Below are positions 1 through 64,000 of a stretch of 64,000 nucleotides of DNA, piece after piece. The number at the start of each line of letters is the position of its first letter. The stretch's first letter is position 1. Source of the DNA: Macrocystis pyrifera (taxonomy: Eukaryota; Sar; Phaeophyceae; Laminariales; Laminariaceae); assembly GCA_031763025.1 (NCBI GenBank), contig JASSKH010000011.1:558001-622000 (forward strand). The letters are read 5' to 3'. A program made the position numbers and the translations under genes. The notes under the pieces were generated by a model, which saw only the letters and a list, made by a program, of their open reading frames with translations, was not told where the DNA came from and did not search any database.

Positions 1-1111
1 CCAAGTCTTCCCAAAGACGCGTCCCTCGTCGTTCTCACTGTCCTCGTTGCCGACAAACCCAGGCTCAGGCTACAGGCTACAGGCTACAGTCTCAGTGACA
101 CCTGTCCGAGGGCGTCTGTTATCATATCAATCTTATCACGCGTGTGATACGGTACACCGTACATGACATAACCGAGTACACACGGTATGACCCAACGACC
201 TACCAGGTTTCGTAGCGGGCACCTCTAGAGTGTAGCCGAATGTACTCCGTATGCTCACGAAGCACGTTACGTTGACACACTCCCGTCCAAGTCCCCTTTT
301 CTTTCCATTTCTACCTTGACATTCGTAAGGTGTTACCTGAGCTGTATGTAGGACACCGCGAATTGCGCCCTCGGTAGGCTGCCCCCTACCAGGTACACTG
401 CACAGGAACTACTGTACTGGTAGTACATTGAGGCCAAAAGAGGCATTGACGAACCCAAACAACAAAACACCTGTCTCCTGCAACACATGTTGTCCTCGTA
501 CTCCACAGCGCCGGCAGTAACACACCTGTGCTTGGGCGCTGCCCATGCGAGACCGTGTGATGTCTGCTCGTGTGTTTCGCGGCGTCTGCCCTTAGCCCTC
601 GGGCACATTGTTTCCCTGAGGTCCCAGTGGCAAGGAGCGCTATACCTCGTGTCCTATACCTCGTGTCGTATACCTCGTTCGCCCCCAGAATGAAAAAACG
701 GCGTTGACATTTTTTTTAACTGGATTAAAAATCAATCGCACTGGCATACCGTATGACACTTAAGGTAACACAATCCGTGGGATTATTTTCGGAGCCGATT
801 TTATCCAAACCATGTCTTGAGGGCTAGGGCGCACGCACACTCCGAAAATGGCGGCTTTTAGAAGATTTCGTCGTTTGCACTGGCCCCGTAGGTGAAAAAA
901 GCGACTATGAAATTCGTCGGAGGGGTTGTGTTGTCTTAAGTGCTATACGGTATGACGAAAACATTAAAGCAAAATAAAAATGCATTGCGAAGGTGTTGGC
1001 TACTCGCAGTACCCCAGCCTCAGTTGAAGAATCCTGTCAGCCGGCAACAACATTTTGCGCACAACGAATGTCCCCCATGAAGTGTCCACACAATAAGTCG
1101 AATCAATCCAT
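1..1111. other. Left edge, no recognisable gene
   Basis: No open frame here resembles a known family. The stretch probably belongs to the intron (or further upstream introns) preceding the first visible L2HGDH exon, whose FAD-binding N-terminal exons are not in the window. A TACCAGGTA 9-mer lies at 387-395. Confidence 0.4.
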
Positions 1112-1333
1112 TCAATTCATTCGACGCGTTGTCATCCATTTCCAAGAAACTCCGCCGCACAAGCGGTTCTTAGTAGGACGCAGCTCACCCTCCACGCGAC
1201 TCGCGCAACGCCTCACGGCGCTTCGCGTTTGGTGCAAGAAAGGTCTGCCTGCTCGGTGAAAGCCCGACGTGCTCCGTCCCGCCATCTTAAGGATGCGAGG
1301 ATCTATGGTCATACGACTACAGCCATGCACGAC
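1112..1333 (+). repeat. Dispersed repeat family R1, copy a
   Basis: This is a roughly 220-bp copy of a family that also occurs at 1993, 8037, 8586, 38603, 39187, 45401 and 46700. The conserved core reads GTCTGCCTGGTCGGTGAAA, then a block containing CTCCGTCCC, and the family end is GACTACGGCCATGCATGA, which abuts unrelated and often C- or G-rich sequence. It has no coding capacity. This copy sits in an intron just upstream of the first visible L2HGDH exon. It is probably a non-autonomous element; its class is not known. Confidence 0.8.
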
Positions 1334-1378
1334 ATTGGTAACCCCCTCCCTGCCTTGCCATGGCCCCGTTATTTTCAG

Positions 1379-4300
1379 GCTTTGCTCTCCCCCAGCACCG
1401 GGATTGTGGACAGTCACGCGCTCACGCTCGCTCTGCAAGGGGATGCGGAGGCTCACGGCGCTGTCGTCGCTCTCCTTACGCCTGTTCATGCCGCTCAGGT
1501 GCCGAGGTTGCGAACGATGGTTAATGTATTGATGCTGTTGGTGGGGGTGTCTGGCCATGCTTGGTGTGTGTGGTGGCCTGGCAGACGGTTTGGGTTGTGT
1601 TATTGCGCTCTTTTGATGCCGTGGAGGCCTTTCTTTTTTGTTTTCTTGGTAGGGAGCAGGTGCACAGATTTCAGTCTGTAGGTGTGTTGCTGGAAACTAG
1701 GGGGGCATGCCGTGGGACAATTGGTTCATTTGGGTTGTTGTTGTTGTTGTTGTTGTCGTCGTCGTCGTTTCTGGTTACTGGGGTGGTGTTTCACCGGTCG
1801 ATGACTTCTTTTACTCAGGCTTGCAGCTACGACGCGGGACTAATACCTTAGCTGCAGCGACATCACAACTGACCGATTACCAAACTATTGTCGCCGGAAC
1901 CAGGGCATCTGAAAAGCCATACTCCGAAACCGCACCCCCATTTCGAAGACCTAGACAACAAGAGGGGGGGGGGGGGGGAAGGGGGGGGGGCACTCATGTC
2001 ATGCATGGCCGTAGTCGTATGACCATAGATCCTCGCATCCCTGCAATGCCGCGACGGACCACGTCGGGTTTTCAAAGGGTGTGTGTGTGTGCTCATTGTT
2101 ATGCATGGCCGTAGTCGTATGACCATAGAGGGGGGGGGGGGGAATAATAGTAAACAAGTTAAAAATCAAAAACGCGTTTTTTTCTTAGTTCGTACATGGT
2201 ACAGAAATCCGATCCATCTGGTCTTCTTTTTGTTCCTCACGTCTTCAGGACTGCGGTGTCGGTTTCTCTCTCTTTTTTATTTTTTCGCGTAATTGGTCGG
2301 ATTTTCCTCCAGGCCTTGCCGGAGGGGACTATCTTGGCATCACTCGAGGATATGGATCTTAATTGTCGAACGATGGTCAACTGCTCTGGATTGAGCGCGG
2401 TGGATCTAGCTCGACGGGTTCAGGGATCGAAGCCCTCGTCGGTGCCTCAGGCGTTTTTCGCCAAAGGAAATTACTTCCGGTATACAGGTATTAATAGTAG
2501 TGTTGGGATATCGTATCGCAAGTTTAGTTGCGATATACTGGTATCGGTTTATCGAACTGTCCATATATCCTATCGAACATGTTTTGCCCTCCATCCCCTG
2601 TCATCCCCCTTTTCTTAGTAAATATATACAGAACGAATTCTTCCATGTATCAAGTATCGAAGTCTTTCCGATTTAGTTTTTGTTTGTTTGTGGGTATTCC
2701 GCCGAACTCGATTATTTTTCGATATCCGATAGCCGATACCCGATATCCGATATCCGACACTACAGGCGCTGTACCCACTAATAAGGCCGTTTCCTATGCG
2801 GTTCGATTTTTGAGCTTCAGATTTTGACCCGATGGCATGTTTCAGATATGAGCTTGACAAATCGAAAGGGCCTTCCTATGCGGAAAAATCAGATTTATTG
2901 CGCGTGTAGAGATTCTCGAGCAAACGCTGAGACCAACTGCTGTTTTTGTGATTTGGCGCCTCGAAGAGACGCGCTGGGTGCGCTGCCCTGCGCGTAGGAC
3001 CCAAGCGTCCGAGCCCACGCTGACTGCCTCTAGTCTGGTGGAGAAGAGATGTGGCGAGTGCGCTAGAGTCAACCTGTCTTGGTATTTTGTGTTTGATTTT
3101 GTGACTTGACTTGCTGCTGCTGCTGTACAGCTGCAGTGTAGTCTACGAGTACGTATCCACGGAGAGGCGCGTGCCGAGTGCTCTTCTCTTGGTCTCTAGG
3201 CCCGAGCCCGCGCCAGCGGACTCTAGTCTGGCCACGGAGGGGCGCGCCATCCGCGCGTCGGACGCGAAGCAACGTCGCTGTACAGCTGTATCACCATCCA
3301 ACTCATCGATCGTTCCGCTGCTTTTTGCTGTCGTGGATAATATCTTGAATTTAGAGAGCATGCCATTTTTCGATTTGAGAATCCGATGACCCAGGTCGTC
3401 GGATTTTGGGCCAAAATCCGACGACTTGGGTCATCGGATTCTCAAATCGAAAAATTTCCGGTCGGATTTTGCATAATCGGACTGCATAAGTAGGGTCATT
3501 CACTTTTTGAGATCGAAAAATACAGATCTGAAGCTCGAAATCGAACCGCATAGGAAACGGCCTAACTGACCCTTTGCCCTTTTTGATATTTAAGAGTGAA
3601 AGAAAAGACCCTTTGTTTTCACGATTACGGGAAAAGGACGACAAGTGCAACAATTCATACTAAACCGTGGGGTGATAATTCGTTTAGTGTTTTTCGCCAA
3701 AGTACAATAACTTCCGATATGCAGGTAAGCTTTACCTGATACTTTTTAACTCTTTTGGGCCTTTTGACGAACATACATGGCGATTACAGCAAGGATCGCA
3801 AGGAGGCGTTATTCGACACGAGTCGATGAGAGGGGAAGTGTCTGAAGCGTTCTCGCGATGAAAAAAAACAAGGCACGAGCCGTCATGGGGAGGGGAGAGG
3901 ATAAGAGCAACCCTGCTGCTGCTGCTGCTGCTGCTGCATGTGACCTCGGATCTGAGTTACGGCTAGTAGGGAGAGATAAAAGAAGGGCGAAGATACTAAA
4001 TCGGATGGCAAAAACTACAACATGGGCTAGGTATCGTTTGTTTGAATGTTTTTTTTCGCCAGAGTAACTTTTTCCCGATATACATGTACTGCTGTACGTA
4101 CCCTTAAAGTTGGACCCTTTTGAGGCTTGAGAGACTAAACATGACGAATATGTACCGGTATGATACAGAATGACGATTACGGCAAGGACTACAGGAGACA
4201 ACAATTGCTACCGTACTACACGCTAGCGATTGCACACACCCTGGGAGGAATTTCAAAGCGAGATAAGAGTAGTTCTAAAGACGCTCACATGACGAATATG

Positions 4301-7300
4301 TACCGGTATGATACAGAATGACGATTACGGCAAGGACTACAGGAGACAACAATTGATACCGTACTACACGCTAGCGATTGCACACACCCTGGGAGGAATT
4401 TCAAAGCGAGATAAGAGTAGTTCTAAAGACGCTCCGCTCGACGTTTACTCTTCCCGTTGTCGAAAAAATCAGCTTCGGTACTAGTCTGAGGGGGTGTGCC
4501 ATGTGTTTTCTTGCCAATGCGTTTACGGTTTCGTTTTGTGTTTCGGCGAAAGGGAACTACCGTATTTTAAGAGCACCGGGTTGGCACAGAGGGTTGACAT
4601 CATTTGTCTGAGCTCTCCCGTTTTTTTTTTTTTCTAAAAACGGTAAGGGTGCTAAGGTCGAGCGAAAATATATATATATTCGGAAGGCTCTCGACAAGAT
4701 CTTTCCGAAAACACCTTGTTCGGTATTGGAACGATCGAGCGCTGAAAAGCGATCGCACTCCTGTGCAAGTGCGAACTGAACGGTCTTCATCTCTTTACAG
4801 TAACTCCGATATACAGCTGGTACATCTCTCTACGGTAGCTCCTATATGTAGGTGGTACATCTCTCTACGGTAACTCCGATATACAGGTGGTACATCTCTT
4901 GACGGCAACTCCGATATACAGGTGGTACATCTCTTTGCGGTAACTCCGATGTACAGGTGGTACATCTCTTTACGGTAACTCCGATACACAGGTGGTACGC
5001 ATTAAGGTTGACGTTTTTCGGACCCCCCGGGAACAGTTGACCAAAATATGTGACAAGACGATTTCGGTAAGTGCCATAGGAGGCAACTAGGCTACACGGT
5101 GACAGGAGGTGGCAACTTTTCCAGGCTGGGTCTCGTCTATTAATAGAGTCCGAGCTAACATGCACGAAGCTGCACGCTGCGGGCGCAGCAAAATGCTGTT
5201 ACCCGCGCTGCTGCGTGCTCATGTTGATTAGCTGGTCAGGCCGAGCTTGTCATCGCTTTCCCCGTGATGTGGGGGTCGCAGAAAGTATAAAACGCCAAAG
5301 GGGTTACAGTGGGCGACGGCAATTCTGAATTTCTTATCCTGGCCAAGGCTCACGGCTTGGGATGTCAACGTTGAGCATATACTCTTGAAGGCCTTTGTAT
5401 TGGATGGATTCAGAGTGGCGTTGCTCTCTGAGCACAAATGCTTATGATAGCTACATGGTCTTAAATTATAGAAACAAAATGCTCAACCTCCCAAATTTTC
5501 AACACATGTCGCGTACTGTGTGATCTAGTCATTTTACTGCCTCCACAGTCTACATATTTAGGTCTAACTCCGAGTAGTTTGGCGGTCACCCGAATGTGGG
5601 GGCAGACGCGAAGGGGCTAACACATATGATTGCAGTACGTGCAATATTTTTAGCAGGACATGTTTTCGGCTTCCCCCCGCCCCCGGATTATCACGGCTCT
5701 ACAGCAGTATCTACATGCGTATGTTGATATAACTCCTCTGTAACATGTACACCACCTTATGTTTGTACAGGCCCTCAGCCGTGTCCGATTATTTTGTCGT
5801 TTTTTTTGTTAATGTTTTTCAAATGATGCAAGCTGCTGATTTTCGCTCGCCCAGGTCAGTGTCCTTTCCAGCGTCTGGTGTACCCGCTGCCGGAGCCGAA
5901 CCAAGCCGGGCTTGGCGTGCACGCGACCATAGACCTCGCTGGACAGGTGAGCTACGAGAAGCAGTATTGCGTTGCTACCCGCGAATTTCGGCAGCAGTCT
6001 ATAATGCATGATACGAAGAAGGTGAGCTTTCGCTAGGGACTCGCGCTTGTGGATGTTTGTGACTGTCCTCAACTGTGTGCGCTGGTGCGAGACACAAAAA
6101 ATGTACCAAGTATCGGAGATTTTCGATCGGGCGATGCGGGTACCCGGCTGTTTCACCCGTTTCAAACGTATGGCATGCCGTATTAAGGTGTCAACCCTTT
6201 CCGGCCTGCAGTCGCGTTTTAGAGGCAAACCTCTCAAGTTCCATGTAGTTAGTCCCCGAACGAAACGGGAATGCAGTCCTTGAAGGGTTAAGGCATGCCT
6301 CATCCCTCGTGTTGTTGTGCATGACCGTGAAAGCTAGCACGGCTCTTCATGGGTCATGACCCCTACCCGCGGGCCGGGTCAAGAAGTTTCGAAATCTCAC
6401 GAGTCGGGTCGGGTCGGGTCAGGAGGTTTTACAATCTCATGGAGCGCGTCCGGTCACCTTTACCCGACCCCACCCGATCTGACACGCGAGGTTTTCTCCT
6501 ACCCGTGAATAGCCCTGGAGAGTAGCAACTGGCTTCGCTCGTGTTGGGTAACAAGGCAGAGGTTTCAAGGAAGGCGTGTGTGCACACGGTGTTCCACTCA
6601 CAGTAGGAGGTGTTGTTTTTGCTGTATAGTAGACCATGCTGTTGATGCGGGAGCATTTTATTTTATGTCGGCGAGGACCATGATATCTACGTGCACTCTT
6701 GGGGCAGTGGGTGCATCTTGTATGTACTTGCAAGATCACTCAACTTCTGTGTACCGCCCGCCATGATTATTGGCTCGTGTGTGGTTTTGAAATTGTCTTG
6801 CGTTGCAGTCGGTTCTGGTTGGTTTCGTTGACGGAATGGCGCGGCATTTTGGGCTGAACATCGGTTCAGGAGGTCCCTCAACCCCTTAAGATTTTCGAAC
6901 TACCCCAATATGTTTGAGGTTTTGGGGACAAACTACTTCAAATGATTGCGGGATTATTTTGGCAGTGACAGTATAAGGCTAAAACGAAAAATATCGCTTT
7001 CCGAACGCATTCACCGCGTGTCAGGTGAAATTCGGACCGGACGTGGAATGGGTATCAGGACCGACCAACCAAGCCGGGGGTTTCGATGCGGACGGCTTCG
7101 ATTACAGGGTAAACCCAGGCCGATCGGGGGAATTCGCGGAAGCGATCCGCAGGCGAGAACAGAAAGGGTTTTGCGTTATATACTCGCACAAGTGTATGTG
7201 CGTGTGGGAGGCCGTGGGTGGGTGGCTGGGTGGGTGGGTGGTTTTCCTGTCGGGGTAGCAAGGTTACGTTTACACTTCTTCTGTTTCTGTATGGGTTCCT

Positions 7301-8572
7301 TTTTTCAAGCCGCGACAGTCATCTTGCTCCAGTAATCTGTGCGTCGAGCTTTCAGGAACCTGTACGCGACAATTGCTGGTACCCGTTGAGCTCACAACAA
7401 CAAAAACTGCGGCTTGTCCTGTGATTTGCGTTCCTGCCGCATTCTGATTTTATATTTCTGTGAGGCACAACGCCAAACCCTTCCCGACCGTTTCCATGAA
7501 TGGTGATAGAGATGGGCAGTAGTTGGCGTACGGCTATCGTATCGTTCGCACCGGGCTGGATGTAACCGTCATCTTTTTTTTTCACTCGTAAAGTCTTGCC
7601 GTCAATATGTAGTCTTCAGGAAGGTTCTGTCCACAAAACGAAAGTCTAAAAAATGCCCAAAGATTCGCGATCCTATCCGCAGAGCAACGGACCTGATGCG
7701 TCGCATTTTTTCGATGGTACCGAGTAGAGGCGAGGTATTGGCTCTGAAACACGTGCCATCCTCAAACGTTCCTCGACCCGCCACGGTATGCTTCTGTTCC
7801 CATTCGCCCAGACACAAGTACCGGGCAAGTCACAGGATGCAACGAATGCAATAACAACTAAAATGCAACAACAATGATCAGCTAGCCTTCGGGAACACGT
7901 TTGGCGTGAGCAACCACCACCAGGTTTCCGTCGTGACGGGGACGATGTTGCAGCCAATCGCATGACGACGAATCCCACAGTAGCCAATGGCGTAACAGTC
8001 AATGCCAGGACGGCCAATGCCATGGCAGCCCATGAGCTTCTGAGTAGGGCGCCTCAACCGCGAATACCCCCACTTACCCTTGATGCGACTCGCCCAACAC
8101 CTGAAGGCGCTTCTCGCTTGGTGCAAGAAACGTCGACCTGGTCGGTGAAAACCCCACGTGCTTCGTCCCGGCATTACAGGGATACGAGGGAGTATGGCCA
8201 TATGACTACGGCCATGCTTGACGTGAGCACACCCCTCCCCCCCTCCGCATCGCTTTGCGCTGACGCCTCTCGTGCAGGTACTGGCCTGGGGTCGACGAGA
8301 GCAAGCTCGTCCCGGACTATAGCGGGATCCGGCCGAAGCTTACAGGGCCGGAATGCGCCCCAACCGCGCGCGCCTTAGAAAGGGAAAACGTCGACGAAGT
8401 ACGTGAGCCGGGCAGGTTTGTCGGTGCGGCGGATTTCGTGGTCCAAGGTCCGGCGGTTCACGGCGTGCCTGGTCTTGTGAACCTGTTGGGGATAGAGTCG
8501 CCGGGACTGACGGCTTCGCTTGCTATTGGGGAACACGTCGCCGAGTTGTCGGAGCGCAAGGCCGTGCAATAA
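1379..8572 (+). CDS. L2HGDH: L-2-hydroxyglutarate dehydrogenase (FAD-dependent oxidoreductase), 3' part, five exons
   Basis: Oxidises L-2-hydroxyglutarate to 2-oxoglutarate with FAD; in other eukaryotes it is a mitochondrial metabolite-repair enzyme. Exons: 1379-1498, 2313-2487, 5855-5946, 7025-7152 and 8278-8572, with intron phases 0, 1, 0 and 2; together they encode 269 residues and a TAA stop. Family landmarks appear in order: [38 protein letters not shown] followed by [35 protein letters not shown] and the C-terminal FAD-contact stretch [15 protein letters not shown]. No frameshift or stop is seen, so it looks functional. The N-terminal GxGxxG exons are outside the window, and a short exon between 1498 and 2313 could be missing. 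The third intron boundary (after 7152) uses a GC donor. The introns carry R1 repeats, a Tourist-like element and copies of the second exon's 3' end. Confidence 0.93.
1993..2131 (-). repeat. R1 repeat fragments, copies b and c
   Basis: Two truncated ends of the R1 family lie in the same orientation (1993-2075 and about 2098-2131), each preserving the ATGCATGGCCGTAGTCGTAT terminus. Each is preceded or followed by a G-homopolymer run (1965-1990 and 2130-2142). They lie in the first visible L2HGDH intron. Confidence 0.75.
2785..3562. mobile_element. Tourist/PIF-Harbinger-like non-autonomous element
   Basis: About 40-bp terminal inverted repeats begin GGCCGTTTCCTATGCGGTTC on the left and end with the reverse complement on the right. 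The element is flanked on both sides by TAA (2782-2784 and 3563-3565), matching the 3-bp TWA target duplication of PIF/Harbinger elements. The 778-bp interior has no transposase. It contains a 91-bp near-perfect palindrome (3365-3455) and a second TIR-like block near 2868. It is inserted in the 3.4-kb L2HGDH intron between exons 2 and 3. Class assignment rests on TIR and TSD only. Confidence 0.75.
3365..3455. repeat. 91-bp near-perfect palindrome
   Basis: The left arm starts ATTTTTCGATTTGAGAATCC and the right arm is its reverse complement with one mismatch in about 45 positions. The axis is at base 3410 and there is essentially no loop. It lies inside the Tourist-like element and would form a very stable hairpin. 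Confidence 0.85.
3690..4085 (+). repeat. Diverged copies of the L2HGDH exon-2 donor junction
   Basis: Two intron segments (about 3690-3731 and 4048-4083) resemble the last 35 bases of the exon ending at 2487. Each has TTTTTCGCCA, then AACTT or ACTTT, then CCGATAT and a CA dinucleotide at the junction. The first ends CAGGTAAGC, which is a better match to the donor consensus than the real site (CAGGTATTA). A weaker match is near 4548. They look like duplicated junction sequence rather than used exons. Confidence 0.55.
4141..4436. repeat. 148-bp tandem duplication
   Basis: Two adjacent units, 4141-4288 and 4289-4436, are nearly identical (for example one C/A change in CAATTGCTACC versus CAATTGATACC), so the duplication is recent. 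It lies in the L2HGDH intron. No coding or structural role is visible. Confidence 0.9.
4788..4997. repeat. Minisatellite, 6 x 35 bp
   Basis: Six units of exactly 35 bp, consensus start CATCTCTTTACGGTAACTCC and end GATATACAGGTGGTA. The unit's TAACTCCGATATACAGGT closely resembles the donor end of the L2HGDH exon at 2487 (TTACTTCCGGTATACAGGT), so the array may have expanded from a copy of that exon-intron junction. Confidence 0.9.
4998..5854. other. Remainder of L2HGDH intron
   Basis: Nothing recognised. A 70-codon open stretch on the minus strand at 5228-5437 has no family resemblance and is not called. Confidence 0.4.
6390..6425. repeat. GGGTC pentanucleotide tract
   Basis: Short run of CGGGT units with a degenerate halo (6355-6480) in the L2HGDH intron between exons 3 and 4. 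Confidence 0.6.
7205..7245. repeat. GTGG-rich low-complexity tract
   Basis: Tandem GGGT/GGCT units just downstream of the GC donor at 7153, in the last L2HGDH intron. No other feature is seen until the R1 copy at 8037. Confidence 0.6.
8037..8226 (+). repeat. R1 repeat, copy d
   Basis: Same family and orientation as copy a, with the conserved ends CTTGGTGCAAG and GACTACGGCCATGCTTGA. It lies 51 bp upstream of the acceptor of the last L2HGDH exon. Confidence 0.75.
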
Positions 8573-8585
8573 CCCCTCCCGCGCT

Positions 8586-8808
8586 CATTCGAAGCTGTCA
8601 TCCATACAGTATTTATGCATGAGCGTCCGCTTCACAGACAGTTCTTAGCAGGATGCTCACCCTTCATGCAACTCGTCCGACACCTCGCGGGGTTTCGCGC
8701 TTGGTGAAAAAAATATCTGCCTGGTCAGTGAAAACCCGACGTGCTCCGTCCCGGCACTGCAGGGATGCGAGGGTCTATGGTCATATGACTACGGTCAGGC
8801 ATGACTTT
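8586..8808 (+). repeat. R1 repeat, copy e
   Basis: Starts only 13 bp after the L2HGDH stop codon (8570-8572) and therefore probably forms part of its 3' UTR. The family end CATATGACTACGGTCAGGCA is diverged and followed by a T-run (8807-8813). Confidence 0.75.
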
Positions 8809-8813
8809 TTTTG

Positions 8814-10100
8814 TACACCTTCCGCCCCCCAGGCGCGCTTCAGGACGGCGTCTTGTGTCCAATCTGGTGGTGTCGGAAAGCGGAGCCTCATCTCTCCCCT
8901 CCGTGCGCGCGCGTTCAGACGCCATCTCCATTTCCATCTGGCAGTGCGGTTGGCGAATTCTGTGCGCTCTCGTCGTTTTAGTTCCTGCTTGCTGCTTTTT
9001 TTTGTAAATAAAAAATCCTTTTGTGGGCGGTTGCTTGGTTTGGTGTGGCAGTACCGCTGTAGCCGTGGCTAGCTTGCTTCTGATAGAGAGGCCACGCAAC
9101 CAGTGTGGACGTATTTCCATCTACAAAATTGATACCTGGTATACAAAATATGCTGCGAGATTGACGATTTCGTCGAAACTCATCTCCGTAAGCTGCGTAT
9201 GATGCTTCGATCTCTATCGGTAAGTATCAGGCTGATCCATGAAACACAGACTCAAGTTTACAATTTCGGGTCTGCGAATCACTTTGCATGTAGCCCATTG
9301 GGGCCTGCGTACCTCCACCGGGATACCAAGTGAGAACGGCACCATTTTTCAACACTTGGCATTGCCTCTAGTTACATGGTTTTTCACGGTCCAAGCGAAA
9401 CACCCCCCGAGTTGGCTTGCAACCTCTTCTCCCTCCCCGGAGACTGTGTGCCGGCGCAGGCGCATAATATCCCTCAAGTTCCCGTGCAGCCTCTTCTCCC
9501 CTTCCCGACATGCGGACCCTTGTAAACTATGCACGTTGACTGTTGTCGTGCTCTGTTGACACCGATCACGCTTACTTGGTTGAAGGTCGAGACCCGAACA
9601 CGCGATAGGCAATTAGTCGGTCGAAGAAGACCGAAATACCCTGAAGATTAAAGGAGATGCCTTGCAGAATCTGTCAGTTGCCGGTTCTCGTATTATTAGT
9701 AATAGTTAGAAGGGCGGTTGTTGAGCAATTGAGGAGTGGAACGCCTGTGGGAGGTGCTTGCATCACCGAACGTTACAGAATCATGGAACCTTACTTCAGC
9801 TTCCGCAAAGTTATCAGCAAAGATGCGCAACACGTGTGCAACACATGCGCATACTTTCAACTGGTCAGTGTCACGTACTCAACACGTACGCATACGTTCG
9901 GCTGGTCCGTACCATATATACAAGGACGTACGCAATACTACTGGATTTTTCCTGTCAATAGTTTAAATGCGTTGGACCCACGAGTTCTACTCGTACACGC
10001 ATTTCCTTCTTGCATATCGAAAGTATCTACAATGGCATGTATCGTAAATATGAATACCTTCAATTGACGATACAACCAATTTCGATCAATATGCTGTTTT
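8814..10100. other. Intergenic, nothing recognised
   Basis: No convincing exon, RNA gene or repeat family. A TACCTGGTA 9-mer is at 9133-9141. Confidence 0.4.
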
Positions 10101-10162
10101 GGGTATTCCCTGGGGTTTACCCTGGTATCTAGAAGCAAAATTAATTTCCTGTCCTCAAGGAC

Positions 10163-10475
10163 AAAATGACAAAAAACGGTACACCAGCGCTTTTTTGCCA
10201 GTTTTCGGTACGAAAAACTCAAACCAGGCCATCAGGGTACACCAAACCCAAGTTAGATGGCATTTTCTGTCAAGGTATTCCGTTTTTTGGCGAAACGTCC
10301 ATGTCCGTCCGCCTCACTTGCAAAAATGCCAAAAAACGGTACACCATCGTATTTTTGCCAGTTTACGGTACGAAAAGTAAAATGAGGTGATCAGGGCACA
10401 CCAAATCCAAGTCATATGACATTTTCTGTCAAGGTATACCGTTTTCTGGCAAACAAACAGTGTCCTGATACAGCT
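10163..10475. repeat. 160-bp imperfect tandem duplication
   Basis: Units 10163-10322 and 10323-10475 share AAAAAACGGTACACCA, TTTTTGCCAGTTT, CGGTACGAAAA and ATTTTCTGTCAAGGTAT in the same order. Open frames across them arise from the duplication and are not called. Confidence 0.8.
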
Positions 10476-10502
10476 TATATTTTCGAACAAACACTGCGTG
10501 CG

Positions 10503-11118
10503 TCGAGGTCCCCTAGCAATCTGGGAGAAGGGATCTTTAGGTTGGTAGGCTGTTCAGGTATTTTGGTTCCTGTTGGCCTAACCCTGACCCCAAACCGCAG
10601 CCAAAACGGGCCAAAACTGGCCATAAACGCGGCTGCGCCGCGTTTGCATCGAACCAGGAAATTTCTCAATTGCAGACGACAATTCCGAAGTGCAGACCGC
10701 GCTACGCAATTTTCAAGTCAAAAACACCCCTAAAGATCCCTTCTCCCAGATTGCGAAACCTACTCTGTTCGTATGAATACAAGTACGAGAAGGCGCTTCT
10801 ATTGAGTAGGTTTCGCAATCTGGGAGAAGGGATCTTTAGGGGTGTTTTTGACTTGAAAATTGCGTAGCGCGGTCTGCACTTCGGAATTGTCGTCTGCAAT
10901 TGAGAAATTTCCTGGTTCGATGCAAACGCGGCGCAGCCGCGTTTATGACCAGTTTTGGCCCGTTTTGGCTGCGGTTTGGGGTCAGGGTTAGGGTTAGGGT
11001 TAGAGTTAGGGGTTGGGTTAGGTCCTCGCCCGTACCTTGATCCCAACATGAACCAAAATACCTGAACAGCCTACCAACCTAAAGATCCCTTCTCCCAGAT
11101 TGCTAGGGGACCTCTGAG
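10503..11118. mobile_element. Head-to-head pair of one MITE family (long inverted repeat)
   Basis: Two inverted copies (10503-10775 and about 10802-11118) are separated by about 25-40 bp. Each copy also has its own terminal inverted repeats of about 25 bp, GCAATCTGGGAGAAGGGATC followed by TTTAGG. Shared interior: the CGCGGCTGCGCCGCG palindrome and GGCCAAAACTGG-like repeats. The right copy keeps a short run of TTAGGG-type units (10984-11015) absent from the left copy. No coding capacity. A third, diverged copy is at 35595-35905. Confidence 0.85.
10984..11015. repeat. Interstitial telomere-like TTAGGG units
   Basis: Three to four TTAGGG or near-TTAGGG units lie within the right-hand MITE copy, matched by GGTTCGGG/GGTTAGGG variants in the 35.7-kb copy. 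The units are therefore part of the element, not evidence of a telomere. Confidence 0.7.
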
Positions 11119-11180
11119 GTACAAACGAGGATACCAGGTACGAGTCAAGCGTTGCTTACATAATCTGAAGCCATTTTATT

Positions 11181-11665
11181 TCGTGCGCGTGCGTGTAGTC
11201 AGAACACAGTACCGCGGGCGAGCCCGGCGCCGCCGCGGGTGTCAGCGGGTGCTAGCAGGCAGAGCGGGTGTTGCAAGGAGCGCCTTCGCCGTTTGCATGG
11301 CTAGGCGTCGCGTGTGTCTCGAGACACGCAGGAAGCACAAATGGTATCTGTCTGGCCTCCTTGTGAGGCTCCGCTTGCACCATATACGAAATATAAGGGT
11401 CGTTTTGATATGCGAAATAGTATTCAAGCGGTGCTTATTTATGCGACCAAACTAAACGTCAAAGAGACTTCAATGCAGTTTGAGCACCAACTTTGTCGAA
11501 GTGGCGAAGCAGGGCCACGGTGAGCACCGGGCTTGACGCGAGGCGGGCGACGACGCTCACTGTGGCAGAGAGGGAGGAAAACTTTATCCGGACCCAATCG
11601 GTAATGAGGTGGTCGCGAGACGGGCGGGCGGCGTACAAGGCTATGAGGGAAGCTCTGCTGTTCGT
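11181..11665 (+). repeat. Dispersed repeat R2, copy 1, with small conserved ORF
   Basis: About 480 bp resembling the inverse of 46055-46545. The reading frame 11493-11681 encodes STGL-x-ARRAT, then TLTVAEREENF, RTQSV and REALLF, a pattern shared with the frame 46028-46231 on the opposite strand. Another frame (about 11385-11523) shares QFEHQLCRSGEAGPR-like residues with the 46-kb copy. Function not recognised; it could be the remnant of an element-encoded protein. Confidence 0.65.
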
Positions 11666-12259
11666 TTTTTTTTCTTTTTGACCGGTGGAACGGGCAAGCG
11701 GTAAACGCAACTCGTGAGTCACGTTTAAAAAAATCAACTCAGGGGACGATAAGTAACTATCCCCTTGTACCCGCGTCGTCCAACCCCATATAAACATACA
11801 AACCGTTGGATACTCCGGTCAGCAAGTCAGGCGATCTTACGTACCGAACACATGCCAAGGCTGAGACTGACGCGGCCACGAACCGCGGCTAAGCAAGATA
11901 CGAAAGCAAAATCGCTCGCAGTAGCCTTTGTCCTTTTGTGGTCTAGTCTAAAGCGCTAGATTCGAGCAGCTACCTCGGCACGAGCAGCGAGAAGCCTAAC
12001 AATAACAACACACCAGTCCAGGTTGAAGCATGCCTTCAAAAAAGAGGTGGGTGCAGATGTGCAGATGGTGTAGACTGCTGTAGACCGACCTACCGTTGTA
12101 TCTATCGCTGTCGCTCGTGACCCTTGACCAGAGGGTTTGGCTGTTGATTCACAGCAGTTTTTTTCCTTGTGTCGAATGTGTCCCTGTTTGGTTGGTCGGA
12201 ACTGTACGCCAGCTGTGAGTTCAACCGATCGGTCGATACTCAACTTTCTGCACACCCCG

Positions 12260-12510
12260 GACAGCTCATGAGCTAGCTAATCTATTGTGCATAGCTCACG
12301 CTTCAAAAACATGTGCAGATGAGCTACCGCCTATAGCTCAAGCCGGGGGAAACATGTGTAGCTCATGTAGCTCCTATAGCTCATCTCGGGCGCAGATGAG
12401 CTACTGTAACTCATGTAGCTCCTACAGCTCAGCCTGGGAAAATGCTATCTTCTGTAGCTCAAGCCTTCAAAACATGTGCAGATGAACTACCACTTATAGC
12501 TCAAGCCTTC
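12260..12510. repeat. TAGCTC-rich degenerate tandem repeat
   Basis: Irregular units built from CATGTGCAGATGAGCTACC, TATAGCTCAAGCC and CATGTAGCTCCTA abut the 5' limit of the helicase/protease relic. Confidence 0.7.
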
Positions 12511-14349
12511 CAAACATCGACGCCGCCGACAGAGCTGGGCTAAAGCTGGACGGGCTCCCTCGAGGTGTCATCGGCTGCTGTCCGGTTTACAGGAAGTTCT
12601 CCATCGTTGGTAAAGGCAAGCGGAAATTCACCATCAACAGAATGCAGGTGCCTCTGTTTCTTGGTATTCTTTCCTCAGTCTATCGAGCACAAGGCGAAAC
12701 CATCCCTAAACTTGTGCTCGACATTCGTAAGCCAGTAGACGGCTATATGGACAGCGCGGCTGTCTACGTCGCTCTGTCCCGAGCGACCAATTCCAGCAAG
12801 CTCTTCTTGCTGTCGCCGGTTACTCTCGACGATCTGACCCATCCACAGGACGACGATGTAGCGGCTTTGATCGACTACCTCGAACGCCTCGACAAGGCTA
12901 CACTATTAATAGCCTTGTTCTTGGATATCCCTCTACATTCCGACCGGCCACGACAAGTCCTCCGGCTAGTTATACATCCCACACCAACGACGGACAAACA
13001 GACACTGGCTCCATCCGCCCTTCACCTTTTCTGCCGCCCAATGAGAACAAAAATTAATTGCTTCTTCAACGCCGATATGGCCTCCGCCATAGCTGCTTGG
13101 GAAGACACCCTCTCTCCAGCCCAACCATGGCAACACCAGCTGGAGCCATCTTCTTCTCCACTCTTGCGGCTGTGCGTGCCTGCATGTTCGACGGCAAGCC
13201 TCTCCAACGCACACCCTCTTGGTAAGTTCTTGCTTGTTATGTTATCCACATCTCGTCGTAATAATACCCCCAATACTTACCGGCGCCCGCAAGTACCCAT
13301 ATACTTCGAAGTATACATAAATACTACGTTGTGCTTTCATGTGTCTTCTAAACGTATTGTATCATTTCGTTCGGTATGCGTCGCATTCTTTGGCGGAATG
13401 CAGGATTCTTTGGCTCAAGCACGTGGCAAATCCTTGGTAGTAGCGGCCTACCGGGCGCAGGATCCGTAATGGGAACGCCAGGCTCCATATACGAAGCGAT
13501 CACCCTTCGACCTGATGATCAACTCCACTCCAACAGCGGGTGGCCAGGTGACGCCGTGGAACGGCACGCTCGTATCATGTACACTCGGACGGCTCTCGGA
13601 TTCAACTGGCACTACACTACCGATTGCCATATCGAAGACCATGGCCATATCGAGATAACCGCATCCCCATGTGCACGATGGCGAGATACCGCACCAGTCT
13701 TGATTCCGCACGGACCGCCCCAGTCACTCCAGGATGCAGTCAATGCCTTGTTCCTAACCGGAGCCGCCTCCGACTTCTCATTTCCTGGACCTGCTCCGTG
13801 CCCCCCCTGCGACGAGAGCTGCGCCCGGCACATCAGCACATCCAAATGGTCGATTCTTCCTTGGAGGGCGGACAACGCCCCAGATCGCGTTTGCTTCGCG
13901 TCTGCACGTGTAGACATCTACGAGGACGCCGGAGAGCCGCCAGCACCGTCACCCATTTTGATGATAGGCGTTGAGTACTCGTAGCTGTCATCTACTCCAT
14001 TCCGAACCATTTCGTGACCCAGTTGCGTTCGAGAGGGCGGTGGTTGAAGTACGATTGCATACTCGGGGGGAGTACCACGTCTTGCGACGATTTCGACTAT
14101 GACTGGTATCATGGTTTCCAGCATATGTATGACTACCTTCGAAAGTCTATGACCTTTCCTGTTCCCCAGGCACAAACGACACCATACTGTAGTGCTAGCT
14201 ACCATGAGCGCGCAAGCCAAGAACGCGCGAAGATAGTCGAGGCGACTAGACAAGGACCCATCATGCCTCCGCCTTACCGAAGTCCTGGCCACTACGAGGG
14301 GAGCGCAGCTGTGCCTTGCCGACTCGACTCCTACGTACCGCCGCCTTGA
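12486..14349 (+). pseudogene. PIF1-type helicase C-terminus joined to USP-like cysteine protease (element-encoded relic)
   Basis: The frame opens after a stop at 12483. Residues read directly include YRAQGETI and VYVALSRAT, the C-terminal motifs of PIF1/Helitron-type helicases (motif VI-like). The protease part follows: a Cys box NCFFNADMASAI (Cys codon 13059-13061), SLQDAVNALF, a CPPC pair, then VAVIYSIPNHFVTQLR with His codon 14008-14010 and GRWLKYDCILGG with Asp codon 14053-14055. This is the Cys...His...Asp order of ubiquitin-specific proteases. The coding changes frame at least three times (near 13050, near 13120, near 13979). A possible intron runs from GTAAGT at 13223 to an AG near 13403. 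The helicase N-terminus is missing. Likely from a large transposon; a host gene with sequencing errors is less likely. Confidence 0.7.
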
Positions 14350-14939
14350 GCGTCTCACGTATTCTTCACATGTGTGTTGAAACGTTCTGATTTTTGATGT
14401 GATATTGTTTCTCGATTAGGACTGCCTGCCTTCTTGTTTCCCTCTTTTTGCTAGAAAGTATTTTGTAGAAATGTTGCACGGCACGTCCAGCCTTTCGAGT
14501 TCTGCGCGGCTACATTTATATTAACTATTCGGTCGACAGAGTGTTGTTTACGGGGTGCATGTACGTGACGATCATCGGTGAAAAGTCTACCTGTATGCCT
14601 TTTGTCATCTTTGACTTCACGGCAGCGTTTTAGTTGGTGTGGGTGTGTTCGCGACACGTCGAGGTCATCGCAATCTGCGCGATGCGACTGTGACGTTTTG
14701 TTTATGTTTTTTTCTTCAAAATAGCGGCAACAGCAGCATCTGCAAACAAGTAATATTCTACGTGGCAAATATCGACGTCGCGAGAGAATTGTCATACCGC
14801 CGGCCAACCTTTTGTTACATGGTAAAACCCTAGGGAACAGCGGGGCAACCCTTGCCCTGCCCTACAATTTACATTACTGGGATATCGCCTATTTGTGCCG
14901 GTGTTACTGTGTGCATGTTCCACAAGTGGGACACTTGTG

Positions 14940-15249
14940 GTCTCTAAAACGGATTCAGGAAAAGTGTCCGTCTGTCCGCATGAGGGTACCTCGATGGTCG
15001 CCTACGAGTACGAACAGATTTCTTTCGAATAGGCTACGCCATGCCGCACGCATCAGGACGAAGCTCTCACGAAGGCGATCGTCATGGTCCACACCACACC
15101 TCATTGGGTGCCCTGTGTGTGGAGTTATCAGAGTTGACTTCTACCATCCCGAACGAGGTGACGGGACGAGTAGATGTACTTATACGGAAGCACAGTATGC
15201 TACTCTTCGAGCTAAGAAACCTACGTATTTTGGATGCAATCAAATGTAA
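14940..15249 (+). other. Possible coding relic, unrecognised
   Basis: The frame ending at 15249 carries CPVCGVIRVDFYHPERG followed by SRCTYTEAQY and TYFGCNQ, a Cys-rich pattern that might bind zinc. A second frame over 15000-15120 (MVAYEYEQISFE, then DEALTKAIVMVHTTPHWVPC) also looks coding, which suggests a frameshifted relic of one protein. A 20-base piece (TACTCTTCGAGCTAAGA) is duplicated just downstream at 15270. No family recognised. Confidence 0.3.
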
Positions 15250-15256
15250 TTTCTAG

Positions 15257-16690
15257 CAACACAGAAAGCTACTCTTCGAGCTAAGATACTTATATGCGAA
15301 CACCCCCCCACAATCGAGCAGCGTGGTGAATGGTAAATGTTCTCTTCTCGATACATATCATTAACTTGTGAGAAATAGCTTGGAGTAAGCTCGTATCGAC
15401 CTCCTGTGAAGGATATTACCGTAGGTATGCGTGATGGCAGAAATATAGCGAAACTGAAAAAAATAAGCAAGGTAACGGTTTCTACCAAGGGGAAAGCGTA
15501 TCAATTTTGTCAGTAATATACAGCAATCAGTACATACATTGAGCCGTAACCCTAAGTAGTTCTGATTCCGATGAAAAAAACATCACATAGTGAAATTCGC
15601 AGACTATTTGAACTGCTACCCGCCTCTATTTTCCTTCAAATACATCAAACATAATACCAGGTGTCTGATTTCTTCACAGGAAAATACCGTTGTGATAAGA
15701 TCGGGTTGGGACACCGAGACTCCTTGCCAGGTCTGCCTATTGAGCAGATAGTCGTTGTTGCTCACGTGTGTTGATTGCTTAGAGGTAGAAGAAAATCAGC
15801 TACATTTTTTTAGAACACGAGGGAAAACTAAGATAAGGGCTCTCATTGCCTCTCATCGGGAAACCCCTGGCCTTCCATCTAAGATATGCCTCCCAAGTAC
15901 CACAAAATACGATCTCAATACCCGAACCCCTGTTGTTCCCGGCCTTTCCAAGTCTTTCAAAGCAGTACTATAACACTAGCCCACTCTGACGAGCTGCATG
16001 TGAAAAATCGTGAAAACTAACGTGTAAACGTGATCCCACCAACTAAAACATTAGTCGTACAGACGGCTCTTCAAAACCCATTCCCACACCTCTGAAAAGC
16101 GAAGCTACGAAGTCGATAAGAAATGCCAATGCCATACGCAAGGAGGTCTACTTGTAAGGGATAGGAAATAATACGTTAACAACGCCATCGTATTTCCACC
16201 ATGAAGGGGGAGGGTTGGGGTGAGAATGTGTCGTCAGAAACGCGAAAGGTAGGAACCAAAACGTTATGCAGTTTTGTGCCACAGTATGAGTAGCCAAGAC
16301 ATTCAGATCGCCCATGGCTGCCGAATGGTGGGGGATAGGCAGAACGAAGAAAAAAATAACACGGAATACGCCTAGAACGCCTTAACCCGGGCCAAAACTC
16401 ACCAAACGTGTTCTGTGCCACAAATGAGTGGCCCGATGACTCAGACGAGCGAGGGGGGTAGGCAGAACGAAATGTGCAAGAACCACCACAAATCCGGCCC
16501 CAAAAAGTCATAAAACGCCGAAGGAACACCGGGAGGAAAAACCCCGACCCGGAAGCTCGTAAACGTCAAAGGAAAAGTATGATTTTTTTTTCCCAAACCC
16601 AGAAAAACGGAAAACTATCGAGTGCAGCGGTGATGTGAATACCAGTAACATACGTCCGCGCCTCGAGATATATCTACAATACGCTGGACC
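15257..16690. other. Intergenic, nothing recognised
   Basis: AT-rich in part and with no convincing exon. The two segments at about 16240-16340 and 16360-16450 (CCAAAACG, TTTTGTGCCACAG, GGGGGTAGGCAGAACGAA) look like a degenerate tandem pair. Confidence 0.35.
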
Positions 16691-16706
16691 CCCAGTGCTA
16701 ACGTGT

Positions 16707-16815
16707 TATTACGGGGGTACATAGTTAACGGGACCAAATTTTGTTAGTAAAAATATCTAAATATATAGGTTTTTATGTACACCATAGGTCCTATTAACTA
16801 TGGACCCCCGTAATA
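16707..16815. mobile_element. 109-bp hairpin MITE
   Basis: 29-bp terminal inverted repeats (16707-16735 and 16787-16815) begin TATTACGGGGGTACATAGTT and differ at about three positions. A 51-bp AT-rich centre lies between them. It sits against the 3' end of the gypsy relic. Flanking GCTAA occurs on both sides (16697-16701 and 16816-16820), but the left one is not directly adjacent, so a target duplication is not established. Confidence 0.75.
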
Positions 16816-16822
16816 GCTAAGT

Positions 16823-19430
16823 TTATTTGTAGACCCCATTAAGCTCGTACAGCTCTCCCGTTGAAGTCGCGTAGCACGCCGGAGATAGAGAAAGCTTGAT
16901 CGGTCCCGTCTCATCTAAAAATCGAACCAAGAATACCCCAGCCGATGTTTTACTCGCGCTGATTTTTCCCAACCATCTCAGACAACCGCCACCGTTGTGG
17001 TAAAGACAAGCCTCGTTAGGAAGCACAGTAGCGCCGTGTTGGCGAAGCCAGTCGGCGTACGGTACGTAGCGACAGCCGGGTGCCAGAAAACGCTCGCCGT
17101 TACTGAGAGGAAGCTCCCGTTGTGCCGCACCAACTCGTATCCGGCTAAACAGGCGGTTGTTTTGACGGTGCGGTTCAGGGTAACGGCTCAGTAGCGCAGA
17201 ATGTCGTGGCTAGAGAGCTGAAGGTCAATCTCCCGTTCTCAGGAGGGGGCGAGAGAATCCCGACCAGCGCGTCTCGTAGATTGCCGCGATGACCCACACA
17301 CCACCAGACCACAAACCGATAGGTCTGTCCGGTGATCTTTTACACTTCGAGCGGTTGAAGAAGGGTCGAAACGTGTTCTTGGGACTTCTTGCATCAACCC
17401 CGCTGACAAATATTTCGGTATGTTGACACGGGCGTGGGGGTTGGCACATGGCTTGACGGACACGCGCCGGTGAGCATCGGCGCTGGGCATGTCGGAAGAG
17501 GAGGGGCCGACTGCGAGGACTTCGTAGGGACCTGTCCAGTTGAGCGAGAGTTTGGCCTTGAGGATGTTGACGTCCGTGTTAGTCTTCGCGCCCTGGTGGG
17601 TGATGGTAGCCGTGTTGTAGACCTACGCCTAGCCGCCAACGACGAACTTGGGGACCGGACGCAGTGCATCGGAGAGAGCGGAGTTGCGGTGGTTCACGTG
17701 TGTAACGATAAGGGCGTAGTGTGCGCGGACGATATCGTACGCGCGCTGCTGGCGGTCCGTCGCCAAGTCGCAGCAGGTGTGGTAGTCGCGGGCCAAACTC
17801 TGTTGGCCGGTGACCCCAGCGCGCTCATTATTCCTGAGAGAGAGGCGCGGGATCCGACCCGTGTGGACGTCTTTGGGAGACAAATCCATGGCGGCGAAGA
17901 CCGAGTTGCTATACACAAATTCGACGCGAGAGAGCTATTCATCCCAGTTGTTTTGGAGCTCTTTCACGACCATCTCCAGCATCTGGGCCATCGTGTGGTT
18001 TACAAGTTCCGCCGCACCGTTGCTGTTTGGGTGGTGGGAGCTGGTGGAAAGTTTCCAAACACCGAGAAGCTGACAGACGGTGTGCGAAATCTTTGAGCTA
18101 AACTGGAGGCCGTTGTCTGGGGGTACGCCGTGCGGGCATCCCCAGAGGGGAGCATACTGGTTGATGAGAACGTTCCCTCAGCGGTAAACTCGGCTGCTGT
18201 GACAGTGAATACGTCGGCTCGGTGGCTGAAACGATCAGTTTAGAGCAGGATGTAGGTGTTACCTCGAGGCGTGACTGGAGAAGATCGAAGTAATTTACGC
18301 CGACGGCGGTGCCGGGCCCTTCTGGCAGGGGCATCGAGATGACGGTCCGCCGGACTGTCAGCCGTGAGGTTTTCTGTGCTTGACACTTCAAGCAAATGCG
18401 TAGCCACCACTGGGTGCAAATACTCATACCGACCAACCAGTAGAAACGCCAGAGCATGCGCAGGGTGCGCGCGGCCCAGGTGACAGGAAGCCATGTAATG
18501 ACACGCCTACATGACCCAGGGGCGCATGAGCAGCGGCATATGAATGCGAAGAGGCTCGTCATTCAATATACAAGCGGTGCATCCCGCCAGATGCTGCAAG
18601 TCAGGCGCTGGGGGTCGAAATGGCTGTCTGCCAAAGAGGACGATGCCGTCGTCGGTGTGTAGCCGTCCTTTGTTAGCAAGCTCCTGGACCTCCGAGAAGA
18701 AAAGGCGCGCGTGAAGGAAAACGCGACATAAAGTCGATTGGCAAGGCCCTCGGCCGGCCAAGAAACTATGTAGCGCTTGGCGGCGTTGCACGCGGGCTCG
18801 GCCTGTTGCTCCCGAGTCCAATCGGCGTGCGATTAGTGCGCTACGAAATCACCGAATTTCAGTTCGGCAGCTGCGCCGAAGGCATCCAAGTCGGTCGTTG
18901 TAACGGACGGTACGCCGGTCGGCTGCGGAAGTCTTAAAGGGGGATTTCTCACAGGGTTGTTTCGATGGAGACTGTGGGACTCGCGGTGGGGTGATATCAC
19001 GCCGAACGGATGGTTGAGGGGCCCCACCGGGCCCGAAGCCATATTCGACAGGAGGCGGCGCAGGATCCAATAGCAGCTGCTGTTCTTCGGCGCGTCTGGG
19101 TGGAGAGGCGACCCGAAGTCGGCCAAACAATCGGAGGCGCCGGGTTGCCAGGCGGCGAAGGGACTGACACCACCGGATCAGTCGTTTCGGTGGTGTCTTC
19201 TCCCTTTGATGGGCTTGTCGCGAGAGGAGCGTGCTGGGTGACAACTGTTGCGGTACCGGGGGCTTCTGCAGTACCCTTGTCGCCCTCGGAGGGTACGGCA
19301 AACTCCGAAGCAAAGGTAGTGCGGTGTTGGCGGCAGGCGGATTCCCCCGCCGGCGAGGACGGCGATCGACGGATGTGACGGAAGCAGATACACGAGCGGC
19401 GAATCTCCCCGAAGGAGCAGAAGGCTCGTC
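16823..19430 (-). mobile_element. Ty3/gypsy retrotransposon relic (integrase region)
   Basis: Frames on the minus strand form a broken gypsy pol C-terminus. Upstream (18507-18821) is the linker before integrase with LANKGRLHTDDGIVL and LNDEPLRIHMPLLMRPWVM. Next (18098-18562) is the integrase zinc-finger region with YWLVGMSICTQWW and LKCQAQKTSR, then MPLPEGPGTAVGVNYFDLL. The core C-terminus (17629-17916) has DLATDRQQRAYDIV and RNSALSDALRPVPKF. A post-integrase frame at 17394-17490 continues, then 16823-17026 has WLGKISASKTSAGVFLVRFLD. Reading frame changes and stops are frequent; RT and RNase H were not recognised upstream and no LTR pair was identified. The long plus-strand frame 17434-18096 is its antisense shadow. 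Confidence 0.8.
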
Positions 19431-19452
19431 AATCCCTAAACGTGGCTCGTGT

Positions 19453-19503
19453 GTGTTGTTATTGTTGTTGTTGTTGTTGTTGGTGTTGCTGTTGGTGTTG
19501 CTG

Positions 19504-19555
<52 letters not shown>

Positions 19556-19566
19556 GCTGTTGTTGT
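19453..19566. repeat. (GTT)n microsatellite
   Basis: About 38 GTT units, interrupted by GTTGGT and GTTGCT variants in the first half and almost perfect in the second. Read on the minus strand it is AAC, the same unit as the tails of the RTE-like LINEs here, but no LINE body is attached. Confidence 0.9.
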
Positions 19567-20162
19567 CCTCACACTACAGTAGTTATGAGATCAAGGAGTC
19601 TGCGGTCACAAAAAGGTGCTGGGACGCTATTAATAGGAATGCCCGAAAAAACCATGAAAACCCATACTTGGTACCTCGGCTGGGCATCACGACCCACCTA
19701 AAAATAGACAGGACGAAGAAGGCGAACATAAAATGAACTCAATGTGCAAACTGTACTAACATGGCGTATATCTCCTCAACTACAGCATAAAGTTCCCCCC
19801 GTTCCCACAACTAACCAACTCGTGGCTACTGACCACCAAGTACAGCGGTTGCGCCTGGAGTGCTGCCTGCACCATACGAAACGCGCGGTAGTCATGAACA
19901 CAGAGAGGAACACGCCTGCTGTCTGGGGTGCTGTCTGAGTGATCATTCATAGACATGCAGCGAAAAAAAAACAAAAGGGGTCAAAAAGCACCATACAACA
20001 TATTATGAACGATCACCATGTCTTTCAGGACTGTCTGACGAAAGGTGCAGCACAGCTAGTAATATGATACCACGTCCCTGAGAATGGCGAGGTGTCATTC
20101 CCCATGAGGGGTATACAACTCGCCAACAATAGGAAGACCAGTGACGTAAATAACGGGTACAG
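19567..20162. other. Intergenic, nothing recognised
   Basis: No exon, RNA gene or shared repeat seen. Confidence 0.35.
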
Positions 20163-20515
20163 CCGGCGTCCCCGTTGTCTTAGTAGGTGGTGGGCGTGCC
20201 TACTAAGATCAATTTCGTGGGTTCAAGCCTCACCGAGTGCATACTCGTAAGGACTTTTTCTTGCATAAAATAATGATTATTAATAGCGGAAAGCGCGAAA
20301 GCGTGAGTTAGCTATTTCGATGAAAATCGACGAGCAGTGGGAATGTTGAACCCTATGCACCACAAAAAAAAAGGCACGTATCGGGGGGGAGAAAGGACGA
20401 CACCTGTGACCACGGCTTGTCCAGGAGAAGACCGCTGAGGGTAATACCTCCTACCTGGTACGAGTTAAGCTGGAAAGTGCAAGTGATGCTTGAAAAAATA
20501 AAAAAAAAAACAAAT
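20163..20515 (+). mobile_element. SINE copy 1 (tRNA-like head)
   Basis: Similar over about 300 bp to 51338-51640. The head has GTAGGTGG (box-A-like), a stretch GTGCCTACTAAGATCAATTT, and GGGTTCAAGCCTC (box-B-like). The body has the family blocks GGACTTTTTCTTGCATAAAA, GCGGAAAGCGCGA and CTGAGGGTAATACCTCCT, and the tail is A-rich. The T-stem does not pair well, so this is not a functional tRNA. The copy carries an extra CCTGGTA absent from the other copy. Confidence 0.75.
20452..20460. other. TACCTGGTA micro-insertion in SINE
   Basis: This copy reads CCTCCTACCTGGTACGAGTT while the second SINE copy (near 51575) reads CCTCCTGACGAGTT. Apart from one G, removing CCTGGTA restores the second copy. Confidence 0.7.
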
Positions 20516-21306
20516 AATACTTCTGCCTCGTCAAAACTAAACCAGAAAAAACGGTGACGGTTGCTCTCGTGATGGTGTGCGCGCCGGTCATGGGTCTCCG
20601 TGTGCCGTCTCCTGCTGTGGTTCTTTATGGCCGCCTCATCGCCTTAGCCCAATCGGCCCGCTCCTTCGTACGTGCTTTCGTTGCCACTCCCTTCCAGTCG
20701 GTTCCCCTTCTCCCCAATCCCGAAAACTAAATGCTTTTTTCACTTGTGGTTCTGATCTGAGAAGCCAAAATTCTCTCGCGCAGAGTGAGTTCAATCCGTC
20801 TCTTCCCCGCTCGTCGACGCTCTGTCTCCTTCCTCCTTCGTCGTCGAATCCAGCCTCATACCGGCGCAACAGACTGCACCGCCGTAGTTTGGCCTGTGAT
20901 GGTGTCTGCCTCCGCGTACGGACATCCCGATTGAGCATCGCTGCTCTGCTGTTGCCACCTGTAAACGACGCGCGAATCGTAGGTGTCCGTGCCTGACGCA
21001 CCACATACGATCCAACTCTACTGATACGAGTAAGCCTCGCGGCCGCACGCAGCAGCAAGAACGCGCCACTCCTTGAGGATGAGTTCGGCCCTACACCTGT
21101 CAGAAAGACCTACCCCATTCGCTACAAGCCTGATAGGGCATGCCTCGCAGCATGCCTTGCCGAGGCAGCGAGGGGAATGGAGCACCATGATGGTCCCTTA
21201 AAGGGGGCGACCTACGGTAATGTGCCTGGTTACACACTATCTTCGAATGAAAGAAAATATTTGTTCTCAATAAATCTTAGGAATAGTGTTGCCCATATTA
21301 TAACAT
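20516..21306. other. Upstream of tRNA gene, nothing recognised
   Basis: A pyrimidine-rich stretch with overlapping open frames on both strands (20577-21069) but no family resemblance and no exon signals. Not called as a gene. Confidence 0.35.
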
Positions 21307-21377
21307 GCACTATTGGTTCAGTGGTAGAATGTGTGATTGCCATTCACGCGACCCGAGTTCGATTCTCGGATATTGCA
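21307..21377 (+). tRNA. tRNA-Gly (anticodon GCC)
   Basis: A full cloverleaf can be drawn. The acceptor GCACTAT pairs with ATATTGC (one C-T mismatch), the D arm is GTTC-AGTGGTA-GAAT, the anticodon arm is TGTGA-TTGCCAT-TCACG with anticodon GCC, the variable loop is CGAC, the T arm is a perfect CCGAG-TTCGATT-CTCGG, and the discriminator is A. Box A (TGGTTCAGTGG) and box B (GAGTTCGATTC) are intact and no intron is present. Delivers glycine at GGC/GGU codons. A SINE origin is unlikely because a Pol III stop follows directly. Confidence 0.93.
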
Positions 21378-21384
21378 TTTTTTT
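21378..21384 (+). terminator. Pol III terminator (T7)
   Basis: Seven T residues start immediately after the discriminator base of the tRNA-Gly gene. Confidence 0.85.
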
Positions 21385-23580
21385 CTTGGTATGTTTTGCA
21401 TTGTTCTTTTTTTCGTTTTCTGTCCTTGAATTGCACGTATATGCTCTCGCACAAGCAGGAAAGGTGTGTGTGCTGCCTTGACATACGATCGTCCTCTCTA
21501 CCCAGCTTCATCAGTACACCCAGTGTCCGTCCTGGTTCCTTATCCTAGATGTACTAATTCTGTGGTCACAGACTGAGACAGAGAGAGACCAAAAATTATG
21601 AATATAATCACAAATCCATGGGTAAAGCAAGTGAAATGCCAGCGTACCGGGTACCATAACACAACAACACGAGCAAGGCCGGAAATAGTAACAAAAATGC
21701 ATTAAAATAGAACAAATTCGGAATGAAACGAAACACAGATGATGCAAGTATATCAGAAAACCTGCTACAGTATAAGGAAAGCATACATACTCAAGAAGGA
21801 CAGAGAGCTGCTGCGAGGACGAAACCAGACGAAGGAAAGGAAGCTACCGGCAGAAGGACGGCGGGGAGGATAAAGGAAACAAAGGGAGAGACAAGGCAGA
21901 AAGCGAAAAGGAAGAGAGAAGGGGGAAGAGAGAAAAGTCGTACTCCAGACGGTAACAGTAACATGGGTGCCCTCTTTGCTAGAAAACCGTTTCGGGAACG
22001 AAGCCACAACATTTGCCATCTCCTTCCTACTCTCGCCAATAACGATGTCAAGAGATATTACTGCCGCTGTCGCGCCCCCCCATTGAACAACTCAACAAGT
22101 CAAACAAAAGCGGCTAGAATTCAAGGTACACAATATGAATGAAGCGGACAGAGAGGCCGTATGATTATAGGTGCAAACTGGCGACTTGCAAATTCCAAGA
22201 GCTCCGTGCTCCAGAACAACCCGGACGCAGCCTGTGGTACGAATTAGAAAGGACAGAGGAAAAGAGTAGTAGGGCAGGTTCTTCTCGAGACTGGAAACAA
22301 ATAAAGGAAAAATAGTCCTTCGCGCATCACATCAGCTACTTGCGAGTGGTTGATTTTTTTTCACGAGCTGATTCGAGCCTATCACCCCATATTCTGTCCA
22401 CCACGAATGACGTCTACTCGTTTTTCACATCCCAGGTAGGTGGTACAATACTGACCACCTTGAACAGCGGGACACGGGGACAGATTGTAATTGAGGTCCT
22501 AGAGCTGGCGTTATCCGTGAAAAAGTGTCCAGACCACCCACGGGCCTTGAAAACCGACGAGAGAGAAGTAGACGTTTTCGTGGGATTTTTTGTTTTCATA
22601 TATTTATGTAAACGAACCGGTTCCAGGTACTCCAAAGCGTGTCTTCGAAACGTTTCGCGAAAATATTCCGAAAACTGACTCCGTTGGGTCATTATGTCAA
22701 ATATCAAATCAAATGTTACACCAAAAGTTGACCCTATACTTAAACTGAGTAATTCCAAGGCAACGCATTTTTTTGCACTTTTACCGCACTAAAGTCTCAA
22801 CAACCGGGCCGTTTTTTGGGGATATGCCCTGAAACTTAGCACACGTCTTCTATGAACCCCTGCCAAGCCGTTGACCGATGGTACTTTCCATCTGTCGTTT
22901 CCGTCCGCCGGGAAGTTTGAATGCCTCGAGACCCAAATATAAAAATGCGAAAACGAGAACATCTGGCGGAAAAGTAAATAAATATGAAAACCCGCTCGGA
23001 AACGGGTTGAAAGGGGTTCATATAACTTGTGTGCCTAATCTCAGGGTCTGCTTACCTCCGACCATCGGCGTAAACATTGGAGGTTGACTCAATTTCGGGC
23101 GGTAGGCCCGAACCAGCCTCTAGGCCAAGCATATTTCGATTTCTTCGTTTGTTTTGGGAACATAGCGAGGTCTAAATGCTCGACGACATGCTGACTCTCG
23201 TGAACTCTACCTGCTTGCTTGCGTTGTCGCGGTCTGGCCTGTAAGGCCTTGCTTTCGTGCTTTGTGCAGGGCTGATTGTGCGGTGCTGTGCTTGTGGCAG
23301 ATGGTCGGCGAGACCATGCTCATAAATAAAGAAACAGATCCGCATTAAATATAAGCGGGGAATAAATCGGAAGAAGACGGGGAAAAACAAATCAGGAGAG
23401 AAAAATCGGGAACTGCAATGTCAAAATGATCGATCGAAAACCATTTTGGAATCGAAAATAAAAGTCAAAAAAGGAAATTTTTATAGCGGATCTGCGACCA
23501 ATTTGAGAATAATCTGCAAATTGTTGTCGTAAGGAGAATCCGGCGTTATGGTTCATGTTCTCTGGCTGAGCAGGTAGCTT
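21385..23580. other. Intergenic, nothing firmly recognised
   Basis: No exon was recognised. About 60 bp at 22160-22215 (TGCAAACTGGCGACTTG) recurs at 45705-45760, so a short dispersed repeat is present. Purine-rich stretch at 21770-21950. Confidence 0.4.
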
Positions 23581-23740
23581 ACTTTGACAACAGCAACTGA
23601 TATTGTTTGGTTTATCGCGCTTGTGGGAATACCAAGTGGATACCGCACGGAACAGTGCTGGCAGATCGGTGGAACACGCGAGCAGACAGGGCTGTTGTTC
23701 GCAGCTGGACAGAGTCGCGCACTGGGCCAGGTATTTCGTG
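23581..23740 (+). repeat. Split direct repeat A1
   Basis: 160 bp beginning ACTTTGACAACAGCAACTGA and ending GGCCAGGTATTTCGTG. It is about 80% identical by eye to A2 at 30425-30585 in the same orientation. Confidence 0.8.
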
Positions 23741-25386
23741 GTCGGTCGATTCATAAGTTCGTCGCTAGGTGACGAATCGGGGAATTGGCGAGAGCAAGAG
23801 CAACATCGGAGGTGGAGCGCTTCATACGTGGCACAGGCGGCGAGCACGGAAGCGTCGACACCATGCATCGCATCGACCGGCATCTTATTACGTGTGGATA
23901 CAACTTGTTTTCCTCCCCGACGCCTGTGGGCCGCGGGCGCGTTTGGAAATGGTTCGGGCGACTTGTATTACTTGTGCAAAAAAAGGGGGAAATAGCAACT
24001 GTTTAACCTCGTGATCAAGCACGTGCGCATCACAGATCGCGACAACGAGATATTATCGGGTTCTTACCTCGAGCGAAAACAGAAATACTATGATACTCGT
24101 ACTCGAGAGAGTGGTCGCGTCCGGTGGTACTCTCGGCAGCCTGGGCGTGGGTACACCATGATATTTGAAGTATATATGGTAACATTGAACGGTGGTATTT
24201 GTATCACTTGGAGCAGCTCATCAGGTTGGAGAAAAATATTCGGTGTCAAAAGGTTCCTGGTATGTACTGACCACATGGAGCTGTAAGGACATAAGCATGC
24301 GCTGGATCGTTGCTGGTTGAACCGTGAGCGACATTATCGCAATTCGACCACACGTAGTGGCAGGGAGAGAGAAAGTAATTACGGCAGGAGGCGATTGGTG
24401 TATCAACAGGGTATTCTAGCTTTGGTACATACCTATCGTGCCCACGATGAGGCCCAGACTATCTGCCATTCTTCTGTAGTTGACCACAAAAATTGGTTCA
24501 CATTGCTGTTGTTGAGTGACTCGTGATATCACACATATTATTGCAATCGGGTTCACACGCCGTGGCAAGGCGACGCAAAAATTACACGTGTAAGGTATCG
24601 CTCATGGAGAACAGCTGAGGATTCCTGCCGGCACCTATCGCGCTTTCGCGGCAGGGTGCAGATTAAATTGAGATTGGCGTGTACGTGCACGATAAAATGA
24701 CGAGGGAACATAAATGTGTGATTGCCCGCGCGGGCTACTGAGTGAGACCTAATCTTCACTGCCGAACGATCGACTCGAGGGGTTTTGAGCGCAAGTAAAA
24801 GTATAAAATATGGCACAATGCATGAATGACTTCCCACGCGCATTGTTGGGTGAGAAAAAGATCCTCACAGCCACATGCTCAAGAGGTCTTGAGCGCGGAC
24901 ACTTGTAGATAGTCAACCGCAACGGAACAAGTTGAGTCTTGTTGGGTGAAAGTGAGTGGAATAATCCACAGGTTGTGGCAAGGTGACAAAAACTTCCAGC
25001 GCTAAAAAGCGTCTGTACACAGTGCAGTTGTATATTCTGGCTTGCTACCTCTCGTGCGGTTACGATGAGGCGAATCATGTCGTGTGTGTCTGCTGACCTT
25101 CAGTAAGTATAAGTTCAATTTAAACAGCTGTGCAGTGTCAGTGGATAGTCTTGCTGGTACCTCTCACGCGGTTGAGATGGGGCGCAGATTAGTTTATGTT
25201 TACATTGCTCCCTAACTGAATGACATTCTGGAATATGGCATACGTCAGATAATATTGATCGGTTAATATGTGAAATATCGGCCCGTATAGCAGCGGAACA
25301 GGTACATGCATATAGATGATCTCGATGATTCTCAAGATAATTTTATTTTCGACTGAAGGACACGGTGCGACCTGAGACGACCACGA

Positions 25387-26760
25387 TGAGCGGTAAGTCG
25401 TGTAGTGCGAGCAGCGGGTCGGCTGGTGGGAGTAACAACGCAGGTAATGTTCGGTCCGTTCAGTTGAGTACGCTGTGCACCTCGAGGCAGTACCGCCGAG
25501 AACGAGGGGTTGATCGAAAATCCAGGACATGCTCAGACACCTTCAAAATGTTTTGGATGACATCCAAGTCAACCTTCTAAACGTTCTGGATGACATCTAA
25601 GTCAATCAACATGCTGACGAGCCAAGCGATGACCAGAGGCAGCACAAAGGTGTGGTTTCCGCTCGCGGTAGCACGTCAGATAAGTTATGGCTAAAGGAGG
25701 GGGCGACGGCTTGAAAGAACCCTAACATTCGAGGGTTTCGGCTCCTTTGCGGGGAGAAACCAAAGGGGTGTGACTTGTCGAGGATCCAACTGCAACGGGT
25801 CGTTAAGAACACTGGCCTAGCACCCTCTGCAGTAGCTGAACATCCTGCTGCCTTAGCGGGGCTTGATGTCATCGCGTTCATGCCGCGTGAGGCGGAACCG
25901 GGCACCGCTGGCATCATCGACACCGAAAAGGAGTTCGCCACTCTAACGAAGGTGTTCCTTTACGTTATTGAGTGGAATCTTACCCCGGTGGGGGGAAAGA
26001 CATGTGTGGAGAAGCTACGCGTGGCATTCCAGAACGGTGTCGACATGGTGACACGACGAAGCTAACTACTAAGCGAGTCAAATGCCGACCCACACGGCGA
26101 GGATAGCCCGCGTCATCAACAAATATATCAAAGATTGGTCGACATCGGTTTACGACGCAGCTCTCTCCGCCAAGTCCAACTGCCAGGACCGGTGCTTCCC
26201 ACCTGTCAGAAGGTTGGCGCCTACATTGACGCCGGTGGACTGACAAATGTCGGAATTCACAAGGACCCGGGTCGCACCTCGCGAAAAAAAAGGACGCGCT
26301 GTTAAACGTGCGCGCAGGGACTAAGAATCCTCTCAGCTGCCGTGCTTCGGTTGGGCCTTCCGGCGGGGATGCCCGTTCGAAAGAGAGGGAAATCCGTGCA
26401 AGTATCGCCATGACTCGGACATCAACGTCCGGGCCGAAAAGAAACGCGATGGAGGCACCAGTGCGGCATCACACAAGAATGCCAAGGCTGGTATTGGCAC
26501 GGTGCCGATCGCTTCCGCGTCAGGCGACGGAACCGGGAGCGGCAAGGGCGAAGGCTCTGTTAAATCGTCCAAGGGTGACGATGAATGGAGGTGCGGGCTT
26601 CGCCAGCTGGCGGGGCCAACCTCGGTGACCCACCGAGCTCGGGTCTCGGGAGATATAACGCACAGCTTGTACGGCTGGGGTTGGCGCCGGTTTCGCAACC
26701 GGATGGGCTCGAGAATTCACATATGTGCTTGATGCTGTGGGGGGGAGTTGCCAGATACCG
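25387..26760 (+). pseudogene. Gag-like region of the tyrosine-recombinase retroelement
   Basis: The first ATG of a serine/glycine-rich N-terminus (MSGKSCSASSGSAGG) is at 25387. Frames shift before the best-preserved part, 25775-26065, with ICIL-free, plausible coding text such as GLAPSAVAEHPAALAGLDVI and DTEKEFATLTKVFLYVIEWN. A CX8CX8CX3H finger lies at 26343-26411 (CFGWAFRRGC, then PCKYRHD), as expected for a nucleic-acid-binding Gag tail, followed by a Gly/Ser/Lys-rich stretch. Several stops. No function beyond a Gag-like role can be supported. Confidence 0.55.
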
Positions 26761-27254
26761 AGATTGATGGCAAGTCTCAGCTGCGGTCGTTTTATTGCAT
26801 GGCGCAGGCGTTCACGATTTTCTTTGAGGTTGGCGGTAAGACGTTTGAGCGCATGCCGGACGTTGAGGCCCAGTTACAGCTGCCTAGCGTTGTCCGGAGT
26901 TAGTTTGGAGTGGCGAAATGATTTCCCAAAGTTGACTATTATAGTTGGCTAGCATTGCAGTCCATGGGGCACCCGTGCATGTCAACAGTTTCTACCGTGA
27001 AAGACATTGTAGGAGTTGCCGAGTCAAAGGAGGGTTCGCGTACATGGCTTTGGTTTCGTCGTCATGATAATAGTGATGTCAAGGATACGGCCAGCATAAA
27101 TGCGACCGACGAGAAGATATTGTACCATGCATTCGCACTGCATACCAAATTACCCGACAAGCTGAAGGTTTCGGCGTGCCTGATACTGACATCACGGTCG
27201 TTCTTACGTACAGCAACCAAAGAAGCGTACAGTAGTTCCGTACGCTGCGGACAT

Positions 27255-29070
27255 TTTCAGCAAGATTCCCGAGCACGTACGGTTCGGGCGAGCGTTTGAC
27301 TTTCCCCTTCGATTGGTTAATGACATTATGGGACTGACGCTGTCGCCATTGACAATAGTGGCGTCCACGTCGCAAACTCGTGCAATGCGTGATCTTAGCT
27401 TTGCGAGTTCGCCATCGTGTCGGGGGACAAATGCGGACACGGACTTCTCCACTGCGCCCCTCTGTCAATTGGGTCATGTGCTGCGAGACGTAGTAAGGCG
27501 AATATTGTACTTGCGGCGGAAATACGGCGTCGGTGTGCGCATCGTCCCCAGTAAAATGGATATCCAAGGCGCACGTAGACAGGTAGTGGTGGAGTGGGAG
27601 CGGTTGCCGACGTGTGAATTCGTATTCCGCGACATGATGGCAGTGGACAGGCGACTGCATTTGGGTGGCGCGATCGCTCGGAATTTAAGTTCCCTTTTGC
27701 GTCATCGCTACAACATTCACACGTTAACAATTATTTGGATGCGATCGTGACGGAATCGGACAGGGAGGTTACCACGCACGTCGAGGGAACACATCCAACA
27801 GCCACAGATCGGCCCGCCCCATTTCCGCGAGGTTGTCGGGTGCCCCTAAGTACAAGTGAGAGTATATATGGTTTTTTTTTCGTGCGGGACTACGTCAACG
27901 ATGATATGATGGTTGAAATTCGATGGTATCCATCGGGCATTCGGTGCTCAATGGCGTCAGTTTCGCTGGCGGCTGATCATTTTCACGTGTATGGCAAACG
28001 GTCAGCGAGGGGACCCCCTCTGCCTAGAAGGTCTCTTTGTTGGACACACGGCAGGGAATATTAGGCATGTATATACAGTAGCCACGACGATCTCACCGCC
28101 GTCCGCAAAACTAACCAAACATCGAAATTTACTGCATTAGTGGCCGACCGAAAGATTGGTTGCTTCGGTGAAGGAGGTGCCGTCGTTGTAAAGGAAAATG
28201 TTACGAGTTTGTGAGGTCGCAAGGGTTGGAAGGTTTTTCATGCGTCACATGCTCAACCACATTGGACTTCCTCCCATTAAGACCTGGCTGGAGAAATTGC
28301 TCCCGTCGCGGGTCTCCCGACGCGGGCAACATCAACTGAGACCCGAATTCCTTGCCGATGTTGAATTTTGGCGGGTACTGCTAGAGGGCGCCCTCGGCTC
28401 ACCCGTTGTAATTTGATACGCACCACTGGTTAGCTTCTGTTCAGAGTCGTATCCACGCACGCTGTGGTCCGACGCATCTGCAGTCTGAGCATTCTATTGG
28501 AGGATATTGTAGTGTGGAGCGTGGTGGAGAGTTGATTTCCATGAGGACGTACGTAATTGATTCTGCCAGAAAGTAGAAGATAGGGACGACTTGTCGGTAA
28601 ATGTCCTGGAACTGTTTGGCATTGTTGTGACAGCGTGGGCTTTCATAGTTCTGGGAGTTAACACACGGCAACACGCGCAAGAAGCTATTTTGTCGCGATG
28701 AGATAAAATGCCCACTGTTCACTGAGTCAACCATTACCGGGGGGGCAAGGAATCGTGGTCAGACAAGTTGTTGCGGATATCGGGGTGGTTAGAGACTGGT
28801 GGTGGTTGGCGTTTTCAAGCCACACACGTCAATGGGGTGGTTTACACCCTGACGGACGGAATATCTCGGTGGGACCGTCCATCCATTCCGTCCGCCTTTC
28901 ATGCTTTCCGGCCCGACGTTAATTGGTAGGAGCAGAATTTGGAGCAAGCGGGTGCAGATCTTTGTACAGGAATTTTAGTGACCAGTACCTCTGTCGATCA
29001 GTTGCGCAATCGTCTGAGAGAACTTACGCGTCGGGTTTCTGGTCTTGGTGTACCTTTCGCGGGTTAACCG
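27255..29070 (+). pseudogene. Reverse transcriptase and RNase H of the retroelement (broken)
   Basis: RT frames: 27313-27750 holds LCQLGHVLRDVVRRILYLRR and RIVPSKMDIQGARRQVVVEW, the fingers/palm region with its catalytic Asp in SKMD. 27735-28064 holds RDYVNDDMMVEIRW, where the expected YVDD reads YVND (AAC for GAC at 27897-27899). 28198-28416 holds RVCEVARVGRFFMRHMLNHI and LRPEFLADVEFW, the connection region. RNase H remnants: DLSVNVLELFGIVVTAWAF (about 28590) and VVYTLTDGISRWDR (about 28835), then DLCTGILVTSTSVDQLRNRL. Frames are interrupted by stops and shifts. These enzymes would have copied the element's RNA into DNA. Confidence 0.78.
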
Positions 29071-29199
29071 CGTAGGGTCAGTATCTGCGACCGTGTCAGT
29101 CGGAAGAAGTCAAAGTGTGGGCTTAGATTGATTTCGTTGCTTAGCGTAGTGCATCACAGGGTTGTCAAGCGGGAACCATTTCAAGCAAGCTAGCTGCGA

Positions 29200-30036
29200 T
29201 TCATAAGTCTCATCCGGTCGATGTTGGTATCGAGCTGTCGATCCGGTCGCCGTTGATCAAGAGTGTATTGCAAGGTATGTCGCGATTGCATACACTGGCA
29301 GGAATACGCCGACGGGTTCGGCTCCCTATATCGTGGGACATGTTGATCAGGGGGCAGGATCTCATACCTTTCTGGAGTTCTGGAGGTAGAGTGCTTTGGC
29401 TATGTTTGGCTATGAGCTTTTTCTTCGCTAGGTTAGATGACGTATTTGCTAACAGCTCAGGTGTGCGTCATCCAGGATATTGTCTCACGCGAAGCTATGT
29501 TGGGTTATTTTCTGGCGACAGTCAGTTAAGGCGTCTTCAATGAACTAGTTATGCCGACCGTGTTGAGGTGCGATTCCACCCCCATGAAAGCGACCAGGCT
29601 CATATTGATGGTGTCATTGTACGTACACGGAGCGAGGTTCGGCGCCCTGTTCTCAGCTGGGTGACGGTGGCGGAGTCGTTGTTCTCATGGTGGCACTACT
29701 GTCATGCCATGTAGCCCTACCTGGACGCATTCCACTTTCCTCGTACCGTTCAGGGGGGCAAGTAAGAGCGTGGGGATATGGTCAGGTGCTGCGAGTGCTG
29801 AGAGGGCTAGTTGAAGAGTTGGGGAGTAACCCCTAAGAGTATGCCCTCCACTCGCTGAGGATAGGATGGGCTCGACGCTTGCTGCTGGAGGTGACGTGTC
29901 GGACTAAGTCATACGGCGAGAAGGAAGGTGGAAACCCGATGTATATGAGGTGTACACCCGCAATAATGCGGACGATGCGGGACACGTGTCTCGTAAACTA
30001 GTAGTTGGCAAGGGTTTGCAAAGACAACCAGGTTAA
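29200..30036 (+). pseudogene. Tyrosine recombinase of the retroelement (broken)
   Basis: 29253-29543 matches the N-terminal/central part of DIRS-type recombinases (GGRVLWLCLAMSFFFARLDD, with the first catalytic Arg in FARLDD; then GVRHPGYCLTR). After several stops the second catalytic box HSLRIG is readable at 29849-29866 and the tyrosine segment VYEVYTRNNADDAGHVSRKL at about 29941-30000, with a candidate nucleophile Tyr at 29953-29955. The frame ends with TAA at 30034-30036. All catalytic boxes survive, but not in one frame. In intact elements this enzyme inserts the cDNA circle. Confidence 0.78.
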
Positions 30037-30106
30037 CATACTGTATGGGGTGAACTATAGAACTGCTGGAGTAACCTCGGTTGTGAAGGAGTACAATAGT
30101 GATGAA

Positions 30107-30277
30107 TCATTAAGTGTCTCAGTCGTCCGATGATTCGTACAGTAGAACCCAGATTGTGAAGGGAGGGAAATACGTTTATGAGCGAAGGCATGTGGGTATT
30201 ACACAGAGTTGGACAATGCGGTACACAAGTCAGCCAGCTGCTCTCCCTCTCAAGAAACAGAACATGATAATATACAA
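30107..30277 (+). repeat. Split direct repeat B1
   Basis: 171 bp with GTGTCTCAGTCG, TTCGTACAGTAGAACCCAGA, ACACAGAGTTGGA and ATGATAATATACAA, repeated in the same orientation at 30782-30952. Confidence 0.8.
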
Positions 30278-30424
30278 GGCAACTCGAAAAAGATATAGAA
30301 CAAAGGAAAACAATATCTGGGATCGGAACCGATATGATAACAATCTGCAGTTGTGTGTAGTAGAGAGAATTCGTCGTTACGGTCTATATTTTGTTGGTGA
30401 GTACGTATAACTAGTACGTATCTC

Positions 30425-30585
30425 ACTTTGACAGCAGCAACGGGCATTGTTTGGTTGATGCCCCTTGTAGGAATACCAAGTGGATACCGCACGGGACGCT
30501 GCTGGCAGACTGGCAGAACACGCGAACAGACAGGGCTGTTGCATTCAACTGGGCAGCGGTCGGTCGCTGGGCCAGGTATTTCGTG
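30425..30585 (+). repeat. Split direct repeat A2
   Basis: Matches A1 (23581-23740); GGAATACCAAGTGGATACCG is shared exactly. It lies between B1 and B2. Confidence 0.8.
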
Positions 30586-30781
30586 ATTCCTCCCGCCCAC
30601 CCACCCTTTCTCTTTCAGTGATGAAGGGATGGAGACATTTACGAGATATCGATATATACTATTCTCGGTTGTTCTCGTGTAACCGAGTTTATTCGTGCTT
30701 ACGTTGTTTTATTTCTTTTCAGCGGCATGCCGGGTTGTTTGCTATGGTATATGCTTTCTTGGAAGAACACAATGATGTTGG

Positions 30782-30952
30782 ACGATTGGGTGTCTCAGTC
30801 GTTCTAGAATTCGTACAGTAGAACCCAGACAGTGAAGGGACGGAGACGCGTTTATGAGCGAATAATATGGGTATGACACAGAGTTGGATAACGCGGTACG
30901 CATGTCAGCCAGCTGCTTTACCTCCCAAGCCACAGAAAATGATAATATACAA
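30782..30952 (+). repeat. Split direct repeat B2
   Basis: Matches B1 (30107-30277) and defines the right end of the element. Confidence 0.8.
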
Positions 30953-31383
30953 CACAGGATGTTCTCAGTTTGCAAAACTGAGTCTCAGCTGCGATAATTT
31001 CAAATATGTCTGTCTGCCTGTCTGTCTGCCTGTCTGTCCGCATGGATTATATTTTTGAACACTTTCCGTTGGTCGATATGTAAGGTCGTTGTACATGATA
31101 TTCGTACGACGTATCCGACCTTTACGAACCTAATATTCTGAAACATACTATACCGCCTAGCCATATAATACATCCACGACACCGTACCATCGTACCATAC
31201 CGCCAACATACCGTATACATTGCTTTTCTCGTACCACACCGTTTTTCCCGTATACCATACCACCAACATATCCTATATCGCATACCGTGTTTGTTCCATA
31301 TAGTATATATCAAACCGTAGTACCATAATACCAGTTACCATGTACCCACATACGATATCACATCAAGTACTCAAGAAGAGAGT

Positions 31384-31690
31384 ACGTTGAAGGTACCGTG
31401 TGATGAGGTGATAAGTGAGGTGAAGGTGCAAGGTGTTGAGGTGATATACGAGGAGGTGATGGCGCATAGAGAGCGATGGCACCAGGGAGCAGCAGCAGCA
31501 GCCGCAACGGCAACAGCAGCCTCAGCAGTCACGTCTGCAACAGCAGTAGCAGGACCACAAGAGCATATGTTGAAGGTGCAAGGTGATGAGGTGATAAATA
31601 AGGATGTGAAGCGCAAAGGGAGAGCGATGATACCAGGGAGCAGTCGAAGCCGCAACGGCAACAGCAGCCAGCAGCCACGTCTGCAACAGA
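31384..31690 (+). repeat. GTTGAAGGTGCAAGGTGATG tandem pair with CAG/GCA-rich halves
   Basis: Two units of roughly 175 bp (from 31386 and from about 31570), each starting with a GAGGTGATA-rich part and ending in GCAGCAGC/CAACAGCAG-rich sequence. They create a 197-codon open frame (31387-31980) rich in Ala, Gln and Val. Repetition rather than selection seems to explain the frame, so it is not called as a gene. Confidence 0.6.
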
Positions 31691-31789
31691 AACAGCAGGA
31701 CCAAGCGGGTCCGCTATGCGCGTGCGACGATCGCCCCGAAGAACAACAGCAGCAACAACAAGTGCACCAGCGCATGCTATCGCTCGTTA

Positions 31790-32945
31790 GATATGATACT
31801 GCTGTACCAAAACGCTCGTTGGGGATCTCTTATATGACGAGCGATGGCAGAGCGTCAAGTGAAAAATATTCACATATGCCTTCAGGGCGACAGAGCATGA
31901 ACGCGTATAGTAGATACTACTGCTGCATGTGCCAAAACGCTTGTTGGGGATCTCTGTTACTATATGACCAGCGATGGTAGAGCGTCAAGTGCATAAGCGC
32001 ATATACATATATTGTGCCTTCAGGCTTCAGGACGACAGAGCAGGAACGAGAATAGATACCATACTGCCGTTGTTCCAACACGACAACTACACAAGAGCAG
32101 CGAGCGCGCGACGAGCAACAACACCGCAAGTACACAACAAGAGCATTCCTTGAAGGGGGACAGAGCCTGACCGTCGTCCCTTTCGGTACTCTTACAGTAA
32201 CCACATCGGAAATGCTGTTGTTGCGAACTGCTTGTTGGAGATCTCTTATATTTCGCGGCACAAAGACCTCTTGTCAATCTTTTCTTTACCTTGCAGTCGG
32301 CAGCTCTCTGACCGAAGAGTGTGGTGCAGAAATCTTCTATTTGCCTGTCGATTATTTTTTATTTCGGTTTCATTTGGCGATCCTCGTCGTATATTTCGGT
32401 ACTCTAATATAACCCCGCTGTTGAAAAGCGTCGTCAGGTCTCTGACCGCTTGTTGAGGATCTCTTATCCCCGTTCATGTTTATGTGCCTCCTCTTTGTGT
32501 CATGTTTTTTCATTTTGCGATCCTCGTCGCATAGTTCGGTACCCGAATAACCCCGCTGTTGAAAATACACGGGAGATGCTGTTGTTGCGGAACTGCTTGC
32601 TGGGGATCTCTGATATTTTGCGGTACAGAGATGTCTTCTCAACCTGCCGCTGACCTTGTAGTTTTTAATTGACCAACATAGTGTCGCCAGCTCTCTGACC
32701 GTTTGTTGGAGATCTCTTATCTCCGTTCATGTTTGTGTGCTTCCTCTCTGTCATGCTTTTCATTGGCCAACAGAGCGTCGTCAGCTCTCTGATCGCTCGT
32801 TGGGGATCTCTTATATTTCACGGTACAGAGATTTCTTGTCTATCTATTCTGTCGTTTTCGTCTGTCGTTTACTTTTTACTTAGCTTTCATGTTGCGGTCC
32901 TTGTCGCATATTTCGGTCCTCTATATTAACTCCGCTGTTGAATAT
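31790..32945 (+). repeat. Degenerate repeats with GGGGATCTCTTATATTTCGCGG core
   Basis: At least seven units (near 31826, 31945, 32235, 32454, 32599, 32707 and 32803) share TTGTTGGGGATCTCTTATAT and often GCGGTACAGAGA. Two more diverged ones occur at 34087 and 34425. The unit length is irregular (about 100-150 bp). No coding potential is seen. Confidence 0.65.
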
Positions 32946-32954
32946 ACATCGGAA

Positions 32955-33322
32955 ATGCTGAGCGAGTCGGGGAAATATCGTGGTCGATCATTTCCAGTTC
33001 CTACGAGAAGAGGCTGTCGGTTGAGTCACGAGTGCTGGATGCCACTCAACGCCGCCGACATTGCTGCTGTTGAAGGTGATGGCTGCGCCGACCTCTGATC
33101 TTCACAGAGTTCATACTCCACCGACGGGCGGGTTGTACTTGGATTGAAGGTTCGGATTGTATAGTGGTGCTATATATGCGCTGTTGTTGCTGCAGAGCTA
33201 TGTGACTGCTCCTGCTGCATGCTGCTGCAGAGCTGTGATGTGTGTTGTGCGTTTCTGCTGGGCCAGAATGTGCCACATTCTGAAAAAAAATGCCCAGAAG
33301 CTTGCTACCAAATAATATTATG
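32955..33322 (+). repeat. Duplicated segment D1 (copy 1)
   Basis: About 350 bp directly repeated at 34617-34950 (shared blocks GGGGAAATAT, TTTCCAGTT, GAGGCTGTCGGTTG, TGCTGTTGAAGG, GCTCCTGCTGCATGCTGC, TACCAAATAAT). The flanks at 33375 and 34100 are in turn repeated at 36366 and 36475, so 32-36.6 kb is built from local duplications. Confidence 0.7.
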
Positions 33323-34616
33323 ATCACAATGAGGCAGTAGGAATGACGAGGGTTTAGTCATTTCCATTGAAATGAGGTGCGCGAGCGCGAAGCGCGGCCT
33401 TTCGTTCTTGGTTTTCCAAAGAAAAAAAACATCTTCGTCGTAGGAGAGGAGGGTGCCTCGCTCGTAGTTTTTTTTCTGTTTGTGTGTGTCACCGCTGTGT
33501 CACTGTGTCATCGTGCGTCATTCAACATTGTTTTCGGCCACGTTTGTCCACCGCGCTCAACGCACACACGGCACCAATGCCAGTCCCGGCGGGCTCTGTG
33601 CACGCACACACAGACGAAACCTTCTCGTGCTGGTGCGGTTGGAGTTCGTCCAGAGTTGGTCGAGCTGCAACAGTGGATGCGGCATCGTGTACGCACACAT
33701 GGCTAGGCCAAACAGAACCGAAATACATTAAACAGTTTTGTTTTTTGAGTTGTATTGATACCTGTTGACGAGTACTCGTAGACAGACTGTGCCTGTCCAC
33801 AGCAGCAATGTGCGGGCCGTGTCCTAAGACATGCTGCAGGTGGCACTGTCAGGCCCATCCTCCTACTACTGATGAGGGGACGGAGAAGGAGGAGAAGATC
33901 TGCTGTAGATGTCGGTACAGAAGTAGTAGTAGTTGCATATTATAGTAGTAGTGGTGGCACTTGTCATAACGGTTTTGTTTTTTTTAGTTCTACCTAACGA
34001 AACCGAACTCTACGAGTACTCGTAGGCAGAATGGGTCTGTCCAAAAAATACGTCGGAAATATCCTGTTGTTGCGGAACTATTTGTTGGGGATCACGGTGC
34101 TGACTGGTCTCTCTCATCACTCTCACCAACTCCAACTGCGACTCCACAAAAAAAAGACAAGCAAACTGCGAACAGCGCTCGAATGCATTTCTTCCAGGGC
34201 TATTCTCAGTTTTGTAAGATTAATAATGGAATACGTCAGCTGTGAGTTCGACTGATCAAGTGGAATACTTTGTACTTCGCCTTTAGTTTTCGATCCTCGT
34301 CGTGTGTTTCGGTACTCGTAAATAATCTGGCAGTTGAAAATACATGTCAATCTGTCGAATGTGTAAACAACCACATACATGGTTTTGTTCGGCAAACAGA
34401 GCGTCGTCAGCTCGCGGACCGCTTGTTGGGGTTCTGTTATATTTCGCGGTCTGGGGCCGCAGAGTTCACCGGGCGGATGGCCATCGTGTGAACGCTTATT
34501 GCCCGCCAGTTGGTCTTCACTAATAGTAGTTGGGTTGTAGGCGTTGGAATCACGGCCTGTGTGCCGGGTTGTGCTGTGCAGTGTGCGGTGGTGTTTGTTG
34601 TGCTGAGTGTGCTCGA

Positions 34617-34950
34617 TATATTCGGGGAAATATTGTTGTCGATAATTTCCAGTTACTACGAGAGGCTGTCGGTTGGGTCACGCGTGATGGATCGGGGTGC
34701 CCCTCCACTGCCGACATTACTGCTGTTGAAGGGTGATAGCTGCGAGTTCATACTTCACCGAGAAGAGAGTTGTATTTGGGTTGGGGGTCTGGATCGTATG
34801 GCGGTGCTGTATGTGCGTTGTTGCTGCAGAGCTGAGGCTGCTCCTGCTGCATGCTGCGGCAGAGCTATGCTGTGTGCTGTACGATGTGCCACACTATGAA
34901 AATGAAATGCCTAGAAAAGCTTTACTACCAAATAATGTTACGAGTATATC
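34617..34950 (+). repeat. Duplicated segment D1 (copy 2)
   Basis: Direct repeat of 32955-33322, 1.66 kb downstream. No gene recognised between the copies. Confidence 0.7.
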
Positions 34951-35594
34951 TGTATGTACTTGGTCGGAAAAAAGTGCCCATGTACTTATTTTGGGAAAAG
35001 CATACTTCACGCTGGTTGTTGCCTATTCGGCATCGGGTAAGGAGTATGACTCGACCCATGCTTTTTTTCTCTAATCCAAATAGGTACATGCTCATTTCGT
35101 AGCCATAAATGAGTATAGTGCGACCACGAGTATTTTTTATTCTATTAATTTTGAAATACGTCAGCTGTGAGTTCGACTGATTAAATAGTTGATACTCAAC
35201 TTTGCAAGCCGCGCAATACGTCTCGGCTACATTCCATTTTTACCGAATTTTACAAGTATTGTGATAAACCGAGCGCGCGTATTCTATATGGAATTCCTTG
35301 TTAAAAATAGGCCAGCGACTCCCCTGGTGTTGGCTACTTTGTAACCGTCGTGCGTACAAGCGCAATACATGTGCGCCAAGAAACCCCGCGGCAGACCACT
35401 ACTTCGTACTGTGCCGCCGTAGATCTGTCGCTTTCGCCAATCCCACTCTTCTACTGTAGTGATAGTAGGCTGGGAAGGAGTCTGGTGCATCATCACTACT
35501 ACGAGCAGCACGAAAAAGTCTAACTAGCATCAACTGCAAGACCAAACGTAACTCGCTTTTACGTTCCTATCCTCTCTGTGGTACAGCCATGACG
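34951..35594. other. Intergenic, nothing recognised
   Basis: A short block CAGCTGTGAGTTCGACTGAT at 35162 also occurs at 34237 and, diverged, at 12208, indicating one more dispersed repeat. Confidence 0.35.
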
Positions 35595-35905
35595 AGTAGG
35601 TTTTGCAATCTGTGAGTTAGGATCTTTAGGGGTGCTTTTGACTTGAAAATTGTGTAGCTAGATCTGCACTTCGGAATCATCGTCCGCAAATGAGAAATTT
35701 CCTGCATAGATGCAGACGCGGCGCAGCCGCGTTTATGCCAGTTTTGGCCCGTTTTGGCTGCGGTTTGGAGTCAGGGTTCGGGTTCGGGTTAGGGGTTGGG
35801 TTGAGTCTTCGCCCGTACCTTGATCCCAACAGAAACCGAAATACCTGAATAGCTTACCAATCTGAAGATCCGAGCTCACAGTTTGTAATGGGACCTCGAC
35901 ATCAT
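35595..35905. mobile_element. Third copy of the 10.5-kb MITE family
   Basis: Same organisation as the right arm at 10802-11118: GAGTAGGTTTTGCAATCTG end, GGATCTTTAGGGGTG, TTTTGACTTGAAAATTG, GGCGCAGCCGCGTTTATG, telomere-like GGGTTCGGGTTAGGGG, CGCCCGTACCTTGATCCCAA, and the GGGACCTCGA end. More diverged than the other two. Confidence 0.85.
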
Positions 35906-37499
35906 CGTATGTTCTGTCTCTAATGGTCTGTCGATCGCTTTGTTAGCGTCGTATATTTCGTCTCCCTGATTTCAGAAAATAAATAAATACCTGCTCAATA
36001 TTATGTCTTGCAAGCTGTATACCTACTGATCCACGACCGCCTGGACTCTACATGACGTTATGATAGCATGCTTCGTAAAAGGAACGTGTCTTTCCGTACG
36101 TAGGGACAGTGCACGCTTCCGGCTTCCATCGTCACTCGGAACCCGAGCCAGGAGCCGTTGTCTTTTCTTAGAGGCGAGGGGAGACATTCTGCGATATACA
36201 GATATCGGCAGACTGCTTTCCCGTATACACAACCGCCGTGTGGACCAGGCAAACCACAACCTATTGGTGGCTGTTGGGGGACGGGGTGTCCTGCTCCCGC
36301 CGCGCTATCATACTGCTGTACTGGCATACCACCCTGTCCTGTAATATAGTGACCGTGTGTAACAGTGAGGCGCGCGAGCCTTTTGTTCTTGGTTTCCCAA
36401 GGGAAAAAAAAAAAAAAAAACAGACGTTCAGCTTGAGCCAAACCCCGCCTGCTGGGGTGCCGTCTGTGCCGGTGCCGACTGGTCTCTCTCGACACTCGCA
36501 CCAACTCCAACTGTGACTTCACAAAAAAAAGACAAGCAACCTGAGAGCAGCGCTCGAATGCATTTCATCGAGGGAAATAACAATAACAATATACAATAGA
36601 CTGAAATACCAGGTATTCTCGAGGTAACCGACCAAATACGGAAAATGGAAAAGGAAATAAGACAAAAAACGACCAATAATACTGTAGTTGTTGGTTGTTG
36701 TCTTATGGACACCACCGAGAGACACGTCGCCGTGCACACTGAACAAAAATACAGAGCACAGGAAACCGGAAAAAATGAAAAAGGTACCATACGAGTATGT
36801 GGCGTGAGGTACGGCGACGACCACTACCATCACCACCACCGTTACCACTACCACCATCACCACGCTTTGCGTATAGGTCCGCCCCCTCTCCCTTTCTGGC
36901 CTTGGCTCGTCGCTCCTTGCGCTACCCCTGTCCTCGGCCGACGTGTGTGACGCCTTCAAAATGAGAAACTCGAACCCGCTCGCAATAAATTACGTACTGG
37001 TCGATAACAAGAGTGCTTGCCCCCGGCATCCTCTATGTACTCAACGCGTACTCGTACCCAGGCCATCGAGTGGCCTCAACATGAGCCAGAGCACTGAACC
37101 ACGTAACGTCTTGGATTAGTTCTTTCGTGTGCGAGGCATACGTTTGCTGAGGTTATGATACTCACTTGAATATGCAGTACTATAGGGGCTTTATACCTCA
37201 CCCAACAAACGCTGATTTCCAGAAAAGCTTAAACTGCAATCCGATAAGAAAAATAATGTCCTATTAAATAGGTATACCACGAACCATACTGGAAAAAAAA
37301 ACGCATGGCATGCCAACGACGTTTGATTAAGGGGCCCGGTTAGTCCTAGTAACAGTCTGGTCAAAAGCTGTCTCCACTAACTATCTGAGCACGCATCGTG
37401 CCTGTGCCTGTCTGCAATATAAAGCAGGATCACAACGCCCATGCATGAATCCAACATGGACCGATCGTCTCAATTTCGCCCATCCGTTAGCGCATGCCG
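35906..37499. other. Intergenic; low-complexity and duplicated pieces only
   Basis: Contains copies of 33.4- and 34.1-kb blocks (36366-36560), a poly-A run (36404-36420), a CACCAC-rich tract (36815-36862) and a TACCAGGTA at 36607-36615. No gene recognised. Confidence 0.4.
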
Positions 37500-40400
37500 T
37501 CAAGGCGTTGAGTAGACACTGAGGGCGTAGACGCCACCACATATGTGATCAGCACCTCCTGAGCAGGGATAGGAACATAAGCCATTCGTGATTTCGCCGT
37601 AAACGCCGAAGTCGTCGCCGCCGCACCAGCACTGCTCGAGAGCGGCGAAACATTGCGCCATACACGTTGGGATAGGGGAGAAGACGTCAGGCTACGCAAC
37701 CCGTAAATAAACATCTACTGGCACAAGAACGACCCCTTCACAAACTCTATAAACAACAGTGACACAAAGCACCACGTAACTATCGGACAGCACGCAGAAC
37801 GCCAAGTATGTATGACAGATAGGACGTCATATCTGAGAATACGGCATGTTGAAGGGATTTGGAAAATGACGTAGTGGGGGCGCGGCTGCGGGTACAAGGT
37901 GGCAAAGTTTCGCGGCAGTTTTTGTACAGTACGGTGGCAGTCAGCGCTTGTCAGATATCGGATAAATCGTAAAAGCGCCTTCAGTACCTGGCACCAAGTG
38001 ATTTCGCCATGCAAGGCGTGCAACAAGTCACAACATTTTTTTTCGGACTTTACCGCAAACTTCCCTGGACTTGTTCATTGTGTCGGGATAAAATCTAAAG
38101 ATTAAAGTGACGCTTACAGCAACGGCCTCTACCGTGTGATTGAGGGATCATTCAAATTAGCGTCCGCGTTCCAATGGTTGAATGCAAGGAGTCGCATGGT
38201 ACGGGTGCAACATCATCTCAGTCGTACTTGCAGGCGCTCAAGCTGCACGGAGACGGTCGAAAGCGCCAACCTTTTCCGTTGTTTCCCCCGCTATTTCGAG
38301 GTCCTAAAAGGCGTTAACCTCTTCTTGTTAGGAGTCGCACTCTCGCTTTGGGGACACGTTACTTCGAATTAGACGTACATATGCGGTTATGTACAGGGCA
38401 GCAGTTGCAGGGTCAACACCGCGCATATTTAACCCTGCTACATTTGAGACAAAAATAACCCCTCACCTCTTCGGAGAATTGAGTGCCGGCGTAAGCGTGC
38501 CCGTTCCCGGCACAGTGCGAAATGCACACCTTCCGGATCGGGAACAAAATACACAGATTTGAACAGACGGTGGGGTGGGGTTGGGGCGGGGGGGGGGGGG
38601 GGGGTGTACTCATTACCGTGCATGGCCGTAGTCGTAGTGCCATAGACCTTCGCATCCCTGCAATGCCGGGACAGGACGCGTCTGATTTTTACAGACCAGG
38701 CAGACATTGCTTGCACCAAGCGCGAAGCGCAGTGAGGTGTCCGGCGAGTCGCATGAAGGGTCAGCTGCATCCTACTAAGAACCGCTTTGGAGGCGGATTT
38801 TCTTTCATATGTATGATAGCATCAATGAATTGATTTAACTTCTGGTGTGGCCACTTCCAGAGACAGAAATGGGTTTACTATGTACCTGGTAACTGCTTCG
38901 TGGGTGTCTCACCATATACACACTACGTGATACCATCATCCCCCTTGTGCGGAGTAAAGGCTCTCCCCGCACAAAATGATTTAACTTGACCGCCAGCCGC
39001 GGTAACCGCCGAAAGAAACAAAACAAAAACGGTACCCTGGCTGTCTAGCTCACGCAGTGAGAGGCGTGTTTTACAGCGTCGTCGCCAACCGACGCCAACC
39101 CAACCTATATATATATATATATACCAGGTATATAACCGATGTCAACCCAACCTGTATACACCAGGTATAAAATATAGGGGGGGAAGTACTCGATAGGAGA
39201 GATGTACTCGATCTCATGCATGGCCGTAGTCGAATGATCATACACCCTCGCATCCCTACAATGCCGGGACGGAGCATGCCGGGTTTTCACCGACCAGGCA
39301 GACATTGCTTGCACCAAGCGCGAAGCGCCGTGAGGTGTCCGGCGAGTCGCATGAAGGGTGAGCTGCATCCTACTAAGAATCGCTTGTGAAGCAGACTTGC
39401 ATACGGATGACAGCTTCAATGAGTTAGTTTAATTTCCGGTGTTGCCACTTCCAGAGACAGCAATGGGAGTACTATGTAACTGCCTTACCTTGAACACTAC
39501 GTGATACGATCAATTCCCTTGTGCAGAGTAAAGGATCTTTACTTCGCACAAATGATCTAACTAGACGACTAGCTGTGGGCGACCGCCAAAAAAAAACAAA
39601 ACAAAAAAAACGGTACCCTGGATGTCTAGCTCACGTAGTGAGCGGCATGTTTTACAGTGTCGTTGCCAACCGACGCCAACCCAACCCATATATAATATAT
39701 ATATAATATAGGGGGGGCGGGGGGAAGGGCCTGGTGTGCAGCTGGCTTACGAAACGTTTACATAGTGTAAGCTCACAGATGCATCTCCGGCAGAGGCACC
39801 ACAACAACGTTGTAGGCCATAGGTCATGATATAATTCTCTCGATGGTTACGTTGCCTGAACCGTACTTCCCATAAACGACCATTTCTCGATAAACTTCGG
39901 TCGCCCACTTAGCATTACCTTACCACATCCTTGTTTTCGGACGTACGATATCTTCATGACCGTACCACAATGTTCCCCTCACCTCGTTGGTCATGTCTTC
40001 TGACACGTACATCTTTTCCATGTCCATTGCCCGAGCGGCTCCGTCGTCCGCGTAACAGCCAATGTATCCCGTACCGACGTCTTCCATCTTGTACGCGGTG
40101 ATCTTGTCGATCCCACCGCAGAACTCGCTGTTCGTGGTGCCCTCGCATGCCATGTCACACTCGTCCAGTGCTAGCTCCTCCGCATTCTTCGTCAGGTCGG
40201 GATCTACGGCGCACCAGCACTGTTGTATATGTTGCCAAACATGGTTGGTCGGCTCTCGTTAGTTCAACGTCAACGACAACTTCTGGTGGAGAGGGTGATT
40301 GATGCCAACAGCCGCCGGCCGCGTGCTACGGTACTGTAGGCATATAAGGCTCCCGATGTTTAGGAGCCCCCTCACTTGAGGAACTCCATGCACTACCCAA

Positions 40401-43400
40401 ACACTGACTGACTGAGCACAAAATTGAAATAAACAATCCCATCGTCTAGGTATGCCAGATACAATACCATAATATCGTTCCAACAATATTTTGTGGCTTT
40501 TCAGTTCAGGAGCTCCGTCGGCCATACCAATAGATGTTATGGCCGAAACAATATACATGCACCTCTATTGTAATCGTATTACGCGTCGCTTCCATTTATG
40601 CTTCCCGTGTTAGCGGGGAGAGGGGGAGCTACGTGGACGTTTACAGGCAGCGGTATGTGGGGTTTCTTAGGAAGTGCTTTGGGGCGGCAGTGTGTCGTGG
40701 GGGGAGCGGAGGGGTTTGGTTCAAGCTGCACGGATTTTGTAGCTGAGGTAGTCAGAGTATGCGTCTCGGAACCCCATCGGACGACAGCACAGACAAAACA
40801 TAGACTAAATTATATATATATCACCGTCTCTCGGCGCTTTGTCATAAATACTACCTGGTATATTCGAACGGCATATTCAACAATCTGATCGGCCTATACT
40901 GACTCAGGACGGCACGAGGTGTGGCTCGGGCTGATAGTGGTGTATGAGTATATACAGCACTGAAGTAGTTACCCTTGACCGCTCCTTGCATTTGTCCCAC
41001 AACGAATCGACGGTGAGTACTTATACCTTGTGGAACTTATTTTATGATGGTACCCACTGATACCTACTGTAGTACTATTAGTACAGAATAGTGTACTTAA
41101 TATTACCCAATGGTACCTGGTATATACCTGTTGTACTCTACTGTAGTAGTACCTAAATTCTACAATAGCTCCACCAGAACATCATCGATCAAAACTCAAC
41201 TATTTAGTACTTGAACACTCTGGAGTGGGATGGACAACCTCACATGTCCATCTGGTTCAACGTATGATAGCGTTCCGAAAAGTCTCAAGAAAAAACGACC
41301 TGGATCCGGGCAAGGGCAATCGCCCCAGCACATATATACACCGAACATAACGACTCACCTCCTCGGCGTATTGGGTGCCGAAGTGGGTGTTGATGCCGTC
41401 GACGCATAGCTTGTGGCAGATCTGCAGGACAATAGCATAGACGCATCACGCGCGGATGGTGAAGCCTGACGCTAAGGGCGTAACGTTGACATTCTAACCA
41501 AACATTATATTTTAACATGATGTGCATGCTTTCAGTGGGATATGGTCATTCGTACCGCGTGTACAGGTGTAATCTGCAGGGCGGATAAACGACTGACACG
41601 CCAACCACGGAACCGAACCTGCCTGATATGGCCTGCGGTTTTCATGAAATGTGAATTACCTAGACCGCTCTAGCATGCAACCAACACCACCTGCTACATG
41701 GTTGTAAATATTATCGCGTGCGCGTGAAGTCTACTGCATGTACTTGAGACATCATTCTCATATTTGGTGTTGATTGACTGTTTTGCTGCAATTGGTTGCG
41801 GTGTGGTGGTCTCGTCATGGCGCTAGCTCATCACTGGCACAATGTAACGACTCTAACGCCATTCCATTATATTGATGGTGATGTTATCACATTATTTCAC
41901 TTCCCTGAAATCCTGCCTGTGGTCACCAAAACAGGTTGTGACAAAAATGCATCTCGACACGAGGAGACAAACAAGTACGAAGCAGTGCGCACGGCTGTTC
42001 CAGTGCATACGGGAAACGATGCTAACAAGAGGTGGTATACCCATCCCGTATCACTTGAAACCGAACAACACCAGGAACGTATCCATGGTATTTTTTGTGC
42101 ATGAGAAAAAACTATTACAGTACGCGAAATGTGTTGATCATTTGGGATTTGGACATTCAAGGCTGGATTTGTTTTGCATTTAGGAATTTACAGGTAAGCA
42201 TGTATGCTTGACGACGAACGTCACCCGACCTCCTACACATACGCTAGGGTAAAAGGGCCTCTGCCCAACGTTATCATCACAATACGCCGCCAATCGTAGC
42301 CAACACACTAGGAACTTCTGCCGTGTACTGTAGTACAGGAAGGTTTCCGTCGGTAGTGACATCCCAGATAGTCTATAACGTGTCCTTATATATCATGTCG
42401 TTATTTCCTTGTAGCGCCATATGTGAAGTAGAACCTCAGGTCGATTCCACGCTAGGTCGGTGTACGGCACGGAAGGGCACTTATTGTGTTGTTGTGGAAC
42501 ATGGCATGTAATGCAGAAGAAGCGAGTGCGTTCTTACAGACATGATTTTGAAAAAAATCAACTCTGTTAGATATTTGCAGCATAGTTATAATTTTCAATA
42601 TGTCGCCTCCATCTAGGGGTCGTGATAGAGCTTAGTACGTGCTACAGCAGCAGTGAGTACCCACCTAGTCTCCGTTCCGCACCAGCGTCTTCTGATACAG
42701 GTAGCTACTGTAGTAAATGCAACATCGTATGGTGTGTGGCAAAACAGAATATAGCCTTATACGACACATATCTATATACTTCAGTGTTGCCAAAGCACGT
42801 TGTTGGGTGATAAACAACATGTTTCGTGCTGTACATGTCAAGCATTGTACATATAAATTCTGCTTCATTCGGGCTGTAAGCTGATACGGGTTCAAAATGT
42901 TCGTGAACGGTCGTACACTACAGTATAACGATAAGAGACTGTAGTAATACGTCATTGTCAGGGCCATGAGACGAGCAGGGTCATGTCCACGTCTGTAGTA
43001 ATTTTGATCGCGGATGGTTTGGCGCATCTTAGTCGCCCCTTATCGTAATCGCTCTAATTTCGTCTGCTGCTGACTGTGTCCTCTTTAGCAACTAACGTAA
43101 ACAACACTAGCCTAGGGCCCCTTGTAGATTCTTTTATTTATCACATGAGTTTCCTGACAGTGATTTAAAACATTTGCCTAACGAATCGTGTCTATTTAAG
43201 CACCAGATATTCGGTTCATCTTCGCCTGTGCGGGATCAGCACCGCGTTGGTACGCACGCAATGTCGGGTACTGGACCGGTTTTGACGTCTCAGCCACACT
43301 GGGTGTGCAGTAGAATTACACTGTACACCGTCGGCCCTGAACCTGTGGCACATGCTTACGCACGACCAGGAGAACATTTTTTATATATGTATCCCTTTCA

Positions 43401-46400
43401 AGATTATTTACCTCACTGAGCTTACCTCTGCCGACATTACGTCCTCCACCATTTTGTTTTCCATTATCCTGTCGGTCTTGGAGTCTGTGAAGCACCCGGC
43501 CAGAGAGAATGTGGTTTCGGGTGTATCGGTGGGGGTCGGAGCAGAGGCAGGGGCAGGGACGGGGGTGGGGGTAGGAGAAGGGGAAGGGGCGGCGTCTCCT
43601 GTCCTCTGGTAGACACTGATGGCCCCAAAACCACCACAAGCCGTGGTAGCGTCTCCCGTGCACAGAGAGGGGTACGTTATACCACACTGGTCGCTCTCGA
43701 CCGCGCTCTCGAACTCGTCGGCGGTTCCACAGAAGCACTGATGGTCAAAGATAGCCGAAGGAAGTACGAGTGGGACCGAAGAGGGGCGCGAAGAGGAGCG
43801 ATGAGATACGTATACCGAAAACTTACCGCCAGCTTTGTAAGCGACATCGGGAAAGGCGTGACAACAAAGTCGATCTGGATACGGCTCGTTGCGCTCATTC
43901 GCGGTCTGCTATGCGGGTCTCTTCCACACTCTCGAAACTCGTTCGTGGCGATGTCATGCAGATGGGTGAGCGGGCCAGAACAAGATCCAAGGTACAAAAC
44001 CTTCGGCCGTGCTTCGTCGCAGGGCGATCAGGTCGAGTTGCTTGATCCGAAGTGGCTGGAGAAGAAATAGCTGGTTTGACCGGCTTTGGGCCGTATCTCT
44101 GTAGCCAGGAATCTGGCTGGCTTTGCAGAGTCGTTGTGGAGTGCGACAGGTGAATCTTGAACTAAGCTATAGGTTATTCGGTTGGTTTGCTATCTCACCT
44201 CGCTTCCAGACTCTAGGCCGAAGTAGTCGAAGCCAGTACAGAACTCGGAGCAGGCCTGTTGTACGTTGAGCAGATCGGAGAGGCGTTGTTTGGTCAGTGC
44301 AGGAGAATGATATTTTTGTATTTTAGCCCAGGCTCATCAACCATGTGCTCAGAGGTATGATAGGAGGTCCAGCGTATGTAGGGTATAGACGGTCAATTCA
44401 CCGCTGTGTGATGAGTGAATTCCACGATGTCGGCATCTGCCATCGCTCAGAACGCCTCCAACAACCCGTTTATGTCACGAACGACATATTTCTCATGTAG
44501 ACCGGTGTCACCCTCATCACCAAATAACTTAAAATGGACAGCAGGGAGAACGAAGGTCGATGCCGTGTAATAGTACAGCACTGCAGTTTTCGTAGCCCAT
44601 CTCTGAAGCGCTACCGGTTGAAAGGAAAAAAGGCCAACCCTACGACCGGCGCTGTACTACAGGTTTATTCGCCGTCGTTTCACCCAAAAATCAATATCTA
44701 GGGGAAGGGAGACCAATTTCGTGCGTTAGTGCTGCACTCTAGTGCAACGCTCGAATCGACTTTACACCCATCTCGCAACATTCTGATCACCTGCGGTGAC
44801 ATGCCGTCTGGCCCTAGCTCGCTGAGGACGTAGTAGCCTGAGTTAAGCAGCGGCTCAGCGCTCGAGTCGTTGTTGAAACATCCCACAATCTCGGTGCCAG
44901 CGGGCAGGGCTGATTCGCACGCAACGGGAGGGAGGAGCCCCGCGTAAAATGTCTGGTAGTATCCCGTGGCGCTTTCCAGAGGCCAAGTGTAGTTTCCTGG
45001 GATTGTCGGGCTGTAGGCTTCGTCGTTGGCCACGTTGGATTCGAAGCTGTCCCAGATGTGGTACTGCCGGACAATACACAGAGTAATGGGTGTGGTAAGG
45101 TATACAAGATGTCCCAGATGTCGTACTGTCAGACAATTCACAGTATAATATCGGGCGTTTTCATGGACACAAGAAAGGCGAGTCTTGGACGTGATAACAA
45201 CATGAACCATGAATATAATCAAGCCCACATCTCGGAGTAACACTGGTACTCATACGTGGCACACATACTACCGTACCCTATCATTCTGCGTCGGCTGCGT
45301 TACCTTTTGGCTACATATATATTTTCCCCTTGTTTCCCGCTCCTGTTGACGTTTTTGTTTTTGTTGTTGCTGTTGTCTTTAGCCCCCCCCTATTTAATAT
45401 AGGTTGGGTTGGCGTCGGTTGGTAACGACACTGTAAACATGCCGCTAACTACTTGGTTTAAATAATCAGGGTACAGTTTTTTTTTTTTTTGCCTGTCGGT
45501 CACAGCTGGTGGTCGAGATAGATCAGTTGTCCGAGATGAAGAACCTTTACTTCGCACAAGGGGAATGATCGTTTCACGTAGTGTTTAGAAGGCGCTTTGC
45601 TCCGCGGAAAGCTTACGCCGCCCGCCACGCTCGCTCAGGAAGGGAAAGTACATCGAATTATTCAAAGTGGACAGAGGTTCATGATAGAATATAGTTTTCA
45701 TGATTGTAGTTGCAAACTGGCGACTTGATAGTGCCAAGAGTCCCGCCACCATGCTTCAAACAGCTCGCACGTCACATATGCTTCGCGTCGAGGGTGGTTC
45801 CGCCTGCTACACTCGCTCACATGTCGTACGTACGTACATACCCCAGGTAGGGTACTCATTTTCTTCTTTTGATATGCTCTATTGTCTGCAATCGTATGTA
45901 CGAAAGAGAAAGCACAGCACGGCACAGCAGCACCGCAAAAACAATGGAAATGAAACCGAAAATTTAGGAAGCAAAAACAAATCCCCGTCCCCTCTCGTGC
46001 GATAATTTCCTGCTTGATTGGAACATCTTACAGTTGTAAAAAAAAAGAAGAGAGAATAATGAACAGCAGAGCTTCTCTCTCAGCCTCGTACACCGCCGTC
46101 CCCTCTCGCGACCAGCTCGCCACCGATTCGGTCCGGGTAAAGCTTTTTTCCCTTTCTGCCGCCGTGAGCCCCGTTGCCCGCCTCGCGTGAAGCCCGGTGC
46201 TCATCGCGGATCTCGTTCGCCAGCTCGACAATGTTGGTGTTCAGACTGCGTAGCTCTCTCAGTGAACTTCAGATTGGTCGCAAAAAGAAGTACCGCTCGA
46301 TTTTTGTTTTGCATATCAAAAACGACCCTCATAGACTCGTACATAGTATAACCGGAACCACACCAGGAGGCCAGACAGAGCCCATTCACGCTTCTCTCGT

Positions 46401-49400
46401 GTCTCGACGCACACGCGACGCCTAGCCACGAAAACGGTGACCTTGCAACCCACCCTCTACCCGCCACCACCCGCTGACACCCGGGACGGTGCGGCGCTCG
46501 CCCGCGGTGCCGTGCTCGGAGTACACGCACGCACACGAAACGAAATACGAAAAAAGGAAAAATGGACTGAGAGTGCCCAGAAAAATGGAGGAAACAAAGA
46601 ACCGTTGGAAAGGTCCGGCGAGTAATCAAAGGCGATGTCGAAGTGTGAGCTCTGAGAGGCCAGAGATGGACCAACCGTACACGCTCAGAGAGTGAGATAC
46701 CTGTAAGGATTTATATGGTAAGGCACCCAAGAGGCAGTTTCATAGTACCTGGTGCTCCCAATGCTGTCTCTAGAAGTGGCTACACCGGAATTTAAATTGA
46801 CTCACTGAAGCTGTTGTCTATATGCAAGTCCGCCTCGCAAGCGGTCCTTGGTAGAATGTAGCTCACCCTTCATGCGACTCGACGAACAACTCACGGCGCT
46901 TCGTGCTTGGTGCAAGCAGTGTCTGCCTGGTCGGTGAAAACCCGACATGCTCCGTCCCGGCATTGTAAGGATGCGAGGTTCTATGGTCATACGACTACGG
47001 CCGAGCATGAGATCGAGTACATTTCTCTTATCGATTCCCCGTCCCCCCTCCCTGATCCGTCTGTCTCTGTCCCCTTTGTGCTGGTTGTGTCGTCCTTGAC
47101 CCACCAACTGGACACAGGACTGCTCGTTTTGTTTGTTACAAGCTCTTTGCCTCTACCCTCTTCTTGTCTTGTAGCCTCCCGCCTGGCCTTCTTTTAACTT
47201 CCTGAATTATGTTGATCTACCAGCTCGATATATCACAGGGCTGATCGTACCAGCAAACAGCAACCTTGTCCTCGAGACTCGGCCTGCGCCCTGAGCGCGT
47301 GTCTGCTACCCTTTTGTTAAATGTTATTTTTCCCTTTCTGTTTCAATTATTTAGGGTGTTGTTCATTTTTTTTTCTCCGTTTCTTCTCTTCGAGAGTACA
47401 TAGAATACCACGAATGTATTCCCGGTGTTATTTGGTTGCAAGTGATACGGCATGTGATACCACGGCTCGTGAGTACCGGTACTCTCACGGACTGGTATAC
47501 TATCGTGCGCAGTATTTCGTACTTGTGCGTTTTCTCCCCCATCGAGATGCGTTTCTGTTGCAGCCTGGTTTTGTGACCACGGGCAGGATTGCAAGGAAGA
47601 TAGCTAGTGTGAGAACACAATCATCATCATAGTGTTTTCCTCCACTCATCTATCCCCCTCACTATGGACACATGCAAACAGCCGCCTTTCTGCTATTTTT
47701 GTTGTATGTGTGCACCACGTTGTTGTATCGTGCTTGGAACTTACGGATGTAGTCTAGATACGTGCAGGTCTTACCTCGTCGGCACCATTTTCGACCTCAA
47801 ACGAGAGCCGCGATGTTCTCGTTGTGCTTTCATCGTCATAACTTTGTATGTCCAGATCAAGTTCGTACTCTCCGAAAGGACAGCAGATGAGAAGGTTCAG
47901 CTTTACCCTGCGAAAGAGTGCCAAATTGCATGCGGCCAGCAGAGACGATACAACAAGCGACGACGGAATAGAATGCACGACAGCCATTAGTTCAACATGT
48001 GCTTGACGAAGCAGGTCCATGCACCAGTTCGATGTATGCGTGGCAATGGGGTACGGCACTATGGGCCATCGGGTGGGGCAATATTTTGATTTTTTGGTGA
48101 ACGGCACACTCGAGAGGCGACAACAACACCAAGCCAGTAAAGGCATCTATCCGCGTCGTCGACCGGACTTCGGACAGGCTACACAGCTGAAATGTTCCTG
48201 TGGATTGTGGGCCAACGTCTCGGGCCCGATTTAGGTATTGCGATCGGATTGGGGTACTACAGTTAGTATTGCACGCCCTTATGCTAAAGCTGTGAGCTGG
48301 CGGACTCTCAATCGTCAACAGTTTAGAATTTACCTGATTTCACAACTTTGTGCGGGCGACAGAGTTCTGCGTTTGTGGCTCGGGTTGTGTTCGGCTTCAG
48401 CCATTTAGTTGGTACAGTTCATCCAAAAAAGAACAACTGCTGTTACAGTGTTTTCTCCAAAGATCCGAGAATTTCCAGAGAAGTAGTATTAATAGTCGAA
48501 GGGGGTGAAGTGACTAAACCCAGAGATGAACGCCTAGCCCCCACGAAAGGATGCGCGGCCGATGCAACTCAACTCCAGTAGCTTCCGCCGTAACCTTGTC
48601 TGCTACCCTCGGCGATATACTGCTCCAGAAGAGCACCGGTCAGAACAGCGCTTACGAGGACTCACCAACAAGGACCGCAGGCCGCGTGGTCCAACGGTCA
48701 GTCTGTGCACGAACTTCGGCCGAGTGTGAGCTTGGCATGTACGACCAGCATAAAGCAGGCTAGAACTCTGGGAAACACTGCAAGCCTTGGTGTGAGAACA
48801 GGCGCTTGTTGTATCGTGCCGAAATGACCCTGGAGTTGTGACGGCTCTCCCAGAACTGGTATATGCACGTCACGAGACTGACACTACTACTGTTGTAGCG
48901 GTGAAATCCAGCCAACGTACAGGTTTACGGTGCCATCGGTGGGAGGCCTATCGGGGGCATCTGGCGATGACCCGTCGTAAAACACTTCCCACGAAGCTAG
49001 CTCGGACTCATCGATCGCCTTCCCGCAGGGCCCAGCCATCTGCCTGCGAAACGTCGTGGGGGTGTTGACAGGCGGACAGGATGGGGTACGGTACTACTAT
49101 GGTTGGACGTGGTTTGATCATAAGTTTAATCTTGTTCCGCGGCGCGGATTAAAGAATGCTGGGTACTAACAGACTGAATACAAAAAAGGGCTCTTCATTT
49201 CAGGTGCTTCACAAGAGATACCTGGTATTGCGCAACCAAGTGTACTTATTTTGTCGGCTTCGACAATACCTATATAACAAGCACAAGTTTTATCGGCCTC
49301 CTCGTCCCCGGCACTAGTAGACGCGACAGGGACTGTCAAGACTGTCACGGCGCACGTACCTCCAACGCATGGTGAACTTTGGGTGGTCGTAGCTGTCTAG

Positions 49401-49438
49401 GCCTTCGATATGCATGAACTGCTCCGTCAAAGGATCAC
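37500..49438 (-). CDS. Secreted-type protein with three C-terminal WSC domains, ten exons, 5' end not seen
   Basis: WSC domains are Cys-rich extracellular modules that bind carbohydrate in fungi and algae. Exons on minus: 49438-49360, 49043-48921, 47907-47775, 45063-44791, 44255-44199, 43737-43426, 41421-41359, 40219-39983, 38529-38467, 37631-37500 (TGA). The joined frame is open for 489 residues, with GT-AG borders and phases 1,2,2,0 then all 0. Domain 1: GCFNNDSS, ACSEFCTGFDYFG, CFCG, ACGGFGAISVYQR. A Pro/Thr/Ala linker follows (PSPSPTPTPVPAPASAP). Domain 2: GCFTDSKTDRIM, ICHKLC, FGTQYAEE, CWCAVD, FCGGIDKITAYK. Domain 3: GCYADDGAARAM, VCISHC, GTQFSEE, CWCGGDDF, ICGGVYALSVY. The first three exons encode no recognised domain; they could belong to another gene. 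An alternative start is ATG 45243, whose frame (MLLRDVGLIIFMVHVV) resembles a signal peptide. Confidence 0.82.
38603..39110 (-). repeat. R1 repeat, full-length copy f
   Basis: About 505 bp, from the CATGCATGGCCG-type end (38622) to CCAACCGACGCCAACCCAAC (39086-39105). It lies within the WSC gene intron between 38529 and 39983, in tandem with copy g. A G-homopolymer (38588-38603) abuts the conserved end. Confidence 0.8.
38883..38891. other. TACCTGGTA micro-insertion in R1 copy f
   Basis: Copy f reads CTATGTACCTGGTAACTGC; copy g reads CTATGTAACTGC (TA at 39477-39478). The difference is exactly CCTGGTA. Confidence 0.85.
39187..39690 (-). repeat. R1 repeat, full-length copy g
   Basis: Same length and order as copy f, directly downstream in the same orientation. 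Shared features are GCCACTTCCAGAGACAG, ACACTACGTGATAC, ACGGTACCCTGG and CCGACGCCAACCCAACC. TA-rich repeats and a G-run (39711-39724) follow. Confidence 0.8.
40220..41358. other. WSC gene intron, nothing else recognised
   Basis: A 1.1-kb intron between the domain-2 exons. It contains TACCTGGTA at 40852-40860 and 41114-41122 and many TAGTAC/GGTACC-like short motifs. Confidence 0.5.
41872..42110 (+). repeat. Dispersed repeat R3, copy 1
   Basis: About 210 bp matching the inverse of 47385-47610 (shared CCTGCC-TGTGGTCAC, ATGCATCTCGA-type, CGTATCACTT and ACACCAGGAA-like blocks). It lies in the WSC gene intron between 41421 and 43426. Class unknown. Confidence 0.6.
45049..45150 (-). repeat. 62-bp tandem duplication of a splice acceptor
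   Basis: GTCCCAGATGTGGTACTGCC (45049) recurs as GTCCCAGATGTCGTACTGTC (45111), duplicating the intron-exon border of the WSC exon that starts at 45063. Both copies keep CAG-TAC, but only the proximal acceptor leaves the frame open, since the offset of 62 is not a multiple of three. Confidence 0.7.
45401..45589 (+). repeat. R1 repeat, partial copy h
   Basis: Carries the far end of the family (GGTTGGGTTGGCGTCGGTTG) and the ACTTCGCACAAGGGGAATGA block, but lacks the CATGCATGG end. A C-run lies at its left border. Confidence 0.65.
46055..46545 (-). repeat. Dispersed repeat R2, copy 2, with small conserved ORF
   Basis: Inverted relative to 11181-11665. The frame 46028-46231 reads STGLHARRAT, LTAAEREKSF, TRTESV and EREALLF, matching the other copy at the protein level, and a second frame gives FDMQNKNRAVLLFATNLK. 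Lies in the WSC gene intron between 45063 and 47775. Confidence 0.65.
46700..47015 (+). repeat. R1 repeat, copy i
   Basis: Contains the CCACTTC-CAGAGACAGC block (reverse), CGCCTCGCAAGCGGTCCTTG, CTTGGTGCAAGCA, GTCTGCCTGGTCGGTGAAAA and the end ACGACTACGGCCGAGCATGA. A TACCTGGTG variant at 46746-46754 interrupts a site that is plain TA in copies f and g. Confidence 0.8.
46746..46754. other. TACCTGGTG (variant) micro-insertion in R1 copy i
   Basis: In the family orientation, copy g reads GGGAGTACTATG (TA 39470-39471), whereas this copy reads GGGAGCACCAGGTACTATG. That is insertion of CCAGG with a duplicated TA, the first of which has mutated to CA. Confidence 0.75.
47385..47610 (-). repeat. Dispersed repeat R3, copy 2
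   Basis: Inverse of 41872-42110. Lies in the WSC gene intron. Confidence 0.6.
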
Positions 49439-49935
49439 CTGCACGCAGTAAGTAGTCAGAACAGTATGTTAGGCTTATTCTTATCGGAACGCTTTTTTTC
49501 CCCAGACTTTCCAATGTCTGGAAATAATTCGAGGTATACATCAAGATACGTAGGCGTTCTGTCACTATTCGTGAAATTCCACAGAAGCTAAGAAGATCAG
49601 GTTTGTTAGGGTTAGGATAATCAGGAAAATCTGGATAAATAGCTAGCTCTCCGATAAGAATAATAGCTAGCTCACATGCTTGGAAAAATAATCAGGAAAA
49701 TCTGGAAAAAAGAAAAATTGAGCGAAAATAACATGGAATTATGGAAAAAAGCTCTCCGATAAGAATAACCCTTACACTCGCATACACGTTGCTTGTGAGC
49801 CAGAATTCGGTACTGTAGTGGTAATGGAATCTCGTATGTTTCATAACCACATCAAATAGAAACCACCCCTACTGCCTGTAGAAGGGCAGAGCTTGCAAGA
49901 CTCTGTGGGTGGTGTTGTCCCTATGGTCCCTGTGG
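49439..49935. other. Upstream of the first visible WSC-gene exon
   Basis: AT-rich. GAAAATCTGGA and CTCTCCGATAAGAATAA are each present twice (49620-49770), a degenerate tandem repeat. TACCTGGTA at 49219-49227 lies just inside the adjacent intron. No further exon was found. Confidence 0.4.
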
Positions 49936-50333
49936 CAACCGGCGTAAAAGTGCCCGCTCAGGCGAACTTTGAGAACCTGCCCGCAAAAAAAAACTCGTGC
50001 TTCACAGGAGAAACCCCACCCAATTTGGAATTGGCGCGGAGCGCGGCGAATTAGCACACACAAGCACCACAGCGAACCAGCACACATAAGCAAATACACC
50101 GTCGCTACTGCTGCTGTACACACAACACCCAGCAGCAGAGGCTACAGTGGGGCACGCAGCCACACCGCTGGCGCTCATAGCATCCCATTTAGCAGTTTGT
50201 TGGCAGTTGGACGTTGTTTCAAGACGATCTCTCGCGGGACCAAAATGAGACACTCAGCAAGCAGCAGCCAGCAGCACAGCAGTACGAGTACGTATCACTA
50301 AGTTCGCCTGAGCGGGCACTTTTACGCCGGTTG
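49936..50333. mobile_element. 398-bp MITE with perfect 33-bp terminal inverted repeats
   Basis: Left end 49936-49968 begins CAACCGGCGTAAAAGTGCCC; right end 50301-50333 is its exact reverse complement. The interior has no coding capacity and is rich in CAGCAG/CACAAGCACC. The target duplication is not obvious (G/T flanks). An inverted, truncated partner lies 0.5 kb away. Confidence 0.9.
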
Positions 50334-50388
50334 TAGATGCTCGTACATATGATAGATGTAACAGACCGGGTATACTTCTTGTTTGACA

Positions 50389-50737
50389 ATGCGTGCGTTT
50401 AACTCTAAATTCAGTATAATAATGACCTGGAAATGCTTTTTTTCCTTCTCAGGTCTTTTGGTCTGCTTTTTTGAAAAAATGCGTGCGTTTAACACTAAAT
50501 TCAGTGTTATAATGACTCCGAAATGCTTATTTTCCTTCAGGTCTTGTCTGCTTTTTTTTTAGAGTGCGTGCGTTTAACTCTAAATTCAGTATAATAATGA
50601 CCTGGAAATGCTTGTTTTCCTTCTCAGGTCTTTTGGTCTGCTTTTTGAAAAAATGCGTGCGTTTAACACTAAATTCAGTATAATAATGACCTCGAAATGT
50701 TTTTTTTCCTAATCAGTCTTGGTCTGCTTTTTTCACT
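50389..50737. repeat. Four-unit tandem array with A-B-A-B order
   Basis: Units 50389-50478, 50479-50563, 50564-50652 and 50653-50737. All start TGCGTGCGTTTAAC and end in GGTCTGCTTTTTT. Units 1 and 3 share TAACTCTAAATTCAG and GACCTGGAAATGCT; units 2 and 4 share TAACACTAAATTCAG. The array therefore arose by duplicating a dimer of about 175 bp. Confidence 0.88.
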
Positions 50738-50845
50738 GCGGGTACTTATAACTGCTGCAGCAGGGCTACACAATACCTGGTACTGCGTTACCTGCGTTGA
50801 CCACAGCTCCTTAACACGACCAACTAGCCTGCTGCGCTGTACCAG

Positions 50846-51216
50846 CTGCTAGTGATACGTACTCGTACTGCTGTGCTGCTGGCTGCTGCTTGCTGAGTGT
50901 CTCATTTTGGTCCCGCGAGAGATCGTCTTGAAACAACGTCCAACTGCCAACAAACTGCTAAATGGGATGCTATGAGTGCCAGCGGTGTGGCTGCGTGCCC
51001 ACTGTAGCCTCTGCTGCTGGGTGTTGTGTGTACAGCAGCAGTAGCGACGGTGTATTTGCTTGTGTGTGCTGGTTCGCTGTGGTGCTTGTGTGTGCTGATT
51101 CGCTCCGCGCTCCGCGCCAATTCCAAATCGGGTAGGGTTTAACCTGTGAAGCACGAGTTTTTTTTTTGCGGGCAGGTTCTCAAAGTTCGCCTGAGCGGGC
51201 ACTTTTACGCCGGTTG
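50846..51216. mobile_element. Inverted, truncated partner of the 398-bp MITE
   Basis: Reverse complement of 49936-50323. The right end (51184-51216) keeps the complete 33-bp terminal repeat, and the left terminal repeat is missing (similarity stops at TAGTGATACG near 50851). Together with the full copy it forms a long inverted repeat around the 88-bp array. Confidence 0.85.
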
Positions 51217-51337
51217 CCCCTGTGGTCGTCGCCTAAAGGCGGAACAAGCGCACCCCCTCCCCAGATCACGGAATATTTTCGGGCAACGGAGACTGCACAG
51301 ATACGCATGATACGTGTCAACCCTTTTAGTACTGCGT

Positions 51338-51640
51338 GCCGGCGTCTCCTGTGGCTTGGTAGGTGGTCCGCGTGCCTATAAAGATCAATTTCGTAGGTTC
51401 GAGTCTCATCGAGTGCATGCTCGTAGGGACTTTTTCTTGCATAAAACATTGATTATACGCGTAGCGGAAAGCGCGAGAGCGCGAGTTAGCTACATTCGAT
51501 GAAATAACGTACCGGGGGGGAAAAGGGAGGACACCTGTGGCCAAGTCTTGTCCAGAAGATCGCTGAGGGTAAAACCTCCTGACGAGTTAGGTTGGAAAGT
51601 AAAAGTGAATGATAAAAAACAAAACCAAATCCCGCTTTGG
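51338..51640 (+). mobile_element. SINE copy 2 (tRNA-like head)
   Basis: Head: GGTAGGTGGTCCGCG, TATAAAGATCAATTTCG, GGTTCGAGTCTCATC (box-B-like). Body: GGGACTTTTTCTTGCATAAAA-like block, GTAGCGGAAAGCGCGAGAGC, CACCTGTGGCCAAG, CGCTGAGGGTAAAACCTCC. A-rich tail. Same order as copy 1 at 20163. Confidence 0.75.
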
Positions 51641-51656
51641 CGACAAAGTACTATTA

Positions 51657-51726
51657 TACCAGGTACTGTTTGGTGTATAGTGGATGGAATACATACACAT
51701 CATATCCCAAAACACCGTACCAGGTA
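51657..51726. other. Two TACCAGGTA motifs beside the TAC tract
   Basis: Exact motifs at 51657-51665 and 51718-51726. The second ends three bases before the (TAC)n tract. Confidence 0.8.
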
Positions 51727-51729
51727 TCA

Positions 51730-52350
<621 letters not shown>

Positions 52351-52479
52351 ACTACACTACTGCTGCTGCTATACTGCTGAATAAGAGTGTGTACTCTAAT
52401 GATGGCAGTGTGTGCAGCAGCAGCAGTGAGTGCCTTTTCGTTCGCCACGATGTATGTATCTGATACTTTTTTAGGGCCG

Positions 52480-53360
52480 TGGCCAGAATCAGGTATACCT
52501 GATCCATTTGGTTCCAAATCAGGTATTGCTAAAACCAAGTAAAGAGACGCGCGCCACAAGGTTTAGTCCATGATCACCCATTAAAAAGAATTACGCCCGA
52601 ACTAAACGTTACGTGTACTCGTAGCCTCCAAAAGTTGAATTGTTTTGTTTTCTTTAGGGTATAGGTACTACTACGGGCCCCACTTGGACCTGCAGAGGGT
52701 CACCAGGGTTCGTTTGTTCCGCCACGACGGGAGCGCCAAGAGTGTTTTCATTCCGGCGCCCCCCCCCCATTGACAACGCCTGAAGCTTCTCGACCATCCT
52801 CCTCGCGGAAACGCCTGCTTGGCACGAAATTATTTTGCCGTACCAAACCTGAGACCATCTCGACGCGGGGTGGTACAGACGAAATGCCATGTATGTATGC
52901 GTTCATGGGGCTTCCTGTCACCACAGAAAACAACAACGCCCAGATAAGCAGGTGGGGTGACTCGTGTACTGAGTCAAGCTGGGGAGACTGTTGAGAGGTT
53001 TTAGTGGGTTCAACTCCTACACTACTTGAGTCGGGAGAGATAAAATCTGGACTTGGGTGCCTACATCCTCGGAGTAAACCACACTTTAATGACGGTCAGA
53101 GACAGGCCCGACCAAGTAAGGTGGAAGAAACGAACCGGGTTCACACCAGTACACGAAAACTTGATAAATAAGTGCGGACAAGGGTTTTCTCTCGCTCTCC
53201 GGCGCACACAAAAGAAAAAGGGCACGCATCACAACAACTACTCAACTGAACATCGTACACCCCAAAGAAGAAAAGGTGAAATGAGCGTACGTACGCACCA
53301 CGGTATATATAAATACGTATGTACGTAGCGGTAGAGAGTTTACACGCAAGAGTTGCAACC
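52480..53360. other. Intergenic, nothing firmly recognised
   Basis: A minus-strand frame ending near 52654 (TLGAPVVAEQTNPGDPLQVQ) could be a terminal exon after an AG at about 52832, but there is no family match and the evidence is too thin to call it. Confidence 0.3.
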
Positions 53361-53361
53361 G

Positions 53362-54455
53362 AGGGACCGCAGAGCTGAGCTGAGCAGGCAGCGCCGCGCA
53401 TCCGCCGTGGGTGGTGTCCAAGGGAACGGGGGGAGGGGCAACAAGAGGAGTAGCAGAAAACCCGACCAAGGGAATGCGGAGAGGGGGGGGAACAGGAGTA
53501 GAAGGGAAACTGCAGTGGACGAAAGTAGGAAGGAGATGGCAGATAGGGTAGCCAGGTACCGGGCAGACTAAGAAGTAGAACATGCCTATACTACTCGTAC
53601 CACCAACAACTGGTGCAGCTGGTTCGAACGTGGTCTTCCTTTGTCTTCCTGTTGTTTTCGTTTATTTTTATTTCATTTTATTGTCTTCTTTGCGGTGACC
53701 CTATGTGATTTTCATTTCTCTTCCTTTCTCCGATTGATAAGCCTTATTGGAGGAGTCGTGTGGCGTGGGTGGATGACGAGCCTGCTGTGCTTGTTTCGTA
53801 CTGTCTGACGCCGAGGGGCCGGGCATAGTTGACGAACGCTGGACGATGGTGGCAGACAGGGTAGCAAGGTACCAGGCGGGCCAGTAGGGAGACCCTGGCT
53901 GTGCTACTCGTACCATAAACTGCTGCCGCTACCTGGAGCATGCCTTGTGCTTTGTTTGGTTTGCCTGTTATTTTTCCCTTGGTTCTTAGTCTTACTCTGT
54001 TGACGACTATTATAGTGGTGTTTTCTCCTTTTTCTTTTTTTTCCAGCTCGTTCTTTTCAAGTGTCTGCCACGTCCCCTACGGGGGGGTACGATGGTTTGT
54101 TGCTATACTGAAGTATATACATATACAAGGTATATATATATATATTTTTTTTTTTTTGTTTATTTTCTCTTTCGAATTGTCTTTGTTTTTGTTTTTGTTT
54201 TTTCTCTTCGTTTCGTTTTTGTTTCTCTAGGTCATGGAATCGGTATGTCGGGCCTGTCGTACGCAGTATGGTGACATGGCATTGCATTGCATACGTGGCA
54301 ACGTAGTATCTGTGGCGTAGCTTTGTGACCACAGAACTTGTATCTCTCTAGGATTGAAGAATCGGCACGGACACTGGTTGTGCTGGATGTCGACGGGTAG
54401 AAAGAACGGTTTGATGTGAAGAAAACAACAACAACAACAACAACAACAACAGACG
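53362..54455 (+). mobile_element. RTE-like LINE 3' end, copy 1
   Basis: 5'-truncated copy. It begins in the last coding part (LSRQRRASAVGGVQGNGG, frame ending about 53571), continues through a 3' UTR shared with copy 2 (GTAGAACATGCCTATACTAC, GGTTCGAACGTGGTCTTCC, CCGAGGGGCCGGGCATAGTT, CTGGTTGTGCTGGATGTCG) and ends in a tail of about nine AAC units (54422-54451). Direction and tail type agree with RTE-clade elements. Confidence 0.82.
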
Positions 54456-54935
54456 CATATACGCCGTATGAACATGCCGGCAAAGAGAAACTATCGTAGA
54501 GTCTGCAGTTTCGAGAGTTCCACGTTTGGCAGTGCCATAAAACCAACTATTAATAATACCTTTGATACTACTAATACTGCTGTAGGCTAATATTACAATA
54601 AATACTACAGCAGCAGTATGCTGGTGTGCTGTGTGTTCTTCACATTTAACCGTCCGTTCTACCGTCTTGTCGTACTTTACAAGCAAAAAGTATCATCATA
54701 TCAAAACCAAGACAACAACAACAATGTTCCCCACTCTCGTTTCTCCGTATAAAATAAAAAAGATCGCGAACCTCAAAGTCGGACATCGTTTGATCAAGGT
54801 TATTTTAAACGCTTGAGGAGAGCATGCAGAGATCTTACTGTTTAATAACTATCGATGTATGTGTTGCCGAACCACCTACGCGCGGGTACTTACTTGACGC
54901 ATTCCTGAGGGTGCTAGCGTCCCCTTGATAATTTT
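54456..54935. other. Intergenic, nothing recognised
   Basis: No exon or repeat family seen. Confidence 0.35.
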
Positions 54936-54943
54936 AGGACCGC

Positions 54944-55007
54944 AGTCCCGTTTTGGGGGACGAAACACTTGCAATTAAAGCAATTTGTCCCCAAAATAGG
55001 ACTGACT
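54944..55007. repeat. Small imperfect hairpin
   Basis: GCAGTCCCGTTTTGGGGGAC and its near reverse complement GTCCCCAAAATAGGACTG flank an 18-bp loop. Could be a decayed foldback MITE. Confidence 0.6.
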
Positions 55008-55264
55008 GCAGTAATAAAAGAGGTTTTACCCTCAGCCAACTTCGGGACAAGCCGTGTTTACAGGTGTCATTCCTACTCTTCCCCGGTACGTGCCTTCATT
55101 TTTATCCTATACAGTAGTTTGATTGGAACAGGGTTAGGGTTACGGGGTTAGGACAGGGAGAGGGACGGCCCCACATTTGCCCTCAAACATCTCCGTAGAA
55201 ACATGCTTGCAAGTCAGGTCGAGCGCATGATGTTCATTCGGCTGAACAGGCATATGGTTAACGA

Positions 55265-56010
55265 AGCAAGGGTACTAAATCGAGTCAATTTCCGAAACTA
55301 AGAGCGCACACAAGTTGATGACAGTTACCAATGTCTTGGTGCGCGAGTTTCTATTAATGGCGACATCTGTATTTAATGTATTCTTCAAATGAGTGTGAGA
55401 GCGTATGGTGTCCACAACATGATGACGTCGGTTCAAATTACCACATACATACAGAACATGACATACCTCGTATATCGTGGGATGAGTGCAAAATATCCTC
55501 GAAATGGCTATCGATGGATAGCTTGTACAATCTATATGGCCGGCAATGGCCATCGATAGACATCTCGTACCATCGATTGTGGCCGGCAACGGCCATCGAT
55601 AGACATATCGCACAATCTATTGTGGTCGACAATGGCCGTCGATAGACCTCTGGCACAATCTATTGTGGCCCGCAATGGCCATCGGTAGACCTCTGGCACA
55701 ATCTATTGTGGTCACCAATGGCTATCGATAGACATCTCGCACAATCTATCGTGGCCGGCAATGACCATCGATCGACAAGTCGCACATTCTATTGTGGCCT
55801 GCAATGGCCATCGATGGACAAAGTTCACCATCTATTGTGTTAGACAAAGTCTATCGATCGACAATATCACCACTCTATTGTCGCCGACAATATCTATCGA
55901 CAGATACCTTCCGCAATCTATTGTCGCAGATAATGTACATCGATAGATTCCCCTCCTCGTCTATTGTCGAAGCAGCAGACTATTGTTGTGTCCATTGTCC
56001 AGAGTGTGGT
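55265..56010 (+). repeat. Segmental duplication S, copy 1, with hairpin satellite
   Basis: About 745 bp duplicated at 61948-62670 in the same orientation. The first 230 bp are unique to the duplicon (GCGCGAGTTTCTATTA, CATGATGACGTCGGTTCA, CGTGGGATGAGTGCAAA) and the rest is the 43-bp satellite. Confidence 0.85.
55497..55975 (+). repeat. 43-bp hairpin-forming satellite, block 1
   Basis: About eleven units with the pattern ATTGT-6 nt-CAATGGCCATCGATAGAC followed by a spacer such as CTCTGGCACAATCT. Each unit can fold: CTATTG-TGGCC pairs with GGCCA-T-CGATAG around GGCAAT. Right-hand units diverge but keep ATTGT...CAAT. Confidence 0.85.
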
Positions 56011-56542
56011 ACATACAGCGTTTTTGCCTTAACGCTGTTAAATTGCTCAATTTCATTCATGAAATGGGTGACCACAGCTGTCAATCGATTTCGTTTTTGA
56101 AAACGCCGTACGAACCAACCGTTCAAAATATATGAACAAGCAGAGACCCGGGCTCCAAGAATATAGCTGGCACCGCAAATCGCGCCAAGTCTTGGGTTTA
56201 CGTCACCGACAAAAAACGAAATACGTCCTACCGCCAAATATCAAACCAAATACCGCCGTGTTGCGTTTCCGGCGAAAAAATACCGCCGTAAATCGTATTC
56301 GCAGTCTACCCCCGATAAACACCGTTACGTTTTGTAATTAGCGTCTACCGCCCAAAAAATGCTAGCGATATTCTGATATTACCGTCTACCGCCGGTATTC
56401 TTGCCTAACCGCCGGAAAAATACCGCAATATTTTGTATTTACCGCCTACACACCACCAAACAAAGGCGTTGTTATAACCGTCAAAAAACGCAAAACAACC
56501 TACGGCTGAAACAACTATTCCGCCGTATTATAACACCGTGCC

Positions 56543-56947
56543 GCCTGAGTCAGCTTCACACTGCGTGATCACCCTTGCACCCCGAAAAAGGTGGCCTCAG
56601 ACGTTTGGATCGGAAAAATTCATACAGTGAACGAGACGTGCACTGCCGTATACGTGGCGCGCGTCGGGACTCCAATATATGTCACTACATATCATCCTGG
56701 TAGCACGCAAGGGACGCGTGTTCTACGATTGATTGATTATGCACGTGATACCGATGTGCTCACAGTTGTTCCCGTCGTCCGCGGGGTTGATGGTCTTCGT
56801 GGGCAGCATTGCGTCAGCGCCCAGCCCCAGGAGCGACATACCCAGTACGAACTTCTTCCGGTAGAGTCCGGTCCCCATCTTCGAAGAGCGAAAACAGACC
56901 TTGGGATTTCTAACATGATTAGAATATGTATATGTGTATATATGTAG
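56543..56947 (+). other. Open frame of about 134 codons, unrecognised
   Basis: Opens after a TGA near 56541 and reads SFTLRDHPCTPKKVASDVWI, then DTDVLTVVPVVRGVDGLRGQ. The start is unclear (no early ATG) and no family is recognised. It may be an exon or a fragment of an element protein. The preceding 450 bp (56100-56540) holds degenerate TACCGCC-rich repeats. Confidence 0.3.
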
Positions 56948-57375
56948 TAGACGAAAATTCTTGGCCTTGGAGTAGTGATCGTGGTGGTCGTTGGCTCGTT
57001 TGCGCCTTCAGCGGGAAGTACCGTGAGTCAGCGAGTCCGCGAGTAAACCTTGGGTGTTTTGAAACGTACTACTGCCTGCCGACGACGTACGTATGTATGT
57101 GGTAGCGAATGATGACCTCGTCCGAACACGCTGCTACGCTGATGTTGGCTCGGTTTCCTGGAGCTTTATGGTGAATGGTGGCTCGGTGGTGGTGTGTTGT
57201 TGATTTTAGGGTCGGATGAATAATGGCGTAGAATGAGAACGTCCGAGGGTGAGCGAAAGGGCATTTTTGATAACCCGTACTCCTACAAAAAGACTTGTAG
57301 CGCTTCCAAAACATCCATTCCACAACATAGATACCTTGTACCAGATAATATACCCTGGTTGTTGTGAGAATATAC

Positions 57376-57384
57376 TACCTGGTA
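57376..57384. other. TACCTGGTA motif
   Basis: Exact copy of the recurring 9-mer, just upstream of LINE copy 2; no empty paralogous site is available here. Confidence 0.7.
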
Positions 57385-57445
57385 TCTCCGGAGACACATA
57401 AGGCATGATGTATACGAGGTTAATATTAATATGAATACGAGTAGT

Positions 57446-59102
57446 ATGATGTATAATATCACGCCATCCTCATAACGTGGAATTGTTGGGACGCGTCCAC
57501 AGCAGCCGAACCGTGGACCCTCAGAGCGGAACACTTTGCCAAGCTTCGAACGGCTCACCACCAACTCCTGTTGCGAGTCATTGGTTTCCAGCGCCGACTT
57601 CGTACTGACCATACCACCCTCTCGTACGCGAAAGCCCTCAAGATGACACGTTGCGAGAGCATCGAAACGACCATTCGCAAACGGCGGCTCTTCTTAGCGG
57701 GGGGGGTGGCACGGCAAAGCAAGGAGCGATTACCCAGTCGGGTAACGTTCGGGACTATAGCTGGTGGGGAGAACCCGAGACCTGGCGGACACTTCAAGAC
57801 TTGGCATAGATGCATAGTCGAAGACCTTAGGGAGTTTCGAGCCACCGAAGAGTCAACGGAACTTGCCCCCTTGGTGTTTGGAGTTGAGACCGCGCTGTGT
57901 TCCACTGCTGCCAAAAAAGCGGGGAAATGGTACCGGGGCATCCTCGTAGCAGCCGAACGGTTCATGGTGAGGTGGCACGAGGCTGATGCCGAGCTGAGTA
58001 GGCAGCACCGCGCATCCGCCGTGGGTGGTGTCCAAGGGAATGGGGGGAGGGGGGGCAACACGAGGAGTGGCAGTAAACCCGACCAAGGGAATGCGGAGAG
58101 GGGGAGGAACAGGACAGGAGTAGAAGGGAAACTGCGGTGGACGAAAGTAGGAAGGAGATGGCAGACAGGGTAGCAAGGTACCGGGCAGACTAGGAAGTAG
58201 AACATGCCTGTACTACTCGTGCCACCAACAACTGGTGCAGCTGGTTCGAACGTGATCTTCCTTTGTCTTCCTTTTGTTTTTTTTTTTTCATTATTATTTT
58301 TTTCTTATTTTTTGTTTTTTTTTTCTTGCGCTGATCCTCTGTGGTTTTCATTGTCTTTCTTTCTCTTCCTTTCTCCGATTGGTAAGCCTTATTGAAGGAG
58401 TCATGTGGCCTGGGTGGATGACGAGCCTGCTTTGCTTGTTTCGTATTGTCTGACGCCGAGGGGCCGGGCATAGTTGATGAACGCTAGACGGAGGCGGCAG
58501 ACAGGGTAGCAAGGTACCAGACGGACTAGCAGGGAGAGCCTGGCTGTGCTACTCGTACCATAAACTGCTGCCGCTACCTAGAGGACGCTTTGTGCTTTGG
58601 TTTGCCTGTTATTTTTCCCTTGGTTCTTGGTCATACTCTGTTTACGACGAGTATTAACAATGGTGTTCTTCTTTTTTCTTCTTTTTTCCAGCTCGTTCGT
58701 TTCAAGTGTCTGCCACACCTCCTGCGCGGGGGGCACGACGTTTTTTTTCTTCTATCCTTTTTTCCTGTTTCTTGTTCTCTTTCGATTGTTTTTTTTTTTT
58801 TGTTCTGTTTCTTTCTTCTTTGTTTCATTTCGTTTCTCTACTTCATGGAATGTGTATGTTGTGCCTGTCGTATCCAGTATGGTGACATGGCACTGCATTC
58901 CTCACTCTGTGCTTATTTTACTGCATACCAGGTACGTGGCAACGTAGTATCTCTGTGGCGTAGCTTTGTGACCACAGAACGTGCACTGATATCTCTCTAG
59001 GATTGAAGAACTGGCACGGACACTGGTTGTGCTGGATGTCGACGGGCAGAAACGGTTTGATGGGACAGGGGAAGAAAACAACAATAACAAGAACAACAAC
59101 AA
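57446..59102 (+). mobile_element. RTE-like LINE 3' end, copy 2, with reverse-transcriptase C-terminus
   Basis: Coding part (about 57446-58194): PWTLRAEHFAKLRTAHHQLL, RVIGFQRRLRTDHTTLSYAK, MTRCESIETTIRKRRLFLAG, RLPSRVTFGTIAGGENPRPG, KTWHRCIVEDLREFR. This is the region after the RT domain in RTE/jockey-like elements, where the order LLRVIG...RKRRL...AGxVAR...RLPxRVxFG is typical. It ends TAG at about 58192. The 3' UTR matches copy 1 and includes an internal duplication: GGCAGACAGGGTAGCAAGGT at 58161 and 58496. The tail is (AAC)n, 59076-59102. RT catalytic motifs lie upstream of the truncation. Confidence 0.85.
58926..58934. other. TACCAGGTA micro-insertion in LINE copy 2
   Basis: Copy 2 reads GCATACCAGGTACGTGGCAA; copy 1 reads GCATACGTGGCAA (TA at 54292-54293). 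The only difference across the junction is CCAGGTA. Confidence 0.9.
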
Positions 59103-60180
59103 CCAGTCAGTAACATCTTTGAGGTTGGTTTATCAACCGTACATTTAGCTTCACAAATTCGGCTATGTTGAGAATTTCAGGCTCGAGGGTGGGACGAAAA
59201 TAAGCACATGACTTTTTTTGGACTGAAAATAGATTGGGACACACCCTTACGTGAGAATTCCAGCCTGGCCAAATGAGAGATAGTGCATAGCAACACCCAC
59301 TCTTTGTGTCTGGACAACACTTTTTTGACACGAAGTTAGTAGTGCCGCTCATTATCCGTCACTACTACTGCAGTGTTGAGGTTGCTTTTGGTTTGGGAGC
59401 AGGGGGAGAGAGGGCTGTGCTGACTTTAGCCTGAGAATAGAAGAGGAGAGGGAGGGAGAGCGGTGGTTTGTGTATGTGGTTGGTACAGCAGTAGAGCGGG
59501 AGCGAATTGGCATATAATCATGGACATGGAACATACGAGGGTTTCTGCCTATCTTCGTACCTGTTAGGTACCAGAAGAATGGACCCTCAGGTGGTGTTAG
59601 TCGTTGTGATCGAATAATCCGGTCACTCAGAGGTAGGAGGGTACAATATAGTCGGGTACCTCTTGGGGGGTAAGTAGCCGAAATCGGGTATACCCGGCGC
59701 AAATATGGCCAGCATCGGGTGGTCGCCGACGATAGACAATGAGATGGCGTCCTGGGGCCGTTGCGGTCACTGAATTAGAAAGGTACTCAATTTTGGCCAC
59801 AGGCATCGGGTATACCCGATTTTGGCCATTTGTCAAACGTGATAATTCCAGATTCATTACCAAACAAAGTGGGAAAGGTTGAACCGAGGAAACCTTCGGT
59901 TTGTGAAAAGGTATTGAATCGTTGGCAGATCTGAAATTATGGGACACCGGACAGGCAAGAGGGTCAGAGAGTTCACGACGGGTGCAGTTGGTTGGACTGC
60001 GAAGACAGAGGCGGGCAAATGTTGTCATGGGAAAGAAGAATACCACCATCTATCTATTGATGGTCCGGAGCTCTACTCGCGGGGACGAGAGGGGTCTGAC
60101 ACCTGGCACTGGGTAAGAGGTGGGCGAGTTGAAAGAATAACCGGTCCTCACTATCTCTAGACACCCTGGATAATAGACAA
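59103..60180. other. Intergenic, nothing recognised
   Basis: Two copies of the palindrome CGGGTATACCCG (59686 and 59808), each near TTTGGCC/TATGGCC, suggest a decayed short repeat. No exon seen. Confidence 0.4.
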
Positions 60181-60214
60181 TGACCCCTGCAATAGCAATA
60201 TAATGGTGCAATGG

Positions 60215-60660
60215 ACGGGTCTATTGTCGTCGGCAAAAAGGCTATCGATTGGCACGTACGTTCCTCGATCCATTGTCGTCGGTAATGCTTATCGATAGGT
60301 TACGTCCCCAACATGTTGTTCAGGCAGGAGTTGAGTGTGCTAACGTACCTGGGTTGAAAGCTATTGTCACCGACAATGGCTATCGACGGATCGCTTGCAG
60401 AATCTACTGCAGTCCACAGTGGCTATCGATGAACACATTTCTTGATATATTGAGGCCGGCAATGGCTATCGATAGATGCATTTCTTGATCTATTGTGACC
60501 GGTAATGGCTATCGATAGATATGTTTCTGTAACTATTGTGACCAGCAATGACTATCGGTAGATACATTTCTAATCTATTGTGTCCGGCAGTTGCTATCGA
60601 TGGACACCATTGAGAATCGATTGTGGTGGACAATGTCTATCGATGGACACCATCACCAGC
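60215..60660 (+). repeat. 43-bp hairpin satellite, block 2
   Basis: About ten diverged units with CTATTGT, CGGCAATGGCTATCGATAGA and spacers such as ACATTTCTTGATCT. Same orientation as block 1. Confidence 0.8.
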
Positions 60661-61039
60661 CTATTTCCACACCTAAAACGCACTCTGATTTACTAAGCAA
60701 CGCAATATTTTGTGCCTGCAGCAACGTCATATTTTCATCTTGTGATCATCAGTATGGAATGAGTGCTTGGTGTATCTTGATGAGCAGCAATGTCGGTGCA
60801 TGGCATATCGTGAAGGAGGGCTGCAACGTTGTGTGTCTCAACAAGGCAGTGGGCATCGTCGGGGATAAGTGTGTTGCATTGTCGGCTGTGTTGTTGTGGT
60901 TGGTACTCTGTGTTATTAATATTGATTCCTCATCGGTTACACTCTGCACGGAAAAATATATATGAGGTAAGATGTGCATATACCCTGGACAATAGAAAGG
61001 AAATAGAACATTGCCGCTACAGAGTACTCCCGAAAAAGC

Positions 61040-61600
61040 GTGTGTCAATGGATATTGTTAACGACAATAGACTGGCAACGTTGGCTAACGATAGACGTTG
61101 TGAAACACGATAGGCTGGCAACATTATCTATCGATAGACACTGTTAACCACAATGGACTGGCAACGCTGACTATCGATAGATATTGTCATGGAACAATAC
61201 AATTCCGGCAATGGAGACAATAAGCCTTTGCCCTAACAATGGCTCACAAGGTTGTCCATAGATGGCCATTGTACTGAACAACAGATGTTGGGGAAGCAAC
61301 CGTGATACAGATATTGTTCGAACCATAACCAAAACGTTCGCCTATCGATGGCTAGTGCCGCCAACAATATACACGCAATTGTACGCATCAATAGCAATCG
61401 CCACCCACAATAGACTGTCGGGCGTGTTTTCGTAATAGACAAATACTAAACCTACTGCATACCGTGAATGATGCATGTCGATGGCCATTCTTGACGACCG
61501 CCGAAGCTTCTATTGCCGCCAACAATAGGTGCGCGATCGTGTCCAACAATAGCCATTGCCATCCACAATAGATTGTTGGCCGTACTCTGAAAAATATGAA
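61040..61600 (-). repeat. 43-bp hairpin satellite, block 3 (mostly inverted, degenerate)
   Basis: Units such as CTATCGATAGACACTGTTAA, CCACAATAGACTGTCGG and AACAATAGCCATTGCCATCC read largely on the minus strand. Spacing is irregular. Confidence 0.65.
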
Positions 61601-61947
61601 TCTGACTTACTTTATTTCAGTACGAGACAAAAACCTCGAGTTAAGAAACAGAAAGCTGATAATTTTCTTGTCGAGGTTGTTTTATTTTTAGTGTCCAGAT
61701 TATTTCTGAAAGTGCAGCCAATATAGGACAAGGTAAGGGTAGTAAACCGATTTTATTTCCGAACAAAAAAATATATCTAAAATAAAGATGACCAGCACCC
61801 GAAAAAATAACTCTTACTTACTTGGTTCCAGTATGGGACAAGCAAAATCGACATGAGAAATGGAAATATTAGAATTTTCAACGTAAGGTGGTTTGAGTTT
61901 AATGATCCACATTTTATTCAAAGTGGAGTTATTAGACTGTAGCACAA
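61601..61947. other. AT-rich stretch, nothing recognised
   Basis: The phrase AACTCTTACTTACTTGGTTCCAGTATGGGACAAG resembles GACTTACTTTATTTCAGTACGAGACAAA 190 bp earlier, suggesting a diverged tandem pair (61605 and 61812). Confidence 0.4.
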
Positions 61948-62670
61948 AGCAAGGGTATTAAATCGAATCTATTTCCAAAACTACCAGCGCATACAAGTGC
62001 AAGTTGATGACAGTTACCAATATCTTGGTGCGCGAGTTTCTATTATTAGCGAATCTATATATATATTGTCCTCTTCAAATGAGTGTGAGAGCATATGGTC
62101 TCCACAACATGATGACGTCGGTTCACATTACCACATACATACATACAGAACATGACATATACTTGTATATCGTGGGATGAGTGCAAATTATCCTCGAGAT
62201 GGCTATCGATGGATAGCGTATACAATCTATTATGGCCGGCAATGGCCATCGATATACATCTCGTACAATCTATTGTGGCCGACAATGGCCGTCGATAGAC
62301 TTCGCGTACACTCTATGGTGGCCCGCAATGGCCATCGATAGACCTCTGGCACAATCTATTGTGGTCACCAGTGGCTATCGATAGACATCTCGCACAATCT
62401 ATCGTGGCCGGCAATGACCATCGATCGACAAGTCGCACATTCTATTGTGGCCTGCAATGGCCATCGATGGACCAAGTTCACCATCTGTTGTGTTAGACAA
62501 TGTCTATCGATCGACAATATCACCACTCTATTGTCGCCGACAATATCTATCGACAGATACCTTCCGCAATCTATTGTCGCAGACAATATGCATCAATAGA
62601 TTCCCCCCCTCGTCTGTTGTCGAAGCAATATACTGTTGTTGTGTCCATTGTCCAGAGTGTGCCATCTAGC
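61948..62670 (+). repeat. Segmental duplication S, copy 2, with hairpin satellite block 4
   Basis: Direct copy of 55265-56010. The satellite portion (62200-62630) keeps unit order and most spacer differences of block 1, so the whole array was duplicated as a block rather than expanded twice. Confidence 0.85.
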
Positions 62671-62734
62671 TGTGTTGGAATTTGTACTGCAAAAGACTTG
62701 TGGGAGTCAATGGTGGCTTGTGGCAATTTTTAGA

Positions 62735-63430
62735 AAGCTCGTGAAAATCAATGGGAGGCGTAGAAACCAATGGAAATAATATCGTGATTAAGCCTGTGTG
62801 CAAGTTCGTGAACGTAGAGGGAAGTCGATGGAAGTCGATATGAAAAATCGGGGAAGTCCATAAGGAAGCTCGTGGAAGTCCATGGAAGGCGTTCGAAGTC
62901 CATGTGGGGACTACAAAGGTGGAAATAGATAGCCACCAGGGAAAGGTACTGGAGATTTCAGGAACGTGTGGAATGTTTGGAAGTCTACAGAACCTTGTGG
63001 AAGTCGATATAGATATGGAAGTAGAGGGGGTCGGTCAACGTCGATACGGAAGCTCGTGATAGTCAATGGAAGTTTGTGGCAGATGTCAGGAAGCTCGTGA
63101 AAGTCAATGGGAGACGTTAGAAACCAATGAAAATATATTGTGAATAAGTCTATGTGGGAGCTCGTGGAAGTAGAGGGAAGTCGATGGAAGTCGATTCTGA
63201 AAATCGGCGAGGTCCATCTCGTGGAAGTCCATGGAAGGCGTTGGAAGTTCATGTGGGAACCATATAGGGGGGAAAAGATAGGAATCAGTGAAAGGTGCTG
63301 GAAATTGTGGAATATTTGGAAGTCTGCAGAACCTTGTGGATGCAGTGGAAGTCGGTGTGCTCGAATGGAAGCGGTTGAAAGTTCCAAAAAAATTATGGAA
63401 GTACCTGGCAGTCTATCGGAGTGGACAGAA
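62735..63430 (+). repeat. 356-bp tandem pair of GTGGAAGTCCATGGAAG-type repeats
   Basis: Unit 1 is 62735-63090 and unit 2 is 63091 to about 63430. Both contain AAGCTCGTGAAA, GAAACCAATG, AGTAGAGGGAAGTCGATGGA, GGAAGTCCATGGAAGGCGTT and GTCT(A/G)CAGAACCTTGTGGA. Inside each unit a shorter, very degenerate GGAAGTC-ATGG period is visible. Confidence 0.85.
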
Positions 63431-64000
63431 GCTCGTGGAAGATTCCGCTGAATAGAATCATGGAGGCTTCAGTTGACGGAAGCAACATAATCTTCTACTA
63501 TCACCAAACATGGAAGTTTCTATCTTCTTCTATTCTGTTTGTCTGTAGGGCCGTCGTGACGAATCCTGTACTACCACGCCGCCCACTCCTATGCCGCAAA
63601 GAAACATGTACTACACAGGAGTGAGACGTACCTTGTTGTAACAGGCTCCACGCACACAAACAATACAGGAGTGAGCAGCAACTTGATGTCACAGACTGCA
63701 TCCACATATACCTACGAGCTGGTCCAGGGATTCCGTCAGAAACTGTTTGAAAATCAGGCTTTCTGGCCGTTTGTATATTTGAACCCTGATCGTGCCCTTT
63801 TGTCGAGGAGTTCGTGAAGAGGGGGCAAGTTTGTTTTATCCCCCGCCAGGCATCTGGAGTCTTCGTTTTTTTCTTATCATTAATATTCCTCAAACCCAGG
63901 ATATCTAGCGAACATCAAACTAAACACCCGTATTCCCTCGACACATCCGTCGACAGATTGCCATGTAAGGTGAGTGCAAAATTTCAGGATCGATTGCGAA
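63431..64000. other. Right edge, nothing recognised
   Basis: ACTACACAGGAGTGAGACGTACCTTGTTGTAACAG-like sequence at 63610-63650 is partly repeated at 63664-63700 (ATACAGGAGTGAGCAGCAAC). No exon called. Confidence 0.35.

Follow-up and report, generated by a model that had tools for sequence, protein, structure and literature searches.

The window analysed here, a 64 kb part of contig 191 of the Macrocystis pyrifera assembly, contains 15 exact copies of the 9-mer TACCWGGTA, seven centred on CCAGG (TACCAGGTA) and eight on CCTGG (TACCTGGTA). Their positions, together with those of a decayed relative and of paralogous TA dinucleotides at which the word is absent, are listed in Table 1. An earlier sequence-only reading had reported these 15 sites, and all of its coordinates proved exact; across 100 shuffles of the window, the mean number of copies was 0.32 and the largest was two, the earlier estimate of the chance expectation having been about 0.5. 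Any other pentamer delimited by two TA dinucleotides is found at most three times in the same sequence. A search of viral contigs with the protein of the LINE-like repeat returned no match.

Table 1. TACCWGGTA sites in the 64 kb window and the empty TA dinucleotides paired with them
Feature	Position	Strand	Evidence or comparison
TACCAGGTA footprint	387..395	+	Window count, shuffles, pentamer count
TACCTGGTA footprint	9133..9141	+	Window count, shuffles, pentamer count
TACCAGGTA footprint	11132..11140	+	About 18 bp outside fold-back repeat 10505-11114
TACCTGGTA footprint in short interspersed repeat	20452..20460	+	Copy 51570-51591 without footprint: 6 bp difference, TGA in place of TA
TACCAGGTA footprint	36607..36615	+	Window count, shuffles, pentamer count
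TACCTGGTA footprint in repeat	38883..38891	+	Copies at 39477 and in L020, L025 and L034 are 7 bp shorter
TACCAGGTA footprint, TA-rich stretch	39122..39130	+	Window count, pentamer count
TACCTGGTA footprint	40852..40860	+	Window count, pentamer count
TACCTGGTA footprint	41114..41122	+	Window count, pentamer count
Decayed footprint TACCTGGTG, separate gain	46746..46754	+	Its TA lies 7 bp from the TA filled at 38883; empty TA at 39470
TACCTGGTA footprint	49219..49227	+	Window count, pentamer count
TACCTGGTA footprint in spacer of large fold-back element 49934-51218	50774..50782	+	
TACCAGGTA footprint	51657..51665	+	Window count, pentamer count
TACCAGGTA footprint, edge of long (CTA)n array	51718..51726	+	
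TACCTGGTA footprint	57376..57384	+	Window count, pentamer count
TACCAGGTA footprint in LINE-like repeat	58926..58934	+	Copy at 54292 has one TA and is 7 bp shorter here
Empty TA, counterpart of 58926	54292..54293	+	Paralogue alignment
Empty TA, counterpart of 38883	39477..39478	+	Paralogue alignment
Empty TA, counterpart of 46746	39470..39471	+	Paralogue alignment

Across the whole assembly (537,376,219 bp in 223 contigs), TACCWGGTA occurs 121,279 times, with 60,665 forward and 60,614 reverse sites, a density of approximately one per 4.4 kb. The reversed pattern, used as a control, occurs 2,421 times (1,239 and 1,182), such that the count is far from the expectation for the base composition. 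Words and paralogous copies were studied in a sample of 264-287 kb out of the 537 Mb. The smaller set consists of the window and loci L011-L030, which, apart from the window, were not picked for holding sites; L011-L020 come from one 169 kb contig with an internal duplication. It contains 59 copies of the word against 2.47 expected. The larger set adds eight smaller loci and holds 73 sites, 14 of which sit in loci fetched around TACCWGGTA sites; here CCAGG is the strongest pentamer between two TA dinucleotides, being found in 66 distinct contexts where 2.67 would be expected. Beside the 59 exact copies in the 264 kb set there are 99 one-mismatch forms (57.4 expected), an excess that suggests a long-running process and not one young burst. 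Spacings of less than 500 bp numbered 13 against 5.2 in a larger set that included loci fetched for holding sites, and a hand recount restricted to the window and L011-L030 (nine of 42, against 4.4) gives only a hint of clustering. Among the matches listed from open-licence PMC literature (the best 12 of 387 in one listing), neither TACCWGGTA nor mass kelp footprints appear, and a prior description elsewhere is possible.

These words are gains inside repeats, not an ancestral motif. When the 73 sites of the 287 kb set were compared with paralogous sequence, 47 spanning alignments were obtained, of which 12 were discarded for poor flanks; the 35 that were usable concern only 21 of the sites, and filled pairs among them are counted from both sides. 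In 14 the paralogue is shorter by exactly 7 bp, in 12 it is also filled, in six it is decayed at the same length, and differences of 6, 8 and 10 bp were each seen once. The 14 exact cases represent four loci, namely L018:1686, L018:2681, L025:3101 (nine empty copies) and the window site at 38883 (three empty copies), and exact filled and empty pairs are found at five loci overall, plus one decayed. Several pairs within the window had been proposed from the sequence alone. The LINE-like copies at 58926 and 54292, and the R1 copies at 38883 and 39477, do differ by exactly 7 bp at the motif, each pair having another, longer gap nearby. The R1 copy at 46746 represents an independent gain, at the TA that corresponds to 39470, and now reads TACCTGGTG, a decayed form and no longer the exact 9-mer. 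The short interspersed copies at 20452 and about 51580 differ by 6 bp, with the extra G that had been described. Among 721 insertion events between paralogous copies, surveyed without reference to the motif, 46 were of 7 bp, many of these in a tandem repeat of L024; four of the 7 bp events had TA on both sides, and all four were CCWGG. Nowhere did the repeat alignments display an ancestral motif undergoing gradual decay. Contigs C4 and C5 were compared in search of a fresh footprint, and the single differing site in the aligned stretch is neither an indel nor a 7 bp gap; a second contig pair aligned over only approximately 830 bp, ending short of the footprint sites.

Elements with related termini are present in the genome. 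Those surrounding two Tc1-like transposase genes, in loci L045 and L046, begin TA-CCAGTC(T/C)GACA at both ends, with terminal inverted repeats (TIR) reading TACCAGTCTGACATTTTATATA at both ends in L045 and TACCAGTCCGACAAAAAA in L046. Locus L072 is a complete 600 bp element with both ends present, and TA is found at both ends of all three. The pattern TACCAGTCYGACAWWWWWYRYARGG, allowing up to three mismatches, has 613 matches in the genome and 20 in the control, leaving around 590 ends above control. Counting the strict 13-mer TACCAGTCYGACA had made the family look too rare, there being 36 exact occurrences against 18 in the control and, at one mismatch, 1,141 against 690, some of the latter belonging to another repeat form, TACCAGTCTGCCA; this ambiguity disappeared with the longer pattern. 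All 36 exact tips were inspected: the sequence beyond the tip is AT-rich in 27, and a selection of 21 ends aligns loosely as ATTTATATA.GG.C..TTTG, although these clearly belong to divergent families. Among 100 matches listed in order of mismatches, forms of TACCAGTCTGACCATAAATATAAGG are the commonest. Some ends among the matches listed are CCAC-tipped. The end model found no end in the 264 kb set. If paired, the roughly 590 ends correspond to no fewer than about 300 detectable elements; the footprints number 121,279, or around 200 for every detected end. Close to the ends, seven exact footprints lie in 3,711 bp (31 small pieces) against 0.83 expected, including four in the AT-rich pieces, where 0.63 would be expected over 2,802 bp; the pieces of a second end set contain none in 1,220 bp.

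The footprints lie at TA dinucleotides with unusual flanks. Counting outward from the TA with both flanks pooled, 69 distinct footprints have T at +1 at a frequency of 0.50 (background 0.31) and at +6 at 0.48 (background 0.26, p = 7e-10), a scarcity of C at +7 (0.08, p = 1e-7) and a weaker preference for T at +3, the remaining positions to +20 being near background. With all sites oriented to read TACCAGGTA, T is found at +1 in 36 and 33 of the 69 on the two sides, and at +6 in 32 and 34; as both flanks agree, the same preference holds on either side of the TA, which would be expected of a transposase target. The outer flanks of extant ends were then scored with this profile, which was trained on footprints only. 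The first set, the 27 of 36 ends that are AT-rich after the tip, fits it with z = 4.1; the nine left out for not being AT-rich there also score above background (mean 0.14, compared with 0.55 for those kept and -0.74 for background). A second set was retrieved separately and comprises 20 ends, of which 19 are CCAG-tipped and one is CTAG-tipped; here z is 3.6, with T at +1 in 11, T at +6 in 11 and A or T at +7 in 17. For the 47 ends combined, out of about 600, z is 5.45; among 11,880 placements of the four informative columns, the true one ranks 19th. Extant ends share with the footprints T at +1, T at +6 and A or T at +7, the preference for T at +3 being absent. Other TA classes in the same sample do not fit (CWG, z = -0.9; CTCG/CGAG, z = -1.5; TTAA, z = -2.3), and a TGA class fits at z = 1.8. 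Sleeping Beauty and the ZB element have also been described as favouring AT-rich palindromic sites (PMC7913693).

The genes within these elements are Tc1-like by their sequence. The Tc-type helix-turn-helix (HTH) DNA-binding domain PF01498 scores above cut-off at two places in the genome, and below it on the open reading frames alone (30.9 bits in L009, where the cut-off is 31.5, and 19.8 in L045). The element protein matches DUF7769 and a Tc3-type HTH, and contains the motifs VMVDEKWF, QQDNAPSH and PDTNILD, read from separate pieces; 39 residues separate the last two D. Plant mariner-like elements have the same D-39-D spacing, being of the DD39D type. The DDE_3 profile (PF13358) matches nowhere in the genome and a 173 aa piece of L045 containing DNAPSH has no Pfam match, so only motifs, read in fragments, identify the candidate catalytic domain; a PDB search with the 340 aa DNA-binding part retrieved no transposase. 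Insertion at TA with duplication of the TA, terminal inverted repeats and a Tc-type HTH are the Tc1/mariner features found. Two other groups were considered as parents and set aside: pogo-like DDE_1 genes, found in 39 places, at the one locus of which that was read (L047) no such ends were found, and the HTH-only reading frames of L042-L044, none of which is surrounded by a strong TIR.

Each TACCWGGTA is probably the excision footprint of a cut-and-paste transposon of the Tc1/mariner superfamily with ends beginning CCAG. The sequence-only reading had likewise suggested a Tc1/mariner-like TA duplication followed by excision leaving a few bases, and the target profile and transposase genes support that part of it. 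The element would insert at TA and duplicate it, giving TA-CCAG...CTGG-TA, and on excision the transposase would leave both flanks with a short 3' tail derived from the element. If both tails were the 4 nt CCAG, the CAG of one could pair with the CAG of the other over three positions, as C:G, an A·A mismatch and G:C; filling one base on each side and resolving the mismatch either way would then produce TA-CC(A/T)GG-TA, 7 bp longer overall than the empty TA site. Overhang pairing with an A·A mismatch is also the explanation of the Sleeping Beauty footprint, to which the kelp scheme adds one more base. The same main product would result from 3 nt overhangs meeting at only one A·A. Within the sample this product is found 68 times (2.7 expected). 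A one-tail product, TACCAGTA, is present 24 times (13.5 expected), with one insertion event seen, and the unpaired 3 nt and 4 nt products number two (TACCATGGTA, 0.86 expected) and zero (0.07 expected). Products outside the 4 nt model are also in excess, with 22 of TACCGGTA against 8.5 and 53 of TACCGTA against 33.7.

The likely parents would be families tipped by, for example, TACCAGTCTGACCATAAATATAAGG or TACCAGTCYGACA, long mobile yet low in copy number, such that footprints would pile up far beyond the remaining elements. If footprints fix neutrally, they should do so at the rate of jumps per genome per generation, and a few mobile elements would suffice over millions of generations. Re-use of a TA is expected to generate double footprints, and two palindromic forms of these, TACCAGGTACCTGGTA and TACCTGGTACCAGGTA, occur 1,409 and 609 times in the genome and not at all in the control; this exceeds the approximately 480 anticipated for all forms in a rough hand estimate from the TA count under uniform re-use, some being copies in repeats. 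A more elaborate picture, unlikely as a whole, would be of a mariner-like hit-and-run parasite with few copies, an unusual 4 nt stagger and frequent, perhaps local hops, whose breaks were mostly repaired with the same outcome, possibly under the guidance of the transposase or at one stage of the life cycle, leaving over 100,000 jumps on record.

The sequence-only reading had instead favoured an element with CCAGG...CCTGG ends and a 5 nt stagger, and a lost or unseen transposon of this type is an improbable source of the footprints. Its 5 nt CCAGG overhangs would pair directly to give CCWGG, and the existence of other TA-flanked microinsertion classes makes several TA transposons plausible. A loose scan recovered three weak inverted TACCWGG pairs, with 11-12 of 16 matches, in L042, in L030 and at 49219/50782 of the window, and the L042 pair (2,584 bp, 12 of 16) surrounds a Tc1-like HTH reading frame. 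However, no strong element of this kind was found in the window or the 287 kb set, a strict scan of which, at 15 of 18 inverted-repeat matches, was empty. TACCWGG half-sites do number 74 in the 264 kb set, where dinucleotides beside CCWGG average about 50, but they are most often continued by CA or TG, each a decayed TA, and the surplus fits decayed footprints; the target profile, moreover, already matches extant CCAG-tipped elements. Likelier parents are Tc1/mariner-type elements with ends beginning TA-CCAGTC(T/C)GAC, as judged from the extant ends.

Excision could be dispensed with altogether if a transposase, or another TA-specific enzyme, added the 7 bp directly, for instance through aborted or one-sided integration of a cleaved element tip. 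Such an activity would account for the few elements beside 121,279 sites, for a largely uniform product and for double footprints being commoner than uniform re-use predicts. It is nevertheless very unlikely: we know of no enzyme making direct 7 bp micro-insertions of this kind, whereas ordinary excision requires no additional activity and, given enough time, a mobile element of low copy number can leave many footprints behind. That selection conserves TACCWGGTA as a regulatory or structural motif, as its near-palindromic form, its very high genome count and the fact that CCWGG is also a methylation-type site might suggest, is scarcely credible when it appears as gains inside otherwise motif-free repeats, with flanks matching the insertion sites of extant elements and the one-mismatch excess that decay would give. 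Nonconventional introns of euglenids were dropped as an analogy, since the gains lie in repeats.

If excision from CCAG-tipped elements is the source, the footprints have both parallels and differences in known systems. Tc1/mariner excision footprints are given as 2-4 bp in PMC7913693, a range exceeded by the 5 bp CCWGG that is the dominant insert between the kelp TA dinucleotides, and overhangs as 2 or 3 nt in PMC3878927; the kelp footprint could be explained along the same lines by a longer overhang, a 4 nt stagger being outside the cited range. Sleeping Beauty and Frog Prince leave C(A/T)GTA (PMC3878927) and, like the kelp elements, use and duplicate a TA target and have a central A/T between complementary bases; they differ in that the kelp footprint is 5 bp, from a CCAG tip through what may be a 4 nt overhang. 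The footprints of the plant mariner-like Stowaway and Osmar5 elements are 1-4 bp TIR fragments beside TA, and Stowaway has been reported to reinsert at a TA that belongs to an earlier footprint (PMC1925063), both being features shared with kelp; Stowaway and Osmar5 leave several distinct footprints, in contrast to the single dominant kelp form. The rice mariner tip, CTCCCTC, differs from that of the kelp elements, and one rice family can reach thousands of copies (PMC4423477). A Tc1-Mariner superfamily is likewise described from the brown alga Ectocarpus, in a paper whose main text does not contain the words 'footprint' or 'excision' (PMC12477816).

The kelp footprints are unusual in their uniformity, their size (5 bp) and their excess. 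Excision footprints have been described as varied in passages of PMC4423477, PMC1925063 and PMC3770610, which makes past jumps hard to count. By contrast, the kelp genome has a readable, base-precise scar approximately every 4.4 kb, with a target preference, an age indicated by decay and a repair outcome. Such scars could allow the rate of jumping, the choice of target and the joining of ends over evolutionary time to be measured from sequence alone, and raise the question of how so mobile an element stays so scarce. As a 7-base gain within a coding exon would shift the reading frame, these footprints may also contribute to mutation in kelp.

The central A or T of the TACCWGGTA footprint seems to be linked to its flanking sequence, since, when the footprint sites of the 287-kb sample (the window and fetched genome loci) are oriented to CCAGG, the seventh position outward from the TA is mostly T on the left (33/69) and mostly A on the right (37/69). 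Palindromic double footprints, in which two footprints share a TA, occur genome-wide in unequal numbers of their two forms (1,409 vs 609); part of this imbalance may represent copies within one repeat family.

Other short gains are associated with TA dinucleotides. The words TA-CTCG-TA / TA-CGAG-TA are in excess in the 287-kb sample, with 39 instances found against 10.6 expected, and insertion events generating them can be seen there against paralogues. As their flanks favour C at the first position outward, this class apparently arises through a process distinct from that behind CCWGG. The sequence TATTAATA occurs nine times in the window, compared with an expectation of 0.39, and is directly followed by G in six of the nine; the instance at window 19628 constitutes a 6-bp gain relative to a copy in L023, one of the sampled loci. 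TAC(A/T)GTA, the footprint type of Sleeping Beauty, is approximately twofold enriched in the 287-kb sample (91 vs 43.6 expected), and at L025:7833 it corresponds to a 5-bp gain at a position empty in 12 alignments.

Location and basis of short TA-linked words and repeat elements
Feature	Location	Basis
TA-CTCG-TA / TA-CGAG-TA	window 50860, 53592, 3144 and others	word count
Palindromic double footprints	C1 loci L035, L037	genome-wide counts
TATTAATA	window 2489, 5138, 12904, 19628 and five more	
Large fold-back repeat	window 49934-51218	arm segments 94-100% complementary across both fold-backs
Large fold-back repeat	window 10505-11114	as above
~108-bp TA-flanked inverted-repeat element	L020:2766-2874	
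~108-bp TA-flanked inverted-repeat element	L028:504-612	
~108-bp TA-flanked inverted-repeat element	window 16707-16815	

The spacer of the larger fold-back holds a footprint, and a 43-bp tandem repeat containing ATCGATAGAC forms three arrays within window 55460-62670. The ~108-bp inverted-repeat element (TTACGGGGGTCCATAGT), flanked by TA, is common in the 287-kb sample; this repeat flanks the footprint at L025:3101, which is missing from nine aligned copies.

Among the transposase-bearing loci, two Tc1-like elements (L045:240-3494 and L010/L009) form inverted dimers, the arms of which match at 98.6-99.4%. The ORFs of L042, L043 and L044 carry only the DUF7769/HTH portion of a transposase; that of L042 is surrounded by a weak inverted pair, TACCAGGTACCAGGTATGTA / TACCTGGTACCTCGTATGTA, and exact footprint sites number three in L042 and five in L043 (3.8 kb each). 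Pogo-type DDE_1 (PF03184) has 39 matching places in the genome. The DDE_1 locus L047 includes a ~757-bp inverted-repeat element with tip AGGGCCAYTCCTAACGAAC (L047:2856-3613; C202:8067955-8068712). Scoring of 40 out of 1,520 candidates revealed 39 more copies of this element at 97-99% identity, marking a recent expansion.
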